Positions 1 through 64,000 of a DNA stretch of 64,000 nucleotides are shown piece by piece; position 1 is the stretch's first letter; every line of letters starts with the position of its first letter. The notes below the pieces were generated by a model, which was not told where the DNA came from, made no database searches, and worked only from the letters and a program-made list of their open reading frames with translations. A program made the position numbers and the translations under genes. This DNA comes from Microbotryomycetes sp. JL201. Its lineage: Eukaryota; Basidiomycota; Microbotryomycetes. The stretch is taken from NCBI GenBank assembly GCA_033819885.1, contig JAQYUZ010000030.1, forward strand, positions 151,902-215,901, given 5' to 3'.

Positions 1-380
1 GAGGTCGCGTGATTTGAGACAAAGAGTCAGTGTGCTTTTATGGTGGGCCCTTGTATGGAAAAAAGACTGTGCGGACCTTTGTAGTAGCAGTGCAACAGGA
101 CGGTTGAGCGGTCTTGGGCGATCCTTGGATTGCCCATCGCTGCACCCAAAGATGATGAGCCAACGTGGGCAGGAGTCGGGGAAGCAGGGGTTCCGGAAGT
201 CGTAGACGTGGCCATACTGTGGTATAGCCAACCAACGTGATCCAAACCAAGGCGAAACAGAACAACCCCTCGGTAGCCGACGTCATAGTCCCGCCTTTGG
301 GGCCCGAGCTCCCTTAGGCTCACGCTCACGCATGGCAACATTATACAGACATGGCTACAGACAAGAACAACATAACTCAA
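1..380. other. No gene recognised at window edge
   Basis: Short open frames occur on both strands, but none has a recognisable domain, a convincing start or splice signals tying it to a neighbour. The stretch lies downstream of the first GAF gene, whose stop codon is at 381-383. It may hold that gene's 3' untranslated region or the end of a gene outside the window. Confidence 0.5.
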
Positions 381-3334
381 CTAGCGCACCAAATATTTTT
401 GCAACTGTTCCGCAACAGACAAGAACGCATTCAGCTCCTTTTCGTCAAACTCGCGTTCAACATCCTTTGTGTAACCCGCCAAAACGTATCCGACTTTGTT
501 CGTCTCCGTCACGGGCAGCAAAATGCCAGAAGCGTACGCATTTTGTTCCGTACCGGTCGTCGACTTTTGCTCAGCCTTGATCTCCACGTTTTTCGACAAC
601 GATCGCGACATGTTTGGAGACATGAGCGGATTCTTGAACAGTAAACCGCCTTCTGGAGCTCTCAAAGCCTTCAGGTGCAGGCTCGCGTCGAACGAAGGTG
701 TCGTCGGCGGCAAATTCCAAGCACTCGATAGTGTCAACCGAATCTGGTTGACATCCGAGCCACCATCGTCACCTAGATCAAGCGCAACAAGGTAGACGAG
801 AGACAAGTCAAGACCTTGACCCAGAGTCTTTGTCGCCAAGTCGAAAACTTTTTGACGAGACGTCAAAGGCGATTCTCGCACCGTCTGAGAAGGAAATGTC
901 GGTTTGGTTGAATCCGAACCAGGGTAGACGCTAGAAGTGTCGGATGCGTTGCGAACGTGCTGAACTTGGCGAGTGGTCCGAGTCGGGCCTTCTGCAGACG
1001 AGATCGACCCTCGTCGCTCGATCGGCACACCAGGCGCTGACGCTTCAATCGACGAAGTGGGTCGAGCCACTGCGTTCGTATTGGTTTGCCAGTCGATGTA
1101 GGAAGATGTCGAGTGCGAAGAGCGGTGGCCCGGACGGCTGAACGTCGATGATGTAGGCGCAATAGGCGAGTTGAAGGACGACATTGACGAGACGGAAGAC
1201 CTTCGGGCGGACGCCCACGCCGAGATTGCATTAGACGCATCTGTCGCGAGCGAACGCCTGAACGCAGAGGAAGCGCAAGTCAGCCTTTACAATAGAGGCC
1301 GAAAGGCTCGAACTAACAATTTCGCTCGCTCGGCAGGACTGAAAGCACTTCTCGGCTCGTCATCAATGATGGCAACTGTACCGATCGCGATCCTGCCGCC
1401 AGCCTCTTCCTCCAGGTCTGGGTCAGACGGTCCATACACTGGCATGCCTGCGGGAAACAATGTCACAAACAGTCGGGCATCAGGGACGCGCCAGGCGCAG
1501 TACTGACCTGCATAGAAGCGCGCGCCCAAAACGACCGCCATCACATTATTTCTGAACCTCCAATCGCGCTGGGTGTCGAGCACGACAAGTCCTTTCTCTC
1601 CATTCAAGAGCGTGTGAGCGCATATCGAAGCTGCTTTCGGCAACGATTCGATTTGCTCAGGCACGCCTTCGGCAGCAAGCAATAGTTGTCGTTGATCGTC
1701 GAGTACAGAAACGAGTGTCATCCTAGCTCCAAACAATCGACGGGCGCGCTCGAGAATGTTGACGAGTGTTGGATGGTTTGTTATACCTCTCGGTGCCGCT
1801 GAAACCGAAGCTGGTCGACCGTTTTTGGTTGGGAAGGGCATGCTGGGCGAGTTGGACGAATAAGCAGACGATGGCGCTGTCGAGGCGTACGAATCTCTCT
1901 TGACAGACATGTCGCGATGATGAAACAGCGATTCGTGTCCATTGCTAGACATCGTTGCTCTCGACGATGATGCTGCTGATGGGGCTTGTGCCATGGCGGC
2001 CGACGCTGGACCGGCAAAGTCCGTTCCAGCGGCGGCGGCTGCAACGAGGCTAAAGCGAAGCAGCAATTTGCGCCGCAAAGGCTCGAGCGACGATGGAGGC
2101 GCGTTGAAATTGCCTTCTTGATATGGAGATGGCCGCGACAATGCGTCACTATTATGAGAAATCGGCGGGAAAGGTGGATCTTCGATATCGATCGCGCCCT
2201 GTTGATGCGAAAGTAAGTAAAAGCTCAGGCGAAAACGTTCAGCAATCCCACCTTTGAGTACATGAGGGCGTATTCATTCCAGGTCTTCGGAACCTCGTAC
2301 GCCTGCGATTGACTGTCGAGCCGGATCGCGCCACCGAGAATAGCCGTCTTTCTCGAAGACGCATGACTGCTTCTCAGGCTAGATGTGCCAGATGCAGACG
2401 ACGATAAAGATGACCTCGACCTGCTGCCGCTTGGGCCGAGCTGTAACTGAACCGAGCCTGGTTTCTGGTTGCGCATCACCGATCGAGAAGGCGCCGCGTA
2501 CTGGTCAACGTTGCGGTTTGACCAGTCGATCGGAGGAGGCACGACCGAGTTGAGACCCTTGAAACCAAGGGCTGCAGCAAGCGCCTTGCGCTTGGAGACG
2601 GACGCCGTTTGAGTTTTCGTCGGCTGAGGCTTGCGTCGTTCCCTGGCTCTGTCGTGGTCGAGAACGACTTTCGTGGCAAAAGCGTCGCTCAGATCCCCAT
2701 AGTTGCGCACTTCTGATCGTGCAGAGTTGCCAGGTGGCGGCGGCGGCGTTGTGAGCAACAGCCAGTGAGCTGCCGGCGGCAGTGGCGGAGCATAATCGAC
2801 GCGTGCTCCTCTTGGCTTGCTAGGTTTTGACAATGAGGAAGCAGACGTCGAAGCCAAGCCTGGTGGAGGTGCGTACGACGAAGAGCGCGAATGGGCGCTG
2901 CTTGGTGCAGTCGCAGTAGCGGAGCCTGCGGCGGACGAAGTCAAGCTCGACGCGTCGCTTGTTGACGAATCTGTCCGCTGCAGAGCAGGTGGGCGTCGAG
3001 CCGAGGCTGGCTTGGAGGGAAACACGTCCCGCCGTTTCATATGTCCTTGCAGGACCAGCGCTGACATGTCGAACGCGTCGGCATCGTTCGTCGTGCGTGA
3101 AGTTTGCGCTGGGCGTGGTCCGGCGCCAACACGCTGACCATGCTCTGACGCTGTCGTGTATGATTCACTGGCAAGACTTGGCGTGCGCGCAAATGAGAAC
3201 GAATCGTCAATGTTGTCGCCGCCAGGAGCCACGGCCTCGTCACCGGCTGCGACAGAATCTGCCGCTGTCGACGCTGAAAAACAAGCTTGCGTCGACTCGA
3301 ACTCGGAGACCGTCGTGGGTGAGGTCAACGACAT
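381..3334 (-). CDS. Double GAF-domain protein, tandem paralogue A
   Basis: Four exons give 926 residues: 3334-2252, 2198-1508, 1447-1318 and 1257-381, with introns of 53, 60 and 60 bases. Residues 1-490 are Ser/Ala-rich and probably disordered. A first GAF domain follows (about 498-635; DWRF and GARFYAG motifs typical of fungal GAF proteins). A second GAF-like domain ends the protein (about 760-925; LKALRAPEGGLL and VLAGYTKD). GAF domains bind small ligands or act as dimer modules. No kinase, cyclase or DNA-binding domain is visible, so the role is unknown. The protein closely matches the gene at 5610-8084 in domain order and in two intron positions, so the pair is a tandem duplication. The intron at 1507-1448 is absent from the paralogue and, being 60 bases without a stop, could be retained. 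Splicing it out restores the alignment. Confidence 0.85.
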
Positions 3335-3924
3335 GATTCTCTCGTCAACCAGGTGTGCCTCTGTTTTCCTTCACGAGTCGTTGAGAGCGAGACGGAAATC
3401 TGGGACCCGTTCGTGTTGCTGCGAACGTCAACGACACGCTCAACGACTCTTGGAGCCTCACAGCCAGCGAAATGACGAATACGCGCTCGACCACAACGCA
3501 GTGCCGAGTCAGACTGAAGGAAGCTTTGAGCAAAGCGAGCAAGTGTCTGCAGTTCGAGGCTTTTGTCGGGCCGGTCTCCGCACAAGCTCGCCCGCGCTCG
3601 TTGTATGCACGCACGCGAAAGTGAGACATACGCCAGAAGGTTGCGTGGTCCGTGATCCCGCAAAACTGTTCTTTCGTTCGCTTTTGATCGAACAACTTGT
3701 AATCGTGGATTATAATGCGATGCGCGGTTATCTTGCAAACTGTTCACAGTGAGAGCAGAGACGGAACCTTGTTCCAACTCAAACGCACGCACGCGGAATT
3801 GTGCAGAAGCTCACAGTTCATTCACGTGACTGTGCATTTAGCATGAAGGCGAGGTCTTTGAACGGAAACTTGCATACAGCATAATGTGCCAACTCTTTCG
3901 TATTGCAAAGATTAAATCCGCCGC
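3335..3924. other. Intergenic: 5' region of GAF gene A, 3' region of beta-lactamase-like gene
   Basis: This holds the likely promoter and leader of the leftward GAF gene that starts at 3334, and the 3' end of the next leftward gene. Open frames on both strands lack recognisable domains. I see no RNA gene. Confidence 0.5.
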
Positions 3925-5299
3925 TTACGCCGCCACGCTTTGGTAAACCTCGCCTTCAAGCTCGAGCCATGGATTGATGACTTTCGGATCGTTGAATGGG
4001 AAACTAGCAGACAGAATCATGTGTCCAACTTTGGCACTCGGGTCTGCACTCCAGAAATTGTTGCACAGTCCTGCCCACCACACCGAATTGGCTTTCCGAC
4101 CCGTTGGCAAGTCAGATTTGAGTATTTGGAATGATATGCCCCAGCCCTTGTCGACGCCAGGCATCATTTCGATCGGATACGTATACTCTTTGTTGACCGC
4201 AGGAATCTTTTTGTCCATGGCATCTTGCGCCGGCTTTTCGCCACCGAGTATGTCCGGCAATTGATCTCTGAGCATCTCACGCACCGTGTCCTCTTCTAAA
4301 ATGCGAGTGCCGTTGGCGCCAACTCCACCGTTCAAGAGAGGCACAATGCATTTGAGGTAGCTGTGGACCAGCGTGAGCGCACAGCCTGGCAGAGAACATA
4401 ATCTCACTCACTCTGCGACAGTGCCAAAAGCACCCGCCCCACCGCTATCCTGCGTCGCGCCGTGAGTTGTAAACTTGAGGTGCTCGCGCTTTGTGAGCTT
4501 GCCATCCTCGCCGCGCTGGTGCATCTGCATCAGCTTTTTCTTGTCGTCGTCGGAGAGGTGAAACGAGATAGAGCTTGCGCCCAGCGGTTCAAAGACATTC
4601 TCCTGCAGCCACTCGCTGAGTTTCTTCGAGGAGGCGCGTTCCAGGATGATGCCGGCCCAATCGATACCAGTGCCATACTCCCAGCCGCTGCCGGGTTCAA
4701 ACACAAGCGGTCCCTCAAACGCCTTTGCCGTGCCATCAAATTCGTCGAGTCCGTCATTGAGCTTTGACCATCTCTGCCCATCAATCTTGAAGAACGAGTA
4801 GCACAAACCCGCCGTGTGGGTCAACAAGTTACGTAGAGTAGGCTTGGCACGGACTTGGATGCCGCCCATCATTTCTTTTGCGATGAGTTCAGGCGCAAAC
4901 TTTTCGACTTGAGCGGCGTCGTCGAGGTTGAGCAAACCTTTCTCAACAGCTCTGGCCAGCATGTAGGTGAGCAAGTAGTGAACGAAATCCTGAACGTGAC
5001 CTTACTGCATGCATGCGATCGCTGCCAGCATCTTTGTGCAGCTGTAATACGCAAAAAGCGTGTCGTCTGTTACATTGTCACATGATCCTGCACAGACACT
5101 CGCAAAGTCAGCGTGCACGAACCACCAAGGCGTATCGTGGTAACGAGAGCGCACCGATCTCACGTTCTCCGGCGGCCACAGTCGCAAACTTCCACTCTCC
5201 GCTCTTGTCCTGCCACACTGCACCAAACTGCGCGCCAGCAGGTCCATCTTCTTTGACGGCTTTGTCGAGGATGGGCTGAAGCTTTGATTCGAGTGACAT
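3925..5299 (-). CDS. Beta-lactamase-like serine hydrolase (class C/esterase fold)
   Basis: Four exons (5299-5164, 5087-5006, 4951-4412, 4360-3925) give 397 residues, the usual length for the beta-lactamase/transpeptidase-like family. The catalytic S-x-x-K motif is SCTK (Ser61 to Lys64), on the short second exon just after the conserved DDTLF. The tyrosine motif is YGT at about 165-167, in WEYGTGIDWAG. LLTHTAGL and the later GGAGAFGTVA segment are also typical. In fungi such proteins are mostly esterases or hydrolases acting on small esters or lactones; the substrate cannot be read from sequence. There is no clear signal peptide, so it is probably cytosolic. The gene sits between two GAF paralogues transcribed in the same direction. 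The last intron (4411-4361) was placed by the continuity of VADYLKCIVPLLNGG. Resistance to beta-lactams should not be inferred. Confidence 0.85.
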
Positions 5300-5609
5300 G
5301 TTGACGTTCTGTCAAGAGAGAGGAAATGGGTAGTGCCTCGCCTGAGAACATTAAATTGTGGGGCGCACAGACAGTGCGGGTCCCGGCCCTTCAATATGAC
5401 GTAATAGCACGTTAGTGCGCCAGCACAGCCTTGATTGCCCAAATACTGACAAATCAACGTTGTCGGCATGTGCATGAGCTTACTTTTATGCAAAAAGCGA
5501 TGATCGGAGAGATCCTTGGCAAAAGCTACTGCATTTCAAATGGTCGTGATACAACATTATCCTTTTCTAGAGAAACAAACACATCGCCCGATTCCTACTC
5601 CAAATACCA
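5300..5609. other. Intergenic: promoter side of the beta-lactamase-like gene
   Basis: About 310 bases between the stop of GAF gene B and the start of the beta-lactamase-like gene, both transcribed leftward. Nothing beyond likely 5' and 3' untranslated sequence is visible. Confidence 0.5.
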
Positions 5610-8084
5610 TCAAGCCACGACCGACGATCCCTTGCCGACCTTGGTGCAAAACGATTCCAGCTGCTCGGCGAATTTCACAAGAACTGACAAGTCTCGTTGC
5701 TCAAATTGCCTCTCCGCATCCTTTGTATAGCCTGCTAACACAAATCCTGTTCTTCTGACTTCCAAGATCGGAATGAGCATGCCGATGGCGAACGCGGGCG
5801 AGTCTGGAGCGGTTGCATTTGGCGTGCTTGAAAATCTCGGGTTCTTGTACAAGAGACCTCCCTCTGGAGCTCTCAGCGCCTTCATATGAAGAGCTGGGTC
5901 GAACGACGGAGCTGGTGAAGGCATTCCGTGCGATGCGAGAACTTTCAATGTAGGTCCGGTGACGTTTTGGAGAGACAAGTCGAGCGAGACGAGGTAGACG
6001 AGTGACAAGTCGAGAGCTTTGGCGAGCATGCGCACAGCTTGATCGAAAACCCTTTGCAGGTCGCGAGGAATAGCAGAAACGGGCGCCTCGGATGTGACTG
6101 CGAGCGACAGACCGCCACCTGTCGTTTTGTTCCGGCTTGACGAGATGGACGGCGCCGTCAATGCTGTTGTGGCGCTCGAGATACTTGCAGCATCGGCAGA
6201 ATTTCGTCTCGAGAGTGTGGTGGCATCCGACACGGCGTCCGAACCCGCTCGGACGTGCTCAGGCCGAGCAGAGCGCAAAATGGCAGGTGGCGCGAGCGGT
6301 GGTGGTGGCAAGCTGCCAATCGGAGCAAGAGACCGGCTGACGGGCGTCTTGGGTCGTCGTTCTGATCTCGGTGGAGGAATAGGCATGGCGGACGGCGAGA
6401 CGGGCGTAGTTGCTCGCGAAGGCATCTCGTCCGTGTCGTCGTCTCGGTCATCCGTGTCGTCATGCAGCTCAGATGCTTGCCGCTCATCCGGCAGAGCGGA
6501 CGGCTGCAGGGACCGAGGTCCCGCTTCGGTTGAAGAGGTGCCAGGTAGGGTGATTGTCGAGGCTTGAAACGATTCTTCAAGGCGGCTAAGCTTGCCCATC
6601 ATGCGATCGTTCACCCACTTTTCGACTTCAGCGGAAGCTTTGGCAGCCATGTCGTGCCTACGAATGCCAAGCATCAGTGCGCGCCTTGCGAGCGAGTGAA
6701 CCAGTTCCAAACACTCACAGGTATTGTCTCTGCTCCTCGGTAAATTCTTCGCGTGGGCGATCGTCGGCGACGCACAACGTGCCAATCGGAATCGGAGGCG
6801 CATCAGGATCACCGAACGAAGGCGCAAGCAGAGGCACGCCAGCGTAAAACTTTGCCCCGAGCTGCTGTGCCGGCACACCGTTTGCAAAACGCCAGTCGTT
6901 CTGGGCGTCGAGGACGACCATTCCATTGTTCTCATCGTCCATGATGGCGTGTGCGCAGAAAGTGACGGATCGCGGCAGACCAGGGCCGAGATCCATGCCG
7001 CCAGTGACGAGAAACAGTTGCTGGTCATCGTCCAAGACAGTCAGCATGCTGACTTTAGAGTCAAACATGTCTTTGCATTGCGTGACAATGTCTCTGAAAG
7101 CTGGATGATCTTTCATGCTGCAGACGGCTTCTTCGACGTTGGACACGTGTGAGCGAGCGGTCGAAGGCGTCAGGGACGAATTGTCGGCGTCGCGGCGGCT
7201 CGAGCCCGGCAGCGTTGTCGTCGAAGCGGCTGCGGCCTTTGTTCCGAACAAGTCGAGACGGTTGACAACGTTTTGGCGCGCGGCTTCGTTCGCTGGCAGT
7301 GGCGGCATGAAACATTTCGTAACGAGCGGCGTCGGCGACCCGTCCGCAGTCTGTGTCGGCGGCATCGGAGGATCTTCCAAATCCATCTCATTCTTTACGT
7401 TCAGGTCAAAGCATCAGTCACTCAAGTCTCTACTGGCGCAGTTGGAACGAGACGACTTACGTTGATGTAGCGCTGCTGATATTCTTCCCATGTCTTTGGC
7501 AAATCTTCCTTTGGCGTCTTGCTGCTCAGCTTTCTCTTGACGAGCTTGACAAGCTTCTTGCTTTGGTCGCGCAAGTGATTCGCGGCGTCTTTGATGTGCT
7601 GTTGGGGACCAGGTTTCTGAACAACAGCAGCTCGCTGCGCTTCTGTAGGCGTCAACATTTCTGGGTTCACTATCCTGGGATCGTGTGCGTGCTTTTTGCT
7701 CCTTGAGCTGAAACCGAGCCTGGCAAGAAGCTTGTTCCCAGACTTGGGCTTTGGGGTGGAGCGTTGACTTGCCGGAGCGCTTCGTTCGCGTTTGACTTCA
7801 TTCTCCAATAGCACGACAGCCATTGGAGACAGGTCTTCGGCGCCGGGCATCTTTAAGCGATTTTGGGCGCTCAAACGCGACGAAGCGGATGAGGACGAGT
7901 CTTGTTGACCGTAACGCGAGAGCGAGGATGCTGATTGGGAGTAGCTCGAGTTTGCCGTCGATGGCCGTGCTGCTCTGCGGGGCGGGGCTGTCGAGGTCGA
8001 GGCTGTTGGCGACGAGGGAGTGGCGACGATGTGAATCGTAGAGTCGAGCGAAGCCGTTCGTGCAAGACTGAAACCGCCAGACAT
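5610..8084 (-). CDS. Double GAF-domain protein, tandem paralogue B
   Basis: Three exons (8084-7461, 7392-6719, 6657-5610) give 781 residues. The N-terminal 210 residues are Ser-rich and basic. A first GAF domain (about 305-435) carries DWRF and GAKFYAG; a Pro/Ser linker follows; a second GAF-like domain (about 610-775) carries MKALRAPEGGLLYKN and VLAGYTKDAE. Both introns match positions in paralogue A: after PKTWEEYQQRYIN, and within a Leu codon ending the first GAF domain. The paralogues share about the same domain order, while linkers and N-termini have diverged, so the duplication is not recent. The first acceptor (AAAG at 7396-7393) was chosen to give NEMDLEDPP, aligned with GAIDIEDPP in A. 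The function is unknown; a cytosolic ligand-sensing or scaffold role is only inference. Confidence 0.85.
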
Positions 8085-8542
8085 GTGCCTCAGTTCGCGG
8101 TTGGTTGTCAGTCTCGTCTTGTGTTGGTGCGTGAGGAAGAGGGCGAGATTGTGACGGACAACAAGAAAAGGTCCCCGAGACGAGATTGCCCCTGGCGCGA
8201 GGGTCTGATCAGAAGGATCGCTCGGCTAGCGCCTGGCTCTGTTCATCTTTTCTCCTCGCTCGAGCCACGAGGAAACACTGCAATTAGCAGCCGCAGCGAG
8301 CCGAACAGCCTGGCCCCGTTTTCAAAGGGAGCCGTTGCGCCGTCACAAAGGGGGTTTCACTTTGGCGCGCTTTGGCGCGTCGCGACGCGTCGCGTCACAG
8401 GAAGACGACGCGTAGACAAATGAACACGTGATCATCGCGTCGCTATGTACCAGATGAGTGAAGAAAGCACGAAAGTGTCGTATCATGGTGTGACAGCCAG
8501 CCGTCTATCAATTGCGCACTGCACAACTTGCACTAATTCTGC
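8085..8542. other. Intergenic: promoter of GAF gene B
   Basis: This lies upstream of the GAF gene start (8084) and downstream of the tubulin cofactor stop (8543). It includes a run of repeated GCG/CGT-rich words near 8365-8410 (tttggcgcgc, cgtcgcgacgcgtcgcg). No coding potential is recognised. Confidence 0.5.
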
Positions 8543-10504
8543 TCACAAAGCCTCTACTCTGATCGAATCCCCGTCACCCAAGCCCCACCAGCTCACTTCC
8601 CTCGCTTCCTGATCTGGTGGTATTTCTACCCTTTGTGATTCACCATTGGCGCTTGTAAACTCGGCTATCAGCTTGAACCTGGATTTCGGTATCGGCTTGC
8701 CTGTCGCTCGCGCCGCCAGGGCTCGCAATTGCAGAGTTTTGGCTGTTGGCAAGAGCTTGACGGACACAGGTCCTGACACGTTGTCTCCTGACAGCACATT
8801 GAGTTCTGCGCAATGTACACGAAGAGTCAGCTTGCTCCAAAATTGTTGCGATTTGCGGAATCGCTTGCCCATAAGCTGCGCCCTTAGCTTGGGAGGCGGC
8901 GCAGGGTCAGCTCTCTGGTCTGCGCCGTGTTCTGTAAAGATCAGAGTCTAAGTGACGCGTTCGATGTTCGAAAAGACAGACTGACTAGTCGAAAGTTGAC
9001 GCCACCGGGGATGCTGCGCCACCTTGTCTGCGTCTGTCCCCGGTTCTCTCGCAATTTGACCAAGGTACCACAGTTCGGCGTCTGACCTCTCGCTCACAGA
9101 GATCTAGGGCATGCGTTGTCAATCGACAAGTAGCAGCATTTCATCAGAAGCCAGAAACTTACAGGACTGTTATCAAGAGTGCCAATGCTCGACACTCTAG
9201 CCACGATGCCCAACCGTACATCACGTTCTGGCAGATCTTTGAATATCGGATTACCCAAAACCGCGAGAGACTCGAGATCCGGTGAAACGCTCGCGAGGTT
9301 GTTGAAATCGGACCACTCGGCTAGCAGATTCGCCGCGAGCGATAGGTGGCGCAAACGAAGCTTTCGGGAGCTCGTCGTGACATTTTGTATACGGTTACGC
9401 GCAATTAGCAGTGTCTCGAGCCTTTTGAATGCGGAGTTTGGTTAGCTGGATTGCGCAAAACAGCGTTGGACTGCCTCACAAGGGCAGACTTTCGACTGTT
9501 TCGGCAACAACCTGCCATTCCGCTAGGCCACACCCTTCGAGGTTCAGAGATTCGAGCCTAGGAAGCTGGAGCTTGTCTATTTTTGTCATGCTTTCGATGG
9601 GGATGGGGTTGTCGCCAAACTCGAGATGAGTGAGATTGACCAGGTTTGGACTCAGCCGCACGAGCTTTCAAGTCTGTCGATTAGCGACTTGCGATTGCGC
9701 AGCGTTGTCACTCTTACCTCTGACCACTGCATCAGAGTGCGGTTCAAAGTAAGCTTTTTGAGTTTGCCAAACGCAGCCAGGTCGAGGTACCGGTCTACGT
9801 AGGCGACGCGATTGCAGTTAAAGTACAGCGTGTCGACGCCAAGCATGTCCTCAACGATTGCGGATAGATCTTTGATTGTGGCGATCTGGGAAAATGACAA
9901 GTTGACGGTGCGAACGGCGGCGAGCCGGTCGCGAACGCTTGTCCTGTCCGAGTCTGAACCCGGTCCGTTGACGCCTTGCCACTCTAGGCCGATTTCTTTG
10001 ACATTGAGCTTTCTGAAACGTTGTTCAATCGCTGACAAGTCCGTCACGTGAAGTTTATAGGTTGATGGCTCGCCGAAGCTAGCGGGTCGCTCGTCTTCCG
10101 CAAGGACGTATCTTTGCTCGACAGCTCGCCAGAATGACTTGCCTGCATAGTCTGATCCCAACGCTTGAGGTCTGAGAAAGCTGCCCGTGCCTGGCACGCT
10201 GCAAGAGGAGCGGTTCGTGCGTTCAGCTCGACTGCTGGCGAATGGCGCCTGACGCGTGCTGGCTTGCTTACGTGCATTTAAAGTACTCGACCCCCGTCTT
10301 GTCATACGTTCCGGAATGTCTCCCCCTGCCATGTGTGCCGTCGACGATGTCCCATTCGATGCCTAACCAGTAGCCAGCAGTCGGCTCAACAGGGCCAATG
10401 TAGCGCACTGTGCCTAGATACACTCTGTCCAAGCCGGTCGCCGAGTCTTTGACAGTCAGATTGATCCGCTGGCCGACATGAGGCTGTGTTGCGGTTGTGC
10501 TCAT
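8543..10504 (-). CDS. Tubulin-folding cofactor E (CAP-Gly, LRR, ubiquitin-like)
   Basis: Six exons (10504-10272, 10198-9718, 9664-9480, 9421-9163, 9103-8986, 8931-8543) give 554 residues, the usual size for TBCE/Pac2. An N-terminal CAP-Gly domain (about 10-77) includes YLGTVRYIGPVEPTAGYWLG and ends at GTGSFLRP. Leucine-rich repeats fill about 130-390 (for example LVNLTHLEFGDNPI and LRHLSLAANLL). Then comes the family segment with HPRW, and a ubiquitin-like C-terminus (VSVKLLPTAKTLQLRALAARA). TBCE acts in the cytosol with cofactors C and D to assemble the alpha/beta-tubulin dimer. All five introns (53-73 bases) are GT-AG, and each is fixed by phase plus domain continuity. The start is the ATG giving MSTTATQPHVGQR, just before the CAP-Gly fold; a longer in-frame upstream extension lacks conservation. 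Confidence 0.9.
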
Positions 10505-10644
10505 ACGATGGGAGGGAAAGCACGCTTCGCACCTGTCTCCTGAAGATGCACACAAACATGATTTACTGCATTGCATTATCAACACTTGACTCCACTTTCC
10601 CCGAAAGTCGCCCCAAAATATTACAAAGCCTTTTCGCAAATTGT

Positions 10645-12841
10645 TTACTTTGCCAGTGCTGGCACTGGCGGAATATCCACCTCGTTCAGATAAAACGCCC
10701 TGTCCAAACCCGAGTCTGGAGGACCGTTCTCTTCTTCTGCCGAGCCGTTACCGAGCCAAGCAAACCGGTTTGGTTGGCCACGTTGCTGATAATCGAAATC
10801 TTCCCATCGTGGGTGTTTGAGTGCCTTGATGGCATGCAGACAGCTGCCAGGCCAAAGACCGATGACGGGTCTGATGCATCGCACAGAATCAGCCACTTTT
10901 CGAACCCACAAGCAACATTTCGTAGTGAATACTGACCCAAGCTCTCGTCCGGCTTTGTACCACGAACGGCATTTCTCAGAGTATACTGTCCTTTCAAAGT
11001 AGTTTGCAATGTACTCCATGTAGTCTTTGATGGCGTCGGCTTTTGCCGAAATGGCTGCGAGCTGCTCCCTCTGCATCTTTGCGATCACCTTCAGATATAT
11101 TCGCTCCGCAGTCAGCACATACTGGTCGAGCCGGTCATTGAGGTAGCGCACAGACTGACCTCTGTGATGTAGTCGACCTGTCGCTCGAACAAGACCAACA
11201 AACTGCCGCTGCCCAAACTCGAGTTTGGACCGTTGACGATGAACCAATTCGGGAAGTCGGGACCGGCCGCCAAAGACATGTAGTGCTGAGGCACATCACT
11301 CCACAAGTCGGAAAGTCGCGTGCCGTTCCTTCCGACTGAATGCGGGAGGTAAGTTAGCAAGAATCCTTAACGCGACGGACCAAAACATAATGCTTACCAA
11401 TGTCAATGCGAGGCTCGTAGCTCGTGTCGAAGCCAGTAGCACAGACGATCGTGTCGTACTCGCGGATCGTACCATCGACGGTCACGATGCCGTTCTCTGT
11501 CACTTCAGCAATGTGGTCCGTGATGAACCCGACGTTTGGCTCGACGAGCGCTTCGAGGTAACCGGGGCCAGGCGTTAACCTGCGACAAGCGACTGCAAAG
11601 TTTGGAATGATTGCTTTGGCAATCTCGGGCTTGGCCGCCAACTTTTCAAGCATGATGTTTTTAAACGCCTCGACGGCCATTTTTTGCAGGGCAGAACCTT
11701 TTTGTGTGACTTCGTGAACGCTGTTGAGCTCGGCCTCGAGCGAGTGACGCCATTTGTGGTACGCTTCCGGGTCTGCCGCGAAAGCCTGCTTCTCCTCTTC
11801 GGTAAATGTATAATTGCGCAAGTCTGGTTGACGTTTTGATAGCTCGGTCGACGCAAAGGGCGTCGCGATCCACGTCTTGCCACGAACATAATTGTCAACC
11901 TGCTTGGCGTAGGGCTGTACTGTTGGGACGACCTGAATGGCCGACGACCCGCAGCCGATCACTGCAACTCGTCGGTCTTGTTCATCCTTTTCTGTGCCCT
12001 CGTACGCGGCCGTGTGCAGCAGTCGGCCCTATGCGGTATTTCAGCCAAAGTTTCCGGGACCGTACCGTGGGAAACATACTTTGAATTTTTGGAGACCCGG
12101 GATCTCCGGCCAGTCCCACTGTGACAGTCCTCCCATTCCCTGAATGACAAAGTCGAACGAGTCTTCAACCTTGGTCACCTGGCCGTTGCTGTCCGTCACT
12201 TCAAATGTCAAGTGCCACTGGCTCGTCTCTTCGTTCCATTGGGCTTCGACCAGCTTGTGACGGAATTTCAAGAACCTGTGAAGGTTGTACTTTGCAGACA
12301 CGTTCTGTAGGTATTTGAGAATTTCTGGACCGGGGGCGTAAAACTTGGACCAATTCGGATTGGGTTCGAACGTGAGACTGTAGCAATGTGCCGGGATATC
12401 GCAACACAGGCCGGGATAGCTGCCGAACAGAGCCGAGATGTCAGATTGCGGTGCGCCACTTGCCGAAGTTTGTGATTGCTCACTGATTCTCGAACCTGTG
12501 TGGCCGACGACGACATAATGAGCATACGATGCACCATGTACATTCAAAGTCGGACTGACCATGTGCCTCCGACGTCTTTGTTCTTCTCAAAGATGGTTAA
12601 ATCGCAGTTTCTCAGTCGTTGAGGGATACGAATGCCGGCCATGATGCCCGAGAAGCCAGCTCCGACTGCGATTCAGCTACCCATATCAGAACATGGTCCG
12701 AGGGCGCGCAAACGATGGACACGCACTCATGGCAACCTTCATCTTTCGGTGGGCAGAATCGATCGGAAAGTCTTCGACCTTGAACGACGACGTGCCATTC
12801 GTTGCACTGCCGTGCACTTGTCCGTTAGGTGCGTTGACCAT
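10645..12841 (-). CDS. Flavin-dependent monooxygenase (FMO/Baeyer-Villiger type)
   Basis: Eight exons (12841-12727, 12665-12560, 12495-12484, 12419-12080, 12028-11398, 11335-11160, 11088-10937, 10870-10645) give 585 residues. FAD-binding motif GAGFSG lies near the N-terminus and is followed by GGTW. Then come FENHYPGLCCDIPAH, the FKGRLLHTAAYEG segment and the second Rossmann motif VIGCGSSAIQ. The C-terminus has the family features IVNGPNS and WPGSCLH. Such enzymes insert one oxygen atom from O2 using NADPH, acting on ketones, aldehydes or N/S centres; the substrate is unknown. The third exon is only 12 bases and encodes the FEN part of the conserved WFENHYPG segment; without it the reading frame and motif break. 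The short N-terminus lacks a signal peptide. The gene is divergent from the F-box-like gene to its right. It is not within an obvious biosynthetic cluster. Confidence 0.87.
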
Positions 12842-13276
12842 GATTGCACGCAAGATTAAAAGAAGGGATGAGGAGAGATGAGATTCGGCGAGTCACAACG
12901 CGGGGCGCCTCGCGGAGGCCTCGGGTCGACATCTTCCAGCCTGGCCGCGCAGGCCGGGTGATGGCAAGCGTGTGTGGCGCCAACCGTTCTAGCGGAGAGC
13001 AGCAATGCGGAAAATGCAAGATTACCGTGGCAAGGAAATTTTGGCGCAAAGAAATGGACTGCCTGGCGACTCTGGTACAGCGTCCAGATGCCGGAAAACA
13101 ATGAGCAGAAATTAAAAAAAGAAAAAAACCTCCCGCCATAATCACCAGAGGAGCCCAATCGGGCATTGACCTAGGAGTCATGGCCAACATGCCCGCGGAG
13201 ATACTTGACAAGCGCGTCCGAGGCATAACACGGGGTCGTTCAATCCTTCGTACTAAGCCCTTTCGGTGGTCTGAGT
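12842..13276. promoter_or_regulatory. Divergent promoter region
   Basis: About 435 bases between two divergent start codons (12841 leftward, 13277 rightward). It has an A-rich run near 13108-13130 and no supported ORF. A short rightward frame starting at 13180 ends before the downstream gene and was not accepted. No specific operator could be identified. Confidence 0.45.
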
Positions 13277-14682
13277 ATGAAGCTGGGCGGTTCATGCACG
13301 TTCGAGTTGCCTTTCGATTGTGTGGCACACATGATTCGCTTGTGCGCGTTCGATGATGCCTGGCAAGTGTCTGAGCAACTGGAACATTGGCACGAATCAA
13401 AACATATCATTCAGTTATTTCCATTCATGAATTTGTGCGGGCGCGTTTGTCGAGAGTGGCGCCAAGTCGCAAAGGCTCAGGCGCACCTGGTCGAGCTGGT
13501 TCAAGCAGACGACAGAGCGGACCTTGTCGTGACCCAGAAACAGCTCAAGGCTATGAGCCATAAACGCGGGTTGATTGTGACGAGCAGGGCAAGGCGGCCG
13601 ATAGGTCCGACAAAGATTTCCTTGCTCCTCAACGCGATTTGCGATCCAGAGGTGCTGATCTTGCAATTCGAGAAAACGAAAGCATTCGGGCTTCAGGAGA
13701 CGGTGCTCCTCAATAGGTGCTTTGATTGTGAGCAGTGGCCCATCACAGCGGTCAGACACAGCTGACGTGAGCTTGAACAGCGCTCAAACACATGACCTTG
13801 TCAGGCTGCATGCTCGTCATGACGGACCGCTTGCGATTGCCCGCGAGTGGCCTCGAAAGTCTGGTTCTGTATTGGGTACTACCGTTGCTGGCGCCCGGCC
13901 AAGGTGGCGTCATGCTCGACAGTGCAGAAACGGCATTGACGATGGAGCGAACATACCACACCCTCTTGTCGAACGTCAACGATACGGTGGTCATGACGTG
14001 GAACGACAGTATGCTCATCATTTTAGAGTATGGGACTCGCACAGAGGTACAGCTTTCGAGGACCATGACCGACCGTATCGCTTTAAACAGCAACAGTGTC
14101 CGTCAAGGCGGCAACCTTGTGTTTGAGCCTTGGCGTTTCAGAACGTGGGTGATGCGAGCGGATCCTCATCACTCGTTTGCGAGGCCTTTGCAACCGCTCA
14201 ACGGCGGTGATTCAAATGGCGGCTCAATCCGTCAAGGATTGGCGACGTTTCTTCCTCGATTGGAAACCATTCACGTACGTGGTGACTTGGCCAGTCCTTC
14301 GATTTCGTCTACAGAAGTTGGTGTACGCGACTTTATTGGCAACCTTGTCTTGGCCAAAGAACAGGTACCGTCGTTCTTGCCAAGATTGCAAACTCTTGAA
14401 TTTGCCGTTAATCCCGGTGTCCCGCCACATGTGCGCCACTGGGTTTTCACGGACCCAACGCAACGAATCTTGACAGTACTTGATCAGCCAGCTTTCTCGC
14501 GTATCGAGTGCGTTCGAGTCTCTTGGCTCAACATCATCGACAATTTCGATGAACTGGCGGACAAGCTCAAGCGCGAGCGGGGTATAAGACTGGAGCGGCT
14601 GACGAGTTACAGTATACACAAATCAGTAGCCGAGAGCTTGACCTGTCCAGAGTACAGGCAGGTGCAACGATTCTTAATATAG
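13277..14682 (+). CDS. F-box-like protein, otherwise orphan
   Basis: Two exons (13277-13727, 13781-14682) joined by a 53-base GT-AG intron give 450 residues. The N-terminus reads ELPFDCVAHMIRLC, followed later by LCGRVCREWRQVAKA. This spacing and composition resemble a divergent F-box helix set seen in many basidiomycete orphan proteins, which recruit targets to SCF ubiquitin ligases. The remainder has irregular leucine-containing stretches (FLPRLETIHVRGDL, SFLPRLQTLEFAV) like degenerate leucine-rich repeats. I do not recognise a named family. The intron was chosen because GTGAGC at 13728 and CAG at 13778-13780 join the frames in phase. The true start could lie in an upstream exon, since a short ATG frame exists at 13180. 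Confidence 0.6.
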
Positions 14683-15093
14683 AAGTGTAAAGAAGTCCGC
14701 GCTCAGGCCTCGCCAGTCTTTGACGTCTTGATACGCGCAAGGACGTCATTGCTCGTGACGACGCCCAGCACAGCATCAATCGACTGTCAAAGTCTGAAGG
14801 ATCCGTGACAATCTTGTTTATCTGTCTGCCGTTCGGCGTCAAGCCATGGCGCCGTTTCCATCGCGGCCTGTAACCCAGTGAGTGCGCGCGCCGTCAGATA
14901 CACGAGTTCCAGACTTTTGGTTTCTTTTGAGCGTGATTGTCGGACGGGGCACGTCCTGCGGCCCACGCATGGACAACTTGCTGCAGTCTGCGACGAGATT
15001 ACATGGACCGAAACCCTCGAAATCGAGCATGTTCCACAGTTGACGGTGCACGATCAGCGTCAAACACACGCTTACCGTTCTTGTAGTCTTGGC
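14683..15093. other. Intergenic with possible unresolved small leftward gene
   Basis: The minus strand shows a coherent short stretch ending in a stop near 14704, VLGVVTSNDVLARI, reminiscent of the end of a CBS-type module. Upstream pieces with plausible splice sites follow (donor GTAAGC near 15075, acceptor CAG near 14990). I could not join them into one frame with normal introns. It may be a small gene with unusual splicing, a decayed gene, or chance. Confidence 0.25.
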
Positions 15094-15615
15094 ATGCTGA
15101 CGCTGTCTTTGAATCTTGTTCAACTTGCTTGCCACTTTGGCGTCTACTGTTCCGATACTGGGCTGCACCCGACCAACAGATCAAGGTTCTCACGGGGCCT
15201 CCGTCGACATCCCTTTGCCATGTTTGGACTGCCATTCATCGCCGTCGTCGTTGCAAGCTCGTTCGCCTTGTCGTCGTTCACTCAAACTCGATACGATCTG
15301 AGAGATGAAAAAGTCTCGAGCGTGTCAAAGGAACAAGAACTAGGAATGAAGAAGGGTAGACGAAAGTTTGACGTCAGGGAAGAGTACTATGTGCGTCACG
15401 GCTCCTTTCTTTCAAAATCGACCTTGCAAAGCACAGCGCTGACGTTCAGAGCTCTTGATTGAATTTCTGATGTTTGCTCTCCACTTTTTTTTTTTGTTTG
15501 GCAGCGTCTACAAGCGACAGACAGGCTGGGCGAGAGTGACGAGTGGGATAACAAACGGGTCGATCGCTTGCCTGGCCAGGCAGAGTGGGGCGAGCTACCG
15601 GTAGCGAAAAAATAG
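15094..15615 (+). CDS. COX16: Cytochrome c oxidase assembly protein Cox16
   Basis: Two exons (15094-15390, 15505-15615) with a GT-AG intron carrying a long T tract before the acceptor give 135 residues. FGLPF starts a single membrane segment (FGLPFIAVVVASSFALSSF) followed by TQTRYDL, then KFDVREEYY, and a C-terminus with DEWDNKRVDRLPGQAEWGEL. This order is diagnostic of Cox16, an inner mitochondrial membrane factor that helps copper delivery and Cox2 assembly into complex IV. The size matches the family. The start is uncertain: the ATG at 15094 gives a 42-residue leader, while a second in-frame ATG at 15220 sits directly at the FGLPF motif and would remove the basic leader (RFSRGLRRHPF). I prefer 15094 because family members keep a short basic leader. 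Confidence 0.85.
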
Positions 15616-15848
15616 CAGAGTTTGCCAGTTCTGGTCGAGATCATGTTGTATCATCATGTGCACGTTAGACGGTATCACGCTTCGCTTGACCGCAGCGACA
15701 TGTGGGGCCGACAGAGGAATGGCGTGATGCCTTGAAGCCGAACGCTCCCAGCCCCTCTTGGCTTGTCGATCACCATCTGTACACGGCTTCGCAACAATCT
15801 GAAAGAGCTAACCGGTAGCTTGCGCGCATTCGCTGTTGAGTGAAAGGC

Positions 15849-17005
15849 ATGCCGACGGCGACCGTGCAAGCGAACGGTTTCCCGGTCCTATCATGGCGCC
15901 AAGCTCTCGACTCGCCTGCGGATTTCATATCCGAACTTTCTGACGCACTATCGACAACCGGTTTCTTCTACCTGACCGACCTGCAAGCGCAATCCGCAAA
16001 CTGGCAGACTGTTTGGTCCAACGCGTTTCAAAAGTCGCAAGAGTTTTTCGAATTGGACGAAGAAGAAAAGTTGGAGATTGAAATGATCAGATCGAGACAT
16101 TTTCGAGGCTACTCTAGGTTTGGGAGCGAGACGACGGCGGGCAAGCAAGATCAACGAGAACAAATTGATTTTGGACCGGATACGGGAGAACAAGATGACA
16201 AGAAAGACATTTGGTTGTCACTTTATGGACCAAATCAATATCCACGTCAAGTGAAAGGATTCAAAGAGGCGATTGAGAGCTTGCGCGACACGTGCGACAC
16301 TGTCGCTCAAAGGCTTGTTCACTTGATAGCGAGATCTGTCACGGACGAATCGCATTTGATGACGGATCCCTTCAACGCTTTATACCCAGCCTACTCTCGC
16401 ATGAAGACTGTGAGGTACAAGCCGGTGCCTGCCGACACTGATCCTTCGCTCCTTGGAGTCGGACCTCATCGAGACGGTGGCGCTTTGACTTTGCTTGCCA
16501 TGGACGATACGCCCGGACTTCAAGTACAATTGTGGAGCGGAGAATGGCGTACGGTCGAACCGAGACAGTACGACCTCGTGATCAACATTGGACAAGTGAT
16601 TGAACGAATGACGCACGGCGTCTATACCTCGACGACTCATCGAGTTCTCGCCACCCGTGGATCCCGTTCGCGCATCTCGATTCCATTCTTTTTCAGTCCG
16701 AGTCTCGTGTCGCAAGTGACACCGGTGCCACTGGACAAATTGTTGCCTCACGCACGACAGCTCGTTGAAGCTGGAGGTAGGCAAGTCGTAAGTGAAATTC
16801 GCAAGGGCGACCTGCACGAGGAACAGTTTGGCAAGGCCGCTTGGAGGGGAATAACAAGAAGCCACCAAGCTGTAAGTGTCTTGTAGACGTGTTCCGGTCC
16901 GTGATTGAAACTGACGGTTGCCCGGCTCGTATGCAGGTTTGGCAAAAGTACTATGGCGATTTTGATGAATTGGGCGGACCAGACAAATTTCTAAATGCCA
17001 AGTAG
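15849..17005 (+). CDS. 2-oxoglutarate/Fe(II)-dependent oxygenase (isopenicillin N synthase-like)
   Basis: Two exons (15849-16871, 16937-17005) give 363 residues. The N-terminal half fits the DIOX_N domain (GFFYLTDL). The C-terminal jelly roll has the iron ligands His207 and Asp209 (PHRDGGALTLL) and His264 (THRVL), and the co-substrate pair Arg275-x-Ser277. These residues are complete, so the enzyme should be active. The family includes isopenicillin N synthase-like, gibberellin and flavonoid oxidases and many fungal secondary-metabolism or detoxification enzymes; the substrate cannot be deduced. It is cytosolic, with no targeting signal. The ATG at 15849 was preferred over an in-frame GTG nine bases upstream. 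The second exon adds the last 22 residues (VWQKYYGDFDELG), typical of the fungal family C-terminus. Confidence 0.88.
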
Positions 17006-17076
17006 CGGTATTGTTGTACAACAACATGTCAAAATTCCGATAAAGTGTCTTTGTAGTGCCGACGCTGAACTTGAGA

Positions 17077-17865
17077 TCAGCCTATGAGGCTTAAGATGAC
17101 AGCCACAGCCGTCAATCCGAGCACGATTGCAGCGCTTGCTGCCATCCATCCGAGTTCTTGGCCCGTCAAAGCTTGAAAGTGCTTGCCGCTTGCATATCCG
17201 GTTCTAGATGAGCCCAGGCTTGACATGATTGCCGAGCTCGAGAATTGGTGTTGCTGCATCATTTCGTAATCCAACGCATCTTGCTCGTTGCCCCGATCGT
17301 CGCTCGTATACCCATCGTCTCCCGAATACCGGTCTCGATGGTTGGTTGGAAAGTCTGGTGCGAGCGCCGTGTCATAAGTCGAGTCTGCAAAGGCCAAGCT
17401 CGATTCGAGATCTTCATCCGCAGACGATGCCATGGGATATCTATGTTGTTGCAGGTATGGCGAAGCTGTAGAGAGCGATTGGCTGTTGGCGCTCATGGAC
17501 GCGCGCCTTGTGCGATGCTGGGGCCTGCTGAATGAGGGCGTGTTTGCATGAGAGTACGTATCTTGACCATAATATGCCATGGATGGTGATGACGATGACG
17601 CCGTTGACGCGTCTGTGCCAGCCCGCTCGCGACGACCCCGTGCTCGCCCATCGTTGCCACATCTAGTCACGTCATCGTCTATCCCGGAGTAGTCTCCCTC
17701 GTCGTCGTCCAAGTTTGTGCGAGTCAGACGCGGCGTGGCGACGGTTTGCATGGCCATGACCGGCGTTGAGCCACCACCGTCCCCGTCCCCGACTGCTTCA
17801 TAGCCTGACGACTCGCCCGTCACCTTGACCAAGGGCACGGCATGCGAGGTCCGTGTGTGTGCCAT
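17077..17865 (-). CDS. Ser/Asp-rich tail-anchored membrane protein, orphan
   Basis: A single exon encodes 262 residues. Nearly the whole chain is polar and low in complexity (Ser, Thr, Asp, Gly, Tyr), and only the last 25 residues are hydrophobic (MAASAAIVLGLTAVAVILSL), ending with one Gly. That is the layout of a tail-anchored protein, whose cytosolic body is held by a C-terminal helix in the ER or outer mitochondrial membrane. I do not recognise a family. Its start is 242 bases from the start of the divergent glycosyltransferase gene, so the two share a promoter region. No intron is needed. Expression is inferred from the intact frame and the sensible C-terminus. Confidence 0.6.
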   Translation of the reverse strand: MAHTRTSHAVPLVKVTGESSGYEAVGDGDGGGSTPVMAMQTVATPRLTRTNLDDDEGDYSGIDDDVTRCGNDGRARGRRERAGTDASTASSSSPSMAYYGQDTYSHANTPSFSRPQHRTRRASMSANSQSLSTASPYLQQHRYPMASSADEDLESSLAFADSTYDTALAPDFPTNHRDRYSGDDGYTSDDRGNEQDALDYEMMQQHQFSSSAIMSSLGSSRTGYASGKHFQALTGQELGWMAASAAIVLGLTAVAVILSLIG

Positions 17866-18107
17866 TGGGACGCTCTAGTGCGGACGCGATTTACAAAGCT
17901 CAAAGGCGGAAACCAGTCACGTGCCGTCTGCACTCGTCATATTTCAAATCACCAAGCAAGCTGAGCGATCGTATCCTGACAGAAACCACAGAGAAGAGCG
18001 GTTTGGCCTGTGCAGGATATCATTTCCCGCTGATGAAGCGGACTGTGCGCGACAAGTTGGTTTCTATTGGCGTCCGGCTTTTGTATTGAAACGGGCACGG
18101 CTGTGAG
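17866..18107. promoter_or_regulatory. Divergent promoter region
   Basis: 242 bases between the starts of the tail-anchored protein gene (leftward) and the glycosyltransferase gene (rightward). No coding or RNA signal is seen. Confidence 0.4.
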
Positions 18108-21022
18108 ATGCCGCGCACGATTCAATTGCCTACGCATACGTCGTCTGGCGGCCGTATTGCGAGCAGTGGTCCGACTGGCGGCCCTGGCGGCGCGTCTGGC
18201 CCAGGCGGCGGCGGCGGATTGTTGGCGCACGTGTGCGTACGCGTCAACAAGCGTCTCGTCGTCGCAGTTGCCGTCACCCTGGTCGTCGTTCTTGCTCTCA
18301 GTCGGGCGACGCCGCTTCCTGGCGCGCCAGGCTCGGCCCATGGCCATGGCTCGTCCAACTTGCACGGCGGCGCTCACGCTGCAACAAACGACAACGTGGA
18401 CAAGAATCACAAGGCGCAACAGCCTGGAACCGACAGCAAGCACGACGTCAATTCGGATGACGCACAGAAATTGGCTCGAGCAGTCATGGCGAACGGCGGT
18501 CAACCATCGTTGACAGAATACCTCGACAGTCACTTTCCAGTGTCGACGCACACGGGCCAGTCATCAACTCACGTGTGGCTGACACTCAGTGACGGCCACT
18601 GGATGACGACGGGCACGCACGCCCTGCACACGTTTGCACAACGGCTCAACCGCGAGCGCAGGGCAGTCTACTCCAACACACAAACAAGAGACACGGCCCT
18701 CGTCGCTTTGTGCATCGACGAGCAATGCGTCAGAAATGCAGAAGAGCGAGGCATGTACGCGTACGGAGGCTTTCAGTTTACGAGACCCGAAAAGGTCAGT
18801 CGCGTTGAAACGCCACCGCCGCCATCTTCTCGTAACGCGCGAGCTGACCTCGTCCGTCCCATGCGCAGATTCTGTAAGTCAAAACGGCGCTGACATCGCC
18901 GCCATGACCCGTCAATACTCACCCGCATCAATTACAGCGCATCGACTTGGCCGAAACTGGCGGGTGAGACGTAGATGCCGGTCAAGACTTGGAGCTTGTA
19001 GCTAACTCGCTCGCGTTTGATCAGCCCTCATCGAGTCCACAAAACACCGAGACGTGTTTTTTGTCGATTCTGACGTGTCTTTCAGGTAGTACGTTTGCGT
19101 TCACGCGGTCGAATTGACGACAATGGCTTACGGCGCCTACACACAGCGATCCTTACCCGCACATGGAACCATTCATGAAGACACACGATATTGTCGCTCA
19201 AGAGAATGATGCATTCGACCACTTCAACACGGGTGAATTTCATCTGATTGTGCTCTTTTCGGTCGAGCCCGTTACTGAATCAAAAGAGACAACAGGCTGG
19301 ATCTGGATGCGCAAGAGCGACGTCACGTCTGCGGCCTGGGACAAGGTTCTCAAAATGGACATGGAGACGGTGTCTCGTGACCAAAACAATTTCAACACCG
19401 TGAGTACCTGTGCCAGGTTTGCGAGAGCAGGGTCTCAAAGACCATCATGAGCAGGTTCTCGGCACGACAGAGCAAAGGCATTGTGACCCGAAAGATTGCG
19501 AGCGCAAAGGATCGCAGTACCCACTCAAGAGCGATTTCGTGGCCAAGAATGGTCTCAAAGTCAAAGTGCTCGACACGAGGATATTCAGAAGTTACCACTT
19601 TGAGTCAGACTTGCCGAATGCGCAAAGACATGACAGCGTCGTAAGTCTGCCTTTGACTACAAAACTAGGCCAGATGGCTCATTGTCCTTTCCAGTCCTTG
19701 CACATGACTTGCGGCGACGATGCGTTTGTCAAGGCGTACGTTGCGAAGGCTCAAGTAAGCGAAAAGTGTCACCCCAAGCGAGGCACAGCCACCTGATCCT
19801 GTCATGTCATAGGGGTTCTGGTCCAACGTCAGAAACTACTACGATGACCCGCCCATGTTGATCACGCTCGACCACATGATTGGCACGAGAAACGAGCTGA
19901 CTCGCATGGTCAAGCTGGCGCTCATGGCCGCGTGAGTAGAACGCGCACGTACCCGATGACAGAGACTGACCCTCAACTTGGTGGCACGTTCTCTCTCGCG
20001 CATTCAGACACTATACGAACCGAGCTTTTCTGCCGCCGACCCATGCGTCGTTCACAGATTTACCCAAACTCGACTCGAACAAGGAACCGACAACATCGTC
20101 TAGACGTTCATTCAGCGCGTTTCCTCTATCTCACGTCGAACAATTCCTGGACGTCAAAGTCGTTGAACCTTTGTATGACGTTCATTCGAGTCAATATTTG
20201 TTTGGGTCGAGTGCGCTGGGACCTGACAAGGTCAGACAAGACGAAGGATGGTCTGCGAAGAGTGACGAAGAGCGCATCAGGGTTGGCCTGTCGTTGCACG
20301 ATGCTGCCGAACTAGGTCAGTTTCGTGCTTGCGCCCGATCAAGGAACGAGGTACTGACTCCTGATCGGGAACAAACTTTTTTCCGTGTGACAGACATGCG
20401 CCAAATCGATTCGTTTGCGACTCTGTACGACACATTGACGTCAGACACGTTCCGTCATCATCGCAAGATTAAACTTGTCCATTTTGATTTGAACCCGAAC
20501 GACAGGGCATGGTTGAGTTTCCCATTGTCTAAACATTTGGACGGCTTTGAAACGTGTTACGACGTTCAGGATCGGCCGAGTTGTGATTCGATTTGCAGGT
20601 TTCCGGATCGACAAGACAAGCGGATCAAGTCCGATCAAGGTTGGGAAAGCTTGGAACAAATAACGAAAACGAGTAGAGAGTTTGCTCGAAAGGTTGCTCT
20701 GGAGAGACAACGTGGCCAGAGTACAAAGTTTAAAGACGTTCAAGAACAACAACAACAACAAGGAGACGAAATGAGAGAAAAAGAGGTGGTAGAGTTTGAA
20801 TTGGAAGAGGATGACGTTGACGAAAGTGATTCTAGTCGAGGATACGTCGTCAATAAACTTGGAAACGATCACAAGCTCGACAAGCCGCTCAAAGCGGGAG
20901 GTTTGGCAGACGACAGAGACGGACCGGTGCGCGGAGGTGGCAGGTTGAGACGGCCGGTGGTGGACGATGACAAAGACGACAGGGAGGCGCAGTTTCATGC
21001 AAGAGGATTGGGAGAGCAATAA
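18108..21022 (+). CDS. Type II membrane nucleotide-diphospho-sugar transferase
   Basis: Eleven exons (18108-18794, 18869-18873, 18938-18963, 19025-19085, 19147-19232, 19296-19399, 19455-19640, 19695-19754, 19813-19931, 20008-20315, 20394-21022) give 756 residues. A Gly-rich cytosolic tail precedes one signal-anchor helix (about 48-66), as in Golgi glycosyltransferases. The catalytic part has VALCIDEQCV, TWPKLAALIE, the DxD metal/sugar-nucleotide motif DSD (254-256, in FFVDSDVSF), and FDHFNTGWIWMRKS. This matches the nucleotide-diphospho-sugar transferase superfamily (GT77-like); donor and acceptor are unknown. The second exon is only five bases. Skipping it breaks the frame into TWPKLAAL, so it is needed. 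The C-terminal 120 residues are acidic and Gln-rich and probably disordered, an unusual extension for a lumenal enzyme. Confidence 0.83.
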
Positions 21023-21181
21023 ATCTTTGAGTGAGATCGTTGACTCGTTCGTGTTGTAACAACAAGCCTCGCAAATTCGCAACATGCGCTGGTCATCGTC
21101 AAAGCGCAAAAGTCATCATTACAAAGTGCGGCGCATCAAAGAGAAGAAAGATACCCATCACGGCTCATATACATCTACTCA

Positions 21182-24017
21182 TTAGTCTGTCGTTGAATCA
21201 TTCCGAGTCGTCGTTTCATGGTCGTTCGTGAACCTCGTTCCGGGGACAACGCTGACGTCTCCTTCGACGGCGTTGGCTGGTGGTCCGACAGGCTGTCTCG
21301 TGATTCTGACACTGTCCGGTCCGATCGCTTTGTGAGTGTGACTTTCCTCGCTGACGCTCGTATGGCTTGAATCGGTCGGTGGTCCACCGTTCAGTCCGAC
21401 GATGCTAAGGTTCGGACTGCTCGAGCTACCTCCATCGGAAGAGTACTGGGGTGCGCCAGGCAAAACCCTTTGAGCGTGCGATGAATGTGGTACGCCAAGT
21501 GATGGTCCAGTGGGGGCAAAGCGCGAGACCAAAGTCGACGAATCAAACATGTGCTGCAAAGGTTGCGAAGACTGAAAGGAGCCTTGAGGCGCCTGTCGAA
21601 GTCCATTCACGGCTATCGCGTAACTGTCACGCAGATTGGCATTGCTTCTTTGCTGGCTCGGTTGTCCGACCCTTTGCTGCTGCAACGGTGCGTGACCAAG
21701 CAAGGTGCCTGGAACGGGCTGGAAATCGTTCGGTGGGGGATGGTAAAAAGAAGGCGGACCTGGGTATCCTTGCGGGCCAGCGTACAGGGCAGCCCGAATA
21801 TCGGGCATCGATTTCTTGCCTCGGAGGTGACCAGACGCGTCGGCAGACAGGAACGAGCCAGCCGGACCGTCTCGCGACAGTTGCCTTCCGAGAGTTGACG
21901 CGCTGTGCCTCAAGGCCTGAGCAAGTGCCTGTCAGCAATCAGCCCAGCATGTCCGCGGTCACAGCTCCACCCACCTTGTGATATGGCTCTGGAGTCAAGC
22001 CCCCAGACGAATGAGTCGGTGTCGGCCCCGCTCCGCTTTTGAACACGACGACGTGGCGGTCTTCACCGGCGCCGACGCTCTGATGCTCGAGTCCAAGTTT
22101 ACGTGCGACAAGGTGGACGATTCGCCTCTGGCTGGCTGTCAATGACCTTGCAAAGCTGAGCTCGTCGCGCAACGAGTCGTCTTTGAACAATAACACGCGC
22201 GAAAAGATTTCGAGCGACTGCGGGTCGTTGAGGTCCAGAGCTGCGGTACGGGCACAAACATTAGTTCAGGTTTTCGCGCCTGGTAGGTTTGCGAACGCAC
22301 TGGCACGCCCTCGGGCAGAATCTGACGCGCTCAGTTCGCTACCGCTCGTGCTCGCTTGCTTTACCATTCTCGCGCTGACGCTTGTACCAACATCGCTCGG
22401 TGGACTAGCGCTGTACCCGTTGGCGGCAGAACTCGGAGCCGAGTACTGCCCGTCGGACAAAGAGGCCCCAGACACAAATTGTCGCATTCCAAACGTGTTG
22501 CGTCCATACGAGCTCGACATTGGTCCGGCAAATGAGCTTTGGACTGGCTTGCCATAGTCCTCATCTTCGTTGCCAAAGTGATGACCGCGTTGTGCTGGCC
22601 AGGTGTTGGAAGCGCCATTGCCGACAAATTCGTTCGAGTTTACGAGTTGTTGAGTCGATCGCATCCTTCGAATCGCCTTGTCTCGCTCGATCCGTTCCTT
22701 TTCTCCTTCCTTGAGAACTTTTTTAAACTCTGCCCGCAACTTGCGACCTTGAAGATCAAAACCATTGAGGGCTGATACGGCCAAAGCGGCGTCCTGAGCC
22801 TGACGAAAGTTTGCAAACGCGAGCCCTCTGAACTGTCCTTGGTCGTAGTGATAGTTGAATGCGAACGGCGGAGGCAGGCGGAGATCTTCCATGACTGCAA
22901 GCAAGTGCTCCTTCGGTGCCGCAAAGGGAATGTTCTGCGCTCGCATAATGAATGTCAGTTGAGCTGCTAGCAGACGTAGCTTCGCGACGCTCACCTTGAT
23001 GACGATTGCCGTCGGAATACTGCAAGCAACACCTGTCAATGTAAATCACATCGAATGGACGTGTTACCTACACTTCATCATCTTGAGGAGGGAATGCAGT
23101 AGCTCCGGAGACGAAGTTGAGGGTTTGCTGCTGCTGCTGCTGTCCTCTGACCCACTCGCTCGACAAATAGCTGCTGCGTTCGGCGCCACGACTCGGTGCC
23201 TGTTCCATTTGCTGAGATGTTCGGCCAGGGTAGGACGACGAGTAGTCTTGCGGACCTGCCGAAGGGTACGCGTTATACAGACTCTGGTCGACGTGTGCAT
23301 ACGATGGATATTGAGCGGTGTTGTTGATGACGTGTCTCGGTGGCACGGCCATGTGTGGCGACGCAAAATTGAAACCCGATATTGAAGGTGCAGCATAGTG
23401 CGCTGGCGTAGGGTCTTCGAATGACGCTTGCGAATACGGATTTGATTCTTGAGACAGAGATCTTTCCATTGACTGAGCAGACCCATCGACGGGTGGTGCG
23501 CTGCTCGAGCTTGGATACTCGTAAGCGACATTTGGAGCGCGCAAATGATTCGGAGACGGCGTGCTGTAAGAGAGAGAACCGATTGACGAGACAGAGGCGT
23601 TTTGGGGTTGCTGCTGCTCGGATTGCTGGTATTGATTCGATGCGGTCGGGTTGAGTGGCACAGTGAAACGCTGAGACCGTTGCTGCGAGTGATGCAGATG
23701 CACGTGGTCAGCTTGAGAGTTATTTGGTACAATCAGGCCGGAATTCGTCTCGCTACAACCATGTGCTGCCGCGTGACGAGGTCCGGAGACGAAGGGCCCG
23801 TGCGCACCTTTCTCATCTGATGGCTGCCGCTGGGCGCTGCGTACTGCTGGGCAGTGACCGGGTGAAGTGTTTGTGCGGTTGCGGGCGTGTGCCACTGTGC
23901 GTGGGCATGTGCATGTTGCGGCTGGTTGTTGTTGTTGTTGTTGATTGACGCGTCGAGCGAGCGCCCGCCGTGGTGCACGCTCAAGCGCTCAAATTGGCTT
24001 GGCAAGTCGACAGACAT
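21182..24017 (-). CDS. PIN4: Pin4-type RRM and R3H domain protein
   Basis: Six exons (24017-23808, 23682-23072, 23019-22995, 22934-22301, 22240-21975, 21916-21182) give 826 residues. An Asn/Gln/Ser-rich N-terminus leads to an RRM (about 270-360) that begins DDEVIPTAIVIKNIPFAA and continues with LPPPFAFNYHYD and GLAFANF. An R3H domain follows (about 495-580; LDLNDPQSLEIFSRVLLFKDD). This order is specific to yeast Pin4/fission yeast Cip1-Cip2-type RNA-binding proteins, linked to G2/M control, Rad53 and mRNA turnover in the cytosol. The C-terminus is Ser/Gln-rich. One 25-base exon encodes the IPTAIVIK strand. The donor before the R3H exon is ambiguous; GTGCGT at 22300 gives the usual intron length. 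The ATG at 24017 was chosen over an in-frame GTG two codons upstream. Confidence 0.88.
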
Positions 24018-24746
24018 GGCCACTCGGATGCCAACACAACAGTTGACAATCCGTGATCAGGCAGGTCGCACGGAGCACGCGGCGTAGAAAAGCAGGCGCG
24101 TTCGACCGGCGTACACACAAGCTTGTGACTGTCTCTCACCACGGCATCGCCAGCATAAGGATCGTCACAGTCGTGTCGTAATTGCGCGTGATCGCGCGTC
24201 GAGGATGGCAGAGGTGCACTCGTGATGACAAGAGTTGTTCAAACGGCGAGTGTCACATATTTTGCCGTCCGGCGTCTCGTGACTCTTCCTTGAACAGCAA
24301 CGCAATGTGCATTTCGCGTGTGATAATACTACAGAAAAACTGCAACAAAGGATGTTGCAGTTTGATGAACCTCGGCTGATCTTGGCGGCGACAGCAGGAC
24401 GAGCGAGCTTGGAGGTCAACCACGTCAAGACACATCGTCTGTCGTAATACAAGAAGTTGAGACGGGCCGACAAGGCACGAGCTGCGAGCGCGCCAAGTCA
24501 CGTGACATGTCGTTCCTCTTGAACCCCGGGTCGAGTCGGCGAGATGCAAAAAATCATTCAATTTTGACCTTTCCCGACATACAAACACTGTTCGACTAGG
24601 CGCGCGACCGAGCGAGGCGTTCCGAAGCCCCACTTTTTGGCGTCGGATGTGGGGCAACCGCGCGCGCTGCGAGACAAAACCTTGAGTTGAACGCTCGTCT
24701 GCCCGCCTTTGCCTCTCTTTCAGCACGTTGACGCATCGAACGAGCA
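24018..24746. promoter_or_regulatory. Long divergent promoter region
   Basis: 729 bases separate the starts of the Pin4 gene (leftward) and the alcohol dehydrogenase gene (rightward). I find no supported ORF or RNA gene. Of the shared upstream regions in this window, it is the longest. Confidence 0.45.
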
Positions 24747-26232
24747 ATGTCGTCGCAACAGACCATGTTGGCGGCAATGTACTACGGGGCCAAAGACCTC
24801 CGAGTCGAACAAATCCCAGTGCCGACGATTCAAAAACCCGACCAAGTCTTGATCAAGATTGCATGGTGTGGCATCTGCGGGTGAGCATCGTCATGTTCTC
24901 ACTTGGCAGAGAAAAGCAGCCTAACGTCTGCTTATAAGCACCGACTTGCACGAGTTTGAGAGTCAGTCCCAGCTCTTCTATGTTTCGAGGAGTGCTGACC
25001 ACGATTGTAGGTGGACCTATTCTTTGTCCGAGCAAAGAGACGCCTCATCCAATCACGAGAGCCAAGCTGCCAATCTGCATGGGCCACGGTGCGCTCCGTC
25101 TTAATCGGCTTGCGCCTGAAACTCATGCATGCACGCCACAGAATTCTCTGGGATCGTCCAAGACGTTGGTGCAGATGTCAAAGACTATCAAAAGGGCGAC
25201 AAGGTTGTCGTCGAGCCGACAATCTCGTGCCACGAATGCTACGCTTGCAAAAGTGACTACACGAATGGTGAGCTGGCGAATCCGACCCCATTCTTGCATT
25301 GACTGATGCTGCGTGGCTCGTACAAGCCTGCGAAACGCTTGGATGGGTCGGACTGTCTGGCGGGTACTGTGGTGGCTTGTCCGAGTTTGTCACGATCGAA
25401 CAGTCATATTTGCACAAGCTGCCTGAGAATGTCTCGTTGCAGCAGGGGGCCATGGTCGAGCCTCTTGCTGTAGCTATGCATGCCGTCGATCAGGCAAAGT
25501 TTGAAAAGGGTGGCACCGCCCTAGTTTTGGGTGAGTCCATGCTCGCACAAGACGAGCGAATGCTAACGGTGCAAGCGCGACAGGCGCCGGCCCGATTGGA
25601 TGCTTCGTCATCAAGTCCTTGATTGCTCGAGGGGCTTCCAAAGTCATTTGCTCCGAACCTTCTTCTTCTCGTCGTCGTATGGCAGAACTGGCAGGCGCCC
25701 ATCACGTTCTGAGCCCCAAAGACACCGACATTGTCCAGCGAGTGTCGGAGTTGACGGGTCACGACAAGGGCGTCAGTGCCGCTTTCGAGTGCGCTGGCGT
25801 ACAGCAGACGTTGGAGACGGCCATCTCGGCAGTCAGAACGCGCGGAATCGTCGTCAATGTGGCGATTTGGAGCACAAAGCCTCAGGTAGACTCGGTCAAG
25901 CCCTGCCCGGACGTGCAGCTGACATCACGACACACAGATTGATATGAACGCGCTGGTGCTAGGAGAAAAGACGCTGACGGGTAAAGTGTCATAGAGTGTA
26001 CGCCCAAGACGACATCTGACCAGCCTCTTTCGTCGTAGGAATGATTTGCTATCTCAACAATCACGGTCCCGCCATCGAAGCCTTGTCAACAGGCCAAATA
26101 GACCTGTCTGGCTTTGTCACTGCGACGACAACGCTGGATAAAGTGGTCGATCGAGGTTTCAAAGAGTTGATTCACAATAATGAGCAGCACGTCAAGATTT
26201 TGGTATCGCCCACGGGAGACAGTCCAAATTGA
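24747..26232 (+). CDS. Zinc-dependent medium-chain alcohol dehydrogenase (butanediol/sorbitol dehydrogenase-like)
   Basis: Eight exons (24747-24880, 24939-24961, 25011-25088, 25142-25267, 25327-25530, 25584-25885, 25938-25980, 26039-26232) give 367 residues, the family length. The catalytic zinc site shows Cys41 in WCGICGTDLHEFE and GHEFSGIV. The structural zinc cysteines are present in SCHECYACKSDYTNAC. The NAD(P) fold has GAGPIGCF. The sequence around GYCGGLSEFV and the overall order are closest to (R,R)-2,3-butanediol and polyol dehydrogenases, which interconvert secondary alcohols and ketones with NAD(H) in the cytosol. The exact substrate is inference. Two exons are very short (23 and 43 bases). 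All introns are GT-AG and 49-59 bases long. Confidence 0.88.
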
Positions 26233-26494
26233 GTATCGCATTGCGAAAGTATTGTGGAATGAAAAAGCAATGACGATGTGTAACTCGGATTGAAAAGTTC
26301 AGCGGCCCGGTGCCGCGTGCGCACGCGAAGCATGTGGCTGTGTATTTTGATGTGAGAGGGGCATCCATCCCATCAAAGGGCTCCGCTCTCGAGCTAGCTC
26401 GACTTCGGCGAAACTTGCGAGGAGTCAACCGGGGCGGTCCGCGGCGATGCAATGCCGACATTGTTTGCTCGATTCAGCATCTTGCTCACGTGAA

Positions 26495-29400
26495 ATGTCG
26501 TTGCTCCCCACTTTGCGTCTACGTCCGCCAGCTCATCGCTCGTATTTGAACGGTTGTGCCGGTATTCCCGCCGCCACCGTCACATCGGGAACAGACCCTC
26601 TCGTCGACATTCCGCACCGTCCGTCTCGCACAGCAGCCACGTTGTCGGGCATCGTCGAGGTCAAGTATCCCCGCGACTCTGATAGCACGTCTTTTAAAGC
26701 AAAGTGGTTGCGAGTCGAGTTGGAAAAGATCGAAGTCGTTCCGAAACGAACTGCTTTGGATGACGAGGATGAGGACGACATGATTGACGAGACTAGATTT
26801 GTAGAGTTGATCGGTATGAGGCCTGAAGCGGTTTGGGAAGCAAAGCATGTCGCATCAAACACGTCGAGCAAGAAAGGGTTGTTTGGCAAGAACCGTGACG
26901 ATGCTGATTGGCAAATCATACCAGAGGTAAGATCGACACAAGTCTAGTATCTATAAAATTGCTCAGTATGGCTTGGTAGGGCAATTATCCGTTCACTATC
27001 GCCGTGCCGGAAGGGTTGCCGGCTTCGCTCGACGTTGACGCCACAGGCAGTGGCGTTTCGTACCAGCTCGTCGCAACGCTGTGCGTCAAATCTAAAAAGT
27101 GAGGGTCTAGAACTGTCCAAGCTCGGGCAAAGTTCTGACACGTTGTTTGCAGAGGCCTGCTCAAGACGATGACAAAAATCTCAACAGTGACAGACTCGGA
27201 CGTTGTTTTGCTACAAAAGTCGGAGCTTTTACCAGCATGGCCCCTCTTTCAGCCCGTCTTGGATTCCGAGTGTGTGCCAATTGAACTACCTTGGGCGGCG
27301 CCAGCGTCCTCAGGACTTCCAACTGTGGGCGACTCGAAGCTAGTCCGTGTACCATTGCAAAGTGACGGAGAAGACGTCGAGCTGGTGTTGAAGGGCTTGA
27401 GAAATGCTTCAGCATACGGACCTGGCGATGACGTCCAGATCGCGGTCGAACTCATGTGGCCGGGCTACGAAACGCTCAAAGTGAGAACTCACAGAAGCCA
27501 GCTCGCGTTCGAGTGCTGACCCACGCACAGCTCTCGGTCGTAAAAGCCGAGCTAGTCGAACAACTTGTGTTTAGATACCCTGTCGACGATCGATTTGGTG
27601 GGACTGCCCTTCGCGCACACGCAAAGACTACGGCCGTGGCGAGCGTCATGCACGAATTTTCGAGTCTGCCCGTCAGTTGTTTGCACTCGAGAGAGGGCAA
27701 GAATCGCTGACGATACGCTACAGCCTTCTCGGTCATTCTTGCATCCGCATCAGCTGCGCCTGATTCCGCTGCACCTCGAGGTTCCGCCGACCCACAGCGT
27801 GTCCACGTTGAAAGCTGCCAAAGTAAGCAAGCCCGTACATTACTTTTGACAAACACCAACCCTCGCCCGACCAGTTTATTGAAGCGACGTACCACCTCAA
27901 AGTCGAGATCGCGTTCGAAGGTGGAAAAACGGCAAAACTCGCAGACTGGCCAGTGACGATCAGTCCGATCAACCGACGCAAAGCCTTCGAGCTCGTCAGA
28001 GAGATTGGGTGGTCTGAAAAGCTGTGCACGCGTGCCGGATTGTCGCGCTTTCAAAATCAGGTTCGAGCGAGGTCGCCCGATTTGCCTAGCAAGCCGCGCT
28101 GTGCTGTCGAACGTGCGAGTGGCGACTATTCGGTTGTTGATAGCTTGCGCACAGAGACGGAATCCCTTCGTCACCCGAACGGTCATCCACCTCCCTCGAC
28201 TACTCACCGCCTGAGCTACTCGACCAATTCGCACAGCCACAGCTCACAGAGCGATTCTTACCGTTTGTCTTTGGCGGCCGATGAAAAACGACGATTGCAC
28301 GACTTGGCAACTCGCACGCGCGACGAAACACAGGCTAGATATGCTGCCGAATTGGCTCAGTCTCGAGCCGAAAAGGTTCGAGAGCGACAAGACAATGTGG
28401 CTGACGTCAAGCAGAGTTACCAACTACGCGATGAGCCTGCCCGGTTGAGACCTGTCTCTGACGTGACTTGTTCGCCTACCGAAATCGAACCTGCGACGAT
28501 GCATACGGCAGCTCTCGTGCGAGCTCCTTTGCCCGTCAACTCGCTTGACGTGTTGCGTTCGGCTCTCGCAAAAGCTCCTGCCGATCGAACGATACCCGAA
28601 AAACAGGCAGTCGAGGCTCTGCTCAATGGTCAGTCATTGAACGGCGCAACCATGACGCGTTCTAGCACGACTGTTGCGAGACAAGGTTCGGTTGCCGGTA
28701 GTGGCACAGACAGCGGCTCGAGTCCTTCGACCGTCATTCACAAAGACTGTCCAACATTGAAGACGAATCCGACAGCGCTCGATTTGGTCAGATCAAAAAC
28801 GAAAGCGACAAACGCCGAAAATGAAAAGAGTCGGTTGTTTGCTGCGGCGCGCGAAGAAGCAAATCGCAGACAGGACGAAGCTCGAACGGTTCTTGATCGT
28901 CGCTCGTCGCTCGAGCGTCGGTCGACGAGAACCGTGTTGAAAGACGAAGACGAGAGTGAGCTGGAAAGGATGAGAAGGCTGGCGCTGAGCGAGCGAGACG
29001 AGATCGAGGCAAGACTGAGAGAGCAAGAGCGCCTTGACGAGGCAGAATTTACCCGTCAAGAGCAAGAGCGGCAGCAGAGGGCGAGGCAAGAATTTGAACA
29101 GCGAGTCAGAGAAAATGAGCGCAAACGGCAACTCGAGCTGCAGAGGTTGGCAGAGGAGCAAAGGGAGAGGGAAGAGGGAAGCAAGCAAGCGATGCTGCAG
29201 CGTCGTCGCGAGCAGGATCGTATTGAACTAGAACGAATTCAGGCCGAAGAAAAGATGCGCGAGGAAGAAGCGCAGATCAGTGCCGCAGAGAACAAACTTT
29301 TAGTGAGGATCGCGGCTCAGCAAGAGGAAGACCAGCGCTGGCGAGACGAGCAAGCGCGTCAGCGGCAGAGTGACGAAGAGACATTGCACCAAGAGCGCAA

Positions 29401-30508
29401 CAAATGGTCTCCGAGACCGAGCGCGCCTCCGAACCAGGACTCGCTCGTCTCGCTTGCGAGTAAGTCTCTCTGGCGCTGAGCGGACTTGTTTTCTGAGTCT
29501 CCTTGTTTCAGCCCAGCACGTTGGCGACGGGCACTTGGAAGAGCTTCAAGACGAGTTTGTCATGCGCCCGCCACGCATGCCTCTCGCTTCCAATCTACAA
29601 CGAAGTGGCTCGATCGTTTCCTTTGCGCCTTCGGCGAGCGCGCACGAAGCTGACGTATCGTTCTAGTGAGATCATGCTTCTGATTTGTACAGGTTGACTC
29701 TGACAAGCTGCATTCGGCAGCGCCAAAGCGATCGCCGAATCACATTCATCGCCAACGTCGTCTTTGCAACAAGACAAGGCGGCATATTTGGCACAACTGC
29801 GCCAGCGTGACGAAGCTCGTCGAGTCGCTAGCTCGTCTTCAAGATCGTTCCAAAGCTCGAGTGTTGGAAAGTCTCGTAGGTCGGCTCACGAATTTGTGCT
29901 CGCTCCTCAACCTTTGCCGCAAACGTTGGAGAGGGCTTCGTTTGATCCTTTATTGTCGTTCGGACACGACATGCCCTCTTTGAGGACGCCTGATCAACGG
30001 TTCCGAGAACCAGAGCAAGTGCACGACATGACAGCCGAATTACCTCGTCACAATCCACCCTCTGCCCCGCTGAATGACCACGCTCAAAGCGCAATGTCGC
30101 TTCGAGGTCCTATCGAGGAACATTTACCATCCTATCCAAACGGTCACAATAATGGTCGTACAGCGCAAGAGCGTGATCCAACATCTGCAGTCGCCGAAAG
30201 CTCGAACGAGTCGACGTACAACACGGTTGCTTCTGCTTCGAGCGAGTCGTCAGCAGCTCAAGAGAAGAGAGCTCTTACAGCTTGTCAGTCCTCTTGGACG
30301 GTTAACACAAACGGCTGAAAAGAGCTGACCAACCAAAGTGACAGACTATGCTGCAAAGGCGGCTGTCGACGCTCAATCGAGTTCATCTGCAGGTCCCAGT
30401 CGTCATCACGTAATCATGCCCTCTTTGGTTGATCACGATGCCGCACGAGACCCCAACGTTTTTGACGACAAGACTGAACAAGACGGTCAAGGAAGTGTCG
30501 AGTTCTGA
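26495..30508 (+). CDS. Arrestin-like protein with long charged coiled coil
   Basis: Nine exons (26495-26926, 26980-27098, 27153-27480, 27531-27671, 27724-27822, 27875-29459, 29512-29665, 29721-30283, 30345-30508) give 1194 residues. The N-terminus (RSYLNGCAGIPAATV, then SFKAKWLRVELEKIEVV) and GNYPFTIAVPEGLPASL are typical of the fungal arrestin fold. An arrestin C-like region follows (about 200-400). Fungal arrestins bridge membrane transporters to Rsp5-type ubiquitin ligases; no clear PPxY motif was noticed, so that link is weak. A strongly charged helix about 150 residues long (about 728-880, Glu/Arg/Gln-rich) is predicted as coiled coil. The tail is Ser/Pro-rich. An arrestin of this length with a large coiled coil is unusual. 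The ATG at 26495 was preferred over an in-frame upstream ATG at 26447. Confidence 0.75.
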
Positions 30509-30605
30509 TAACATTCTTGTCTACTGCTTCGAAATGTTCGTATAGAATTGCAAAGGAAAGAGAGGGTATCACATGATAATCGAAAGAGGGCATACAGCGA
30601 AGAGT

Positions 30606-32770
30606 CTATTCTGCCTCTGTCCTGAACGGTGCTGGCAATGTCGACTCTGACTCTGTCCCAGTCTCGGTCGTGGCCAATTCGTCTGCACGAGGTGCGGTTT
30701 CGGGTGCAAGTGGTTCGCCAGAGTTGGCGACGTTTTCAATGTCGAGTACGGCCTCGTCTTCCTCGACACTGTCTTCCGGCTGCACAAACAGGCCGTCAGC
30801 TAGCTACTCTACCTAGACCAGCACTTGATAACAAAGACTTGCCACTTGCAAAGTCTCGATATTTTCATCGTTCTCGGGATTGTCATTTTTCGGTTCTCGT
30901 GTGCCAGTCTCTTTCAGCTCTTGCGCTTTGGCTTCCAACTCTTTGTCGACACCGGCAGGAGCTTGTCGCGTCCCGATTTCAGACACTGACACGGATCCGG
31001 ATGACGATTCGATAGAAGGTTCGCCAATGTCTACAATGTCCGGCTCGACCGTGGTCGACGACTCTGTTTCGTCGTCGGCGGCCGCTTGGTCTTCTTGTTT
31101 GACGGCCGAGACGAAGGGGTCACCGTCAGCCGTGGGCAGCTCGACAGCGTCTTGTCGTCCGACCGACTCGTTCTGCTCGACTACGCTGGGCGCGGCTTCG
31201 TCCAAGCTCTCCTTGGCCAACGTCGCCAGCGATCCAGGTTCGGGTTCCTTCAGCTCTGGCACGTTTTCTTCTCTAAACGTTCGAGCGCCCATAGCCGTGC
31301 TCGTCGACATGCCACCTCGACTGGCAAAGCCGGCGCTACCTGGCAAACCAGGCTGGGATATTGTTCGTTTCAACGGGACATATGCACTTGCCGGATCGGA
31401 AGGATATTTGGTGATGGACTGTGCGGACGCCAACGTTGACGTCGATTGACTCGCGCTCGTCGGAATTGGCACGGCTGTCGCGGCTGTCGGCTTGGGCGGT
31501 CCTGCCGAGCTTGAGCTGTCTGTTGAGACGGACGAGGATGCAGATTCTGCCGTAGACGCCGACCGGCTTGGCAAATTGATGACGCCAGGTCCGGTTGAAG
31601 GAACGTGGTCGGGCAAGACTTTTCTAGGTCTCTGCACGGTCGGTGCCGCCTGTGATGAAGCTGACAGAGGATTCAAAGTCGTCGCAGACGTCAAGTACGT
31701 GATCTCTTGCAAACACCTGTCCGAACGAAACTAGTCAGCGGGTCACGTACCGAGCTGCTCGTTCGCAACTGACTGTTTGAGGTAATCTCGACTCCGAGCT
31801 TTGCCTCGCGGGTCCCGAGCGCCCGACAGCAGACCTCCAGAGGGGGCCATACTTGCCCAAGTGCCGTTGACTGCGGGACCATTTGCGGTTGGCTTTGCCG
31901 CCGGATGCCGCTGTGTCCCCGATGTCGAGGTCGATGCCGCCATGGACGCCGACTCGGCTGGGGCAGACGTCGTTGGCGGAACCGCAGTCCCGTCTTTGCC
32001 GTCTTTGGTCGCTTGCAGGGTCGACAAGATGTGCGCTGCTTTCGCCGGTGCGACACCGCTGGCAGCTGCGACAGCTGCAGGGCCGAGCGGTACTGGCGAG
32101 GACGTGCCCGACGGCGAAGGTGAATGTGTCGCTCCAGACGACAATGCGTCTTTGGTGGACAGAAATTTGGACCTGTACGGGCGCGGGTAGCACTCGCGTC
32201 AGTCCCAAGTTTTCGGCGCTCAGTCGAGTCTGGTTGGGCATACCTCTCGCCCCTCAGGGCATTCTCTAGCATCTTGCATCTCCTCGCCAAGTCTCTCAAA
32301 GCCCCTTCGTTCCCCCGTTTTTCACCTTCGAGCAACGCGATCCTGGCCCTCATTTCCGCTCGTTCAATTTCCCACTCGTTGCGGTCTTTGGCGTAGCGTC
32401 TGTGCTCGGTCTGCAGAAAGTGTAGCACTGACGCCAGGGTCATAGGTGGCTGTTGCTGTTGCTGTTGTTGCTGAAACGGGTTGCCGGCCGGTTGCTGTCC
32501 GCCAGGTGCGCCGCCGAATCCGGCCGTGTTTTGGTTGCCAGATTGCTGCTGAGGTCCTCCGCCTTGTTGTTGTTGCTGCTGCTGCTGCTGTTGATGTAAC
32601 GGCCCTGATCTGTCTTGGCCGAACGAAGGTCGCCAGGCTTGCTGGCCAACAGGAGCTTGTTGCTGAGGTTGAACGTTGAAGGAATGACTGCTGCTGCTCG
32701 AGTCTGTTGATGGGGCGGCAGCTGAGCCCATATTGCTAGAGAACGACGAGGGAGGGTTCCATGGCAGCAT
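30606..32770 (-). CDS. Striatin-like protein lacking WD40 repeats
   Basis: Four exons (32770-32244, 32172-31774, 31716-30846, 30779-30606) give 656 residues. After a Gln-rich start, the striatin N-terminal domain is clear (about 110-176): LASVLHFLQTEHRRYAKDRN, then WEIERAEMRARIALLEGE and the coiled coil to ENALRGER. The next conserved block, SRDYLKQCLQEITYLTS, spans an intron and fixes it. Striatins scaffold the STRIPAK phosphatase/kinase complex, normally using this coiled coil plus C-terminal WD40 repeats. Here the chain continues as Ser/Glu-rich sequence and stops at 30606 with no WD40 repeat. The next gene (arrestin-like) ends 98 bases away on the opposite strand, so no room remains for the propeller. 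It may be a truncated paralogue, a split gene, or a lineage-specific form. Confidence 0.8.
32446..32596. repeat. Glutamine-coding CTG/TTG microsatellites
   Basis: Two trinucleotide tracts (about 32447-32475 and 32565-32595) encode polyglutamine runs of the striatin-like protein on the minus strand. The intervening sequence is Gly/Gln-rich. Such tracts are prone to length variation between strains. Confidence 0.8.
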
Positions 32771-33519
32771 TGTACCTGCTCGCTCGCTCGCTGCAGGACG
32801 TCGAGTGCGCGCGACCGTTCACGTCGGCCGGTTGCGGACGGTGTTGAGCAGGAGGACGAGAGGTGCTGCAAGCAAGATCGAATGTCAATGCTTGTGACGA
32901 ACAGAGTGTGCTGAGCTGTGCACGACGCTGCGATTGCGCACGCGACCGATCTCGAGTCGCTCGTCACGAGTGCAGACACGCGTCCAGAGCTCCGGCAAGC
33001 ACCAAGGCCGGCACAAGTGCAGTATGAGCGTGCGCTCGTGGTTGCAGACAGGTCGCAACATGGCGAGCTTGGACGGGCATCGTCGCTTAACGGCCCGTCG
33101 ACGTAGCTCGACTGTCGTCCGTCGACGAGGACGAAAGCGGCGCACTGCAGCCAATGAGCTTACCTTGAACAGGCTCAATCAAGACGAGAGCCTCTTTCTG
33201 TACGCTCACAGGTCGACCGTAGGCCGCGGTGCGTGGTCGTGTGCGAAGAGAGGCGCGTGCGTTCACTCGACTGGCGCAGCGTATGCACAGCACGACAGCG
33301 AACACGCCCGTGCTCTCGCGAACGACTCTTGTCAGTCAGACTCGAGCCCGTAAACGGCCCGTCCTGAGCTCGGCGACGTGTCTCGGCTGCGCTTCCGTCG
33401 ACGTCAGGGCAGGAACAGGAGGCTCCCAATTGCCGCTCGTCGCTTTGCAAGATCAACAGCAAGGGTTTGAACGATGTCAATGATTCAGTTTAATCTTGCA
33501 TCCGTGCAACGTCCAGTCA
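32771..33519. other. Intergenic: upstream of striatin-like gene, downstream of kinase gene
   Basis: About 750 bases between two leftward genes. Many short frames exist in this GC-rich stretch, but none shows a domain or splice support. It probably holds the promoter and leader of the striatin-like gene. Confidence 0.45.
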
Positions 33520-35212
<1,693 letters not shown>

Positions 35213-35564
35213 GCGGGGCGACGCGAACGGCACAAGCTCACTGGACCGATACGATACTCTGCATCAGCCGAGCCGTCAGCAGCAGTCAAATATTGCATCA
35301 GAGCATGATTGTGGGCTCACTGCATGGCACGACCATGGCTAGGCGAGTCTTGAAAGCGCTCGACCGGTATGACGTAAATGACCAATGCGTTCGGCGCAGT
35401 GTCCACTAGCGTATCGCACAACAGTCCGTCCTAGAAACGCCAAAATATACGTTTCTGCAGTGTTTACGGTCGCGTGCCGGCCGAGAACGTCAAATGGCAA
35501 AAAGAGGCCCGAACTGAAGTATCATGTCAAAATATAAAGTGTGTCTACGATCAGGAGGTTTGGT
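35213..35564. other. Intergenic: kinase promoter, decarboxylase 3' end
   Basis: About 350 bases upstream of the kinase start and downstream of the decarboxylase stop. Both genes run leftward. No gene or RNA signal is recognised. Confidence 0.45.
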
Positions 35565-37590
35565 TCACCCTTGCATCACGTCTTGCAACACTCTTTTGAC
35601 GATTGGCCAATCCTTTTCGATCGTTGTCGACCAATTCGAAACGGCAAACCGAATGCCATCTCGTCCGCGCCATTTCGTGCCGGTGCAATAAACCAAACGC
35701 GTGTCATTGATCGCCTTTATCAACAAAGCGCACCCTTGTTCGCCTTGAAACTTGGCAGGCGCTCGGTCGGACGGTCCGAACAAGACGATATTCATTTGAA
35801 CGAATCCGCTCGTCTCGTCAGGCGTTAGAATGTCGTACCCAGGATGCTCAAGCATGAATGTCGTGACAGTCTCTGTAAAAAGCAAATTGCGCTCGACGAG
35901 TGAAGCGTACCCATGTTTGCCGAGGGACAACAAGGATGCAAACACGGGCAAAGCTCGAAACCTCCTCGAGTTTTCAATGTTGAGTGTCAACGGAGAAGGC
36001 AACGTGCGGTACTCGTCAATGTGTGTGTAAGCGGTTGCGCCCGTGAACGGGGCCGATTTGAGATATGCGGGTGCGTTTGCGCCTGGCCCGCACAAGTCAA
36101 ACAGGCCGCTCGATCGTGAAAAGAATATGCCGCAATCATAAGGTACGTTCCTTTAGGTTCGTACGTGAGCCTCGGTCAAGACATCGAAACTCTTGAGACT
36201 TACAGCCCTGAAATGTCTTTGTTAGCGAGAAGGATCGAGGCCAAGCCGCGCAAACTGGCTTACATTTGTGCGCATCGCCCGTGATACTATCTCCAAGTGC
36301 AAGGTCGCTCGCGTATCGCTGAAATTTCTTGGCCAGCAAGGCAAATGCGCCGAATGCTGATAACATGACGAAAAGTCAGGAGGGCGCCACGCTTACACCA
36401 TGCGCCGACGCACCTGCATCAATGTGGAACCAAGCTTTGTACTGTTTGCACAAGGCAGCAATTTCTCTGGCGTTGCTTGTCCACCCGCTGGACAAGTAGC
36501 ACGACTCAACGAGGGCAACCTTGGTAGCGCACGCACGTTACTGACCCCGTGTTGACTTCTCCAACAGACAAGACGACGATACTGCCGCGGCCATCCTGGT
36601 CGTTCTCGGATAAATGCGCTTCCAATGCGGACAAGTCGAAATCGCAGGGCAAGACACTGGTTTTGTCGGTCACATCGACAACGTGCTTGCGACCGATGCC
36701 GACGATGGCGCACGCTTTCGCGATGCTTGCGTGTGCTCCTGCCACAAAGACTTGTACGTCGACGCCGCCAAGACCATCATCGGGCACGGACCACTGGTCG
36801 TGGCCACGAGCGCGGTGAATGTTTGCCACGACGGCGTCTCTGCCCAGGGCGATACCGAGTACGTTGGACCCTGTGGCTCCCGTCGTAAAGGTGTTGTGCG
36901 TAAAGTCGTGGCGAGACAGGTCGAGCATGTCGAGCAACCAGTTGAGCGTCAAGACTTCGAGCATTGACGCAATTGTCGTCTCCTGCATGCATGATTGGCG
37001 CCCGCGATCCAAGAGGTACAAATAGATCTCACATGAGTGTGCAAGCAGACGTTGGCATCGAACGAGGTGACGAGCTCGTCTGCGACATGTGCGGCCGGGT
37101 TGACGCCACCGGTCACGAGTCCGAACCACCTCGGACCTGCACAGTCGGCATGATTGTCAACGCAGGTTCGCGAGATCGGGAACAAAGTTCAAGCCTTGCC
37201 TGCGTTGCCTGGCATTAGAGCTGGGCACACCTTGTCGAGCAGCATATTCACCGTCTCTGGCGGCCGAAAAGTCATTTTGACGCCAGACGGTCTCTTCAAG
37301 ACAGTTTCAGCATGAACGTACCGTGTAATCCTATTCCGTCATCAGACAGCATGTAAGGAACGCTGTGGAGCGCCTCATCAATCAACTCTGCCGTTGCCGT
37401 CGTCGGCAGCGAGTCGAGGTGGATGACGCGCTCTTTGACGAGAGCGTTGACCCTGTCTAGCTGCTGAGCAAGCGTCGACGCATCTGCTCGGTCCCGCGTG
37501 GTTGTATGTTAGCTGGATCGACGGGCGAGAGGCCCAAGCGCACGAGAGATTAATGCGCGCCTCACCTGCAGCGGGGTCATGCACGTGCAT
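35565..37590 (-). CDS. PLP-dependent group II amino-acid decarboxylase
   Basis: Nine exons (37590-37566, 37483-37322, 37256-37200, 37136-37033, 36982-36546, 36487-36414, 36356-36264, 36207-36204, 36150-35565) give 513 residues, the usual family length. Key features are FGLVTGGVNPAA, TTGATGSNVLG, the cofactor-binding AWFHIDAAFGAF, and the Schiff-base lysine in DAHKWLNVPYDCG. Together they identify a group II decarboxylase-like enzyme (aromatic amino acid, glutamate or cysteate type). The reaction releases CO2 from an amino acid; the substrate is not resolved. Two oddities: exon eight is only four bases and completes the Trp-Leu of the lysine motif, and the intron at 37199-37137 starts with GC (GCAAGG). 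The intron after VNTG has two possible acceptors; I chose CCAG at 36488. It is cytosolic. Confidence 0.87.
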
Positions 37591-37948
37591 CACTGTCGTC
37601 GAGGTTCAAGTGAGGGGAGGCCACAGAGGAGAGGACAGAGAACACGGGCGGAATGCCGCTGGTTCGGGATCCGGCCCGGGTCGGGGTGCACAATATGAAT
37701 GGCGAACGGAGGTTTCGGGATGCGCGATCATTCTATCTGGACACTCTGAAGTCGGACGTCTTTCACGGCGTGATTCGTGTAAATGCTCCACAAGACCCGG
37801 CGGTGCTGAGCTCGGGCCGCATTGTCTCGCACCTGCGACTGTCCGCCCAGTGCGCGCGCGTGCGTGCCCGGTCTAGGCGCATGCAAGTCGAGCTGACGAT
37901 GCGACTGCTGAAGATGCGCTGCTGCTGACTGGTGTATTGGCTCTGCAG
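37591..37948. other. Divergent region holding the unresolved first exon of the SCY1 gene
   Basis: The SCY1 coding frame must enter at 37949 in phase 2, so a first coding exon lies upstream. Candidates are ATGs at 37695 (donor GTGCGC at 37850) and 37783 (donor GTGCTG at 37803). Neither gives a recognisable family N-terminus, so I left it open. The region is also the promoter of the decarboxylase gene. Confidence 0.35.
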
Positions 37949-40900
37949 GGAGTACGCAAGCGCCTTGTTCTCGGCCGCGTCGAGCCTCGCTCAGCGCGGA
38001 TTTGCATCAAACTATACGCTCCACTCGCAGCAGCAATCGTCGTCAACGTCGACAAGCGCGTCCACGCGCCCGCTGTACGTCGGCGTGTGGAAGGTGGAGC
38101 GCGCAACGCACAATGGGCCATCAAAGAAGCAAGTGTCGATATGGACATGTGACAAGCAGCAACTGGTCCAACACAACTCGAGACAGTCTGTCTCGTCTGC
38201 GTCACGGCACGACTTGGTCACAAAGAGGCTCGAGCGCGCCGTCGAAGTGCTCAAAAAGGATGTGAGTGCAAGCTCGTGGATGACATGGCTCTATCTCTCT
38301 GATCTCACATGTCTAGGCTGCGTCATTGTCACGCCTGAGGCACCCGTGCATCCTCGAGATGACGGAGCCTGTCGAGGAAACCAGGTCAGCTCGCGGATAG
38401 ATTCGCCTCTGAGCGCGCTCGCTCGCTGATGCGCAAAGTGCACAACAGATCTACGATCTCGTTTGCAACAGAACCCGTGACGGCGTGCCTCCGCCACTCG
38501 ATCTCGACCAGTGGCAGTTCAAAGAATGCAAACGAGCTCGAGCTGGACGAAGTAGAAATACAAAAAGGCTTGTCTCAGATCGGGAAAGGACTGCAGTTTT
38601 TGCACGAATCTGCAAAGCTGGTGCACGGAAACTTGACGCCAGACGCCGTCGTCATCAATGACAAGGTGCGCCGTCGGTGGCCACGCACCGATCGAGAACG
38701 CCACTGACCTCGACGCGACAATGCAGGGCGACTGGAAGCTGGCCGGGTTTGGCCTGTCGACATATTTGTTCGGTCCATCTGGCGCGCCCGCGAAATGGGA
38801 GTTTCCTGAATTAGATCACGCGTTGCCGTCAGCGGTCCAACGCGACTATGACTTTATCGCGCCCGAATACATTCTTGACGAGACTCCTCCAGCGCCTTCA
38901 AACGACATGTACTCGCTCGGTTGTCTGATCCACATGATACATTGCAAGTCGGGACCACCGTTCAGCAACCACAACTCGCTGCAGACCGCTCGGACAAACA
39001 TGGACGAGACATTGTCGCGCAATCTGCTCCGGACGCAGTGGCGCAGGCTGCCGGACGAGGTTCAGTCCGTCCTCAGTCAACTGCTCACCCGGTATCCGAG
39101 CTCGAGAATCAACGCGAGCAGCTTTCTGGCGCACCAGTATTTTTCCAACTTGCTCGTTTCGACGTTGAACTTTTTGTCGAGGGACGCTTTCAACAGTCAG
39201 ACGACGGAAGCGCAGACGAGCTTTTTGAAAGGACTCCAACAGGCGAGTTTTGCGTCTTGGTGTCGGGTATGCGCAACTTACCCCCGTTTGGCGCGCGCGC
39301 GCAGGTGCTGCCGCGGTTCAGCGACAAGGTCAACAGACGCAAAGTGTTGCCAGCTTTGCTCGAAGAAACTCGAAAAGCCAACCTCGTCCCGTTCTTGCTG
39401 CCCAACATTCTGTCGATCGCTGCCAAAATGGACGTTGACGCGTTCAGAGATCAAGTGTTGCCGAGTCTCAAACCGTTGTTTGCCCTACGTGAACCGCCTC
39501 AGGCCGTCATCAGCCTGCTCGACTCTTGCGGCATTTTTGTCGAAAAATGTTCGCCGAGCGTATTTCGGGAAGGTGAGCCGCATGCGTACGCCATGAAGAA
39601 CGTCAAGCCGAGCTGACGAGTTTGATGCAGAGGTCATGCCGTTGCTGTACATGTCGCTCGAGAGCGACAATCCTGTCGTGCTCGAGAAAGCGCTCAAGAT
39701 CGTGCCGCAGTTGAGTGAAACGCTCGATTACACGGTGCGTTTTCTGCGAGCGCGCTCGGCCTTTTTGCTGATCATGAGCGACCTTGACAGACTGTAAAGA
39801 CTACGCTGTTTCCAAAAGTGGCCACCGTGTTTTCCAAGACGACGCTGCTTAGCGTCAAAGTAAAGTACGTTGCCCATGTTTGGTTGTCCAAGACTCCACT
39901 GGAACTGAGGCGCTGCCGACAGCACGTTGATTTGCTTTCATTCGATGATTAAAACGCTCGACAAGTACACCTTGACCGAAAAACTCGTGCCGCTGCTGGC
40001 AAAGATCAAGACCAAGGAACCGGCCGTCATGGTAGCGACTCTTGCGTGCGCACAGCGGCGGCCACTTGAGCGTGATGCACGTCGACTGATTTGCGTTTGT
40101 GTGCAGGGTCCACGAGGCGATGGGCAACAAGGTTGAGATTTCTGCCAGTGCGTGCGCCTGAATAGTCACGCGCAGAATGTTTGAGCTGACAAACTGGCAC
40201 ACAGTCGCGACACTTATTTTGCCACAGCTTTGGGCCATGTCAATGGGCCCGTTGTTGAACATGGACCAATTTGAAAAGGTCAGTCGAGCGCAAACTGGAC
40301 ATCTATCGTCTCTAACGACTCTTTGCTTCCGCAACCAGTTCATGTCTGCGATCAAGAGACTTGGCGCTCGCGTCGAAGAAGAGCACACGAGGCATTTGAG
40401 AGAACTGAAGCGACTGGAAGAGTCGAACGGTGCAAACGCAAGACATCATGACGGCTCGGTCGATTTCGAAACGCTCGTCAAAAGTGGCGGCTTGGTCAAT
40501 GGCTCTGCGCGAAAAGTACAAAACGACTTGTGGGCAGACGACAGTCCTCGAGTGAGCGAGCGCATGTGGACGTTTCCGACTTGTGGAACGCTAATGTCAA
40601 GCACGCAGGCTTTGACTCCGGTCGTGTCGCCACCAATCACTCCTGCCTCGCAAAACATGTTTACGCCTGTGCCAAGCGCCGCCGAGGTCTCGAGGCCGAC
40701 GCACTCTTCTCGGCCGTCGTATGCCACAACCTCGAGTCGCTCGTCCCCTGCCCAGGCGTCGCATGCTTTCTCGTCCGTCCCGACGACGCCGTCAACGTCA
40801 TCATTGCAGCCCCAGTATCCTTCGTCGTTCCCTGCTGAACCGGCTGCCGCCAACTCGCTCAACTCGTTTGCATCGTTGCAACCGTCAACGACGACGCGAA

Positions 40901-41139
40901 CGCAAACGACCCCGAGTTACAAACCGAATTACAATCTCGGCGGTTCGGCTCCTCTTACTGGCGCAACCGTGAAACCTCAATGGAACGTCATTGCACCGCA
41001 AGCGAAACCGGCCACGATGGCGGCAGCTACGCCGCCGGGGTACAACGCTGGCCTTGCCGTACTCGAGCCTCAGGTTGTCGCGCGAGCAAAACCCGCGACA
41101 ATGGACTTTGCTTGGCAAGATTTTGATCCGCTAAAGTGA
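37949..41139 (+). CDS. SCY1-like pseudokinase (SCYL2 type), first exon unresolved
   Basis: Twelve exons (37949-38261, 38317-38384, 38449-38665, 38727-39242, 39305-39572, 39631-39734, 39791-39863, 39923-40045, 40108-40148, 40206-40277, 40339-40551, 40609-41139) encode about 846 residues, minus a short N-terminal piece. The kinase-like domain has VSIWTCDK, ETRSTISFATEPVTACL, the loop VHGNLTPDAVV in place of HRD, and GFG in place of DFG. It is therefore catalytically dead, as expected for SCY1/SCYL proteins. HEAT-like repeats follow (VLPRFSDK, TLICFHSMIK, TKEPAVMVATLAVHEAMGNK), then a Ser/Pro/Thr-rich tail. The family works in clathrin and TGN/endosome trafficking and tRNA export. The intron at 39243-39304 begins with GC (GCGAGT), and its removal restores FLKGLQQVLPRFS. 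The 57-base intron at 40552-40608 is in frame and stop-free. Confidence 0.85.
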
Positions 41140-41222
41140 TGACTTGATCTACGTTGTTGTAAGAAAAGAAGAAGTTTTGAGAATACAACCATTCGAGACA
41201 GAATGAAGCGTTACAAGGAGCA

Positions 41223-44200
41223 TTATCGACCATAGTACTGCTGTTGTGGTGGTGGCGCTCTTGGATAACCACCTTGCGGTGGACCTCCACCCGGTCCGCC
41301 ACTGTGTCGGAAAAGAGTCAGCAAGTATGCTCTTGCCATGACGCACACGCAGCTCACTTGTACATGGGTGTTGCATTCCCTCTGGAATACCTATAGATGA
41401 CAGACGGTGAGCCCACGTTGGGAGGACCCTTTGAGACAAGTCGGCCACTCACAATGGTGTCTGTCCACCACCTCCGTACAACATTCTCGGATCGGGCGTC
41501 CGTCCACCGCCAGGCACGTGACCGTGAGGCGTTCGACCTCCTGGTGTCCGCCCACCCCCGAGACCCGGATGCAACGGTGTTTTGCCGGTACGTCGAGGAG
41601 CTGGATTGGCGCCAGCTCGTTGGTAATAGTACAATTTGAATGCGTTTGTCTGCCCGGCAAGGAACTGTCAGCAACCGGCGCGAAGAGCAGACAAAACGAC
41701 TTGCCAACTCGACCATGTTGGCGCATTGCTTTTCGTTGAAGACGAACCCGCCCGGACGCAGTTGCACGGGCTGGGGCACGAGTGAGCGAACCCGGTCTCT
41801 TTCGGCACCACCGCACACAGACTCACAAAGTACACTGGAACCTGCTGGTGTTCATCGGCTCGGGCGCCAATCAGAAACTGTCCAGCTTTGCGAATGTCTG
41901 GATCGAAACAAAATCCGTAAAAGCCCTTGCCAGGATCGGCCAAGACGAGTTGACCGAGCCACGACTCGAGTTCTTTTTGTGTTCCTTTAAACTTTTCGTG
42001 CGCCATCATTTCGCCAGCCTTGGCAGACAATGATCGTATGTGTACTGCCAAAAGTTCGTCCAGGTCGCTGTAGACGGCGTTGCCAATCTTGAGTTTCGAG
42101 CCGAGCGAAAACTCGTCCGCCTTGTTCAGTTCGGCAACGGCCAAGTGTTGGTACACACCGTCCGCAATCTTCCATGTGACGGCGAGATGGTCTTCCTTCG
42201 AAGACGGCCGGATAACGCAATCTCCGCGCTGCATGTGCGCGAGGTACTGCTCTGCGCCACCACTGTCGACATTTTGAAACGCCGGATGGTTGATGACACG
42301 CTTGCGCGCGCCGGCTGCCTTTTTGTCCATGACGGACTGGGCCGTTCGTTCTGCATTGGCAGCCATTATGTCGTAGTACTGGTCTGGCCGGACTTGACGA
42401 AGCTCTTTATCGCCCATGCTGACGAGCTCTTCGCGCGAAGCGAGTTGGACTTCGAGCTTGTCGTAGTCAATTTCGATGAGTTGGGCCTGGATCGTCTGAC
42501 CGACGCGCGGCGGCACCATGCTACGGTAGTCTGCCGGAACAATGCCCATCATTCCAGAATCGAGTCGGCACATGACGCTGCCATCGTTCATCAACCTGAC
42601 CACGCGAGCGGGCACGATCAAGCCTTGCGCGAGCGTCGACGCGCTTTCGCCCGTCAACATGGCAAAGACTTCTTGCGGTCGAGGCACTGCATAGTCTTCG
42701 CGGTTCTCGCGGTACGGGTGCCGCAGCTCGTCTCGGATCATGTACAGCGCCAGGCGCTTGGGCTCATTGAGCATGCGCTGCAGCTCGACCGCAAAGTCGT
42801 CCAAAGACAGTTCAAACAGCTTGTCCGTGTCGTTTTCCATGAGGTCAATGACGGCCTGAGACTTGTTGTTGCTGACGTCAATGTCTTCCTCGTCGAGGTC
42901 CATCGCGTCCGAGGCCATCTTGCGCGCAATCTCGTACTCTGCCGGATGGATACGCGTGTCGTCGAGCACCTCGTTATTTTCGGCGTCTTCGCGGCCTAGA
43001 TCGGCTTGAAGCTCGTCTTGCGGGATGCGCAAGAACGAGGCAACGTTGATGAATATATTCTTGCCGAGGATGTTGCGCAAGACGAGCGACTCGCGCGTCG
43101 ACAAGGTTCCACCGATGGCGAGCTGGATGCGCTTGATCAAATGGTCTGCCTTGCGCAACCCGAGACCAGATACGTATGGCAGAAGCGACGCATAGTACTG
43201 ATTTCGAAGCGCGCGATTAATGTCGACGCCGACCTTGTTGACGACTTCGATCAAAGCGCGTTCAAGATGGGACCGCAAGACTGTAGGCGAGACCTGCAAG
43301 AGATTGTCAGATAAACGAAATCGTCCCGAGTTGGTCTCTGACACTTGCAAACTTTTGCGCCGGATCGTACGTGACGGCCGTCAGGTCTTGACCCAGCGCG
43401 GCGTACTCGTGCAGTGGCGACTGTGCGAAACGCGCCAAGCCGACGCAATACTTGGCGATTTTGGGCAGCTCTGGAAACTCGGTCGAGCCGTGTGCCGAGT
43501 TGCTGAATATTCGTGCAACGTCGTCGTAAACGTAGACTGTGTCGAACTGTGCCCGCCTGTGCAAGTCGTCAGGCGAGAGCGATTCGTCTTCGTCTTGGTC
43601 CGTCTCGTTCTGAGCAATCTCGTGTGAGACCTCTTGCGCAATCTTGTCGAAACTGTCGCGCAACCGTTTCGTGTTTGGCGAAAAGCCACCGATGACGACG
43701 ACTTGAGGTCGTCGCCGCTTGAGCAGTTCGGTCAACGTTTCTCGATCGGCGTTGGACACGTTGAACAAGTCGCCAATTTTGACATGTTCGCGCAGGTAGC
43801 CTTCGCTGTCGAGATAGACTAGTGTCGTATCGTCGCGCTGCGGGTCGCCGGCGCCGTGAGACAGGGCGAGCACAGACGGCACGTCGCCCTTTTCCATCGA
43901 GCCGTCTCGTCGACAGTACGGAGCAACGTTGATGCGCTAGTGAGCACAAGGTCAGCACGTGTGCGACGCGAAAAGCCGGGCACAGACTGACCTGGTACAG
44001 TTTCGACGAGCACAGCTCGCCCACGAACCGCTCCTCTTCCTCTTGAAGCCACGTCTTGGCCCACTGCTCTGCTGCAGGGATAATGTGCTCGTCTATGGCC
44101 GCGTCAAGTACCGTCTGCCTGAACGCATTCCATGCATCGGCAACGGACGAGTCGGCGTCGGTAATGTAGATTTCTTTTAACTGGTCGCAGTACCGCTCGT

Positions 44201-46842
44201 ACGCGCGCTCAGGCAGTCTTAGCCTGCATTCGACGAGGCCGTCCTTTTCAGCCGTCATGATTTGCAGAAACTGGCTGGTGCGCAACAGTTGCGTAAGCGG
44301 TTTCTCGTTCAAGTATTTGAAAGCCTGCGAATGACGTTGTCAGCAGCGCGTCATTGGATCCCGTGCGGGCGCGGCAGACGTACGTAAAAAGGGTGCATTT
44401 CGTCGATTTTTGTTCGGCCCCGGTCCGTCGGAAGGACGTTGGCGACGGCGTAATCGACAAAGTATCGCCGAGCGGCGCGTTTCAAGAACGGGTCGCGGCT
44501 GAGCTCGTGCACGAGTACGAGTTTGGCGGCTAGAAACGGAATGTCAGCCCGAGAGGCACTTTTAGGGCATGGGCGCGCGCGCGACTTGCCTGCCAGGGCA
44601 GACTGTGGCGTTGAATACGTTGTGCCGTCGCCGCTGTAGATCTCGGCCAGCTCGTCAGGGTCTTGCTCGGGAAGATCGTGGCTGCCGACGGTGAGTCCGG
44701 TGGTGAATCCTCTGCCGACGACTGCCGCGTCCGGTGCGGCGAGCTGCGTTCGAGCGTCAGCGGAACGTTCACGCCGTGCGAAACAACCGAGACTGACCTG
44801 GGCAAATTTGGCAATGCTGGATTTCTTGGCAATGTCGTACGCGCTCTCGCGCGTTGCGCGTTTTTTACGTACGGGCATGCCTTCGACCTCTAGCGCAGCG
44901 CGTTCGTCTTGCTCTCGTTGCTCGCGCAACTCTGCCAGCTTGGTTGCGTACCGCGTCGACACCCACTCGCTGAGATCGGCGACCTCTTCAACAGACTCGA
45001 GGCCTTCGAAGCATTCGTCAAAATACTCGTCGTGGTCGACATTGAGCGACAAGAACAGTTGACGCAACTCGCGTCGCTTGTCGGCAAACGCTCGATACTT
45101 GATCGACTGCGCCTCGACGTGCCACAAGTCTTCTCGCGTCAACAATGGCTTGTCGGGCACCGGTTCCTGCCCTTCGGCGACTTGCTCGTGATGGACGAGG
45201 TAGTCGGCGCGATGCTGTACAATGAACGGAATCTCGAGGAAATCAACGTTGATAAACTTGAGGACTGCTTCAAGACAGTCCATGAAAGGCTTGTGTAGAG
45301 GCGGATACTCGTCCTGGTCGTTTTGAACGAGAAACTGTTCGGCGACGGCAGAGCCGAGCCGAGTCGAGACCCATTCTGCTGCGGCCGGCAGCTCGGTGAC
45401 TGGAATGAATGGCAGTAGGTTGCCTTGCTCGTCGGTTTCTGGCATTTTGATTGTTGCAGACTGCAGCTGCATGCGTTCGGGAATGTCGACGCGCCGGACA
45501 ATGTCGTCTGCTTCTGTGAGCATGCGCGATGCGATCTGTGACGGTTCAAAGATCTGCAAAGACGACGGTCAGCTAGGTTTATTTGGCAGCAAAATGCCGC
45601 CTCACATCTTTGAGCTCTTTGTTGTCCTTGTCGGGTTCGTCGTCACTCTCCAATGCGAACGCATAATCTTGTCCGTTGCCAAAGACGTCTGTGACCTCTT
45701 GCCAGTCTTCTTGCGAGATGCCTTCGATTGGAGCGCCGGCCAAGCCTGCCCTTCTGCCTCTTTTACGTTCTTTTTGTCGTCGAGCGCGCCTGGCTGCTCG
45801 TTCCTCGTCGTCCTCGTCCGAGCCCGCTCCAGATTCGGATTGCGTGTCGTCTTCGATAAAGCCAGCCATCTCGTCTGCAAACTCGTTGATCACGTCATTG
45901 TCCTCGTCCTCGCTAAAGATGCGGTTCAAGCCTTGACCGGAGCGGTCTGAGCGATCAGAGTCTGAACCGACAGATTTGCGTCGTCGGAGGCGCTTTAGTT
46001 TCGGCTGTATGCGCGCGCAGGTCTCAGCACGAGTGAGCGCACGCCCGAGTCGAGGAGGAGGCTCACCTTTTTGTGCGTCAGTCTGACACCCGTGTTTTCT
46101 TCGAGCAGGGCGAGATCGTCCTCGTCAAGGTCTCCTCCGTCTGAGCATTGCGCGCAGGCCGGGTCAGCAGGTGCGAGATATGGCGGGTATACGTTCAGAC
46201 TTGCCATCGTCACTGTCCTTTCTCCGCTTGCGAGATCCTTCGTCTCCGTCGTCGCCCAGCTGACGCTCGCGGCGTTTCCTCTCGCGGCGTTTCTCCTTTC
46301 GTCGACGTCTCTTTTCTTGTATCTCGTCTTCATCAACGATAAAGTCTGCGCTCGAGTGGCCGTGAAGGACAGTGTGAGCGCGCACGCTCGCAAACGGGTC
46401 TAGCTCGTGGAGGGGCCCAGACCAAGCCAAACTGACCTTTTCTGACACGACGTTCCTCTTCCGAGTCGTCTTCATCTTCGTCCGAGCTGTCTTCGTCGCC
46501 CGTGTTGTCCCCCATGAGGTCAATCCCCCGCTCGTCCTCGTCCTCGTCCTCGTCCGCGTCGTCGTTGTCGTTGTCGTCGTCGCCGTCACGGTCACGAGCT
46601 CGTGCACCTTTTGGACGAGCGCCAGCCATGTCCTGTGCCGAGCAACGTGGTCAGCTGGCTGTCGAATCATGTTTACGGCATGTTCGCGCAAGAGCCGCGA
46701 CAGAGTGCACACGGGCGCAGGATGTGCGATCCGACAAGACCGAGAGATGAACTAGACTTACGTCGCGCATGGTCACGTCGCCGTCGCTGTCGTTGTCACG
46801 CGACGCTGACCTCGAAGCGGCCGCCGCCGCGACTGACGACAT
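41223..46842 (-). CDS. SPT6: Transcription elongation factor Spt6
   Basis: Fifteen exons give 1569 residues: 46842-46762, 46632-46437, 46345-46205, 46140-46067, 46004-45606, 45553-44798, 44743-44590, 44529-44384, 44324-43992, 43936-43349, 43293-41827, 41770-41705, 41649-41453, 41390-41358 and 41301-41223. The very acidic N-terminus, the helix-turn-helix and YqgF-like core (PQVVVIGGFSPNTKRLRD), the helix-hairpin-helix (VNKVGVDINRA, YVSGLGLRKAD), the S1 domain and the tandem SH2 module (GDCVIRPSSKEDHLAVTWK) are in the Spt6 order. The C-terminus is Gly/Pro/Thr-rich with GGRTP repeats. Spt6 is a histone chaperone that travels with RNA polymerase II in the nucleus. Four introns start with GC (46204, 44589, 43348, 41704, all GCAAGT), each set by phase and family alignment. 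Two introns (44797-44744, 44589-44530) are in frame and open. Confidence 0.92.
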
Positions 46843-47032
46843 GGTCACGTCTGATCACGTCGTGGTCACACGCAAACAGTCGAGCGCGCACGTCTTGTTA
46901 AAAGGTAGGAGCCGGGCTCGGTCGGTGGTCTGGGTCAAAGCTCAAGCCGGGCGCCGTCCGACGCAGCAGCAGCAATACACGCACGTAAAAAGGGCAACGG
47001 TTGCAACACAAATGACACTAAACATGTATCCC

Positions 47033-49604
47033 TTAGATCTTTTCGACAGCCTTTTTCGGTCTCAAACTGTTTTCGTACAACTGTTTGATTTGGTCGGCAA
47101 ACTTTTTGGCTGCCACGTTTCTCTTGGTCTTGAACGTCGGCGTCAACAAGTCATTCTCTGACGTGAACGGATCCAGGTGCAAGTACAAGTCGTTGCCGAT
47201 CGCTTCGTACTTGAGCAAACGAGCGTCCGTCGCATAGGGTTCAAGTTCTTTTGCAAACGCTTTAATGACCCGAGCGTCGCGAGACGCTTCGAGAACGGCG
47301 GCAGCGTCGGTCGGAGAGATGGTCTTTTGCAACACGCGAGAAGCGAACGGGGCGAACCGTTCGGGGTCGGGGACGACGATGGCGACGACATGGTCTTGGA
47401 GCGAGTCGCCGTGAATGTAGATTTGTGCGATCCTGCACATGCGAATCAGGACGAGCACACCCTTTCCCGGGAGCGAGCACACTCACAGCGGACACAGACC
47501 ATACACGTTCTCGACCTTTTCAAGCGCGACGTATTCGCCCTGACTGAGTTTGACCAAGTTTTTAATGCGATCGATAATCTTGAGCCTGCCGCATTCGTCA
47601 ATCAAGCCAATGTCGCCAGTGTGCAGCCAACCGTCTTGAGTTATCGTCTCGCGCGTCTTTTCAGGTTCGTTGAGGTACTCGGTAATGACCATGCCGCCGC
47701 GCGACATGATTTCGCCTCGTGGGTATGGCTTGTCGGTCGTAAAGTATTCCATCTACAGGCATCGGAAAAAGTCAGCGACATTCTCGTCAACAGGAATGAA
47801 CGTACGTCGGGCACGTCAACGAGCTTGATCTCGACGCCGGCGCGAGGCGGACCGACCGTGCCGTTTGGCTTGTTGTCGTGCTCGAGGCACACGACACATG
47901 TTCCACAATTTTCAGTTTGTCCGTAACCTTCTGTGACGGTGCACGAGAATGCGACTTTTAAAAAGTCGAGCACGTCGGGGTTGATGGGCGCCGAACCAGA
48001 CGAGATCCACTTGAGCCTGCCGCCGACAGCCTTTTTGACCTTGCTGAACAAGATGCGGTCCCAAACGGCATGAGTCACGGCGCCAGTCTCGTTCAAGTTG
48101 TACAGCTTGTCGCTGAACGCCTTGCGAGCCAATTTGCCCTTGAGACCCGGAGCGTCGACCGTCGCAGCCTTGAGAGCTTGGTAAATTCGGTTCAGCACGC
48201 GGGGAACCGATGCGAGGATCTGCGCACAGGGCGTTCAGTTGAGGATTCATCCGGACGATCTGGACAACTTGCCGTAGGCTGCAGCAGCTGCATGTCTTCG
48301 AGCAGACGCAAATTGTCACCGCACGAGTACCCAACGGCTACACCGGCAGTGAAGCAGCAGTCTGACAAAGGAAGAGGACCGGTGAGCATTCGTGACGGAC
48401 GACTGATGAACGAGACTGTACCTTCACAGAACCGCTCGTAAATGTGCGACAGCTGTGCAGAGGTGTGTCAGCGACGCGTTTTCTGCGGGCGGGGCGAGTG
48501 ACAGCTTACTGGCAAGTACGAGAAAAAGACTTCGCCAAGTGCCATTGATCCGCCGTGCAAGTTGGCCTGACGGCAAACGGGTCAGCTCGAAATACCGAGG
48601 TTGGTGACAGTTGTGACTTGCAACAGCGGCCGACGCGAGCGTCTTGTGGCGCAGTACAGCGCCTTTGGGGTTGCCGGTCGTCTAAGATAGATGTCAGCCA
48701 GCAGTCGGGCGGAGGAGACGTGAACGTACACCCGAGGTATAGCAGATCATTCCAATGTCTTCCGGAGTCGGAGGCAAGTGGGGACGCGGGTTGGCTGCTC
48801 CCAACGCTTCGACTGTGATGACGTGTCAGCTATCGGTCGGTGTGCGCACACGGGGCGTACCTTCGGCAATATCCATGACGAGGACATCATGTTGCGCGCC
48901 CCACTCTTTGAACGCTTGCTGCGTCGACGAGTGTGGTCGAGCCGACTTGTTTGCGATGCTGTCCCACGTGTCGACGCTGACGATGGCCTTGACGTCCGGG
49001 ATCGACTTGCTCAGTTTGAGCAGCTGTGGCAAGTGCGTTGATGCGCAAAACACGATTCTCGTCTTGGAATGGTTGATGCAGTACTCGACAACGTTGGGTC
49101 CGAGCGTGTCGTACAGCGACACGAGCGTGTTGCTGTACGCCGTAATGCCCTGGTTGACAATTTGCCATTCTAGAATACGCACAAGCTTGAGTACGTGCGA
49201 AAGGCATGCATGCAGTGTGAGAACGGACCTGGCCTGTTTGTGCACCAAATTCCAACGACAAAGTGGTCCGTCACGCCTTGGCCGAGTTTGCCGTCTTGCG
49301 CGAGCTTTTGAATGCCTGCACCGACGTTTGTCCTGCGCTCGGCGACTTGCTTGTACGTCTGCCATTCGTACGTTGGCGCCCAATCACCCTTTTGGGCGTC
49401 CCAAGGTCGGCTGCCGAGGCAAGGCGCGTCCGCAGAATGCGCGAGACCGAGCTCAAAGCCGGCATACGTCGTCGTGACGCCGTGCTCGGTCAAATCGGCG
49501 TTGTAGAACGCAGCGCTCTTGTACACGGGCGTCTCGCCTTTGCCGCCAGTGCCGGGCACGGGCTGCGCACCGCGAGACGACGGATCGCGAACAGGGTAGA
49601 GCAT
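47033..49604 (-). CDS. Long-chain acyl-CoA synthetase
   Basis: Ten exons (49604-49229, 49169-48861, 48812-48730, 48681-48622, 48566-48510, 48452-48422, 48361-48273, 48219-47806, 47752-47487, 47432-47033) give 694 residues, the size of yeast Faa/human ACSL proteins. The AMP-binding P-loop [47 protein letters not shown] and [21 protein letters not shown] are all present. The enzyme activates fatty acids with ATP and CoA, feeding lipid synthesis, beta-oxidation or import. There is no clear peroxisomal C-terminus (ends in KAVEKI). Two introns start with GC (48621 and 48272, both GCAAGT), supported by phase and by SAAVANLHG and [17 protein letters not shown]. Two introns are only 48 bases long. 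The stop lies 190 bases from the Spt6 start, with both genes leftward. Confidence 0.92.
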
Positions 49605-50044
49605 AAAGTCAGTTCAATGTTGCGCGCGCGCGCAAAGAAAGGTCGGTGTTGCCTCAGGAGCACGGCCCTCGTCCGTCCTCGCCCCCCACTCTTGCCTCGG
49701 CCCCGGGCGGGCGGTTTCAATCGGCAAACCTGCGACCGTATACGATAACTCACCAAGGCTTGCTTGTCAAGAGGCACGGTAGGGCATGGGATCGGGTAAG
49801 GGTTCGGCATCGTGCGTGCGTCGTCGTGAAAGAACCGGCGAGCCACGTCCGAGAGCACATTGTCTCGACCGGCTGCGCACTCGGTTGCTATGCGCTGCCG
49901 GCCGGAGGACGTTTGTACAGACAGAAAAAAAAGGAGCAAGGTGACTGCGTTGCATCATGCGAAACAAAGTTGTTAATTCATCATTGATGGCTCTCAAAAT
50001 CGACTGCAGGCAAAGGGGACACGATTAGCAGGTCTCGCAAACAT
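49605..50044. other. Intergenic: promoter of acyl-CoA synthetase
   Basis: 440 bases between the acyl-CoA synthetase start and the mL44 stop. It contains a short (GC)n-like run near 49621-49632 and an A run near 49924-49932. I found no gene. Confidence 0.45.
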
Positions 50045-51901
50045 TCATTGGACAGCAAAGGACGCACCCTCGACGTCACCCAAAGAAATGCCTTGAGACG
50101 ACGAAAAGGACGAATGGCTTGGCAAGTTGATCGGCGCTTGACCACCGGCCAAGTAGAACCGTCTGAGCGCGTCTTCGCTCGCCCGCCACTCGCTCATCTT
50201 GATGCTCGTTCCGAAACCTTCGCCCAGTTTGACGTCTCCGCTGAAAACTCCACTGACAAACGTTGGATGTGCGCTCTGTCGACCGCTTTCTTTCAATAGC
50301 CTGTGAACGCTCCTCGGTCGACCGTGCTTGGCCAGAGTGTCGGACAAGACTTTGGTAGGGTTGGTGAATTTGAGCAGTGACTGAATGTCTGTGGCGGCAA
50401 TGGCAGACGGATGCGTTGCAGTTGGACTCGTCAGCAGTCTGTGTAAAAAGTGCGCGTGAACAAATGCCCGTGTCGCCTCGAGTCCCTGCGGTACGCGCAC
50501 GCGTCAGCACAAGCGGGTGCAACGAGATGCAGGCCGGCACATACATGCGTGGTATAGATGGCGCCGACAATGGCGCGCGCGACGGATGCGAGCGCGTCTT
50601 CAAGAAGCACGGCATCTTTGAATGGCGTCGTAGGCTGACGATTCCAACGGACAAGTCCCGAGCCGGCTGCACCCTCGATCGCTCGGTCTTTTGGTCTTGC
50701 TCCGCCAACGCCGCCAACGAGGTGGCCGTACGCCCGCTCTTTTCTGCTCAGCCGTATTGGTTCGTCGCGACCTACGTCTCGCAGGTCAAGCCTGGTCGGC
50801 TTGACGCCCCATGCTGTTGCGACCGCGGCTAGCGATTTCGGTCCGGCATACATGCTCAAGGCCGCTTTCGATACTCGCGTCGGGAGGTTGGGAAACGATG
50901 TCACTAGCAGTTCCGACGTCAATGTGCCCAGAAGGGCGTTTCCGAGGGTGGCGAGTGCGCCGTTGTGTGCACGAGCAGGAGCAGCAGACGGAGACGTGGC
51001 GAGCGGTGCGTCGTGAAATTGCGTATACCGATGTTTGTGACTGGCCGTCGGCAAAACGGCGACGCCGTCCCAGAACGACGGATGAATCAAGCATTGCTCG
51101 ACGAGGGGCAGATTGTGTGCGAGCGAGTGTGTCGGTGCCGACGGACCCAATGAGCTTGCGAGACGGTTTGCCAAGGCCGAGATTGCAGAAACAGGTGACG
51201 GGTTGGTATACGAAAACAATAGAGATAGTTCGCTGTGCGACAAACTCGGCCGTGCGACTGCCTCGTCCTCTGTGACTGTGATGGCTTCAGGTTCGTCCGA
51301 ATCTGCAGCTGAAGGTACAGTGTCCATCGTCGCGCCAGTTTTTTGCTGTCTCCTAATCTCTGACGGTATCCGACTTGGTGGAGTGATTGCAGCGTCGAGA
51401 GTGTAGCTGGACGACGTCGCTGTCGAGCTTGCTGTTGTCGCATATGCTCTTGCGACTGCAAAAAGGCAAGCGTTGGGCGTCAATCAAACGTATGAGGACA
51501 CGCGGGCGTGCAGGTGCAGGCGAGGGCGTGATTGCCCTGAGCAATAAAAAACGCGCGAACGCCGCACAGCGGACCTGTGCAATGCGAGGCAGTCTCGGGT
51601 GCTCGGACATGGCTTGCAGCTGGATAGGAGCAGACAAAGGCATGACCTCCCCAGGCAAGGCGGGCTGTCCGACGATGGCGCCAGTGAACGACGCGGCACA
51701 CGACTGGCGCAGGAGCGACAGGTGCACCACTCGTCGAGTCGAAACGCATAGGACAGCGCTATACGACATAGAAAGGGCTCTGAGCAAGTAAGATCTGAAA
51801 GACTTGCCTGTGCAGTCTGCAGCGGCCGCCGATCGAGAAAATTGCCCGCTGGCGCCGACGACGCTCTGCCGCACGCTCGCGGCAAATCGACGGGCGACCA
51901 T
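50045..51901 (-). CDS. Mitochondrial large ribosomal subunit protein mL44 (RNase III-like fold)
   Basis: The supported exons are 51455-50545 and 50485-50045. The chain has a presequence-like start (ARAYATTASST), an RNase III-like region (LPLVEQCLIHPSF, AALATLGNALLG context, YAGPKSLAAVATAWGV, EDALASVARAIVGAIY) and a dsRNA-binding-like tail (SVHRLLKESGRQSAHPTFVSGVFSGDVKLGEGFG). This combination is typical of mL44/Mrpl3, a structural protein of the mitoribosome that is not a nuclease. The first exon is a proposal: 51901-51808, encoding MVARRFAASVRQ and followed by a GC donor (GCAAGT). It joins in phase and adds a basic, arginine-rich mitochondrial leader. The resulting 352-base intron is the longest in the window, so an additional or different first exon is possible. 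With this exon the protein has 481 residues. Confidence 0.75.
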
Positions 51902-52489
51902 ACCACGTGTTTGCAAAGGGATACAGGTGGAGCGGGAGTAGAGGTGGGACGTCGCGAAAGCGCGGTCGCGTCCGCGCACGGCCCCATTTTTTTTTTGCCT
52001 CATTTACAATCACTGTCTTGGACGAGCCAGAACACTGTAGAAAGGATTATTTTGCTTGTGCTTGCTCTAGCAGCGGGGCAGCGGGGCATCTAGGTAACCG
52101 CCTGGTGAGACGCCTCGAAGCCAAACTACAAGCAAGCCGCGACCGTGCCACGCTAGAGATCAAGCTAATCCAGAGATGGCATGCATCGAAAGAGTGCAGG
52201 GTAGAAGCGCCGTGCAGGCGAGTCACGTGACCTGGCGGACGAGGTAGCAAGCAATCACGTCAAGCCGATAGGGCCATTGAATTCGGTTTATTCACAGCCT
52301 GGGAGCCCGAATGCCTCGCCTCGAAAACCCAGACATTTAACGCTTGGATATCAGCGCGGGCCGGGTGACGCGAGTCGCCAGCCTCCTCGCCATCACGCGT
52401 TTGTTTCGACGGCGCAGTAACAAGGGCCGGCTGTGATTCTTTTTATCGCTCACTGGACATATAGGCAAACCGTTTTGGACTCGAGGGTG
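51902..52489. promoter_or_regulatory. Divergent promoter region
   Basis: 588 bases between the proposed mL44 start (leftward) and the phosphodiesterase start (rightward). It has a T run at about 51987-51996. Frames entering from the mL44 side are open but show no domain. No RNA gene is seen. Confidence 0.4.
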
Positions 52490-54937
52490 ATGCGTTCGCG
52501 AGGCGACAAGACACTGCCGGTGCCGCCGCTGCCGCCACGAACGACGCCCATCGAAACACGAGCGTCCACGCCACCCGTGACTGTTTTTGAGCCGCCAGAC
52601 GAGCTCTTGTCGGCAAAAGACGCAGAGAGGCAAGCGCGACAATGGTGGGAGGACAATTGCGCAGTCGTGCGGCTGGACGGTTGGCGCACTCGTCAACATG
52701 ATCCAGCGTTTGACCTGCTCGTCATTGTAAGTGCATCCGGCGAGTGTGATGGCTCGCCTGAGGAGCTGCGCACGAGACATTCAAGGGCCGTGCAACGTCT
52801 CGAACCGAAAGGGCTCCACATCCCGAATCCGCCGAGCTGTCTGACGTGAATCATTCCGCAGGGTTGCGGTGGCGGACCTCTCGAGACAAACTTGTCTTCG
52901 TACCTTGTCAAGCCCTACTCGACGAAATGGACAGACGGTTGCACGTCGCTCGAGGGTGCGTCCGCTCAGTCGCCGGCCTCGTGATAAAGAGGGAATGAGG
53001 CTGACACGACAGCACCGGCATAGGTGGCTCTACGATGGGCGCCATTGCCACACTCGTCGAACAACATCCGCACTCGTTTGCCGGATTCAATCTCGACATT
53101 GGCGTCGACTTTGAAGAACAGCACCAGTTGCTCGCAACATTGCCGCCACCTGTGCCTTCCAAGGAGCCTGGCCGAATCTCGAGACCAAAGCCGCGACAGA
53201 GGCGGAAGCCTGTCGGCGTTGGCAGAGAAGGTGGCGGACGGTCCGCAGGACGTGTGTGGGACACGATCAGGCGAGTCTGCCCCGCCTTGTCGAGCTCGCC
53301 TGTGACGACGCTCATGCTCTACCTTTAAACAGATCGTTTGCCGTCACGCATGCGCATCTGGACCACATTCTAGGCCTCGTCATTTCGTCCGGCGCTTCGT
53401 TAGAACCGAGGCCACTGTACGGGCTGCCAAGAACGCTCGACAATATCGACAGAGTGTTTGACGGTGGCGTGTGGCCAAAGCTCGCCGGCTACGAGTCGGA
53501 CGGCGTCACCGTTGGGCGGGCGTACCTCTATCGAACGTAAGCAGGCACCCACTTTTTGTCTGCCTTTTGCTGATGCGCTTTTTTTCTTAGCATTCAAGAC
53601 GATGCGGACAAGAGGCCAATGGATTTGTCTCCTGGGCTATCGTTTACGGCGCGTCCCGTCTCACATGGCATGGACCCGTCCATGTTTTTCGCCGCAAAGC
53701 GGCAAGCGGCTCAACACGCCAACGGATCGTCACAGGCTGAAACGTACGATTCAACGGCATTCTTTGTCAAAGAGTCGGTCACTGGTCACGGGTACGAGTT
53801 TTTGTTCTTTGGGGACGTCGAGCCAGGTGAGCATATGGGTGTGCAGGTTTCAGGTCCGTTACTCAGTCGAGCTTTCACAATAGATTCCATCTCGAAACGA
53901 CCACTTACCCGACACGTCTGGCAAGAGGCTGCGCCCAAAATTGTCGCTCAAAAACTGTCGACCATCTTTCTCGAGTGTTCGTATCCGGTGAGTCGGTTCC
54001 CGGCGACCACAAACGTACGTCTGACGCAGTGGGCCTGCAGACGACACAGCCGACGGAAAAACTTTGGGGACACTTGTCTCCGCCGTTCATGTTTGAAGAG
54101 CTTGGCACATTGGCACGATTGGTCGTACAAGAACGCGTGGCTCGGGGATGGGACCGAGCAAACGCCGAAACATTGCCGCTGCAGGGTGTGACAGGTAGGC
54201 TTGTATCGAAAGAGACGAATGTACGGGCTTGCCGACACTTTGTTTGCAGTCGTCATTATACACATCAAGGACGATACGTTGCCGCTTGCATCGCACGATT
54301 CGCACGACACGTCAGACGATCCCGAGAGCTCGGGAGCGAGTTCTAGGGACGTTTCGCCGGCTCGACCTCTGTCTCTTTTGACTCTGGCTCCACCCGAGCC
54401 AACTCGACCTGCACGCCGACCGTCGTCTGCTTACACAATGTCGCCTTTTTCTTGGGGTGCGAAACGACGTTGGCTCGAATCGACACCCCCTGTACCTGCA
54501 GCTGAAGCGCCGTGCAGACGGGCGTCGATTCCTTGGAACGTTGGCAGTGGAGGTTACGGATTTGGCGTGGCTGGTACACTTTCTCCTTCGTACGACGAGC
54601 TCGATCAGCCGTCGAGGCACAAGTCGCTGCCTGGTCACGACGACGCGGGCGCGGCGAGAGCCGGCGGCGGAGGAGGAAGCGCGGCCAGATCCGGCGACGC
54701 TGGCGACGACGCGAGAGAGGTTTCGGGAGGGCCTTTCGGGGGGAACGCGGAAGACGTTGTCATGGAGGAAGAAACTGTTCACGAGCGGATCGAACGAGAA
54801 TTACACGAGTTGGAGCACGAAAAGAAATTGGGAGTGAATTTCTTGAGGGCTGAGCAAGGGATGAGGATTGGTGAGCCGGTCGTGTGCGTTCGACCCCGAG
54901 TCGAGCTGACGGTTTGCGGGGATTTGCAGTGTTTTAA
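52490..54937 (+). CDS. Low-affinity class II cyclic-nucleotide phosphodiesterase (PDE1 type)
   Basis: Nine exons (52490-52726, 52862-52953, 53024-53270, 53333-53536, 53591-53826, 53884-53987, 54041-54193, 54250-54870, 54930-54937) give 633 residues. The metallo-beta-lactamase-type core shows GCGGGPLETNLSSYLVKP, the metal motif THAHLDH within SFAVTHAHLDHILGLVIS, LFFGDVEP with the metal-binding Asp, LECSYP, GHLSPP and VVIIHIKDD. This is the PDE class II family that hydrolyses cAMP (and cGMP) in the cytosol, damping PKA signalling. Residues 270-330 and the C-terminus hold insertions rich in Arg, Ser and Gly. The intron at 53271-53332 starts with GC (GCGAGT), needed to join TIR to SFAVTHAHLDH. 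The terminal exon is only eight bases; if its intron is retained the protein ends 24 residues further on. Confidence 0.87.
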
Positions 54938-54986
54938 CCGGTAGCAGATTTTGCCAGCGAGTGTCTATTTGCATTACGAACGAGTG

Positions 54987-56722
54987 CTAGCCTACACCAC
55001 CGCCTCCTCCGCCTTGGACTCCGAGCGCCCTCAACGCCACCTCGAATGTTGCTGTCGTGCAACGCGCAAAAGTCAGCAGCCCGGTCGTGAGCGCGCACGC
55101 AAAGGCAAAGGCACTTGCTGATTGTTGCAGCACTTCCGACAAAGCTGCTGACGACCGTCGGTCTGATGCCTCTGAGGAACCCTCTCAGACCTAGAATTCT
55201 CAGCGTTAGTTTTTCGGCCCTCTTGTCTGGTGCAGGTCTGCCATCGACGAGTTTGGGTCCTGCGCGTTCTCGAGACTTGTAGACGTAGGTCGAAATAAAG
55301 TTGTACAAGAAAGTTGATGAGTATCTGTACCGCCAGGCAGCCACGCCATCGGCGTGAATTCCTTTTGCGACAGAACCGATTGTCAAACGTGAGGCCGTCG
55401 TTGTTGCAGTGGTATATATCGGCGTGGTATGCGTCGCAGGTCCCCGAGCTTCAAAGTTTGCGGTTTGCAAGCGAGTTTTGATAATGTCGAACCTGACGAA
55501 CAAAGTTTTGAGCCGCGTCAAGTGAAAGAGTCGTTGGCGTGGCTTACGGGTAAGGCAACACGGCGCTCAGTGCGCCTGCGAGACCGCCCGCGAACAAGAT
55601 TCTAAGAATCTCGCACCGGTCTTGTGCCCTGGGCGGCAGAGGCGCTGGAGTGTCGGCGAGCGTTGTGAGATTAGGGTTCGGGTCTGACGCAGTAAACGGG
55701 TGCTCTCCTCTGAGCAGCCTTCGAAACACAAAGTCTGTTTCGGTATCAGTAGTGAGCGAGCGCAGCGCCAGACACGTTCGACAGACTGACAACCCCAGAA
55801 AAAGATGCCACTGCTGATGCCGTCGTGAATCGCCGTCATGAGTCCGCCTATGTAAAACCCGCGCAAGCCTTCCTTTTTCGCAATCGCGCGGGCGATTTTG
55901 AACGAGCCCAGCTTTTGGCCTGTGCCTTGCTCGACTTGGGCTCGACATTTGACAACTTCGATCTGGGACCAGGGAAAGGTGAGTGGATGTCGGAGCTCGG
56001 AAGCGGACGACTTGCTGGAGTTTCAAGCATGGCGCAGATACCTCCAGCTGCTGCACCTGCCGCGAATACGCGCCCGAGTCCGTTTGGATCTTGGCGATCT
56101 TGCCCTAGTTCTGCCCTGCAAAGTAGAGTCAGCGAGTGCGCGTGTGCACGAGGTACGGTACTGACATTGCTCTGCCGTACAAGCCAAAGAATGCCGAGTC
56201 GATGAATGCCAAGCCGAGAATGGGTCCGGCTGCGCCTGCAAAAAGAAATCTGACGCCTTCGGTCCTCCAAAGCGTAGCCAATCCTGGTCTCTGTTGCGCT
56301 TGGTGCAGTATGGCAGTGGTCGCTCCCTGTCTCGACAGTGAGGATGACGATGTCGAGGTCGAGGTCGTTGGCGGAGGTGAAGACCGGCCGACCCTGTTGC
56401 TCGGTACTCGCTCCTGCGTCGCGGCTGCGTGTCCTGATGCTGCTATTGCTGCTGTTGTTGCTGCTGCTGCCGGTGTCGCCTGAGTCTGCAAACGAACCTT
56501 GAGCACTTCGAGGCTGCACACATTCCAGCCGGTAAGTCAGTCTGGCACGGACGGTCCGGAATGGGCCTACGGATTGGACACGAGAATGCCAACTGTAAAG
56601 CTCGAGATTAGCGGCATGACAGTGGTCGATGGACAGTGAGCCTCACCTGCGCCGCCCAACCATCCGGCAATCAAGTCGCTCGTCGTGTCGACCTCACCTG
56701 CACCGGCCGAGCTTTCTGCCAT
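54987..56722 (-). CDS. Mitochondrial carrier family (SLC25) protein
   Basis: Eight exons (56722-56647, 56592-56571, 56513-56166, 56115-56016, 55962-55791, 55734-55548, 55492-55119, 55051-54987) give 447 residues. The three-fold carrier signature P-x-[DE]-x-x-[KR] appears as PLEVLK, PIEVVK and PFDIIK, each at an exon junction. The paired glycine-rich helices are also present (AGWLGGA, FAAGAAAGGICA, LFAGGLAGALSA). The protein exchanges metabolites across the inner mitochondrial membrane; the substrate is not evident. It is longer than the usual 300 residues because of an Ala/Ser/Pro-rich insertion after the first signature and extra linkers. The introns at 56015-55963 and 55118-55052 start with GC (GCAAGT). 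The second exon is 22 bases. The ATG at 56722 is 117 bases from the start of the divergent Ssf1 gene. Confidence 0.85.
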
Positions 56723-56838
56723 GCTTGCGACAGCTTGCCAGAGGTGGGTCGGCGCAGAGGCCGAGTTGGCTTGGATGGAGCGCCGAGCGCCGAGCGCCGA
56801 GCGCGTTTGCTTTCCTGCGCCCGTGCTATCGGTTGACC
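56723..56838. promoter_or_regulatory. Short divergent promoter
   Basis: Only 116 bases separate the carrier start (leftward) from the Ssf1 start (rightward). Each leader must be short, or must overlap the other transcript. The repeated word cgccgagcg occurs near 56781-56801. Confidence 0.45.
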
Positions 56839-59048
56839 ATGCCGCGCAAGGGAGCAAAGCGCAAAAAGACTCGCACTCATGTCAGTACCGTACGTCGAGC
56901 ACACGCATGCGCTCGCTCACGCTTCGGGCCGTCCCTTTTTTTTTTCAAACCTATCCGCGAGGCGCGCAGGTCAAGGCGGCAGATGCAGCAAAAGATCCAA
57001 ATGCACCGAAAGTTCCCAAGTCGTTTGTCGTCAAGAGCGGTGTCGTTGGGCACACGGTCAGCGCCTTGACGCGCGACTTGCGCAAAGTGCTCGAACCCAA
57101 CACGGCATCCAGGCTCAGGGTCAGTGCGCATAGCTCCCCTTTCTCTAAATGCTGACAAACGGACCACAGGAACGCAAAGCCAACAGGCTGCGCGACTATG
57201 TCTCGATGAGCGGACCGCTCGGCGTTACTCACCTGCTCGTCTTGTCACAACCTGCCGCGTCAGACATCTCACCCGAGGCGGTGGGCAAGCAAGAGCAGCC
57301 CGAAGACAGGGCAGAGCGCAGCTTGCTCGAAGGCACGACGACCCTCAACCTAAGATTGATTCGCCTGCCTCGCGGTCCGACTTGTAGCTTTAAAGTTTTG
57401 CGTTACTCGCTTGCCGCAGACGTGTTGCGCATGGCTCGCAGACCTCGCAGCATTGGTCGAGAATTTGCAGAGGGACCTCTGGTGCGTCGCGTTCTGGTCG
57501 GGTCGTTTGCCACCCTAACCCGAGTTGGACCCCCAGTTGATATTGAGCGGATTCGGAGGCGAGGACAAGCAGCTCAAGCTCATGATGACCGTGTTTCAGA
57601 ATTTGTTTCCGCCGATCCATGTTCAGACTGTAAGGCCAGTTTCCGCCTCGGGGGCGCGGTCCTGACTAGCGCCCTGCAGATGCCTCTCTCTTCGGCCCGC
57701 CGAGTCGTTTTGCTGTCTTACAATCCGGTCACAAAGACGGTTGATTTCCGTCATTATCTGATTACGGTCAGACCTGTCGGCGTCTCTAAACCGATTCGCA
57801 AAATTGTCGCTGGCTCGACCGCCAACAAGATTCAACCCCCGCGGAAAAGAGTTTTGGCAACGAGTGATACTGAACAGTCGGAAGAAGACCAAGATGAGCC
57901 GGCTACGGGCGGCGCGGGCGGCGCGGGCGTACTTGGCAAAGGCAAAGGCATTCTCGACTTGTCCCGAGCCGACGACATTTCAGACTATATCCTCAGGCAT
58001 GAAGGCATGGGTTTTGTGTCTTCAGACTCGGAGATGAGCGACGCATCAGATGCGGGCAGTCAGTCGGGTGGACAGAGCTCGGACTCGGAAGCCGACGAGA
58101 AGCGTGGCAAGGTCAGGTTGGCGGGTGACTATGTCGGAAGGGGTAACCGTGGCAAGAGCGTAAGAGGTGAAAAGCGTGCAGTCAGGTTGTTGGAACTCGG
58201 ACCCCGTATGGAATTGGGTCTGTTTAAAATTGAAGAGGGTGTCGGCGAAGGCGAAGTCTTGTTTCACGAGATGGGTACGCCGTGCGTGCCAGTCGAGTGT
58301 GCGTTGCTGACTCTGTGTGCCCTCAGTCCACAAGTCGCAACGAGAAGCTGCCGAGCTCGCTCGAGCGCATGCTGCGAGGCGCAAACTTGCTGCCGAACGA
58401 CGCGCTCAGCAAGAAGCCAACGTGGCTGCGAAGAGGGCCAAGGTTCAGTTTCCAGAGGAAGGTGACGAGCAAGACGATATTTCGGAAGAGGACAAGATTG
58501 TCGACGACGGTTGGAATTACGAGGCAGAGCATGGTCTGCCTTTGCCTGGCAGTGACGAGGAGCTGGCAGAGGAGGACAGCGATCTCGAGGATGAGCAGCT
58601 CGTACAGTCAGGTTCTGACGCTGAAGATTCGGACCTCGGAAGCGACGAGGAGGCCATTGTTGACGCCGACCAAGACGAGGATGACTCGGACCTCGACCCG
58701 ATTCCAATTTCAGAGGCGCACAAGCTCGACGATGAGGCGCGCTCGAAGCCTCGCTCGAAGCCGCGCTCGAGTGCAATGTCGTTTTCCCACAAGGGTTTCG
58801 TCAAGCAGGACCGCAAGCCTGCACCCCGTGCTCGTGGTATCGCACCCGAGCGTGGTCCGACCAAGAAAGAGTTGAAGCGCAAGGCTGAAGATGACAAGAA
58901 GAAGGGTGTGGCGAAAGGACGCCCGCGGTTTGAGGACGAGGGCGAGGCGGGCTATCAGAAGGAATCGTTGCGGGGCGAGGGAGGCGGGCGAGGCGGGCGA
59001 GGGGGACGCGGTGGTGGCGGCCGTGGCGGAGGCAAGAGGCGCCGGTGA
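56839..59048 (+). CDS. SSF1: Ssf1/Peter Pan Brix-domain ribosome biogenesis protein
   Basis: Six exons (56839-56880, 56970-57119, 57170-57481, 57537-57629, 57680-58274, 58327-59048) give 637 residues. The basic start MPRKGAKRKKTR, the Brix domain (VPKSFVVKSGVVG, LRDYVSMSGPLGVTHLLVL, SFKVLRYSL, PPIHVQT, SARRVVLLSYNP, DFRHYLI) and VHKSQREAAELARA are diagnostic of Ssf1/Ppan. This nucleolar factor works in early pre-60S maturation, in the Ssf1-Rrp15-Rrp14 module on the 27S pre-rRNA. The C-terminus is acidic, then basic, and ends with an RGG-like Gly/Arg tail, longer than in yeast (453 residues). All introns are GT-AG. Its start lies 117 bases from the divergent mitochondrial carrier gene. Confidence 0.92.
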
Positions 59049-59213
59049 ACGGTCGATTTTCCTTGTGCCACTCGCGTACCTATCAAAATTGTTGTAATAT
59101 TGTGCCCACGCTACACATAGATTGACCTACATAGTTTCCGCAGTCGCACATGACGTCGTCGCCTCGCGCAAACGAGCTGCGCGGAAGAGTCGCGCGTACC
59201 TTTTCCCCCGGCC

Positions 59214-60505
59214 ATGTCGCTGCAGCAACCGCTTGTCGATCACGCCAACAAGATTACGACGGCCGTTGTCGACGCCAAGGACAAGGCTGTCGCGAGCGTG
59301 CAAGCGTCGCGTCCGACGGCGTTTGAGCTCGCTTTCGGCACCGAAAATAGCACACGGCGATACATTTCAGCGCTCGCGGCATGCTTTCTCGTCAGCACAC
59401 TTTTTCGGACGCTTTTGTTTGAGCCAGGGTGCGGACTCTTGCACGTGCGCTCGGGCCTCTCGCGCTGACTTGTCGTTCACAACAGGCTTGCCGGCCGCTA
59501 CCTCGAACGTGAGCTTGGGCCTGTCGAGAGACATGACCCTCGTTGGTGGCCTCTGCTCGCGGCCCGCTTGATCGACTTGCTCGTGTCATTTGCCGCTTGG
59601 AACGAAGTCGAGGGTGTTGCAAAGCGAGACGGCGCCTTGTTTGGTGCAGTATATGCAGCCGCAGCTCGCTCGTCATTGTACACGCTCGAGCACGCATACT
59701 TTTTGCTCAAGGCCAAGACGACGTTTTCGATTTTCGCGATTGACGTCTTGACCACCTCGATTACACTTGCTTTGTTGCCGCGCTTTTTGCCGCACTCGGT
59801 CACGGCCAAGCCTCAATTGTCGCTACAAGAGCGCCTCAGGCGGTCGCCACAGCTATTGCTGGATCTTGTCATTGCATTTGGACTCGGGACGTGCTTGAGC
59901 GCCACTGTCGGCTTTGTGGCAGAGCGACTCGGAGGGCAAGAGCTTGTCAAGCTTCAAGCGTTTGATCTCGAGGTCCCGGCAGTGTATGCAGCAGAGACTA
60001 TGACTGCGTCTCGGATGATGGAGGTGTGTGCGCGCAACGACGGTTGCGAGACTAGCTGACGTCTGCCGTTTGTCAGCATCCGACGATACAAGTTCCGTCG
60101 CTCAGGTCTGACCTCGGTCCCTCGTCAATGGTCACGCACCTCGTACACTCGGCCGGCATTTCGGCGACGTTGACGCCGTTTGTGCTGATTCTCTCTCGGC
60201 TGACGCCACTGGGCGCGGCGCTCGCTGCCACTCTTGCCGTTGGGCCCTCGTCGCTCTTGCTGTTCTACGACGTGTTGCCTATCCGCCTGTTTGGCGCTGT
60301 CGCTGTCGCCTTGTTTTTGGCCGTCAGGGCCGGTCTGGTTGCTGGCACCATTGCCTGGGTCGTCGACGCTTTGCGCGAACCGAAAAAAGTGGAAGAGATT
60401 GATGTTGTCGTGGTCGACAACGATACAGGAAAAATTGTTGCAGCGGCAGAGGTTGATATCATTGAGGCTAGCCCGTCGCTCAGGCATAGGCCGACTCGAG
60501 CATAA
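59214..60505 (+). CDS. Multi-pass membrane protein, orphan
   Basis: Three exons (59214-59428, 59486-60023, 60077-60505) give 393 residues. I do not recognise the family. At least five hydrophobic stretches are visible, including YISALAACFLVSTLFRTLLF, FSIFAIDVLTTSITLALL, LLLDLVIAFGLGTCLSATVG, AALAATLAVGPSSLLLFYDV and ALFLAVRAGLVAGTIAWVV. The N-terminus is polar with no clear signal peptide. The last 50 residues are hydrophilic and acidic (DVVVVDNDTGKIVAA). Both introns are GT-AG and joined in phase. The gene follows the Ssf1 gene in the same direction, after a 165-base gap. A membrane role in ER, vacuole or mitochondria is possible; nothing in the sequence decides it. Confidence 0.6.
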
Positions 60506-61059
60506 TAGCCAAGTGCGAGTAGACACCAATTCGTTTGCTTGCATCGCTGGTCTGCTTGCTTGCTTGGTATAGCCGTTTTTTTTTGCTACTGTTTCCGTCA
60601 TTTGGTTTCGAATTCGGGGCCCCTCGCTGTCGCGAGAAAGTCATGCGAGACACGTGTGTACATCTTATTCGAAATAAGATCAACGTCTGTGGTTACAAAG
60701 GGCTTTGTCGTCTGCTCAATCTAGCGCTACAAAAAGTCCTGTTCTAGCGCACGCTCGGCGCGTCAGCTGCTCGCACTTCGTGCCTGCAATTGCGTGCCAG
60801 CATCTCTGCAGATTCACCGAGTACCACGCTGGGCAGTCCAGGCTGCGGCTCCCGCCTTGCGCGCTGATGGTGTGGCGATGAATGACGTCATTCGGCCGAT
60901 GGGTCCACGTCGCTTTACTCATGGGTGCCTCGGTCATCCAAGAATGTGTACATATCACTGCGTCGTCTCAGGAAAGGGTGGCGTGCACGCGCGCCGACAA
61001 TTTGAGGCACGCAGAAGCCGAGTGCTCTTTCACCTCCGTCCTCGCGCACACCCGCTCGG
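60506..61059. other. Intergenic, no gene recognised
   Basis: The region separates the multi-pass orphan gene from the inverted repeat. Open frames are short and lack domains or splice support. A T run lies at about 60577-60584. Confidence 0.45.
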
Positions 61060-62043
61060 TCGCATGCGTGCACACACCCGCTCGGCAAGCGAACGCCACT
61101 GAGCGCTCGGTCGACTGCCCTTGAGCCTCGCTCGCCATGAATCCGGAACGAAACGTTGACGTGAGTCAGGACAAGCGCGCGCACTTGCCCCGCCGTACTG
61201 TACAGACACGTCTGCGCACGCGCCTGTGATTGACAGCTCCACAGAGTACACCCTGTCTCCCCTCTTCCTTCTTCTCACCATGCTCGCTCACCCTGGCGCC
61301 GGTGCCTTGACGAGCAGGACTTGGAGGCGCAAGGGCGCGCCCTTCGCCGACGCGAGCGACGCCTAGACGAGCGCGAGGCGCGTATCCTCGCTCGCGAGCA
61401 GGCGCTGAATTGTCGCGCCGAGCAACAAGACGACTTCCTCGGCAACTTTCCTGTGTAACATCTTCCGCCGTCGCCAGCTCTCGCCGCGCCGCCTCCGCCG
61501 CCGCCCGCGCCTGCACCAATCTTGCCTGCGCCTGCACCCCTTGTGCATGCCGGCATCTGGACGCGGCCAACGCCGGTCAGAGCGCCAGTGTACGCGGCAT
61601 TGTTCCCGCAGGAGGCGGCAGCAGACGACGAGTACCTCGATATGCGAGCACTCGACGAGCTGGCCGTGCTCGGGCACGACGACCTGGATCGCCAGATCGA
61701 CCGTGACGTAGACCGCCCTTACCTCGACTATGCGCGCACTCGGGTATACGGCGTCATCGTCGGCAGGTCTGGCAGGCTCGCCAACGACGACCAGCAAGTC
61801 CAGCCATTCTGGTGCCGCGGAGAGTCGACGAGTCAATTGAGATGCTTCATTGCGATTGCGCAAGCTGGCGCCTGCGCCCTGTTCAGACTATTGTGCTACG
61901 TTCGACGTCGATGACGGATTCGGCTACCAGACGACCGTGTCGCTGTTTGTCCGAGCACAAGATCGGCGCCTGTTGGATCAGATCCGTGTCGGTCAAGTCT
62001 TTCTCGCGACTGGCGCCGTCCTAGCACGCCTCATGCAAGATCC
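61060..62043 (+). repeat. Inverted repeat, left arm
   Basis: About 0.98 kb is matched in reverse orientation by about 62226-63170, with a 180-base unpaired spacer. Protein-level identity across the shared coding part is high (for example IWTRPTPVRA and DGFGYQTTVSLFVRAQDRRL). The arms differ by many substitutions and small indels, so the duplication is not fresh. Outer limits are approximate. Confidence 0.8.
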
Positions 62044-62225
62044 GACTGGCGCTCGTCGTGCCCCATGACGAGCAGGCTGAACGTAGCTGGACGACAATCA
62101 ACCGCGACGTGGACTGGCAAGAGGTCGGGCCCCGCGAGCTTGGACGTAGGCTTGCCGCGTGCGAAGCTGACCCGGCGCTGGCCGTGCGGGTATGTGCCAC
62201 GGCGTTTCGTCTCGCGCAGACGTAG
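61137..62225 (+). pseudogene. Decayed copy of orphan coiled-coil gene (left copy)
   Basis: The proposed first exon is 61137-61160 (MNPERNVD), then GTGAGT, and exon 2 starts at 61237. The frame encodes an Arg/Glu-rich helix (ALRRRERRLDEREARILARE) and then meets TAA at 61456-61458, where the right copy has CAA. The following proline-rich segment and the conserved core (WTRPTPVRA, then RPYLDYARTRVYGVIVGRSG) are intact in frame to about 61840. There one extra base relative to the right copy shifts the frame. The shifted frame continues through DGFGYQTTVSLFVRAQDRR. A second shift near 62042 leads into a clean 60-codon frame ending at TAG 62223-62225. One nonsense and two frameshift changes argue for a pseudogene. 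Unrecognised splicing is the alternative. I do not recognise the family. Confidence 0.6.
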
Positions 62226-63180
62226 GATCTTGCATGAGGCGTGCTAGGACGGCGCCAGTCGCGAGAAAGACTTGACCGACACGGATCTGATCCAACAGGC
62301 GCCGATCTTGTGCTCGGACAAACAGCGACACGGTCGTCTGGTAGCCGAATCCGTCATCGACGTCGAACGTAGCACAATAGTCTGAACAGGGCGCAGGCGC
62401 CAGCTCGTGCTTTGCAATCAAACGTCTAGACTCACTCGTCGAGTCGCCTCGGCACTTGAACGGCCTGACTTGCTGCCCGTCGTTTGCGAGCCTGCCAGAT
62501 CTGCCGACGATGACGCCGTATACGCGAGTACGCGCATAGTCGAGGTAAGGGTGGTCTGCGTCTTGGTCGATCTGCCGGTCCAGGTTGTCGTGTCCAAGCT
62601 CGGACAGCTCGTCGAGGGCGCGCAGGTCGAGGTAACTGTCGTCTTGCGCTGCCTCCTGGGGAAACAAGGCTGCATAGACCACAGCTCTGACCGGCGTCGG
62701 CCGCGTCCAGATGTTGGCGGGCACAAGAGGTGCAGGCGCAGGTGCTGGTGGGGCAGGCGCGGGCGGCGGTGGAGGCGCGGCGAGAGCCGGCGGCGGAGAA
62801 AGGTGTTGCACGGGGTAAACGAGGAGCGCGTCGAGTCGCTCGGCGCAACGATCTAGCGCCTGCTCGCAAGCGAGGATACGCGCCTCTTGCTCGTCCAGGC
62901 GTCGCTCGCGTCGGCGAAGCGCCCGCTCTCGCGCCTCGAAATCATGCTTGTCATGGCGCCGGCGCCGAGGTGAGCGAGCATGGTCGGAGGAAGGAAGAGG
63001 AGAGGAGGAAGGGTGTACTCTTTGGAGCTGTCACGCGCCGGGGCGTGTTAGTTCCGTGCGGGGCACGTGCGCGCGCGCGCAGACTCACGTCAAGGTCCCG
63101 GCGTTGATGCACGGCGAGGCGCAAGGGTAGTAGAGCGCTCGGTAACGCTGGCTCGGCGGAAGCGTGAATGCGCGCGTCAT
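62098..63180 (-). CDS. Orphan protein with basic helix, Pro-rich linker and novel core (right copy)
   Basis: Two proposed exons (63180-63089, 63019-62098) give 337 residues and an intact frame. From the N-terminus there is a short basic leader, a charged helix (RALRRRERRLDEQEARIL), a Pro/Ala-rich linker, and a conserved core shared with the left copy (NIWTRPTPVRAVVYAALFPQ, HPYLDYARTRVYGVIVGRSG, DGFGYQTTVSLFVRAQDRRL). The last 40 or so residues, after LARLMQDP, are encoded by the antisense strand of the left copy's 3' end. They are therefore newly acquired, not ancestral. The acceptor CTCCAAAG at 63027-63020 was chosen because it joins the ATG exon in phase. The alternative acceptor at 63028 would leave no ATG. 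The function and family are unknown. It may be a pseudogene too. Confidence 0.45.
62226..63170 (-). repeat. Inverted repeat, right arm
   Basis: Reverse-orientation partner of about 61060-62043. Its inner boundary coincides with the stop codon (TAG, 62223-62225) of the left copy, so the breakpoint lies at the exact end of that gene. Outer homology fades near 63170, where GAGCGCTC-containing flanks are still alignable. Confidence 0.8.
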
Positions 63181-64000
63181 GCGATTGAAGACGTAATTGT
63201 TACAAGCTGATATCTTGCATGGCAAGGTGATGTGATGTTTTTCGGCACGGTTACTTCTCGCCCATAGCCTCGCCGTACTAACCTGCGCTGGTTGGAACCG
63301 CTGGCTGTGCCTTGACGCTGCCGTTCGCCGCCTGCTGCCGTCGCCACCCGCTGCAGCATATGTAGCGCGTCATTGGCATGGCTGAGGGCTCTGTGAGTTG
63401 TGTTTGCAATGCCGCGTGCATCAGCTGATTGTTTGCATCTCGTCCAGGGGTTTGCTTTCGCTCGCCATCGCCACCGCCACTCGTCTTTGCCTGGCCAACG
63501 ACCGGCTCGCTCGTCATGCTTCTCAGCAGATTCATTATGAAGATAGCATCGCGGCACATACTTACGCTGGCTCAACCTTCTGACTTTGTCTCGTCGTCAC
63601 CTGTCGTCTCTCGCTGTCGTCGGCAGGCGCTGTAGGCCGGTAAACACATTTGCTCATTTGATATGCACCTCAGTGCTTTGCATCACTGCAAGGCAAGTCT
63701 TTTGTTCATTTCTTCGTTGTGTTCTTGCGCAAACTTCTGACATTTTGGTTTGCTAGGTCGCGCTTCATAACCAGTATGATTCGTTCTCTTTGCTTGCTCT
63801 CACTGGACAGAGCGTAAATTCATCGTGTTGTACGTATATACGGCTACTTCCGCGTGCTGAACGGTACTTGAAGACTTTGGCCTGACTCGTCGGTCTTGCC
63901 TCTGGCGCGCTTGCAGATCTCGGCTCTAGCCGAATCAGCCACATCGGACTCTGCAAGTCTTCGCGAGCGTGTCAAAGCCCGCAAATATGTATCTCGCGCG
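63181..64000. other. Window end; one weak leftward ORF
   Basis: A minus-strand frame at 63559-63278 starts with ATG (MNLLRSMTSEPVVGQ follows) and is 93 codons long. It ends next to a GTTAGT donor (phase 1) that could join to ATATCAGCTTGTAA near 63220. No domain is recognised, so I do not call it a gene. The rest, to 64000, shows nothing supported. Confidence 0.3.

Follow-up and report, generated by a model that had tools for sequence, protein, structure and literature searches.

Introns with GC donors

In the window (the whole 64-kb stretch of Microbotryomycetes sp. JL201 DNA analysed here), introns that appear to begin with GC and end with AG interrupt genes for Spt6, an acyl-CoA synthetase-like protein, a mitochondrial carrier and several other proteins. 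Two gene models place 141 and 140 introns in the window, and 122 are left once these are filtered, which makes an earlier estimate of about 130 a fair one. Ten GT introns with a low margin or a length >200 were left out of the counts, among them 43342, in place of which 43348 is counted. The curated GC introns, named below by their donor positions, are as follows (donors are written exon/intron):

8806..8868, minus strand: GC-AG intron in a tubulin-cofactor-E-like gene, beyond the region originally reported; donor TGG/GCAAGC
30780..30842, minus strand: GC-AG intron (ambiguous) in a striatin-like gene, newly found; donor GTG/GCAAGT
37137..37199, minus strand: GC-AG intron (likely) in a PLP decarboxylase gene; donor CAG/GCAAGG
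39243..39304, plus strand: GC-AG intron (likely) in a SCY1-like kinase gene, resting on the gene model; donor CAG/GCGAGT
41650..41704, minus strand: GC-AG intron at the SH2 end of Spt6; donor TTG/GCAAGT
43294..43348, minus strand: GC-AG intron in Spt6; donor TTT/GCAAGT, with a possible alternative, GTCAGA, 6 bases downstream
44530..44589, minus strand: GC-AG intron in Spt6; donor CAG/GCAAGT
46141..46204, minus strand: GC-AG intron (ambiguous) in the acidic N-terminus of Spt6; donor ATG/GCAAGT
48220..48272, minus strand: GC-AG intron in an acyl-CoA synthetase-like (AMP-binding) gene; donor ACG/GCAAGT
48567..48621, minus strand: GC-AG intron in the same acyl-CoA synthetase-like gene; donor GTT/GCAAGT
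53271..53332, plus strand: GC-AG intron in a class II cyclic-nucleotide phosphodiesterase gene; donor CAG/GCGAGT
55052..55118, minus strand: GC-AG intron in the last repeat of a mitochondrial carrier gene; donor TCA/GCAAGT
55963..56015, minus strand: GC-AG intron in a mitochondrial carrier gene, interrupting a P-x-[DE]-x-x-K motif; donor CCA/GCAAGT

These 13 GC donors make up 10.7% of the 122 introns (CI 6.3–17.4). Nine have a donor/acceptor pair supported by homology and four more are likely or ambiguous, so that protein homology alone sets a floor of 9/122. Judged from sequence and homology, about one in ten of the window's introns appears to start with GC. The count leaves out nine weak GC candidates that the permissive model proposed (14571, 17139, 23753, 37883, 49652, 60471, 61378, 62035 and 63419).

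The original prediction named 12 GC donors. Homology backs eight of them (41704, 43348, 44589, 48272, 48621, 53271, 55118 and 56015), though at 48621 and 55118 other junctions score equally well and at 53271 the lead over the GT rival is small. Donors 37199 and 39243 are likely and 46204 is ambiguous. The twelfth, 51807 in an RNase III/mL44-like gene (51432..51807, minus strand), was rejected: the intron would be 376 bases long and had to be forced, it is chosen in neither gene model, and no significant domain lies across the junction. The statement that the first 37 kb hold no GC intron does not stand, given the homology-supported 8868 and the plausible 30842.

The window gave no Rfam match at the gathering score of any family, a 1301-base stretch found nothing among plasmids, and a search of Spt6 against viral and GTDB contigs gave no confirmed relative.

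Gene models

With an equal low prior for all non-GT dinucleotides, the gene model picks GC ten times and four other dinucleotides once each, and recovers 8 of the 12 reported donors. Raising the GC prior to 0.08 recovers 10, the two missed being 43348 and 51807. When each dinucleotide in turn was given a prior of 0.07, GC was used 19 times and the other 14 dinucleotides 2–8 times each; uses in a consensus-like context numbered 15 for GC and 1–3 for each of the others. The use of GC donors is above chance.

The donors had been described as forced by reading phase, which is too strong. Forbidding a GC donor costs 0.2–4.1 nats in the equal-prior model, compared with a median cost of 4.5 nats at GT donors, and a model from which the donor context was removed chooses no GC donor at all, for which reason the reading frame alone was rejected as proof.

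Homology across the junctions

Ten sites were compared by Pfam scores, and the GC junction beats the best alternative at eight, ties at one and is without a match at one. In a junction scan of ten sites, covering 208–779 donor/acceptor pairs per site with any dinucleotide allowed, the GC junction is the unique best at five and tied best at two, and at the remaining three it is outscored by 1, 1 and 6 pairs. Of three GT control introns only one (44383) is the unique best, while 41826 is outscored by 237 pairs and 43991 by 26; the scan is therefore insensitive at poorly conserved stretches.

Three of the four Spt6 junctions align without gaps to known Spt6 chains. At 41704 the GC form scores 175.2 bits for SH2_2 versus 169.2 for the GT alternative, and is ungapped with two Spt6 chains and the unique best of 315 junctions. 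The 43348 junction (HHH_7, 107.9 vs 101.5 bits) is likewise ungapped with two Spt6 chains and the unique best of 295, although the gene model favours the GT neighbour at both priors. Retention of 44589 lowers the Tex_central_region score from 42.3 to 27.0 bits, and the spliced form is ungapped with chains 7xn7 and 6gmh and the unique best of 381. The fourth intron, 46204, gives a stop if retained; it is chosen at a GC prior of 0.08 and absent at 0.004, and a weak GTATAC donor 12 bases downstream competes with it.

In the acyl-CoA synthetase-like gene, 48272 (AMP-binding, 127.7 vs 105.6 bits) is ungapped and the unique best of 241 junctions; 48621 (127.7 vs 78.5 bits) shares the best score among 208 with a weak GTTGCA that overlaps it 3 bases upstream. 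The phosphodiesterase junction at 53271, RVWDTI/RSFAVTHAHLDHI, is ungapped with phosphodiesterase 1 (4ojv), raises the PDEase_II score to 75.1 from 71.2 bits and gives a stop if retained; its scan score is 112, with 1 of 209 junctions higher and the best GT alternative at 109. For the mitochondrial carrier, 56015 (Mito_carr, 63.9 vs 59.3 bits) is ungapped with UCP2 and UCP1 and the unique best of 779 junctions. The 55118 form reaches 17.9 bits for Mito_carr, below the curated cut-off of 22.3, where the GT alternative has no match, and of 779 junctions two others reach the same top score.

The tubulin-cofactor-E-like intron 8868 is found by the gene model at both priors. Pfam has no match for either form, and across the junction the product aligns gap-free with tubulin-specific chaperone E (9m1j); 1 of 561 junctions scores higher, the scanned stretch holds no GT alternative, and retention scores 48 vs 70. 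At 37199 the Pfam scores are tied (24.5 vs 24.5) and retention gives a stop; it is outscored by six of 247 alternatives, with no GT junction among these, and the retained form scores 75 vs 77. The exon upstream, searched in the GC-frame form, matches tryptophan decarboxylase 1 (6khn) in the frame that the GC donor sets, and the alignment has one gap. The gene holding 30842 has a Striatin domain match; this intron is chosen at both priors and has in-frame stops if retained, and a weak GTGGCA donor 3 bases upstream competes. Intron 39243 is chosen at both priors and is 62 bases long, so that retention shifts the frame. PDB and NCBIfam gave no match to this part of the gene, presumably a SCY1 homologue, and Pfam gave one below threshold (15.7 vs 15.3 bits), which is uninformative; human SCYL2 probably aligns gap-free at the junction.

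Donor context and pairing with U1

The sequence RAGT occupies +3 to +6 in 11/13 GC donors and 18/109 GT donors (p=1.4e-6), and in 8/9 of the GC donors set by homology only (p=1.6e-5); GC donors in a strong context are easier to detect than those in a weak one, and the contrast is therefore inflated. All 13 GC donors are of the GCRAG type. An AAGT context is found in nine GC and seven GT donors. On the exon side, the exon ends in AG in 4/13 GC and 27/109 GT donors and has G at −1 in 9/13 and 50/109 (p=0.097), and AG/GTRAGT is found in none of the 109 GT donors.

Mismatches to GTRAGT are narrowly distributed: 18, 81, 21 and 2 of the 122 donors have 0, 1, 2 and 3, respectively, and the variance is half that of column-shuffled donors. 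Donors without a mismatch are depleted (18 vs 35 expected; 18 vs 30.5 for GT donors alone). Donors with a pyrimidine at +3 follow the one-mismatch pattern too, and GTCAGT is the most frequent hexamer (19). GC and GT donors form a mean of 6.19 and 6.09 pairs with U1. Setting +2 to T in the GC donors gives 7.19 pairs and a duplex stronger than that of GT donors (p=0.004). The actual GC donors average −2.84 in duplex energy vs −4.03 for GT donors, a difference that 13 donors do not resolve (p=0.31), and column shuffling gives only a marginal result for duplex energy (p=0.03).

The GC introns are otherwise ordinary. Their branch scores do not differ from those of GT introns (p=0.58), the best branch match is CTGAC in 8/13 and close to it in the rest, the branch A lies 13–24 bases from the intron end, and the acceptor is CAG in 12 and TAG in one. 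If left unspliced, 11 of the 13 would shift the frame or bring in a stop. U12-type introns carry an [AG]TATCC donor and a TTCCTTAAC-like branch site, and this minor class was rejected for the inspected donors on their GCRAG type (13/13) and mostly CTGAC branch. On these features, GC introns of the window have the usual length, branch score and acceptor, and occur mainly where +3 to +6 is RAGT.

Regional distribution and base composition

Between 37 and 56 kb, 11 of 48 introns are GC introns, and elsewhere 2 of 74. The proposed cluster within 19 kb holds at about the reported window size (p=0.0035) but weakens to p=0.072 when the size is left free, and was for this reason rejected as a firm feature. 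Adding seven weak candidates gives p=0.0435, and Fisher's test in the homology-free set p=0.0136. A regional cluster is thus suggestive. The rate outside the region is near that of ordinary fungi, and GC introns may therefore not be abundant across the genome as a whole.

The region is somewhat higher in G+C (57.1% vs 54.5% in the preceding part; introns 58.2% vs 52.4–52.5%). A GC donor has about 10.7-fold higher odds inside the region than outside it (CI 2.3–51), whereas the intron C/T odds differ 1.2-fold (1.47 inside, 1.21 outside). GC introns are not themselves enriched in G+C over GT introns (p=0.88), nor is their local 2-kb G+C distinct (p=0.16), and G+C content was rejected as the cause. 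In the last 8 kb, where G+C is highest, no GC intron passed curation (four weak candidates were dropped). Base composition is too weak an explanation of the excess of GC donors.

Comparison with known GC-AG introns

The GC-AG share (here and below, according to the excerpted text of each cited paper) is about 0.9% for human U2-type introns (PMC12805630), 1.85% in Ganoderma lingzhi (PMC11590231) and 1.7% in Trichoderma longibrachiatum (PMC4324775). The GC introns of the window resemble the U2-type GC-AG class in their two terminal dinucleotides, in strong bases at +3 to +6, and in ordinary branch score and length, but they make up 7–11% of introns within 64 kb. Human GC donors read MAGgcaagt (PMC12805630), whereas the exon end is other than AG in 9 of the 13 donors here. 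Higher shares are given for Aureococcus anophagefferens (39.6%), Micromonas pusilla (22.2%) and Chlorella (7.7%) (PMC3033335). The window, as far as 64 kb can show, is like these algae in a share well over 1–2% and in sequence leaning to G+C, but the first two algal genomes are richer (69.5% in A. anophagefferens and 65.9% in M. pusilla; PMC3033335), against 53–60% in the window, whose gene content is judged to be fungal. The anti-correlated consensus bases and limited total pairing also recall the two classes of 5′ splice site with compensation between exon and intron (PMC11732430, PMC10599564); those studies describe positive coupling on the intron side, and here compensation is seen inside +2 to +6 as well.

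Interpretation

The probable explanation, as read from these sequences, is that these are ordinary U2-type GC-AG introns, several times commoner than in the two fungi compared, in a lineage that tolerates a single mismatch. The spliceosome would read the 5′ splice site by its total pairing with U1 and then U6, and any one mismatch to GTRAGT at +2, +3, +4 or +6 would be tolerated, C at +2 being one such. A T-to-C change at +2 would then be close to harmless in strong sites, and GC sites would build up by drift. Relaxed recognition of the 5′ splice site, the better of the two ideas first offered, survives in this form.

A stronger proposal, possible and here tentative, is that the +2 base has lost nearly all of its special status: C would be as acceptable as T in an AAGT context, selection would hold total U1 pairing near-constant, and GC (at +2) and GTCAGT (at +3) would be equivalent one-mismatch routes. 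This would mean loosened +2 proofreading or a variant U1/U1C, genome-wide, in a fungus.

That GT donors became GC between 37 and 56 kb through a regional bias (in mutation from AT to GC, or in gene conversion), the other idea first offered, is unlikely and poorly supported. The raised G+C and the concentration of GC introns in the region agree with it, as does the company that abundant GC-AG introns keep with high genomic G+C in some algae (PMC3033335), but the shift in C/T odds is slight beside that in GC-donor odds, GC introns are no richer in G+C than GT introns, the richest 8 kb lacks a curated one, and the cluster fades with window size left free.

Equally unlikely is a specific loosening of the reading of +2 or +3 by a changed recognition component (a U1 snRNA variant, U1C, Prp8, U6 or its methylation). 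The preponderance of GC over GT in AAGT, the rank of GTCAGT and the scarcity of exon-final AG, unlike human MAGgcaagt (PMC12805630), would fit it; against it, the one-mismatch rule works without a new component, and the putative U1 5′ end is described as unaltered in algae with 22% and 40% GC-AG introns (PMC3033335).

It is improbable that the junctions were misread, with nearby GT as the true donors or the sequences retained, GC merely seeming forced. The context-free model does without GC donors, GT competitors lie 3–12 bases off at 30842, 41704, 43348, 46204, 48621 and 56015, introns 44589 and 8868 are in frame and stop-free if retained, and margins are narrow at 53271 (GT alternative) and 37199 (retention). 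Yet several of the competitors are weak (GTGGCA, GTATAC, GTTGCA, GTCTGC), retention loses 15 bits at 44589 and scores far lower at 8868, and the GC form is preferred at most Pfam sites and ranks first, alone or jointly, at 7 of the 10 scanned. A regulatory role, by alternative 5′ choice or poor splicing in some conditions, is very improbable: tandem donors exist at 43348/43342 (6 bases) and 46204/46192 (12 bases), but most of the curated introns would disrupt the protein if unspliced and a number of them sit in core genes, Spt6 included.

Gene finders limited to GT would break about one in ten introns here, including some in Spt6 and other core genes. The one-mismatch rule offers a simple hypothesis that is directly checkable on genome-wide data. 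Should the same rate apply across the genome, GC-AG introns in this fungus would be several times as frequent as usual at a moderate G+C content, and the organism would offer a tractable place for asking why +2 is strictly read elsewhere.

Gene content and gene models

Evidence was drawn from the 64 kb window itself, profile libraries, PDB sequences and published papers. The genes recognised (Spt6, a class II phosphodiesterase, an AMP-binding acyl-CoA synthetase-like enzyme, a mitochondrial carrier, tubulin cofactor E and a striatin-like gene) and the length of the GT introns (median 58 bases) fit a fungus. G+C climbs along the window (1-64000) from ~54% to 60%, and intron G+C from 52% to 61%. 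The gene at 37.7-41.1 kb, for which searches return a kinase-like part only, is presumably SCY1, a label taken from the original prediction. Further observations on the gene models:

381-3334 and 5610-10504 (minus strand): adjoining models with similar terminal sequence, which we take to be GAF-like
5610-10504 (minus strand): tubulin-cofactor-E-like part linked to the presumed GAF-like end via a called intron of 458 bases; the gene finder has probably fused two genes
33520-37590 (minus strand): PLP decarboxylase and kinase-like protein, probably two fused genes
47033-51327 (minus strand): RNase III/mL44-like protein and acyl-CoA synthetase-like enzyme, probably also fused

Gene-model evidence for GC donors

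A splice-aware gene finder was written for the analysis and trained on the window itself. With an equal low prior (0.004) on every non-GT donor dinucleotide, the first run gave 141 introns: 127 GT, 10 GC, and one each of AC, AT, CG and GG. Eight of the ten GC donors belong to the twelve originally predicted between 37137 and 56015. The other two, 8868 and 30842 (donor starts, in window positions), lie within the first 37 kb, where none had been seen originally, and the 8868 junction gives a gap-free PDB alignment with tubulin-specific chaperone E. Forbidding individual GC donors in this run cost 0.2 to 4.1 nats, whereas the median cost for a GT donor was 4.5; the model margins for GC donors are thus small. 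When each of the 15 non-GT dinucleotides was given a prior of 0.07 in turn, GC was used 19 times, 15 of them in a consensus-like context; the other 14 dinucleotides were used 2 to 8 times each, with such a context in 1 to 3. Removing donor context from the model left no GC donor anywhere in the window. Donor context is thus the source of the model's GC preference and limits this evidence, and reading phase alone is insufficient to force the GC introns.

Homology evidence

The GC isoform was compared with the best alternative form at ten sites using Pfam.

Pfam bit scores by donor position, GC isoform versus alternative
37199: 24.5 versus 24.5 (equal)
41704: 175.2 versus 169.2
43348: 107.9 versus 101.5
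44589: 42.3 versus 27.0 (retained form)
48272: 127.7 versus 105.6
48621: 127.7 versus 78.5
53271: 75.1 versus 71.2
55118: 17.9 (below cut-off) versus no match
56015: 63.9 versus 59.3

At 39243 there was one sub-threshold match (15.7 bits for GC, 15.3 for the alternative), and at 8868 neither isoform matches Pfam. Gap-free PDB alignments span the junctions at 41704, 43348 and 44589 (Spt6), 48272, 53271 (phosphodiesterase 1) and 56015 (UCP1 and UCP2).

An exhaustive scan, open to every donor dinucleotide, scored all donor–acceptor pairs on homologue sequence only. The GC junction was the sole top at 43348 (295 pairs), 41704 (315), 44589 (381), 48272 (241) and 56015 (779). At 48621 it shared first place among 208 pairs with a GT site lying 3 bases upstream; at 55118 it was one of three equal-best among 779. 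It was outscored by one pair of 561 at 8868, by one of 209 at 53271 (best GT alternative 109 versus 112) and by six of 247 at 37199. Of three GT introns scanned as controls, one was the sole top and two were not, so the scan is informative only in well-conserved stretches.

The donor at 46204 is ambiguous. As a GC donor, 51807 found no support from gene model or Pfam. The original observation is mostly right but needs correcting on two points: the first 37 kb is not free of GC introns, and one or more of the twelve lacks support.

Within the Spt6 gene (minus strand), GC and GT donors occur in tandem:

43342-43348: spaced 6 bases
46192-46204: spaced 12 bases

Since both spacings preserve the reading frame, either donor of a pair may serve as an alternative 5′ splice site.

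Frequency and clustering

The curated set comprised 13 GC and 109 GT introns; ten GT introns (low margin or >200 bases) and nine weak GC candidates were left out, and 43348, favoured by homology, replaced 43342 from the model. The GC share is 10.7% (13/122; 95% CI 6.3 to 17.4), or 7.4% (3.9 to 13.4) as a floor from the nine homology-supported sites alone. Published figures are 1.85% for Ganoderma lingzhi (PMC11590231), which the homology-only share exceeds (p=0.0005), and 1.7% for Trichoderma longibrachiatum (PMC4324775), with 98.7% of introns being GT-AG as given for fungi overall (PMC7072748).

GC introns make up 11/48 of curated introns within 37137-56015 and 2/74 outside (p=0.0035 at about the size of the originally reported region, p=0.072 with region size free). 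The outside rate is ordinary for a fungus, and the region may therefore reflect chance or a local excess. Regional mutational bias, the other explanation offered originally, fares poorly: intron C/T odds do differ (1.47 inside, 1.21 outside), but only slightly beside the GC-donor odds ratio of 10.7 (2.3 to 51). Since, in addition, curated GC introns are no higher in G+C than GT introns, and the last 8 kb, the most G+C-rich part of the window, holds no curated GC intron, base composition does not account for the cluster.

Donor pattern

GC donors are numerous, lie chiefly at otherwise near-perfect sites, and equal GT donors in mean pairing (6.19 and 6.09 U1 pairs). With T at +2, GC donors would average 7.19 pairs, and their predicted duplex strength would surpass that of GT donors (p=0.004). 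RAGT at +3 to +6 occurs in 11/13 GC donors versus 18/109 GT donors (p=1.4e-6), and in 8/9 of the homology-only set (p=1.6e-5), a contrast partly inflated by ascertainment because GC donors with strong context are easier to detect. AG/GTRAGT occurs in 0/109 GT donors, and AG/GCRAGT in 3/13 GC donors. Human GC donors differ; here just 4/13 have an AG exon end. In branch score, acceptor and length, GC introns resemble GT introns.

Mismatches to GTRAGT among the 122 donors number 0 in 18, 1 in 81, 2 in 21 and 3 in 2; column shuffling predicts 35 perfect donors and doubles the variance. Perfect donors are likewise depleted among GT donors alone (18 versus 30.5 in shuffles) and among the 76 with high margins (14 versus 25.2), so the depletion is independent of the GC calls, and it is free of ascertainment inflation. 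The strong remainder seen in GC donors also marks a second unusual class: of the 25 GT donors carrying a pyrimidine at +3, 23 have +4A and 24 have +6T. Most are GTCAGT, the top hexamer (19 of the 109 curated GT donors), a +3C class in which +4 to +6 are nearly always perfect.

These patterns suggest that 5′ splice-site recognition is probably set by total pairing, with U1 first and U6 next, and that one mismatch would be tolerated at +2, +3, +4 or +6. Sites stronger than needed would be avoided or eroding, and T-to-C change at +2 would be one route of erosion. Human work reporting that +2C is functional in some strong contexts is consistent with tolerance of +2C at strong sites (PMC12805630), and in algae with 22% and 40% GC-AG introns the putative U1 genes are described as keeping an unchanged 5′ end (PMC3033335). 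The GC introns of the window are of a known kind at an unusual density, which may characterise the lineage as a whole or be merely a local feature.
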